A DNA stretch of 21,731 nt, from positions 1-21,731 of the IMG/VR virus record IMGVR_UViG_3300035660_000095. One strand, 5' to 3'. This DNA is from a virus. A program made the translations under genes and the position numbers. Shown here piece by piece: positions 1-21,731 of the stretch. Numbering within the stretch: the stretch's first letter is position 1; each line of letters starts with the position of its first letter. Under the pieces are notes generated by a model. That model saw only the letters and a program-made list of their open reading frames with translations, was not told the DNA's origin and did no database searches.

Positions 1-3000
1 AGCTGTGAAATTATTTAGTAAATAATTTAATGAAGATGTTACGTAATTCCATTGGGAGTTAATAGGAACCACACTAGAAACTTCATAAGAAGTAAATAAC
101 TGATCAACCATTCTCATTTCTGAACCGGAATATTCTCCAGTGAACATTTCTTGATTGTTTGATCTGATTATATTTAATTTTCCATATGGGGTCAAAACTG
201 AAGCAGTGTATGATGTATTTATTACTTTTCCAAACGCACTACTTCCTGAAATATCAATCATATCAATAGATCCGGACCAATCGTATTCTCCAGCGACAGG
301 CTCTACTCTTTTGTATTTTGATCTTGTTAAGATATGTGGTTTAATAATTATACCAGCTGTAGTGTTTGCTCTACTTGGTATAAAATCTTTTATAAATTTA
401 AATAATGAGTTATCTAAATACTTTATTATTCTAAGTAAATCAGATACATTATATTTTTTTAAATACTTTTGGAAATACTCTTTAGATAATAATTCTAAAT
501 TAGCGTATCTGGTTTCATATAAGTCAGACGTTCCACCAATATATTGAGCAAGTTCAAATGTACCATAATGATTAATTATATCTTCATTAATCTGATCTGC
601 TGGAGAGAATCCTACTTCAATATCATTAGATGATAATAAAGTATTAGTTGGGTAAATCTGAGAAGATACGTATGGTGATAATAAATTACTTGCGCTAATA
701 TTTAAACGTACTGTATTTACAACAGCTACTTTATTTGTAACTTTATCTGCAATACCAGTTACAGGTGAAGTAATTAATTCAGCAAATTCTTGATTTACAA
801 AACTTCTAGAATTATTTGTACTGAATAATCCATATCCGAATGGTGTTCCACCATTAATAAATGATCCTATATTTTGGTAAACTGCATTAATAGCAGGAAT
901 ATAAAATGATCCAGTTACTGCGGGATGATATGAAGTCAAGGCTGCTTGTGAACTTATAGTAGTTATGCCTAAATCATATAAATCATAATCTTTTGGATTA
1001 GTTTGGAATTGAGGTACGCCTAACCATTGATCATCTGCTGATTGGTAAGGTACATTCAAATTATTACCTAAAGGAAGTCTAAAAATTAATTCAAATAATG
1101 ATGAAGAAATACTGTTCCCTACATAAGAAAGTGAATTTAATACGTGTGTATTAAATGCTGATTCATTAAGAGGGGTGTTCCAATATCTAAGTTCTTGAAA
1201 ATATCCATTAAATTGACTTCCAGTTGGTGCTAAGATATGTGCACTACCAGAAAAACTACCAGTTCCTCCTAAAAATGCTTGGAATGTAGAACAAGTTGCA
1301 GCATCAAAGGACATCCAGCTATAGTTATACGAAGGTTGAGTGGCTCCTGCAATTGTTATACTTGAAGATCCTTCAAAAGCTATTGTATTTATACCTTCTT
1401 CGTTTAAAATAGTACCTTTCGTGTATAACCAATAAACGTTATCGGTGTTGGGATCTTGTCCAACAAAATATCCTCCTGTCTGTCTTTTAATCATTACAGA
1501 CCACCATATGTTAGAGTCAAAGAACGGTAAGTAAATAGGTGTCGATTTAAGCACACCATTAACCCCATTAATATACAATGAAGCATTACCATAATTTTGA
1601 TAACTGCTTGTGGGAACAGACGAAGTGGAATTATATATAAGATTTACTCCAAATTTAAAAGTACTATCTCTACCTACTTGGAAAAGAGATTGTGAATAAA
1701 AATAAGAAGCTGTTGGTATTCCTTTGGTTTTGAATCTAAATTCAATTGTATCAGGAACTATGTTTGAATTACCAGATACTGCGTTAGCATCTCCAGATAA
1801 TAAATAAGTATAATATGATGGATCCCAAGGTAATGTAATACATTGCAATGGACTATTTTCATATGCTAATGAAAATCTGTTAACTATATATCTTGTATTT
1901 GTATCAGTATTATACCCTCCAAATTCATTAATTCTTAAAATGGTATCTGGCACACCAAAACAGTTAATTAACGCTCTTAAACCGCGTTCTGTACCTTTTG
2001 TCTTTAGTAAATAAGGGATATTGTGATATATCCTTTTATAATATTCTGTAGTTATATCATCTGCACTAGATAAAGGCAGTGAAGATGTTATATAATATGT
2101 AATACCTTCTGAACCAGTGGGTAGAGTGTTTTGCCCGTTTGAATTATACCCAAATAGTGAATAATAAATGTTATCTGATACGTTTGTATTTGTATATAAC
2201 TTCACTCCCAATGCTTTTAATGCATTAGATACAACATCTTTAGATATACCTTTATTTACATCATTATTTGCATTAAATCTTTCACTTACATCTTTATAAT
2301 AAACCCAAATATTATCAAAGTGTTGAGCAACCATATCTAAAAATAATTGATATGGTCTATTAATACTATCGTCCTTTATAAATTCAGGTACAAGATGGAA
2401 TACCCAGTCTGGGTTCTGATTATCATATACGTTAGCAGTAAATAATTTATTATTATATCCTGCTGTATAGGTATCTACACTACCTAACCAATTTATTGCT
2501 TGTGAACTAGTTACTGAATATAATTGATATGGTTTTGTTGTGCTTACTTTTGGCCAAGCTTGTGATCCGGTTTCAAAATATAAATAATATTCATAACCAT
2601 CAAATTTTTCAATGATATTACTTATTTTATTACCAATGATTGTGCTACCACTAGTTTTGTATTCTTGATTACCAATAACTACTGTATTAAGATTAGTTAA
2701 ATCTGCAGAATAACTTTCTATTAATTGCAGTTTGTATTGAAAATTATATACTCTGTCTGTTGCTGATGAGAAATGTACAAAATTACTAAAGTCAGAATAG
2801 TCAATGTTTATATCATATGATTTATCATCAAATAAACTCTTAATTTGATTAAAAGATGATGTTAATGTTGTCGAAAATAAATCATTATAGTTATATGCCC
2901 CAACAGTTTGAGAAACTTGAGAATTTATATCAACTGAAAAGTTAGGTCCTTTTAATGGAATTGTTGTTTCAGGTATAATATCTTGCTCTATTAAAAACGA

Positions 3001-3657
3001 AACATTGTATGATAAAGGACTTGAAATCCTTTTTACCACCCACAATGTATTTTTAATATCAAATTCATCAGGAAGAGGTTGATACAATTTAATTAAAAGA
3101 GATCCATTCCCATCACTATCTGTATCATATAATACGTTAGTTACTATAACTGTTTTGTTATTACTAAAATTTAATAAAAAATCGTAATAATATGGTTGTC
3201 CTGAATTAGCTACGATGAATGATTGAAATAAAATTGCTAACTCATCGTTGGATAATTGTTGTGGAGTTATTCTTATTTCTGTTCTTGTACCAGATATTTC
3301 TTTAATCCAAAAACGATTAGAAAAACTACTATTAAATAATTTTTTGTAAAAATTATAATTTATTATAACAGATCCTCTATCAATTCCAAACGTGTTAACG
3401 TCTGATTGTGGATCTAGAGTTATAGATGAGTAAGTATTACCTAGTGCGTTATTTTGTTGAGGAGTATATTTAGATGAGTCGTATTCAGAATATAATAATT
3501 GTTCATTTAAAGAATAGATAAAATATTCTATATAATCATCTACATCTCCAAATGACTGATTAATTTCAAAATTAGGGATTAGAATATTATCAGATTCAGA
3601 ATATGTTTGATATTCGTTCGTTGTATTAACTAAAGATGTTTGTATTTTTACGCTCAT
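1..3657 (-). CDS. Large baseplate/tail structural protein with tail-protein-I-like segment and LamG domain (3' end outside window)
   Basis: The frame is open from the ATG at 3657 to the left edge: 1219 codons with no stop, so the C-terminus is missing. The start overlaps the stop of the upstream 111-aa gene in an ATGA. Residues about 540-571 contain a segment around 'NIPYLLKTKGTERGLRALI', which resembles the conserved KGT region of phage tail protein I / wedge proteins. Residues about 630-840 look like a concanavalin A/LamG-type beta-sandwich: an early 'DTIEFRFKTKG' strand, a later 'WWSVMIKRQ' strand, and a terminal 'GYFQELRYWN' strand. The rest is Ser/Thr/Asn/Tyr-rich beta-type sequence, as in tail fibres and adhesins. 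Its place after gp6 matches the slot of T4 gp7/gp8/gp10. I infer a baseplate or proximal fibre protein that may bind surface glycans; the exact T4 equivalent cannot be assigned. Confidence 0.8.
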   Translation of the reverse strand, partial: MSVKIQTSLVNTTNEYQTYSESDNILIPNFEINQSFGDVDDYIEYFIYSLNEQLLYSEYDSSKYTPQQNNALGNTYSSITLDPQSDVNTFGIDRGSVIINYNFYKKLFNSSFSNRFWIKEISGTRTEIRITPQQLSNDELAILFQSFIVANSGQPYYYDFLLNFSNNKTVIVTNVLYDTDSDGNGSLLIKLYQPLPDEFDIKNTLWVVKRISSPLSYNVSFLIEQDIIPETTIPLKGPNFSVDINSQVSQTVGAYNYNDLFSTTLTSSFNQIKSLFDDKSYDINIDYSDFSNFVHFSSATDRVYNFQYKLQLIESYSADLTNLNTVVIGNQEYKTSGSTIIGNKISNIIEKFDGYEYYLYFETGSQAWPKVSTTKPYQLYSVTSSQAINWLGSVDTYTAGYNNKLFTANVYDNQNPDWVFHLVPEFIKDDSINRPYQLFLDMVAQHFDNIWVYYKDVSERFNANNDVNKGISKDVVSNALKALGVKLYTNTNVSDNIYYSLFGYNSNGQNTLPTGSEGITYYITSSLPLSSADDITTEYYKRIYHNIPYLLKTKGTERGLRALINCFGVPDTILRINEFGGYNTDTNTRYIVNRFSLAYENSPLQCITLPWDPSYYTYLLSGDANAVSGNSNIVPDTIEFRFKTKGIPTASYFYSQSLFQVGRDSTFKFGVNLIYNSTSSVPTSSYQNYGNASLYINGVNGVLKSTPIYLPFFDSNIWWSVMIKRQTGGYFVGQDPNTDNVYWLYTKGTILNEEGINTIAFEGSSSITIAGATQPSYNYSWMSFDAATCSTFQAFLGGTGSFSGSAHILAPTGSQFNGYFQELRYWNTPLNESAFNTHVLNSLSYVGNSISSSLFELIFRLPLGNNLNVPYQSADDQWLGVPQFQTNPKDYDLYDLGITTISSQAALTSYHPAVTGSFYIPAINAVYQNIGSFINGGTPFGYGLFSTNNSRSFVNQEFAELITSPVTGIADKVTNKVAVVNTVRLNISASNLLSPYVSSQIYPTNTLLSSNDIEVGFSPADQINEDIINHYGTFELAQYIGGTSDLYETRYANLELLSKEYFQKYLKKYNVSDLLRIIKYLDNSLFKFIKDFIPSRANTTAGIIIKPHILTRSKYKRVEPVAGEYDWSGSIDMIDISGSSAFGKVINTSYTASVLTPYGKLNIIRSNNQEMFTGEYSGSEMRMVDQLFTSYEVSSVVPINSQWNYVTSSLNYLLNNFTA

Positions 3658-3989
3658 TTACCTAAAGAACTTACTTTATTTTGATTTGCTTCTAACAACT
3701 GTTGTCTTAGTGAGTTAATTTCTTCTATTAATGCTTTTTCAGAATCAGATAAAACTGATCCTCCCACATATTCAGAACTTCTCTTAATTAAATATTCATG
3801 AGAATTTATTTCACCATTAACGGGAATTTCAAAAAATAGTTGTTCATAATATTCAAAAAATTTATCAACCGTTAATACATCCTCTACTTGTGGTACTGGA
3901 GCAGATACTAGTTCTGTAAATTTAGTTTGTACTACTTTTGGGTATTCAACTGAACTGTAAACTTTTCTTACTAAGGATGTCTTTTCCAT
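3654..3989 (-). CDS. Small conserved-looking protein of the baseplate operon, C-terminal coiled coil
   Basis: 111 aa, not recognised as a named family. The N-terminal two thirds is mixed, with a Pro/Val-rich stretch near residue 30. The last 30 residues form a likely coiled coil around 'ALIEEINSLRQQLLEANQ'. The start codon overlaps the stop of the 388-aa gene (TAATG), and its own stop overlaps the ATG of the giant LamG protein (ATGA), so the three genes are probably translationally coupled. The position suggests a small attachment or assembly factor for the large structural protein that follows. The function is inferred from context only. Confidence 0.75.
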   Translation of the reverse strand: MEKTSLVRKVYSSVEYPKVVQTKFTELVSAPVPQVEDVLTVDKFFEYYEQLFFEIPVNGEINSHEYLIKRSSEYVGGSVLSDSEKALIEEINSLRQQLLEANQNKVSSLGK

Positions 3990-5155
3990 TATCTAATAAC
4001 TTTAAATATTATATCATTATCGACTAATACTTCTTCTAATGAAGGTAATATCGTTTTAATTACAATTTTATAATATCTTTCAGGCTGTAATCCATTCATA
4101 TATACCTTAAAATAATTACCGTTAGTATCAGCACTTAACTTAGTGTATGATGAATCAAAATCTACAATATATTCTTTTGTTTTATAATCTTGGATAGCCC
4201 AATAACTACTTGAACTTAAATATTTCCAATTTAAATATATAGATGAAGTACTAAACTGTCTCACAGGGTACTTGTCTTTTGCTTTAAATCTAAAATTGTA
4301 AATTGCATTTTCTTTATATGTACTACGATTATTTTCACAAGCAATAATAAAATTACTATCTAATAAAAAAGGTATCGCTGAACTAGTTACAAATGATGAA
4401 TCATCCCACTTAAAATCGATACATGGAGGATAAATGGTATGAGTATCCATTGAAAAGAATTTCAAATCTATGTATGATGAGGTCATCATTTCAATAGATG
4501 AAGTATGTTTAACTATTAATCCATAATTTATAGATCCGGAAAACCACTGTGATACCATTGATGTAATATTCATATACACATCTTTTGGTGATGTATATTG
4601 GAATGATTGAGACGAAGAAATATTACTATTCCACGTACCTCCACCAGTAACAAATAAATAATTCATCGTTCCGTATGCAGAATTCCAAGCAGCGGTTGTT
4701 CCAGCTTGTCCAGAGTATTGCCAACCCACTCCGTTTTCCGTTTCAGGCCAATCATTAAATGTACCAGTACCCATATCCCAGCTTTGAGATAAAGGATAAC
4801 AATTTAATGTATAATTTAATGATAGGTTTTGTGCAAAAGCTAAATATAATCTTAAATCGGCTCTAAAAGAAGATGAATTAAGTGTTTTAACATAAGCTAT
4901 ATCAGTATCAGAAAAAGAAATAATAGCACGTCTAATATCTTCATTAGGTGCGTTATTTAACAATGCGTTGTTTGCTATATAAGAAAAATCATAATTAAAA
5001 TAAGGTGATTTTTCAATTTGACCAATATTAGATCTTAAATAATCTAGTGAATTTTTAGCTGATACTTCTAGTATAGCGTCCCTTCCAGCGTTTCTATATG
5101 CGTACCTGGAATAAAGTGTTGCATCTTTGTTTGGAAAAATCTTGTAAACAGCCAT
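3989..5155 (-). CDS. DNRLRE-like carbohydrate-binding-type structural protein
   Basis: 388 aa. Residues about 5-230 resemble the DNRLRE (CBM96-like) beta-sandwich fold: it opens with 'IFPNKDATLYSRY', has an 'RRAIISFSDTDI' strand, then a long stretch with 'YPLSQSWDMGTG', and ends with 'VSQWFSGSINYGLIVKH', the typical 'W..G..N.Gl.lk' ending. The C-terminal third, about residues 290-388, looks like one or two fibronectin/Ig-like strands. There is no signal peptide, as expected for a virion protein. It lies between gp6 and the LamG-containing giant gene, so it is probably a baseplate or fibre component that binds polysaccharide. The ATG at 5155 follows an A/T-only leader with a dyad element at 5171-5186. 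The domain call is by eye from motif order, so it is moderately secure. Confidence 0.72.
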   Translation of the reverse strand: MAVYKIFPNKDATLYSRYAYRNAGRDAILEVSAKNSLDYLRSNIGQIEKSPYFNYDFSYIANNALLNNAPNEDIRRAIISFSDTDIAYVKTLNSSSFRADLRLYLAFAQNLSLNYTLNCYPLSQSWDMGTGTFNDWPETENGVGWQYSGQAGTTAAWNSAYGTMNYLFVTGGGTWNSNISSSQSFQYTSPKDVYMNITSMVSQWFSGSINYGLIVKHTSSIEMMTSSYIDLKFFSMDTHTIYPPCIDFKWDDSSFVTSSAIPFLLDSNFIIACENNRSTYKENAIYNFRFKAKDKYPVRQFSTSSIYLNWKYLSSSSYWAIQDYKTKEYIVDFDSSYTKLSADTNGNYFKVYMNGLQPERYYKIVIKTILPSLEEVLVDNDIIFKVIR

Positions 5156-5170
5156 TTATTTATACTTTAT

Positions 5171-5186
5171 ATCATATAAATATGAT
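5171..5186 (-). promoter_or_regulatory. Dyad element with ATATTTAT core upstream of the 388-aa gene
   Basis: The plus strand reads ATCATATAAATATGAT, seven-base arms around a central AA; the coding strand carries the ATATTTAT core at 5183-5176. It lies in the 47-base gap between gp6 and the next gene, 20 bases before the start codon. The same core recurs in six other minus-strand gaps. It is a candidate late-promoter element; function not shown. Confidence 0.5.
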
Positions 5187-5202
5187 TTTTCCCAAAACTA
5201 TA

Positions 5203-7080
5203 TTAATATGTAACTACTTTACCTCTAATATCTTGTTTCGGGTATTTTACTTCAAAAATAGAAGGATCCAAAGAAGGATATATAATTCCATTTCTAGTAC
5301 CTGATGTAATATCATATGAATATCTAGAATACCCAGAGGATTCACCTGATTTATTACTTATCGTTACTTTACTTACAGTTTGAACACCTTCTACTTGATC
5401 TAAAGTAGAATATATATTTGATAATATAATTGGTTGATTTATTTGCCAAGTATCGGTATCAAAATAATCTTGTAATGCTATAATACACTTACCTAGTACT
5501 TCTCTGTTAGAATAATTTGGTCTTAAAATAATTTCAAAATCTACTATAATATTAATTATATACGCATCTCTGATAGTGATTGTATCAGTCATCATACGAT
5601 ATTGTCGTAAATACGTTTTTAAATTATTTTTTAATGTAATAGAAGGTAATGTTAAATTTTGATTTAAATCATATCCTAATACATAAAGTGTTATTGAGTT
5701 AGGATCTTTTAATTCATTATTACCTTGGATAATATTACTAAAAGTGATAATGTCTTTAGTAATGTATGCTTTAGCTACCTCTCCATATTTTGCAGGCATA
5801 CTAGATGCAAAAGCTAAATAATCATTTTGTGTTACAGCTCTCATTTGTGTGGGGAACTGTGCTAAAGTATTTAAACGAATTTCTTCAATTGTATCGCCAT
5901 CCCCACCACCTGTTGCTGCTGCTAGGTTATTAACTTGTAAAGATGATTTAATAAGATTTAATGTAGTAGCATCAACTGAATTTCCTGCATATGGGGTAGC
6001 TACATATGTATTTATACTAGTTATTGTATTACTAGGAACATTTGCTTGTGCTCCACCACCTACTAAATATTGAAAAGTCAGTGTTGTGTTAGATGGTGCT
6101 AATCCATATGTATATGTAGATGTAAAATTAGTTGGATCGTATGCTGTATTTAACTTACTTAATCCATCCATTGTTCCTATACCAACTTTAGTTGGATTAG
6201 GAATTACAGATTCATCTGCATTTGTATTTACTCCGGCGCCAAATTGAATTTGTAATGTAGTTGGATTTATTACTCTTGTAACAAATCTTTTTGGTACTTT
6301 TTTAAGTTGCAATAAATAAGGTACTTGTCCGTCATTAACTGCGAATGAAGGAGAAATTCCCGGAATGTTTGCTATTGAATCAAGAATTGTATCTTGAGCA
6401 AGATATGGTACTTCATACCATTTGTTATTATCACTATCTCTTACATCTAATATTTGAATAATATTTGTATCTTGAATTTCTACAGTATTAAATTTTGTTG
6501 CATTAGTAAATGTAAATGGTGCTGTCTTAATTTCACCTGAAATAGCTTTTATATTCTTCTTTAAAAGATAATATGTTGGATCACCACTTCCGTTATATGA
6601 ATAAATTGATATGTCGGTTGGATCTGAAGAACTAGATACTGAAAAATTAACTCTATCAGCTACATAAAATAATGAATTATTTATTGTAGATTTAAGAACC
6701 ATTCCTTCAGAGATATTTAATGCATAATCCCAATTTGGAGTTTTAGCACCAGATGATCCTTGTGATGGTATTATTTGAGATATTACAATATCAACAGTCG
6801 CAGCTGAAATTACCTTAGGTTTATACCCCATCATGTATGATAAAGCGTATAAATTTTTAGATTGCTTAGCAAAAGGTAAATATGATTCTTGAATTTGATT
6901 ATCTAAATAAAAAGATAATACATCGCCCACATAAGCTGCCATATCAATAAACATTGATCCAGGAGACGCTGTTGAGAAATCATTATATGATGTAGGAAAA
7001 TATGCTTTTGCATATTCTACTAATGCTGATTTAAAATCAGTAAAGTCTTTATTAAGATATTGTATATTTTTATCAGCCAT
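5203..7080 (-). CDS. gp6: Baseplate wedge protein gp6
   Basis: 625 aa from the ATG at 7080, close to the 660 aa of T4 gp6. The N-terminal 80 residues carry the family signature: 'DFTDFKSALVEYAKAYFP', then 'SPGSMFIDMAAYVGDVLSFY', then 'YALSYMMGYKP'. The middle is beta-rich, and the C-terminal part (about 480-600) has the helical and beta segments typical of wedge/gpJ-like proteins. Gp6 forms the ring of wedge dimers that joins the baseplate periphery to the hub and changes shape on contraction. I reject the in-frame TTG start at 7089: starting at 7080 gives an 8-base overlap with the gp25 stop, in line with the other junctions here. It follows gp25, the same order as in T4. Identification is firm. 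Confidence 0.95.
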   Translation of the reverse strand: MADKNIQYLNKDFTDFKSALVEYAKAYFPTSYNDFSTASPGSMFIDMAAYVGDVLSFYLDNQIQESYLPFAKQSKNLYALSYMMGYKPKVISAATVDIVISQIIPSQGSSGAKTPNWDYALNISEGMVLKSTINNSLFYVADRVNFSVSSSSDPTDISIYSYNGSGDPTYYLLKKNIKAISGEIKTAPFTFTNATKFNTVEIQDTNIIQILDVRDSDNNKWYEVPYLAQDTILDSIANIPGISPSFAVNDGQVPYLLQLKKVPKRFVTRVINPTTLQIQFGAGVNTNADESVIPNPTKVGIGTMDGLSKLNTAYDPTNFTSTYTYGLAPSNTTLTFQYLVGGGAQANVPSNTITSINTYVATPYAGNSVDATTLNLIKSSLQVNNLAAATGGGDGDTIEEIRLNTLAQFPTQMRAVTQNDYLAFASSMPAKYGEVAKAYITKDIITFSNIIQGNNELKDPNSITLYVLGYDLNQNLTLPSITLKNNLKTYLRQYRMMTDTITIRDAYIINIIVDFEIILRPNYSNREVLGKCIIALQDYFDTDTWQINQPIILSNIYSTLDQVEGVQTVSKVTISNKSGESSGYSRYSYDITSGTRNGIIYPSLDPSIFEVKYPKQDIRGKVVTY

Positions 7081-7489
7081 TTTGTGCAAAGCTTAAAAGT
7101 ATGTCGTCTGCTTCTTGAGTATTTTTTATCGAGTAACTAAAAAAAACATACAATAAATGTGAATCTGCATCTGCTGTTATTTTTATTTTATTAATTATTA
7201 TATTGGGAAAATTCATTGCAATCCCATTTACAATAGTTTGTTTAATATCTTCTTCTGTATCACTAACTATAGGTTCAAATAATTTTGATCTTAAATTCAA
7301 TCCAAATTCAGGGTAAAATACCCTTTCGTTTTTATTTGTTAACAAATAATTAATTAGATTTATTTTTATTTGATCTTTTGATGTGTAAATACTTTTAAAA
7401 ACAGACGGATAGTTAAAAGGCATTGATACACCCAATGCTGTACTTGGCTTTAGATCTATTACATTAATATTTTTAGCTTGGTATGCCAT
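7073..7489 (-). CDS. gp25: Baseplate wedge protein gp25
   Basis: 138 aa, close to T4 gp25 (132 aa). It carries the conserved gp25/GPW core: 'NKNERVFYPEFGLNLRS', where the Glu-Arg and Pro-Glu-Phe-Gly are diagnostic, followed by 'LFEP' and then the amphipathic stretch 'DIKQTIVNGI'. Gp25 nucleates sheath assembly on the baseplate by handshake with the first sheath ring, and is conserved across contractile injection systems. Its ATG overlaps the stop of the 216-aa gene (TAATG), and its stop overlaps the start of gp6. Identification is firm. Confidence 0.95.
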   Translation of the reverse strand: MAYQAKNINVIDLKPSTALGVSMPFNYPSVFKSIYTSKDQIKINLINYLLTNKNERVFYPEFGLNLRSKLFEPIVSDTEEDIKQTIVNGIAMNFPNIIINKIKITADADSHLLYVFFSYSIKNTQEADDILLSFAQNG

Positions 7490-8139
7490 TATTTAAATGT
7501 TCTCTTTGCCATTAAAGCAGTATAATCAGGTACATTATCTATTTTAATATTTTCAAGATCAGCTTCAGGATAATAATCTGCGGCTGGAATGTTAGTCGGT
7601 AGTTTTGAAACAAGAGTTGATATTACACTTTTACCTTGTGGTGCTACTGCTTTTAATTCAGGCATTTGTTGCCCTGCAGATTCCATTTGTAGTTGAGGGG
7701 CTTCAAAGGCTGGTCTTTTCTGACCAGGTGCTGGTTTATAATCTACAGGTACCATTTGTGGGGCGCCAGGGGCTTGAGCTTCTGGTACTTCATAATCTTC
7801 GTACTCATCAGGCAACATACTATTAAATGTTTCTGCAAGCATATTCTTTAATGGGTCTTTTGAGTTGATAGGAGCTGTTAAAGGATTTACTCTATTGGTA
7901 GCAGTACCACTACTTGGATGAGAAGCGGGTTGCATTTCTACATTACGTCCTAAAGTACTCTTTTTAATTTCACCAATATAAGATGATTGAGGACCAGCTT
8001 TTTTCCTTTCATTAATCATTGCTTTTAATACAGGAGTAAGCTGCTCTTTAAGTACTTGCTTAACTATTACAGGTAATATTTCTATTAAGCATTCTTCGAT
8101 TTCTTCACGTAAAATCTGTCTAAATTGTTCTGGTTTCAT
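7489..8139 (-). CDS. Unknown 216-aa protein with amphipathic N-terminus and Pro/Gln/Ala-rich linker
   Basis: Not recognised. Residues 1-45 form a continuous amphipathic helix opening 'MKPEQFRQILREEIEECL', which has the same pattern as the start of the 438-aa protein encoded at 17628. Residues about 50-190 are low complexity and rich in Pro, Gln, Ala and Gly, suggesting a disordered linker. The C-terminal 25 residues ('ADLENIKIDNVPDYTALMAK') look like a short ordered motif. It lies directly before gp25 with a TAATG overlap, so it probably belongs to the virion or to baseplate assembly. An analogue of T4 gp53 is possible by position, but I see no sequence support. Confidence 0.75.
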   Translation of the reverse strand: MKPEQFRQILREEIEECLIEILPVIVKQVLKEQLTPVLKAMINERKKAGPQSSYIGEIKKSTLGRNVEMQPASHPSSGTATNRVNPLTAPINSKDPLKNMLAETFNSMLPDEYEDYEVPEAQAPGAPQMVPVDYKPAPGQKRPAFEAPQLQMESAGQQMPELKAVAPQGKSVISTLVSKLPTNIPAADYYPEADLENIKIDNVPDYTALMAKRTFK

Positions 8140-8140
8140 A

Positions 8141-8154
8141 TTAATAAATATTAA
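8141..8154 (-). promoter_or_regulatory. Dyad element with ATATTTAT core upstream of the 216-aa gene
   Basis: The plus strand reads TTAATAAATATTAA, six-base arms around AA; the coding-strand core is at 8151-8144. It lies in the 27-base gap after the 510-aa gene. Only four bases separate the core from the ATG, so a transcript started ten bases downstream would begin at or inside the start codon. This copy fits a promoter model least well. Confidence 0.4.
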
Positions 8155-8166
8155 ATAACTATATTA

Positions 8167-9699
8167 TTAAATAGTAGTTAATTGTAGTGCATTTACAATA
8201 TTCAATGGAATTCCATCTGTAATTGCAAAAGATAAATCAGTTATAAGTCCTTCTTTCAATAATTTTAATTTTAACTCTTCAACAAGAACTCTCTTATCCG
8301 AAGCAAAAGTTAGTTCTCCTTGTTCTACCATTATTCCTTTATTATCAAAAGCAATTGCTCTTCTTCTTTTATTTTTTATTCCTTCATCTACTAATTCTTC
8401 ATCAACTATTTTTATTACATACCCACCAAATCTAAATAAATTAGGGTCTTGTGGTACAGCTGCATAAGCATCTGTAAATCCTTTTAACTCATTGATAGTT
8501 TCTTGTAATGATTTAATTGTATTGTTAAAGTCGTTTATCAAACCACTATCATCATTACCTTGTAATACACCACATTGTTCAAGAGTGATAATTAATTTTT
8601 GCACTTCTATAATCATTTGTTGTACTTGAGAAACAATATCAGTAATGAATATTATCATTATTGAAGTTAATGTTATAATTTCTGTTAAAATTTTTCCAAG
8701 TTCAGTTTCTTTCTCTATTAAAGAATTTTTTGCTGATTCTAAACTTGATATTGCACCCAATGTTGGGCCGCCAGGCTGAAATTGACCTGGTATTGATGTT
8801 GGAAGTGGATTAGATTCAAAAATTGAAATTGCTATACTAATAGCTTGCCTTACTACAACTAATATTTTTGCAATAGTGCGAATCATATTTACAATCTTAA
8901 GTATGTTATTACATATTTGTTGAATTGTTTTTAATGAGTTTAAAAATCCTCTCAACGTTGGTAAAATTCTAGTAGGATTTATTACCTGTTGAACTTTATT
9001 AATTTGCTGTTGTAAGTTAGGAAATAAAGCAACAATACTTTGTGCACTTTGTAAAGATGAAACAGCTACTAATATACTATATAATTTATTGATGGTTGAA
9101 AACACATCATTTAGTTGTCCAGAAGGTAATTGAGTAATATTTGCATTAGTATTTAAAAATATCAATATATCATTAACAGTTTTTGTAGCGTCTTCACCAC
9201 CTGGTATGGTAGCTATAAAACTTAATACTTCAGGTGTTAAATTTTGGTTTAAAATATCTCTAATTTCTAAAAAATTTCTTTTAATCTGATCCTTTTGATC
9301 TAATTGTTTTTCTGTATCAAATACTTTACCTTGGGATGGATTTAATAAATTACTAGAAGTATAAAGTTTATTTATTGTTCCACTTAAATTAAAAGCAGTT
9401 GTTTTTATTTTATTAATGTTGTTGCTTAATTTACCGGACGGTTTTAATTTACTTAATGAAAGCTGTCCTAAAGTGTAATTTATAATATTACATACATCAA
9501 CATCATTAAGTAATTCTAGTATTCCAATCATACCAATATACTTAACTGATTTTGTATTTGATAATGTTTTATCGCCAGATAATATTTTATTTACAGCGGT
9601 ATTTAAAGTTACTATTTTTTTAGAAAACCCAAGTATGGCTTTTTCACTTCCAGTTGCAGAAGTCCCATCTGATAATACTGAGCCGAATGATAGTGTCAT
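8167..9699 (-). CDS. Unknown 510-aa helical protein of the baseplate hub operon
   Basis: Not recognised by family. It is almost entirely helical and rich in Ile, Leu, Asn, Ser and Gln. Two strongly hydrophobic stretches stand out: residues about 262-296 ('NILKIVNMIRTIAKILVVVR' and following) and about 335-375 ('IITLTSIMIIFITDIVSQVQ' and following). Between them is a Pro/Gly-rich break near 298-315. The last 90 residues become mixed and charged, with 'FRFGGYVIKIVDEELVDEG' and a Lys/Arg patch. It starts three bases after the stop of the gp5-like gene, so the two are co-translated. It may be a hub, tail-tip or tape-like protein, or one that inserts into a membrane during injection. Confidence 0.75.
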   Translation of the reverse strand: MTLSFGSVLSDGTSATGSEKAILGFSKKIVTLNTAVNKILSGDKTLSNTKSVKYIGMIGILELLNDVDVCNIINYTLGQLSLSKLKPSGKLSNNINKIKTTAFNLSGTINKLYTSSNLLNPSQGKVFDTEKQLDQKDQIKRNFLEIRDILNQNLTPEVLSFIATIPGGEDATKTVNDILIFLNTNANITQLPSGQLNDVFSTINKLYSILVAVSSLQSAQSIVALFPNLQQQINKVQQVINPTRILPTLRGFLNSLKTIQQICNNILKIVNMIRTIAKILVVVRQAISIAISIFESNPLPTSIPGQFQPGGPTLGAISSLESAKNSLIEKETELGKILTEIITLTSIMIIFITDIVSQVQQMIIEVQKLIITLEQCGVLQGNDDSGLINDFNNTIKSLQETINELKGFTDAYAAVPQDPNLFRFGGYVIKIVDEELVDEGIKNKRRRAIAFDNKGIMVEQGELTFASDKRVLVEELKLKLLKEGLITDLSFAITDGIPLNIVNALQLTTI

Positions 9700-9702
9700 A
9701 TA

Positions 9703-10971
9703 TTATACAGAATAAATTTTTTGAGATTTAATATCTTCAAGTGAATTGGAAGTAGCGATACATACATCTGATAACTTCTTTCCAGAAGATACCATTAAAG
9801 GAATTGCTGATTCAGGCGTAGTTGACATACCTGATACAGCACTTGCAAAACTATTAAGAGCATCTATTAATGGAGATAAAGTCTTTATAAGATTATCGCT
9901 TAATACTATTTTTTGTCCTTTAGTTAATGCTCCAGCTCCAAGTTCTACTGCATCAATGCCATCTATTGATACCGTTTCTCCTGCATCTATATGCACACTT
10001 TTTTTACTAGATAATGATATTCCTTTTTTTCCATAAAATAATACAAAATCTTTTCTTGCATTAAAAATAATTCTATCAGAACAAATAATAGCTTGATTTT
10101 CATGATATTCTTTATCTGGAGCTTCTTCTGATATAAAAGGTGTCCCAGGGGTGTTATATGATGATAACGGATATCTACTTTTTTTAATATCACCTACGGA
10201 GATATTTTGATCACTTGTTAAATAAATTGACGTACCGTCTGTATCTATATCTTCAAGAGAATGAGCAAAACCGCTTACTCTTTTACGATTATTTGTAAAT
10301 ATAGTGATGGGTGATCCATTTTTCTTACCTGAACCTGGCCATAAAGATCCTCCTTTAGTAGAAAATTTATCATTATTTATTAATATAGTTTGACCAAATC
10401 GAATTGATTGTCCCCACCTACCTTCAAATATTACATCACCAGCAAATGGTTGTAAAGGATTAAGATTTGATTGTTCTACAAATGGTTGGGTACCACCGAA
10501 GTTAAAATTACCAGGTTCAGTATTTGGTCCTTGACTAGAAATTTCAGAGGCGGTAGGTGTTTGATTTACTTGATCATTATAGTCTTTCTTATCTGGAAAT
10601 GCATTATGATTTATTTCATTCCAAATATTAAATGGAGGTAAGTAATATACTTGAGTTGCAGAATCATCATCATTTAAATGACGGCTTGGACCTAAAATTA
10701 AAAATACACATTCTCCTATTACAGGATATACTTTAATATTATTACCAGCGCAACTAGCTTTAGGATTATAAGTTACGTTTTTTGTTTTTCTTATTTTATA
10801 TAAGAGTTGATAAAAAATCTTTCCAATATCTTCAGGGCCTTCGCATTGAGGATGAGATGGATCTAATATAATATCTGTAACCCTAGCTATACCAATTATA
10901 GGATCTACCTTACTAAGATTTTCAGGATCATTATATTTACTTCTATCCGTTGTTGGATTAAAATTGTTCAT
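9703..10971 (-). CDS. gp5: gp5-like baseplate hub/spike protein without a lysozyme domain
   Basis: 422 aa. Residues about 22-115 look like the gp5 N-terminal OB fold ('VDPIIGIARVTDIILDPSHP' through 'YPVIGECVFLILGP'). Residues 178-193 hold 'GDVIFEGRWGQSIRFG', a motif seen in gp5-type hub proteins of T4-like phages. Residues about 290-345 are short beta repeats ('IIFNARKDFVLFYGKKGISL') of the kind that form the gp5/VgrG spike, followed by a helical tail. T4 gp5 (575 aa) has a lysozyme domain between the OB fold and the spike. Here that interval is only a Pro/Asn/Gln-rich linker (about 130-178), so no cell-wall-cutting domain is visible. The ATG overlaps the stop of the upstream 114-aa gene (TAATG). 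Confidence 0.82.
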   Translation of the reverse strand: MNNFNPTTDRSKYNDPENLSKVDPIIGIARVTDIILDPSHPQCEGPEDIGKIFYQLLYKIRKTKNVTYNPKASCAGNNIKVYPVIGECVFLILGPSRHLNDDDSATQVYYLPPFNIWNEINHNAFPDKKDYNDQVNQTPTASEISSQGPNTEPGNFNFGGTQPFVEQSNLNPLQPFAGDVIFEGRWGQSIRFGQTILINNDKFSTKGGSLWPGSGKKNGSPITIFTNNRKRVSGFAHSLEDIDTDGTSIYLTSDQNISVGDIKKSRYPLSSYNTPGTPFISEEAPDKEYHENQAIICSDRIIFNARKDFVLFYGKKGISLSSKKSVHIDAGETVSIDGIDAVELGAGALTKGQKIVLSDNLIKTLSPLIDALNSFASAVSGMSTTPESAIPLMVSSGKKLSDVCIATSNSLEDIKSQKIYSV

Positions 10972-11315
10972 TAAACTATTGTTCCTTTACCTATTGTTTG
11001 AACCGCACTATATAATCCTTGTAATTCTTTATCACTTAATTTGAAATCATCTTCACTATTTGCAGCAGAAGCAGCCATGGCACGTTGAACAATACCTGCC
11101 ATCTTTATTAATGATTCATCATTCTTTACCGCTACTTCAAGATATTCTTTTAAGAGAGGCACAAGTAGGGTTGCTTCACTTGGATCTGTAATCATATCTT
11201 TTAACTGTATAACACAGTCTTTTATGATTTTTTCCTTTGAAACTTGGTTTTTATATATGTCTTCAAGTAAAGAAGAAAACGACTTTCCTTTGAAAATTAC
11301 AGTATCTAGATTCAT
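10971..11315 (-). CDS. Unknown 114-aa helical protein, first gene of the hub operon
   Basis: Not recognised. It is predominantly helical, opening 'MNLDTVIFKGKSFSSLLEDI', with an Ala/Ser-rich centre ('MAASAANSEDDFKLSDKELQ'). It has no membrane segment and no Cys. It is the first gene of the baseplate cluster, preceded by a 41-base gap with a copy of the ATATTTAT element, and its stop overlaps the ATG of the gp5-like gene. Operon position suggests a hub assembly factor or small structural subunit. Confidence 0.72.
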   Translation of the reverse strand: MNLDTVIFKGKSFSSLLEDIYKNQVSKEKIIKDCVIQLKDMITDPSEATLLVPLLKEYLEVAVKNDESLIKMAGIVQRAMAASAANSEDDFKLSDKELQGLYSAVQTIGKGTIV

Positions 11316-11327
11316 ATTCTTTTGAAT

Positions 11328-11335
11328 ATAAATAT
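11328..11335 (-). promoter_or_regulatory. ATATTTAT element ahead of the baseplate operon
   Basis: The core lies 12 bases before the ATG of the 114-aa gene, in the 41-base gap after the sigma factor gene. It is preceded on the coding strand by AAAGGATTC; the copy at 17883-17876 is preceded by TTAGGATTC. Outer arms CATATTC and GAATATA around TTTT can form a small hairpin (11313-11330). It is a candidate late promoter for the hub genes. Confidence 0.5.
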
Positions 11336-11356
11336 GAATCCTTTAGAAAAGAGTGA

Positions 11357-12103
11357 CTATACTCCTACTTCTAATTTTTTATTCAAAATTTTCTTATAAA
11401 TTACTTTTAATTTTTTGATAATTAAAGTAATTAGTGGGGTGGGTACATCCGCCATTTCATGAACATAGATGTATAAAGCTTTCTTAGATAGAATATCTAA
11501 TGTGTTTCTTTTACGAAAAATTTCTAGAATTGATTCCGCAATCTTTCTTTCTTTAGGTTTTGGAAAAAGAAGTTCAATATTTGTCTCTACATATTCAATA
11601 AATTCATTTATTGACGATGTTTGAATTTCTGAGAAGTTTGGTTCAGCAAAGGAATTACTAAGTGATTGAGTAATAGTTTTATCTACATCTATCTCATCTA
11701 CTCCTGCTTTCTCTTTTAGCTTTTTATAATTCTTTTTATTATAAACAATCAAATACCTCTTTATGATTGTTCCAAAATATGAATAAGCTTTACCGTGAGT
11801 TTGTTTGTACCTATGTAATTTTTCAAGCATTACTGTTACAAGTTCATGCTTTAATTCTTCTAAAGAATTAACCTCTGTATAATAAAATTTAAAGGTATGA
11901 ATTATATTTTCAGATAACTTATAAAACGCATAATTAATTTTTTCATTAAATATTTTATTACGTTTTATAGGATCTGTAGTAATTAAATACTCAACTATAG
12001 CATCTTCAGTCTCCTGAGTGAAGTACATAATTGGTTGTTTAGGTTTTCTTTTCCTAATTTCACCAGTTTTAGTATATAGTTCACTATTGTTTTTATCTTC
12101 CAT
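11357..12103 (-). CDS. gp55: gp55-like late-transcription sigma factor
   Basis: 248 aa from the ATG at 12103; in-frame ATG at 12109 and TTG at 12112 are alternatives. The region from about residue 35 to 120 has sigma-70 region-2 character: 'KINYAFYKLSENIIHTFKFY', then 'LEELKHELVTVMLEKLHRYK', then 'KAYSYFGTIIKRYLIVYNKK', the last matching the aromatic and basic helix that contacts the -10 element. A C-terminal helical part follows with basic residues near the end. No region 4 is evident, as in T4 gp55 (185 aa), which needs the sliding clamp and gp33 to activate late promoters. The start overlaps the stop of the 102-aa gene by 11 bases. The role inferred is to direct host RNA polymerase to late promoters, possibly the ATATTTAT elements. 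Confidence 0.82.
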   Translation of the reverse strand: MEDKNNSELYTKTGEIRKRKPKQPIMYFTQETEDAIVEYLITTDPIKRNKIFNEKINYAFYKLSENIIHTFKFYYTEVNSLEELKHELVTVMLEKLHRYKQTHGKAYSYFGTIIKRYLIVYNKKNYKKLKEKAGVDEIDVDKTITQSLSNSFAEPNFSEIQTSSINEFIEYVETNIELLFPKPKERKIAESILEIFRKRNTLDILSKKALYIYVHEMADVPTPLITLIIKKLKVIYKKILNKKLEVGV

Positions 12104-12401
12104 TAACATCAACGTTATAAGAGTCTAGAGCTTTTTGGATATTTTTCAGGTTAGTGAAAAATCCGCCAATCTCGTCGTCACTCTTAAACGCCTTGCTGAC
12201 TTCTGCTTCTTCTATAATTTGATGCGATTCTTGAATTAAAGAAGATAAATTCGCAATGAAAGTATCTCTTTGATTAATTAATACATCTCTTTCTTCAACA
12301 ATTTTTTCTAATTTTTTAGTTTTTTGAAGTAGATTATTAATTATAAATCCAAATATTGTAACCGGCCATAATATACATGCTATAATTCCAAATATTTCCA
12401 T
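12093..12401 (-). CDS. Membrane-anchored coiled-coil protein, 102 aa
   Basis: Residues 3-25 ('IFGIIACILWPVTIFGFIIN') form one strong N-terminal membrane segment with no cleavage site. A long coiled coil follows ('LLQKTKKLEKIVEERDVLIN' and on), so most of the protein should lie on one side of the membrane. The organisation resembles i-spanins and small phage membrane proteins, but spanins usually sit beside the endolysin, and here the neighbours are an HD hydrolase and the sigma factor. The ATG lies one base after the HD-gene stop, and its 3' end overlaps the sigma start. Function unknown. Confidence 0.75.
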   Translation of the reverse strand: MEIFGIIACILWPVTIFGFIINNLLQKTKKLEKIVEERDVLINQRDTFIANLSSLIQESHQIIEEAEVSKAFKSDDEIGGFFTNLKNIQKALDSYNVDVNGR

Positions 12402-12402
12402 T

Positions 12403-13179
12403 TTATAAATTTTTAAGTAAATCCATCATTGCGGGAGTAGCTTTAATTGATTTTAAAGCTCCTGTACGAGCTTGGGAAGGCTTTTTATTTTCAAATTGAG
12501 GTTTATTCACTTTGTTATTAGTAACAATTGCTGGCCATTGTCTTTCCCATTCAACTCTAGCAGCCATTAAATCTGCTTGATGAAGAACTAATGGTAGATA
12601 TGTTCTAAGTCTTGATTCTAATTGATACCCAATAAGGTAAGCTTTATTACCTTCTTCATATAAACCATCATGCAACTTAATTGCTAAAAATTCATTTTGA
12701 GAAACTTCAATTCCTTTAGATTGTAATATGAATAATGTTCTGTCTGGAACAGTAAAGAAAGGAAGTTCAGTGTTATACTTATAAAACTTACTTAATTTTT
12801 GAACCTCCCAATCATTATCATTTATGTCACATCCATGAACCTCTGGCGTGCCTAACTTACCTAAATCGTGATTAAGTGCGGCAAATACCATTTCTTCATC
12901 TGTAAAATTTTTATGAGCACCAATGCTTAGCCAAATTTTATTTAGTTGAATACATCCATGAACAACACGAATAATATGATCAACATATCCTCCTGGAAAA
13001 CAATTATGATTATTATTGTTAATTGCGGCGGGAGCCATAATCATATGTTCCTGCATTTCATTATAAAGGGATATCAATTTTTCTCTTCTGGGTGATGGTA
13101 TATAATCTTCAATCACCTGTATAAATTGATTCCAATTATCTTGGAGTTGTTCTGGAGTGAACGTAACTGCGAATTTCAT
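12403..13179 (-). CDS. HD-domain metal-dependent phosphohydrolase
   Basis: 258 aa. The HD superfamily residues are visible in order: His68 in 'GGYVDHIIRVV', His104-Asp105 in 'FAALNHDLGKLG', His170-Asp171 in 'AIKLHDGLYEEG', and a late Asp203 in 'LVLHQADLMAARVEWE'. This is a complete metal-binding set, so the enzyme is probably active. HD proteins cleave phosphate esters and often act on nucleotides, including signalling nucleotides; the substrate cannot be read from sequence. It is in an operon with a glutaredoxin-like gene and the late sigma, so nucleotide metabolism or control of a host nucleotide signal is plausible. The C-terminal 35 residues are basic and probably disordered. Confidence 0.85.
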   Translation of the reverse strand: MKFAVTFTPEQLQDNWNQFIQVIEDYIPSPRREKLISLYNEMQEHMIMAPAAINNNNHNCFPGGYVDHIIRVVHGCIQLNKIWLSIGAHKNFTDEEMVFAALNHDLGKLGTPEVHGCDINDNDWEVQKLSKFYKYNTELPFFTVPDRTLFILQSKGIEVSQNEFLAIKLHDGLYEEGNKAYLIGYQLESRLRTYLPLVLHQADLMAARVEWERQWPAIVTNNKVNKPQFENKKPSQARTGALKSIKATPAMMDLLKNL

Positions 13180-13180
13180 A

Positions 13181-13375
13181 TTAGAATGTTTCTGGTTCTC
13201 TGTCTACTAAAGAGTGTACAAATTCAAGTCTTTCTTTAATCACTTCGATGGGACCATAAAGAAGACTTTGTCTAATTGTTGTGTCTTCCATTGTGGGTCC
13301 GATACTTCTTTCTAAAGAGTGAACTAAGTTTGTTAGTTGTTCTAAAGTTTGTAATGCTACGTCTCTATTTCTCAT
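13181..13375 (-). CDS. Unknown 64-aa helical protein
   Basis: Not recognised. It is two likely helices separated by a short loop: 'VALQTLEQLTNLVHSLERSI' and 'PIEVIKERLEFVHSLVD'. It has no Cys and no membrane segment. The start overlaps the 3' end of the glutaredoxin-like gene by 11 bases, and its stop is one base before the ATG of the HD hydrolase. This tight coupling on both sides supports a real gene. Confidence 0.65.
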   Translation of the reverse strand: MRNRDVALQTLEQLTNLVHSLERSIGPTMEDTTIRQSLLYGPIEVIKERLEFVHSLVDREPETF

Positions 13376-13676
13376 AAAATTGGTTTATTATATTGTTAAT
13401 ACTTTCTATTGTTGTCCAATGGAAAAATAAATTATTTCCTATTGGTTGTAATTTTTTACATAAAATTGGTACTATGTATACGATATTTTCTTTTGTTTCT
13501 ATTACTATTTTAGGATAATGATTACATTCAAATATTTTGTCAAGATCTTTAGCTATTTTGGCATTATGGCTATCTCTTGGGTTCTCATATATGACCGGAA
13601 TATTTTTTTTTTGCAAATCTTCTTTTAATTCTTTACAAGTTTGACATTCTGGTAATACAAATGCTCTTATTATCAT
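13365..13676 (-). CDS. Glutaredoxin/thioredoxin-like protein
   Basis: 103 aa. The N-terminus reads as a beta strand followed by the redox motif Cys11-Gln-Thr-Cys14 ('VLPECQTCKELKEDL'), then a helix. A Tyr54-Pro55 ('NHYPKIVIE') fits the cis-proline position of the thioredoxin fold. T4-like phages carry such proteins (nrdC) as electron donors for ribonucleotide reductase. No reductase lies in the window, so the partner is unknown. It heads a run of overlapping genes leading to the HD hydrolase and sigma factor, 52 bases downstream of an ATATTTAT element. Confidence 0.8.
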   Translation of the reverse strand: MIIRAFVLPECQTCKELKEDLQKKNIPVIYENPRDSHNAKIAKDLDKIFECNHYPKIVIETKENIVYIVPILCKKLQPIGNNLFFHWTTIESINNIINQFYEK

Positions 13677-13725
13677 TTAATATACATTATTCTATTTAAT
13701 AATCCTACTCCTACTATTATTATAC

Positions 13726-13739
13726 TATATAAATATATA
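13726..13739 (-). promoter_or_regulatory. Dyad element with ATATTTAT core upstream of the glutaredoxin-to-sigma operon
   Basis: The plus strand reads TATATAAATATATA, six-base arms around AA; the coding-strand core is at 13736-13729, 52 bases before the ATG at 13676. It is the only candidate start signal for the five-gene run ending in the sigma gene. Confidence 0.45.
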
Positions 13740-13742
13740 ATA

Positions 13743-13774
13743 TATTAGCTAGAAGCTTATGCAAAAAGCTAATA
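13743..13774 (-). other. Hairpin with competing inner hairpin upstream of the glutaredoxin-like gene
   Basis: TATTAGCT (13743-13750) and AGCTAATA (13767-13774) are perfect eight-base inverted arms around a 16-base loop. Inside, AGCTT and AAGCT can pair in a different hairpin that excludes the first. It lies between the 116-aa gene stop and the ATATTTAT element. There is no T-run after it on the minus strand, so it is not a simple terminator. Role unknown. Confidence 0.4.
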
Positions 13775-13790
13775 CTTTCGACTCATATTA

Positions 13791-14141
13791 TCAACTCTTT
13801 CCGGAAGTATTTTTTTCTTCAATGTTTTTTAACTGAGATTCCAAGATTTCATTAATTTTTTTAACATTAATACAAAGCTCGTACATCTCTGCATCTTGAA
13901 ATAGTTTAAGAAGTGTTTTATGAAAAATAATCATTGTGTTAAGCTGTTCAGCACTAACATCTTTAACATATTTAAAATTATTATCCTTATCTGTGTCAAG
14001 TACTTGAGATATTGTACTAACATAATCAGTTATAATTTTAAACAACTGATCGTATAATTTATCAGGTAAAAGATTAGCTGGTATCAAACTAAAATCTGAA
14101 TTTATAGAGGTGTATAACCTATGTATTTCTTCATTATCCAT
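13791..14141 (-). CDS. Unknown 116-aa helical protein
   Basis: Not recognised. It is all-helical with acidic and Lys-rich ends: 'LPDKLYDQLFKIITDYVSTI', then 'AEQLNTMIIFHKTLLKLFQD', then 'NVKKINEILESQLKNIEE'. It has one Cys and no membrane segment. It is the first minus-strand gene left of the divergent regulatory region. Its ATG is only eight bases after the T-run of an intrinsic terminator, so its expression may be set by read-through. Confidence 0.7.
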   Translation of the reverse strand: MDNEEIHRLYTSINSDFSLIPANLLPDKLYDQLFKIITDYVSTISQVLDTDKDNNFKYVKDVSAEQLNTMIIFHKTLLKLFQDAEMYELCINVKKINEILESQLKNIEEKNTSGKS

Positions 14142-14149
14142 AAACTATT

Positions 14150-14185
14150 AAAAAAAATCGGGACCAGGTACTCCTACCTAGCCCC
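14150..14185 (-). terminator. Intrinsic terminator or attenuator just before the 116-aa gene
   Basis: On the minus strand an 11-pair stem (arms 14185-14175 and 14170-14160, two G-T pairs) closes a GGAG loop. It is followed by GA and eight T's (14157-14150). It is a textbook Rho-independent terminator in minus direction. It lies after the ATATTTAT element at 14219-14212 and eight bases before the ATG at 14141. It could also stop antisense transcripts coming from the 15-16 kb genes. Confidence 0.78.
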
Positions 14186-14204
14186 TTTATTTAACCTACT
14201 AACC

Positions 14205-14223
14205 AACGATAATAAATATCGTT
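14205..14223 (-). promoter_or_regulatory. Dyad element with ATATTTAT core, minus orientation
   Basis: The plus strand reads AACGATAATAAATATCGTT: seven-base perfect arms around ATAAA, the strongest stem of the set because it contains C-G pairs. The coding-strand core is at 14219-14212. About 27 bases further along the minus strand the terminator hairpin begins. It is a candidate start for a short leader RNA and the 116-aa gene. Confidence 0.5.
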
Positions 14224-14264
14224 AAAAATTATCAAATATAAAACTTTTTTAATCGAGTAATTAA

Positions 14265-14272
14265 ATATTTAT
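14265..14272 (+). promoter_or_regulatory. ATATTTAT element in plus orientation upstream of the endolysin
   Basis: This is the only intergenic copy that reads ATATTTAT on the plus strand, and it lies upstream of the only plus-strand gene, 112 bases before the ATG at 14385. The switch in orientation with gene direction is the best argument that the element is directional. If active, it gives a leader of about 100 bases holding the hairpin at 14309-14322. Confidence 0.5.
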
Positions 14273-14308
14273 TATTGAAGCAGTCATTTATTCAAGGCTT
14301 TAAAGTTA

Positions 14309-14322
14309 GTCGGCATTCCGAC
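14309..14322. other. Small GC hairpin in the endolysin leader
   Basis: GTCGG (14309-14313), loop CATT, CCGAC (14318-14322): a perfect five-base stem that stands out in very AT-rich sequence. There is no following T-run on either strand, so it is not a terminator. It may be a leader RNA structure. Confidence 0.35.
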
Positions 14323-14329
14323 GTATAAA

Positions 14330-14348
14330 TTTTGTAAAGCTTTTGTAA
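14330..14348 (+). repeat. Direct repeat TTTTGTAA spaced by three bases
   Basis: TTTTGTAA occurs at 14330-14337 and again at 14341-14348, an 11-base period or about one helical turn, 36 bases before the endolysin start. The spacing suits a dimeric DNA-binding protein. Chance occurrence in AT-rich DNA is possible. Confidence 0.3.
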
Positions 14349-14384
14349 TACATTATTACCGATTAAATGCTGCTTTTTTATATT

Positions 14385-15008
14385 ATGGATTTTAAAAAAC
14401 TATCAACAATCGTTCCCACTTCGGTATTTATACCCTTAGTAGAAACATGCACTAAATTTCAAATTAATACTGAATTAAGAGTTGCTCACTTCTTAGCACA
14501 AATTGCTCATGAAAGCGATAACTTTAAGTACTCAGTAGAAAATTTAAATTATTCTGCAGACAGATTATTACAAATATTTCCTAAATATTTCCCTGATAAA
14601 ACATTAGCAGAACAATATGCTAGAAAGCCAATATTAATTGCATCAAAAACTTATGCAAATAGATTAGGTAATGGTAACGAAGCCTCCCAAGAAGGGTACA
14701 AATTCAGAGGTAGAGGGTATGTACAAATAACAGGTAAAGATAATTACGTTAAATTTGGTACATTTATAAATGAAGATATAGTTGCAAATCCAGATTTAGT
14801 TGCAACTCCAAAATATGCAATGTTATCAGCAGGTTGGTTTTTCTTTGTAAATAAAATACATCTTGTTGCAGATAAAGGAGCAACAGAACAAGTAATAAGA
14901 GAAGTAACTAAAAAAGTAAATGGTGGATATAATGGAATTGATGATCGAATCAAAAGATTCAATTATTATAACAACATCATTACAGCTGAAAAGCCTATAG
15001 TTCTCTAA
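14385..15008 (+). CDS. GH19 (chitinase-like) endolysin
   Basis: 207 aa from the ATG at 14385; an in-frame ATG at 14367 would add six hydrophobic residues and is less likely. The glycoside hydrolase 19 pattern is clear: 'FLAQIAHESDNF' with the first catalytic Glu at residue 43, the second candidate Glu52 in 'VENLNYSADRLL', then 'YANRLGNGNEASQEGYKFRGRG'-type substrate-groove sequence (residues 90-111), 'YVQITGKDNY', and a C-terminal 'KVNGGYNGIDDR'. Phage GH19 enzymes cleave the glycan backbone of peptidoglycan at lysis. There is no signal peptide or wall-binding domain, so export should need a holin. It is the only plus-strand gene; its stop overlaps the stop of the convergent 66-aa gene. Confidence 0.93.
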   Translation: MDFKKLSTIVPTSVFIPLVETCTKFQINTELRVAHFLAQIAHESDNFKYSVENLNYSADRLLQIFPKYFPDKTLAEQYARKPILIASKTYANRLGNGNEASQEGYKFRGRGYVQITGKDNYVKFGTFINEDIVANPDLVATPKYAMLSAGWFFFVNKIHLVADKGATEQVIREVTKKVNGGYNGIDDRIKRFNYYNNIITAEKPIVL

Positions 15009-15205
15009 TTCATATCACTATCAATCTTTTCAATATCACGATTTAGATATCGTTGTATGTAAGGGACTACACTTCTATACCACACCTTAATAAAAAATTT
15101 TCCATTTTCTTTACGATGTGCAATACTGCCACTAAAATGAGACGTAAGATATCGGTATTCTTCTTCAGATACTTCGATTGGAGTATCGTATTTTACTTCC
15201 TTCAT
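15005..15205 (-). CDS. Unknown 66-aa protein
   Basis: Not recognised. It is a small mixed protein with an aromatic, basic centre ('HRKENGKFFIKVWYRSVVPY') and an acidic N-terminus. It starts in an ATGA overlap with the phosphoesterase stop, and its stop overlaps the end of the convergent endolysin gene. The coupling supports a real gene; no function can be inferred. Confidence 0.65.
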   Translation of the reverse strand: MKEVKYDTPIEVSEEEYRYLTSHFSGSIAHRKENGKFFIKVWYRSVVPYIQRYLNRDIEKIDSDMN

Positions 15206-15948
15206 TTATAAAAATCAGGCAGTATGTACTTCTTTTCAGGAGGTTTAGGTAATTGTTCAATTTGAAATTTACCGTCAATACAAACAAGATATTGTCTATT
15301 CTGCAAACAATCTATCATATAAAACCCTCTTCTTTCACTTTTTGCTGGAGAGTCGATCTTGTTCACTTGAGTATGACCAACCACTTGTAATTCAGAAATA
15401 GAATCTTTATACAAACTTGGCTGTCTTACCCAGATACATGATTGGTGAATATCATCCCCACAGTGAGAATGATCAAAAGGATAAAATCCAAACGTTAGAG
15501 GCTTATATTTCCAAATATCATTTATGTATTTGTCATCAAATGGAATTCTAGTACCGGCTTTCTTTTCGAGAAACGTTTCTGTAAAGCCAGCATGACTATA
15601 AACAGTGTTATATTCATCTTTAAAACACATTTGAAGCAGTTTTTTATTCTGATCCAAAGCATATTCAAAAGTTGATCTCATATGAGGCTGGTAACTAGTA
15701 TAACTCTCTTCGACACCAGGCCAGTAGTGATAGTCGTGATTACCGATTAGTAAGATTACTTTATCAGGATTGTCTTTTTTGAACTGACAAATATCAGCAA
15801 AGTTATTTAACTGTTGTTCACCAGTGATATCGTGATGAGTATCCAAATAATCACCTATAAAAATAACTCTATCAAAGTCTTTTTCTTTGTTGAGAATATC
15901 TTTCCACACGGTTCTACCGTGAATATCACCTATAATAACTTGCTTCAT
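15202..15948 (-). CDS. Calcineurin-like metallophosphoesterase
   Basis: 248 aa. All signature motifs of the family are present in order: 'GDIHG' (Asp8, His10), 'GDYLD' (Asp33), 'GNHD' (Asn70-His71), 'SHAGF' (His119) and 'GHTQ' (His192). This complete two-metal site resembles phage protein phosphatases (lambda type) and also bacterial nucleotide or nucleic-acid phosphatases. The protein or nucleotide target cannot be decided from sequence. The start is one base after the stop of the 44-aa membrane gene, and it overlaps the following 66-aa gene. The gene is somewhat richer in G+C than its neighbours, which may reflect conservation or transfer. Confidence 0.92.
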   Translation of the reverse strand: MKQVIIGDIHGRTVWKDILNKEKDFDRVIFIGDYLDTHHDITGEQQLNNFADICQFKKDNPDKVILLIGNHDYHYWPGVEESYTSYQPHMRSTFEYALDQNKKLLQMCFKDEYNTVYSHAGFTETFLEKKAGTRIPFDDKYINDIWKYKPLTFGFYPFDHSHCGDDIHQSCIWVRQPSLYKDSISELQVVGHTQVNKIDSPAKSERRGFYMIDCLQNRQYLVCIDGKFQIEQLPKPPEKKYILPDFYK

Positions 15949-15949
15949 A

Positions 15950-16084
15950 TCACCAAATAGGATGCTTAACTAAATATGGTATAAATACAAAGAATACCAC
16001 AAGTGCTAAAGCAAGCAATGGAATGAATAAAATAGGAAACACTGCTGCCAGTAACAAAAGGGCAGCGATTGTAAACTTTTTCAT
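15950..16084 (-). CDS. Very small membrane protein, 44 aa (candidate holin/antiholin)
   Basis: This short frame starts at the ATG at 16084, in an ATGA overlap with the stop of the 61-aa gene. It ends in TGA at 15952-15950, one base before the phosphoesterase ATG. It encodes a basic start ('MKKFTIAALLLLAAVFPILF') followed by an almost continuous hydrophobic run ('IPLLALALVVFFVFIPYLVK') and a short polar end. It would give one long or two short membrane segments with a Pro-induced break. The coupling on both sides makes it a convincing gene despite its length. Size, charge and location close to the endolysin suit a small holin or antiholin, but sequence alone cannot prove this. Confidence 0.65.
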   Translation of the reverse strand: MKKFTIAALLLLAAVFPILFIPLLALALVVFFVFIPYLVKHPIW

Positions 16085-16266
16085 ATATTTTTTGATTGTG
16101 ATTGCTCTTTACCTAAAATTTCGGCACCTTTCAATATAAAATGAAAGAATGCCCATATACCATATATTATGTTTACCCACATAGGTAAACTAAAACTTAA
16201 AAAAATCCCTAATGCAATCAAATGTTGTATTAAGAATACTGCGAAGTTTGGTGTTTTTAAAAGCAT
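16081..16266 (-). CDS. Small two-segment membrane protein, 61 aa (candidate holin)
   Basis: It has two hydrophobic segments, 'NFAVFLIQHLIALGIFLSFS' and 'WVNIIYGIWAFFHFILKGA', joined by a short Pro-Met turn. The C-terminal tail is charged and polar ('ILGKEQSQSKNI'). This is the topology of class II holins. It overlaps the 44-aa membrane gene by an ATGA, giving a tandem pair of tiny membrane proteins about 1 kb from the endolysin. The ATG at 16266 follows a 45-base gap after the 438-aa gene, with no Shine-Dalgarno sequence and no ATATTTAT element. Confidence 0.7.
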   Translation of the reverse strand: MLLKTPNFAVFLIQHLIALGIFLSFSLPMWVNIIYGIWAFFHFILKGAEILGKEQSQSKNI

Positions 16267-16311
16267 ACATAAAGATAAAACAAATTTCTCAATAAAACAA
16301 CCATTATTTTA

Positions 16312-17628
16312 TTATACGTACCCTGGAATTGCTTTAAGAACCCTAGACATTATCTTAATAATCCAATGTTGATCTACTGGGGATAAAGATTTTACTGATC
16401 CGATTGCGGCTCCCATCATTGATGAAACAAGAGCAAGACTATCTGCTCCAAGATCACCTAATTTAATTGACTCTAAAGTTCCTTCCGCTCCATGCACCCC
16501 ATGTTCACTAAATGATTTTATAATAACAATCATAAAAAAAGCAATATAAATACCATCTGCTATTTTTTCTCTTATATGTGGATCTTTTAGATGAGAATCT
16601 TTCTTAAAGAAAGCAATCATTTTTAAAATTGCAGTTATTGGTAATAATAATTTTTCATGGAATTTTTTTGATTTATTATTTATCCATTTAGCAAAAGGAC
16701 TAAAAAATTCTCTTTCATGAGGTTTATGTCCTCCTCCATGAACTGGTTTGTTATCTGGTCCTAAAGTATCTTCTTTATCATCTTTTTTATTTAAACCAAG
16801 ATTTCTATTTTGCATTTTGTCAATATCTTTGTAAGTGATATCACCACGCAATACTCCTATTTGTCTTTTAAGATATTCCATCATACTAGCAACCGCTTGA
16901 CCAACGTGCGGTAACATTAGAACAACTAAAAATGCAACAAAGCCTTCTTCACCTGTTATTTCATTTACTTTACCTTTTATCTGTTCTCCCTTTTCACTAG
17001 CATTTTTAATATCACCCATTATTGCTTTTGGGTCACCAAATTGAGATAATGCTTGTGTTAATTCTTGTGAGGACGGCTCACTATTATTTTGTTCTATTTC
17101 TCCTTCTTGTATTGGATTGTCCTGTCTTAAGTAATTTTTAACAATTGTCTGTGGTTTGTATTTACCAGCTTTAGTACTTCTAAATTTTTCATTCCATTTA
17201 TTAACAGCTGCTATTAAATGATCAACTCTTTGTTGAGGTGAAATACTAGTATTGTCTATTTTCTTTAAAAAAGCATAAATGTCTTTTCCAGATGGAGTAT
17301 CATCAGTTACAGATATTTCATCGACTTGTGAAGGATTGTTATTACTAACTAAACTAACATCTGGTGTTTTAGTTGTCTTTCCAAAATCAGGATCTCTTGT
17401 TATTGCAGCAACAACTTCGTTTGGTAATTGAACTAAATCTCTATTAACAAAACTATCTGCTCTTGCAGGATCTTTTACGTACTTTAAAAGTAAATTTAAC
17501 TTGTCATTATCAGCCATTGACATCCATTGACTGTCTAGCTTATCTCTCATGTTATCAGGAACAGATCTTTCTTTAATAAAGTCAGTAGCTGTTTCTTTTA
17601 TGATTTGTTTTAATTCAGATTTTTTCAT
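16312..17628 (-). CDS. Unknown 438-aa protein with several hydrophobic segments
   Basis: Not recognised. The start at 17628 forms an ATGA overlap with the upstream stop, and I prefer it to the in-frame GTG at 17634. The N-terminus 'MKKSELKQIIKETATDFI' is an amphipathic helix with the same pattern as the 216-aa protein. Residues 20-225 are soluble and polar. Hydrophobic stretches follow at about 229-250, 326-341, 357-373 and 394-412, separated by a charged, His-rich part ('HGGGHKPHEREFF', about 297-309). The layout, a targeting-like helix, soluble half and membrane-active half, could suit a virion protein ejected into the host envelope, but that is speculation. Confidence 0.75.
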   Translation of the reverse strand: MKKSELKQIIKETATDFIKERSVPDNMRDKLDSQWMSMADNDKLNLLLKYVKDPARADSFVNRDLVQLPNEVVAAITRDPDFGKTTKTPDVSLVSNNNPSQVDEISVTDDTPSGKDIYAFLKKIDNTSISPQQRVDHLIAAVNKWNEKFRSTKAGKYKPQTIVKNYLRQDNPIQEGEIEQNNSEPSSQELTQALSQFGDPKAIMGDIKNASEKGEQIKGKVNEITGEEGFVAFLVVLMLPHVGQAVASMMEYLKRQIGVLRGDITYKDIDKMQNRNLGLNKKDDKEDTLGPDNKPVHGGGHKPHEREFFSPFAKWINNKSKKFHEKLLLPITAILKMIAFFKKDSHLKDPHIREKIADGIYIAFFMIVIIKSFSEHGVHGAEGTLESIKLGDLGADSLALVSSMMGAAIGSVKSLSPVDQHWIIKIMSRVLKAIPGYV

Positions 17629-17861
17629 TTCCACCCTTTAATTTTTTCTATCCACAACCTTTTAATTTCATTTCTAGCTTGGTCACGTAAGATATGATCT
17701 TCAGGAATTTCTTTACGTAATAAATTCTCAACATCATATATGGTATAGTCAATGGTAATTTCCATACCCATTCCAGAGATATCAGTATCATCATAGTCTT
17801 CGAAATCAAAGTTTTTTTGATGAAAAACAGAAATTTCTAATAAATCGGCGATTTTATACAC
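17625..17861 (-). CDS. Unknown 78-aa acidic protein, GTG start
   Basis: Not recognised. It opens with GTG at 17861; the next ATG is 30 codons in and would remove most of the fold. It is strongly acidic in the first half ('FDFEDYDDTDISGMGMEI') and basic at the C-terminus ('RNEIKRLWIEKIKGWK'). The stop overlaps the start of the 438-aa gene by ATGA. A dyad ATATTTAT element lies 14 bases upstream. Confidence 0.6.
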   Translation of the reverse strand: MYKIADLLEISVFHQKNFDFEDYDDTDISGMGMEITIDYTIYDVENLLRKEIPEDHILRDQARNEIKRLWIEKIKGWK

Positions 17862-17886
17862 GTAATATCTTTGTTATAAATATTAC
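17862..17886 (-). promoter_or_regulatory. Dyad element with ATATTTAT core upstream of the 78-aa gene
   Basis: Arms GTAATAT (17862-17868) and ATATTAC (17880-17886) flank an 11-base loop; the coding-strand core is at 17883-17876. The preceding GGATTC resembles the copy at 11335-11328. It lies in the 40-base gap after the 77-aa gene. Confidence 0.5.
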
Positions 17887-17901
17887 GAATCCTAAAGAAA
17901 T

Positions 17902-18135
17902 TTATTGCTTCCCTCTGGAAGCTGTACGAATAGGTCTTATTAGTTGGTCAATAATAATTTGCATAGCCGGTAATGGTAAAAAAGTATTTACATCATACCA
18001 ATTACTGTTAGGTACAAGTGGTAAATTCTTAACTATATCTGGATGATCATCTTCAGAATATCGAATTTTATCAGCAATGTTTTGTCTAATTATATTTATC
18101 ACCCTTTGCATATCTTTTTTAACTCTTTTACGCAT
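17902..18135 (-). CDS. Unknown 77-aa protein
   Basis: Not recognised. It has a basic N-terminus ('MRKRVKKDMQRVINIIRQNI') and a Pro/Leu-rich C-terminal half ('WYDVNTFLPLPAMQIIIDQL') ending in basic residues. From the ATG at 18135 it overlaps the zinc-ribbon gene by 37 bases; an in-frame ATG at 18111 would give a 13-base overlap, closer to the other junctions here, so the start is uncertain. Confidence 0.6.
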   Translation of the reverse strand: MRKRVKKDMQRVINIIRQNIADKIRYSEDDHPDIVKNLPLVPNSNWYDVNTFLPLPAMQIIIDQLIRPIRTASRGKQ

Positions 18136-18311
18136 TTAGGACAGTAACAATAATCATTTACTGATTTCCATCCTCTTTTAACAAATTGAGAATGACAATC
18201 TTGTTCATCCCAACCCATTACAAAATCATCTTCATTACATCTTGAACAAGTTAACTCTGCTGAAGTTTCTGCATAAACGCATTCTTCTTGTAAATCATTC
18301 CACTTTTCCAT
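18099..18311 (-). CDS. Zinc-ribbon protein, 70 aa
   Basis: Two CxxC knuckles are visible: Cys22-Ser-Arg-Cys25 and Cys57-Pro-Lys-Cys60 ('YCYCPKCVKELK'), separated by 31 residues that include 'FVKRGWKS'. This is the layout of small phage zinc ribbons that bind nucleic acid or act as adaptor proteins. It has six or seven Cys in 70 residues, far more than its neighbours. It follows a terminator and a dyad ATATTTAT element and begins a transcription unit running to the 438-aa gene. The specific function is unknown. Confidence 0.78.
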   Translation of the reverse strand: MEKWNDLQEECVYAETSAELTCSRCNEDDFVMGWDEQDCHSQFVKRGWKSVNDYCYCPKCVKELKKICKG

Positions 18312-18335
18312 AGTTGTTTTATTTTAAAGGACCAT

Positions 18336-18349
18336 ACTATAAATATAGT
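18336..18349 (-). promoter_or_regulatory. Dyad element with ATATTTAT core upstream of the zinc-ribbon gene
   Basis: The plus strand reads ACTATAAATATAGT, six-base arms around AA; the coding-strand core is at 18346-18339, 27 bases before the ATG at 18311. It lies just downstream of the HTH-gene terminator, a terminator-then-promoter order that fits a transcription restart. A TTTG lies 20 bases upstream of TATATTTA, close to the Bacteroidota TTTG...TAnnTTTG spacing. Confidence 0.55.
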
Positions 18350-18368
18350 TAAAAAACTCATGTAAAAC

Positions 18369-18397
18369 AAAAAAAGGCTATCCTTTCGGACAGCCTT
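18369..18397 (-). terminator. Strong Rho-independent terminator of the HTH gene
   Basis: On the minus strand, ten-pair arms (18397-18388 and 18383-18374, one G-T pair) close a GAAA tetraloop and run into seven T's (18375-18369). It begins 22 bases after the stop of the HTH gene and should insulate it from the zinc-ribbon operon. Confidence 0.9.
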
Positions 18398-18419
18398 GGT
18401 ACATAACCTTTAGAGAAGA

Positions 18420-18611
18420 TTAAGCAGCAACACGCTTAGATGTCAATGAAAACATTGCATCTACAATATCGGTGTTGTTTCTTTCACCTTTCAATACGTA
18501 ATTTACGTAACGTGGTGTGAAACCAAACTTGCTAGCTACCTTTGTGGTGTCGCCTGCACGTCTTTTCTTGCTGATTTCTTTCAGCTTACCTTTTACTGTG
18601 AGTTTACTCAT
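18420..18611 (-). CDS. Small helix-turn-helix DNA-binding protein, 63 aa
   Basis: Residues 22-42 ('TTKVASKFGFTPRYVNYVLK') have the spacing of a Cro/XRE-type helix-turn-helix: an 'xVAxxxG' helix, a turn, then a recognition helix ending in 'VLKGERNN'. Similar small proteins with a 'GDTTKVA...VLxGxRNN' pattern are, to my recollection, common in Bacteroidota and their phages. The N-terminus is very basic ('KGKLKEISKKRRAG'). The gene stands alone: its own 179-base upstream region with a 9-base inverted repeat, and its own strong terminator. It has about 39% G+C, clearly above its surroundings. It is probably an autoregulated repressor or transcription switch. High confidence that it is a gene, moderate for DNA binding. 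Confidence 0.82.
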   Translation of the reverse strand: MSKLTVKGKLKEISKKRRAGDTTKVASKFGFTPRYVNYVLKGERNNTDIVDAMFSLTSKRVAA

Positions 18612-18790
18612 AATTGTGTAATTAAATTAAGTTAATTAATACTTTAATATACTTTTATTTACACAATAAACCAACTAAAAACAAAAATTTTTTATAATAA
18701 TTTCATTATCTCTCTTTAATTCCTTTGTTTTCTTACATAGAGACATAGGATTATATAGAGAAGCAGAGAGAACTAAGAGAATTAAGGGAT
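18612..18790 (-). promoter_or_regulatory. Upstream region of the HTH gene
   Basis: 179 bases without a convincing gene. A perfect inverted repeat, ATTGTGTAA (18613-18621) and TTACACAAT (18659-18667), flanks the likely promoter. Between and beside the arms, TTG (18674-18672) and TATATT (18651-18646) are 20 bases apart on the minus strand, near the Bacteroidota promoter spacing. The proximal arm ends one base before the ATG. A weak stem followed by TTTTTGTTTTT (about 18704-18675) might end the upstream 141-aa transcript. A 23-codon frame here is probably chance. Confidence 0.45.
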
Positions 18791-19216
18791 TTACAACAGC
18801 TCCTTAAGAGTGATTGGCTGAGTGTCTTCATTTATTGGACCAGATTCGAAGTCATTTAATGATTTTCGTAATAAATTTATTGTACGTTCAGTAACATTTT
18901 TTCTTAAAATACGGCTTGTATTAATTTGACCTGTGTTTCTAGTTTTACCTGATATAGGAAACATTGTGTTAATAAAAACATGCATTGTATTTTTTATAGT
19001 CTTTAAAATATCTGTTATCCACTCAGGAATTCCACCTGTAAACATACGGTCTCGATTATAAAGAATATCGAAATCTATATCATCTTTTATTTTACGTAAA
19101 TGATTTACTAAATCCCAATTACTTTCTACCTTTTCAAGATCTTCAATCCAATAATGAAAAAACGGAATGATGTAATCTATTAAAGGATGTCGTTGGGAAA
19201 TGGTTATTTCATTCAT
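18791..19216 (-). CDS. Unknown 141-aa protein
   Basis: Not recognised. It is helical, with an aromatic N-terminal part ('DYIIPFFHYWIEDLEKVESN'), a moderately hydrophobic centre, and a basic stretch near residue 95-115. The C-terminus ends 'TQPITLKELL', resembling 'GSISLKEVL' near the C-terminus of the 652-aa protein upstream. The start overlaps the stop of that gene by ATGA, so they are co-translated. Confidence 0.7.
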   Translation of the reverse strand: MNEITISQRHPLIDYIIPFFHYWIEDLEKVESNWDLVNHLRKIKDDIDFDILYNRDRMFTGGIPEWITDILKTIKNTMHVFINTMFPISGKTRNTGQINTSRILRKNVTERTINLLRKSLNDFESGPINEDTQPITLKELL

Positions 19217-21171
19217 TTTACTAAATCTGAAAAAGTAATACGACGATTTTTTTTACCCAATACTTCTTTTAAAGAAATTGAACCTGGGTTGAATGGAGAA
19301 CCGTTTACAAAAGTAGTATCGGCTGGGTGGAACCTACGTGGATACCCTTCATTTTCATAAGAAATTAAATCACCTCTACCTTCTATTTTAAATTCTTTAG
19401 GATTTTTTATGTCTTTAATTTTCTGAATTACTTTATCTGTACTATCAATTATTACCCAATCTTCTACTACAGCAACATGACTAGTTTTATTTATTTTTGT
19501 AGGTAAAACATAATATCTGTTACTTCCACCTCCCTCAATTATAGAAGGAATAGAATAAGGAATAATTGATTTAGGATTTTTCTTTGCTAAATCAATCACA
19601 GCATCTCTATCATTTTTAGGAATTTTTATATATTGAGAATATGTAATTCTAATTGGGGTTACTTCTGCTCTTTCAACTTGTTTTGCTTCTTTAAGTTTTG
19701 TTTCGTCTTTTAGTTTATCAAATTTCTTAATCCAATTTTCTTGAAGTTGCCAAAGTGTTTTGTAAATAGGTTTTAAATTGTCTGGGATGACATTATAATT
19801 GTTTTGTGAAGGAGGAATATAATCTAATTCATTTGCACTATTTAAAACGTTCTGTCTTGCATACTCTTCCCCAAAAAACATTTTAATTAAATCAGGAGAT
19901 AAATACTCTTTTCCAAGAACTTCATAATATTGTTGCTTTTGTTCATCACTTAGAAACTGAATCAGTCCTAAAGGAAGATATTTGTTATTAGAGTCTCTTT
20001 TACTTAAATCAGCACCTTTAGTTTTATCATTTTGAAAATCTTCTAAGTTTCTTGTAAAGATAACTTTAGCATAACGCTTAGCTAGAGCAGGAGTATTTTC
20101 TACATATTTGACCGCAGGTCTGTATAGGTGATTTATAGCTAGAAGTTTTAATTCAGGATCACAAGCATTAAACATCTCATCGTCGAATCCATATCCTTCT
20201 CCTGCTTTTAACCCAATATAAATTCGTTTTTGATCATGAGTTAATTTTTTGAATTGCTCTGGATTTAAAGTTTTTTCACCCACAATGGCTTTATCTACCT
20301 CTTGTTGTTCTGGTTCAACATATTTAAATATTTTTTCAAGTCCTTGAATTTTACTCCAAGCTTGCTTTCCACTTTCACCTCCATGTTTGGCCATAAATTT
20401 ACCTACTCCTTCCCAATTAGTAGGAGGCGATTCATGTCTGGAAGGCTTTTCATATTGATTAACAGCATCTGTTACTGAATAATTTCCTGAGTCAAAAGAA
20501 CGAATTACAAAAAAGTGATACCAATTAGTAAAATTTCTTAACTCAGGAGCATCAGTAAAATCAGCAGGCTGGGTAGTATCAGCAACATAATAAAAAGAAC
20601 TTTGCTCTTCACTCTCTGATCCAAATCTGTATTTGTAATATCTATTACCTGGACCTACCCTACCAATACAAAATTCATATGAATATTCTTTATCGTCTTT
20701 ACCTTTATATTTGAATACGTAATTTAATTTTACGCAGGACTGTTCTGTTGCAGCTTCATAAACAACTATTCCACTATTACTATAAACTTTAGGCGCACCA
20801 TTAACATCTACTAATTGTGCTTGTTGAGTAGAATGAAACCCACCACTAGTTTTCTTTTGTTGTTTTTGTTGTGATCTTGTACCACCATAATTGTCTTGAA
20901 GAGATTCCATTTCTGCTTCTGACCAATTCTGGATCATATTAATGTCTAATATTTTATTAGTTTTTTTATCAGGCTTGACAAACTTATCAGGAAGAGGAAG
21001 AGTACCTTCTTTATTCTTTTTTAGAAGATTACTTCTAACACTATCAAACCAATTACACATCGCTTTAACTTCTTCAGGGTTAAGACTACCTCCTTCATCT
21101 TTCCACCTTTGATATGTTTTGTCAATCATAGATTGACTCATTTCTAATATTAGATCATCTAATTTTATCAT
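19213..21171 (-). CDS. Large uncharacterised 652-aa phage protein with a possible C-H-D centre
   Basis: I prefer the ATG at 21171, one base after the upstream stop, over 21192, which would overlap by 20 bases. The N-terminus 'MIKLDDLILEMSQSMIDKTY' is an amphipathic helix. Residues about 138-240 form a beta-rich domain with Cys168 in 'YEFCIGRVGPGNRYYKYRF', 'SSFYYVADTT', His219 in 'WYHFFVIRS', and Asp235/Asn238 in 'GNYSVTDAVNQY'. I recall similar 'CISR..GGN.Y..YR' segments in large uncharacterised phage proteins, but cannot verify it. Residues about 300-480 look like short helical repeats ('EQFKKLTHDQKRIYIGLKAG'). The C-terminus has 'ISLKEVL'. Function unknown; a virion-associated or ejected protein is possible. 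Confidence 0.75.
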   Translation of the reverse strand: MIKLDDLILEMSQSMIDKTYQRWKDEGGSLNPEEVKAMCNWFDSVRSNLLKKNKEGTLPLPDKFVKPDKKTNKILDINMIQNWSEAEMESLQDNYGGTRSQQKQQKKTSGGFHSTQQAQLVDVNGAPKVYSNSGIVVYEAATEQSCVKLNYVFKYKGKDDKEYSYEFCIGRVGPGNRYYKYRFGSESEEQSSFYYVADTTQPADFTDAPELRNFTNWYHFFVIRSFDSGNYSVTDAVNQYEKPSRHESPPTNWEGVGKFMAKHGGESGKQAWSKIQGLEKIFKYVEPEQQEVDKAIVGEKTLNPEQFKKLTHDQKRIYIGLKAGEGYGFDDEMFNACDPELKLLAINHLYRPAVKYVENTPALAKRYAKVIFTRNLEDFQNDKTKGADLSKRDSNNKYLPLGLIQFLSDEQKQQYYEVLGKEYLSPDLIKMFFGEEYARQNVLNSANELDYIPPSQNNYNVIPDNLKPIYKTLWQLQENWIKKFDKLKDETKLKEAKQVERAEVTPIRITYSQYIKIPKNDRDAVIDLAKKNPKSIIPYSIPSIIEGGGSNRYYVLPTKINKTSHVAVVEDWVIIDSTDKVIQKIKDIKNPKEFKIEGRGDLISYENEGYPRRFHPADTTFVNGSPFNPGSISLKEVLGKKNRRITFSDLVK

Positions 21172-21172
21172 A

Positions 21173-21730
21173 CTATTTTCTTTTACATACATTACTTATA
21201 TGTATTGCTTTTTGATCAAATATAACTCTTACACTTCCTTTACTATAAGTATTACCATCAATTTTAGCTTTATTTAATAAAAACATTGAAGCGTCTTTAT
21301 TATTTTTAAAATGTGTTTCTAGTTCACGGTAAACTTCTGTACCACTCATGTCTTTATTTAACTCAATTGATATTTTATTATCATTTAAAGCTTTTTGGAT
21401 TTTACTTAATTGTGAAGTAGGTACTTGCTTATCTAAATCTAAGTATTCATACTGATCAGGAGATTTACCTTTATGTAATATCACTTCATAAATGTATGAC
21501 ATAGGTTCAGTTTCAAGTTGAAGTTCTTGTACTGCATCTATAAACCTCTCATACTCCTTAATATTTTCTGAATATTGAACTGGATCTTCTTCTTTTAAAT
21601 AATCTACCATTTCTTCTGCCCAGTCAATCATTTGTTCCGAAGATGTTAATGATGGAGGTAATGATAAAAAAGCAGTGCTTTCATATTCATGTGCTAATTC
21701 TTTAGGAGATTTACCTCCAAAGAGAATCAT
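21173..21730 (-). CDS. Unknown protein, 185 aa visible, probably cut by the right edge
   Basis: The frame is open to the right edge. The ATG at 21730 is the last possible codon in the window, so the true start may lie outside. The visible part is acidic and helical at first ('SEQMIDWAEEMVDYLKEEDP'), then mixed, with a C-terminal 'KGSVRVIFDQKAIHISNVCK' that looks like two beta strands. Not recognised. Its stop is one base before the preferred start of the 652-aa gene. Confidence 0.65.
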   Translation of the reverse strand: MILFGGKSPKELAHEYESTAFLSLPPSLTSSEQMIDWAEEMVDYLKEEDPVQYSENIKEYERFIDAVQELQLETEPMSYIYEVILHKGKSPDQYEYLDLDKQVPTSQLSKIQKALNDNKISIELNKDMSGTEVYRELETHFKNNKDASMFLLNKAKIDGNTYSKGSVRVIFDQKAIHISNVCKRK

Positions 21731-21731
21731 T

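Follow-up and report, generated by a model that had tools for sequence, protein, structure and literature searches.

Gene arrangement and position of the element

The window, that is the whole stretch of 21,731 nucleotides analysed (IMG/VR virus record IMGVR_UViG_3300035660_000095, positions 1 to 21,731), carries on its minus strand genes for a gp6-like baseplate wedge protein (5203..7089, PHROG 219) and a gp25-like baseplate wedge protein (7073..7489, Pfam GPW_gp25 and PHROGs), both indicating a late gene context, and for a probable divergent sigma-2-type, gp55-like factor with an extra C-terminal helical domain (11357..12112). The plus-strand gene 14367-15008 is chitinase-like and matches Pfam Glyco_hydro_19. 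Intergenic sequence totals 846 bases, and gaps of at least 25 bases are found at 5156-5202, 8140-8166, 11316-11356, 13677-13790, 14142-14366, 16267-16311, 17862-17901, 18312-18419 and 18612-18790.

A preliminary description of the window reported eight intergenic copies of the 8-base element ATATTTAT (seven minus, one plus) in seven of these nine gaps, always oriented like the downstream gene, and a lone copy in coding sequence. All of this was reproduced on recount: every copy is in place, the orientation holds in all seven gaps, and the coding copy, the ninth in the window, lies at 18092-18099 (+). On the minus strand, the form ATATTTATA occurs at 5176..5183, 5' of gene 3989-5155, where it is kept in 14/63 orthologues; at 11328..11335, 5' of gene 10971-11315, the first gene past the sigma gene; at 13729..13736, 5' of gene 13365-13676, where it is kept in 0/6 detectable orthologues; at 17876..17883, 5' of gene 17625-17861, which has a GTG start; and at 18339..18346, 5' of gene 18099-18311. 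The form ATATTTATT is found on the minus strand at 8144..8151, 4 nt 5' of the ATG of gene 7489-8139, itself directly 5' of gp25, and at 14212..14219, 5' of gene 13791-14141, and on the plus strand at 14265..14272, 5' of the chitinase-like gene, where it is kept in 0/14 orthologues. No orthologues were found for genes 13791-14141 and 17625-17861, and four of the eight sites are without orthologous support.

When the gaps were dinucleotide-shuffled, 0.48 minus-strand intergenic copies were expected against the seven observed (maximum 3 in 2000 shuffles, P<1/2000). The window-wide total of ATATTTAT is ordinary, at 9 against 8.4 expected; the signal in the window is one of placement and orientation rather than of total copy number. 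The word TATTTATA is complete within five of the window copies and is the exact reverse complement of the T4 late box TATAAATA or, equivalently, TAT-AA-ATA with its central AA changed to TT. The earlier description of the element as nearly the complement of the T4 motif understated the relation. Among the window gaps, TATAAATA has one sense copy, at 5164-5157, immediately 5' of an ATG.

Distribution in related phages

The comparison set comprised 77 non-redundant related loci (1.16 Mb). Counted over these loci, as had been suggested with the original observation, the element is enriched and oriented upstream of genes; it is a property of the phage group and not peculiar to the window. ATATTTAT/TATTTATA has the top z-score of all 8-mers upstream of genes, its upstream density is 52 times its coding density, and upstream copies number 195 in sense against 24 in antisense orientation (binomial 2e-34, the sites not being independent). 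The element was found 5' of 35 gene families, and the distance from the end of the core to the start codon is mostly 4-24 nt, never less than 4, with extremes beyond 100 nt. In upstream regions of the group the sense word is TATTTATA, with 200 occurrences against 36 for the T4 consensus TATAAATA; the T4 box in its usual orientation was rejected as the group signal, as TATAAATA is mostly the antisense reading of the element. Apart from an A-rich stretch, no conserved block corresponding to a -35 position was detected 15-35 bases upstream of the element. The motif was not enriched in the 150 kb read of the 484-kb genome LR756508, so that possession of a related sigma does not always go with the motif.

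The family of gene 10971-11315, a baseplate gene following the sigma gene, has kept the element in 60 of 62 orthologues; at four neighbouring genes taken together, only 1 orthologue in 256 has it. Upstream of the sigma gene it is present in 0/58 orthologues and upstream of the gene after 10971-11315 in 0/61; the counts at operon-internal genes are 0/69 for gp25, 1/68 for gp6 and 0/61 for gene 9703. At the sites of the 10971 family the core is constant, the flanks change and the spacing ranges over 5-24 nt, and AAA occupies +11 to +13 in 90-98%. The gene 5' of gp25 carries the element in 65/67 loci, the window included, and in 63 of those the spacing is 4-6 nt. Where a gene has a spacing of 4-5 nt, a start in the T4 register does not fit in upstream of the ATG. 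At the sequence level, the core upstream of the baseplate operon is maintained by selection.

Among the members of the T4-like group with the element are Flavobacterium phage immuto, which infects Flavobacterium sp. LMO8, and Microcystis phage Mel-JY01, recorded from a cyanobacterium. In the complete genome of immuto the element stands at the terminase, portal, sheath, tube, hub and tape-measure genes, and 19 of the 61 genes in virion blocks, delimited by hand in this analysis, carry it, compared with 10 of the 171 genes outside those blocks (P 2e-6). Several immuto virion genes, gp23 among them, are without an exact copy, and GroES and PhoH each have an ATATTTATT. Mel-JY01 has 18 sense copies against 1 antisense; its portal-position gene and its tail-tube gene have copies 30-45 nt 5' of their ATGs, with a GGAG-like sequence in between. 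At the level of sequence, the word is shown to be enriched, oriented, near start codons and linked to virion genes. In the literature, searches for TATTTATA as a phage late promoter turned up the T4 template strand and, besides it, nothing but unrelated papers on eukaryotic viruses; nothing relevant was found under the isolate name immuto.

Hairpins at the start codons

Structure as well as core had been described as kept, which is true of the window and its nearest clade and does not extend to the rest of the group. Summed stems in the window reach 58 against 43 in shuffled sequence, a value attained in 0/3000 shuffles, and the nearest clade likewise has a hairpin excess (0/300 shuffles). In the rest of the group there is no partner covariation; tests with shuffled flanks and for covariation, run on 96 and 122 unique sites, led to the rejection of dyads as a general feature.

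In the window, a perfect 10-bp hairpin, GATTCATATT / AATATGAATC (11309..11340, minus), has its 5' arm over the promoter core and its 3' arm including the ATG of gene 10971-11315, and an 8-bp hairpin, CGTAATAT / ATATTACG (17861..17887, minus), reaches the initial G of the GTG start codon of gene 17625-17861. The predicted probability that the ATG of gene 10971-11315 is unpaired is 0.00 in read-through RNA and 0.83 in RNA started at the element. In the window and 10 clade relatives the late box is predicted to lie in the 5' strand of a start-hiding helix with stems of 8-10 bp. Within the clade the arm pairs GATTCATATT/AATATGAATC, TCCATATT/AATATGGA, TCCATATTT/AAATATGGA and CATATTTA/TAAATATG are found, the arms of relatives being different yet complementary, and a swap test gave P 0.006. 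The clade-restricted dyads are probably a translation gate and not part of promoter recognition.

In the leaders of T4 genes e, soc, 49 and I-TevI, RNA structure occludes the start, and for gene e the late promoters lie within it (PMC3014915). The clade hairpin is like that of gene e, where late promoters are in the 5' strand and the start codon in the 3' strand (PMC3014915), and in both cases late RNA would escape the structure; unlike gene e, it serves a gene of the baseplate operon, is confined to one clade and is known from prediction.

The sigma factor and the late-promoter reading

For the gp55-like sigma noted in the preliminary description, the evidence supports a divergent protein of the sigma-2 type whose similarity to gp55 is weak; it is a candidate reader of the element. 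PHROG 234, the late sigma family, was matched by 13 of 43 sigma homologues (best E 4.6e-4), and hhalign against the gp55 alignment gave E 0.0009-0.0024 with a probability of only 12-24%; a PDB sequence search with the sigma profile gave no match. For the AlphaFold model (pLDDT 78, pTM 0.44) the Foldseek list consisted mostly of sigma factors, with no PDB match at E <0.001; against gp55 (7d7c_F) the E-value was 1.7 and the target TM 0.53. The model appears to share a sigma-2 fold segment with T4 gp55 (PDB 7d7c) and has about 110 more residues, attributed to the C-terminal helical domain (residues 161-248). The gp55 family is marked by having no second DNA-binding domain of the sigma-4-like kind, a trait against which this added helical domain has to be weighed. 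T4 gp55 flips bases -12, -9 and -8 (PMC7892883). Its Y97, which stacks on the -12 A, aligns with Y111 of the window sigma, invariant in 43 homologues, while H95 and T99, which contact -9 and -8, have Y/F109 and G113 as their counterparts in the alignment.

The T4 late box and its spacing are documented (PMC1524935; PMC2988020). The T4 late promoter, whose box TATAAATA spans -13 to -6 and is read by gp55, and the group element have in common an AT-only 8-bp box without a -35 element, an AT-rich downstream segment, placement at virion genes and a phage-encoded factor of sigma-2 type, a probable one in the group. The outer bases TAT/ATA are the same, and the centre is AA in T4 and TT in the group. 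In the T4 stretch counted, the preference upstream of genes is opposite to that of the group, with 10 copies of TATAAATA against 6 of TATTTATA, and the distance from box to ATG, down to 4 nt in the group, is at least 14. T4 late promoters are activated through the gp45 sliding clamp and gp33. A T4-type clamp (PF02916) was matched in T4 but in none of immuto, Mel-JY01 and two long relatives, a search that diverged clamps may escape, so that the clamp-coupled activation of T4 may not apply; the PF09116 profile matched nowhere, its control included, and is thus uninformative.

A late-promoter function of the element, as first proposed, is strongly supported by its enrichment and orientation, the footprint at the baseplate gene and the concentration at virion genes in the complete genome. 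It is very likely that the group uses a late -10-like box read by the gp55-like sigma, with a predicted hairpin gate in one clade. The promoter element would be N-TATTTAT-A/T, seen in the window as ATATTTATA, and an A-run would follow some 3 bases further on. Host RNA polymerase with the phage sigma would open the DNA at the box, with no -35 contact, and RNA would start in the A-run, 4-6 bases past the box; such a start implies very short leaders, and some transcripts, for instance that of the gene just upstream of gp25, may have no leader at all. The clade-specific hairpin at gene 10971-11315, perhaps also the one at 17625-17861, would hold the box in its 5' arm and the start codon in its 3' arm. 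Transcripts reading through from the sigma operon would then conceal the start codon, and those initiated at the late promoter, which lack the 5' arm, would be the only ones translated. That all details hold jointly is rather doubtful, namely that both parts are re-specified (a sigma with rebuilt -9/-8 pocket and extra C-terminal domain, a reverse-complement T4 box), with no T4-type clamp, a start 4-6 bases on, some leaderless virion mRNAs and the hairpin in one clade.

An AT-rich, -10-like box close to genes would also suit a promoter, late or general, that depends on the host housekeeping sigma and not on a phage sigma. The Bacteroidota -33/-7 promoter consensus is TTTG ... TAnnTTTG, and TATATTTA at some sites resembles TAnnTTTG minus its G. 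However, TAnnTTTG is upstream of only 17 genes compared with 198 for the element, and a host-type TAnnTTTG promoter was rejected for this rarity; there is no conserved upstream block, the virion-gene bias and the absence before the sigma gene (0/58) fit a late-specific reader, and the same box recurs in Mel-JY01 with its cyanobacterial record. Host-sigma reading is improbable. Less probable still is a translation-initiation leader word aiding ribosomes of hosts without Shine-Dalgarno sites: nearness to the ATG and the sharp 4-6 nt spacing at one gene family would agree with it, but most genes do without the word, including the operon-internal gp25, gp6 and gene 9703, its spacing runs from 4 to >100 nt, and in Mel-JY01 a GGAG-like sequence intervenes between start codon and copies 30-45 nt upstream. 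Very little credence can be given to an RNA processing or stability hairpin with an incidental core, since the strong hairpins of the window and its clade are without excess elsewhere (P 0.89) though the core is kept, and a stem-loop would not need a near-palindromic core to be strictly oriented.

In the descriptions consulted, the late promoters of T4-like phages stay close to TATAAATA, Aeromonas phage Aeh1 being the exception. The late-promoter reading would place the group in a situation similar to that of this T4-like phage, which has a shifted late box (CTAAATA) and a diverged gp55 (PMC1524935); Aeh1 alters -13/-12 (PMC1524935), whereas the group box alters -10/-9 and keeps the -12 A. A group of phages represented chiefly by metagenome contigs would gain a usable late-gene signal, and the changed box and changed sigma form a matched pair for testing how phage sigma specificity evolves; the isolate immuto allows a direct test of the late-promoter reading.

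Position and orientation of the element

The 21.7-kb virus record (G000) has genes for two baseplate wedge proteins, one gp25-like (7073-7489) and one gp6-like (5203-7089), both on the minus strand. Its nearest annotated relatives by gp6 are Flavobacterium phage immuto (NC_055915.1), Microcystis phage Mel-JY01 (PP395634.1) and a 484-kb phage (LR756508.1), with 40–48% identity; the sigma-like protein (11357-12112, minus strand) shares 35–48% with theirs. Relatives of gp6 or the sigma occur in about 135 IMG/VR loci.

All eight intergenic copies of ATATTTAT listed in the preliminary description were recovered in place, and the lone coding copy that it mentioned was located at 18092. On a gene map drawn from the ORF list, seven of the nine gaps of at least 25 bases carry the element in the sense of the downstream gene. 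Minus-strand gap copies numbered 7, against a mean of 0.48 and a maximum of 3 in 2000 dinucleotide shuffles of the gaps. The whole-window count is ordinary, and the signal therefore lies in placement and orientation.

Just upstream of the 18346 element, the segment 18312-18419 includes a GC-rich inverted repeat and then a T run (GGCTGTCCGAAAGGATAGCCTTTTTTT, minus strand), a layout read as a predicted terminator followed by a promoter. Another GC-rich inverted repeat with a T-rich stretch after it (GGGGCTAGGTAGGAGTACCTGGTCCCGATTTTTTTT, minus strand; 14142-14200) separates the 14212 element from gene 13791-14141, and by position would belong to the leader of that gene's transcript. Most of the 15949-16080 gap is occupied by a short hydrophobic minus-strand ORF (15955-16071, ~38 aa), smaller than the ORF size cut-off.

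Enrichment and conservation in related phages

Across 77 non-redundant loci totalling 1.16 Mb, with genes called by a simple ORF-based method, every 7- and 8-mer in gene-upstream regions was scored against a second-order Markov expectation, and TATTTAT, and ATATTTAT with its companion TATTTATA, ranked highest. ATATTTAT was found upstream of genes 195 times (18.8 expected) in the sense orientation and 24 times antisense, and its upstream density was 52-fold that in coding sequence. The element precedes genes of 35 families and the antisense word 32 genes from 20 families; as family sizes are uneven (65, 45, 20, 15 ...), copy counts overstate independence.

Conservation was scored as an oriented box within 60 bases of the start in orthologues of window genes. 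The family of 10971-11315 (minus strand), the first gene after the sigma gene, has the box in 60/62 orthologues, versus 0/58 for sigma, 0/61 for gene 9703, 0/69 for gp25 and 1/68 for gp6 (Fisher 3e-61). The gene 5' of gp25 (7489-8139, minus strand) has it in 65/67 loci, 63 of these ending 4–6 bases from the ATG. The site before gene 3989 is kept in 14/63 orthologues and those before genes 13365 and 14367 in none, while the remaining window sites precede genes without detected orthologues. In the box-anchored alignment the invariance of TATTTAT follows from the search; AAA at +11 to +13, though not part of it, is conserved at 90–98%, versus 35–65% for most flanking columns.

In complete immuto, exact copies precede terminase, portal, sheath, tube, hub, tape measure, tail spike and structural genes, and almost no replication genes; 19/61 genes of virion blocks, delimited by us from the annotation, carry the element, versus 10/171 others (P 2e-6). 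It also precedes GroES, PhoH and some hypothetical genes, and gp23 is without an exact copy. A second sense-biased upstream word of immuto, ATATTTAGGTATCAATAATT, with 9–18 intergenic copies of its parts, could serve as an early or middle promoter or as an operator.

In Mel-JY01 the element has 18 sense copies and 1 antisense, with copies before the tail tube gene and the gene after terminase. Sense-biased repeated upstream words, CTTGCATACGT and CAACCTAACAG, also occur in this phage. At 30-180 kb of LR756508.1, TATTTATA is not enriched, though a distant sigma relative is encoded; CTATTTA shows weak enrichment, with 7 copies where 1.4 were expected, so the box may have shifted once more.

Comparison with T4 late promoters

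The T4-like late promoters described in PMC1524935 and PMC2988020 are TATAAATA or close to it, Aeh1 having the variant CTAAATA and a diverged gp55 (PMC1524935); no report of TATTTATA as a phage late promoter was found in the open-licence literature. As judged from its genomic context, the element appears to work like a T4 late promoter, yet it departs from the T4 consensus. Sequence evidence strongly favours the earlier proposal of a candidate late promoter; clamp coupling as in T4 is doubtful.

The sigma-like protein had no Pfam match and no PDB match by sequence, while 13 of its 43 homologues matched the PHROG 'late sigma transcription factor'. Alignment to nine gp55 members (hhalign) gave E 0.0009–0.0024 with a probability of 12–24%. 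Its AlphaFold model (pLDDT 78, pTM 0.44) retrieved mostly sigma factors in Foldseek, none at a strong E-value, with a target TM of 0.53 to gp55 (7d7c_F). In T4 gp55, Y97 stacks on -12 A, and H95 and T99 contact -9 and -8 (PMC7892883). In the hhalign register Y97 corresponds to Y111, invariant in the 43 homologues, whereas H95 becomes Y/F109 and T99 becomes G113 (41/43); the box, if read in the T4 register, keeps -12 A and -8 A but has A->T at -10 and -9. A match between altered box and altered sigma pocket is suggestive only.

T4 late boxes span -13 to -6 (PMC1524935), a register that would start the gene 5' of gp25 inside its ATG. An RNA start in the conserved A-run would be the simpler reading, giving leaderless or near-leaderless RNA. 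The core lies 4–24 bases from the ATG in most cases and never closer than 4, whereas boxes in a T4 control stretch end at least 14 bases before it.

Dyads and the predicted start-codon hairpin

The dyads, earlier taken as conserved structure, are expected because the core is self-complementary apart from its TT, and all relatives together gave no excess stem length and no flank covariation around the box. Structural conservation did hold in the window (0/3000 shuffles as high), as it did in the clade whose sigma is most similar (0/300), mainly because of one site, before gene 10971. Here the 5' arm, with the box, is predicted to pair with the start-codon region, and the arms differ between phages yet stay complementary; when 3' segments were swapped between phages, stems were shorter on average (P 0.006, or 0.026 with the window excluded).

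Since the sigma gene lies directly upstream and has no box, earlier transcripts could plausibly read through from it into gene 10971. Start-occluding RNA structures are known for T4 genes e, soc, 49 and I-TevI, and the late promoters of gene e sit in the 5' strand of its structure (PMC3014915), as is predicted for the box of gene 10971 in the window and clade, with the start-codon region in the other arm. For the window gene, the start codon has a predicted accessibility of 0.00 when the RNA reads through from upstream and of 0.83 when it begins at the element.
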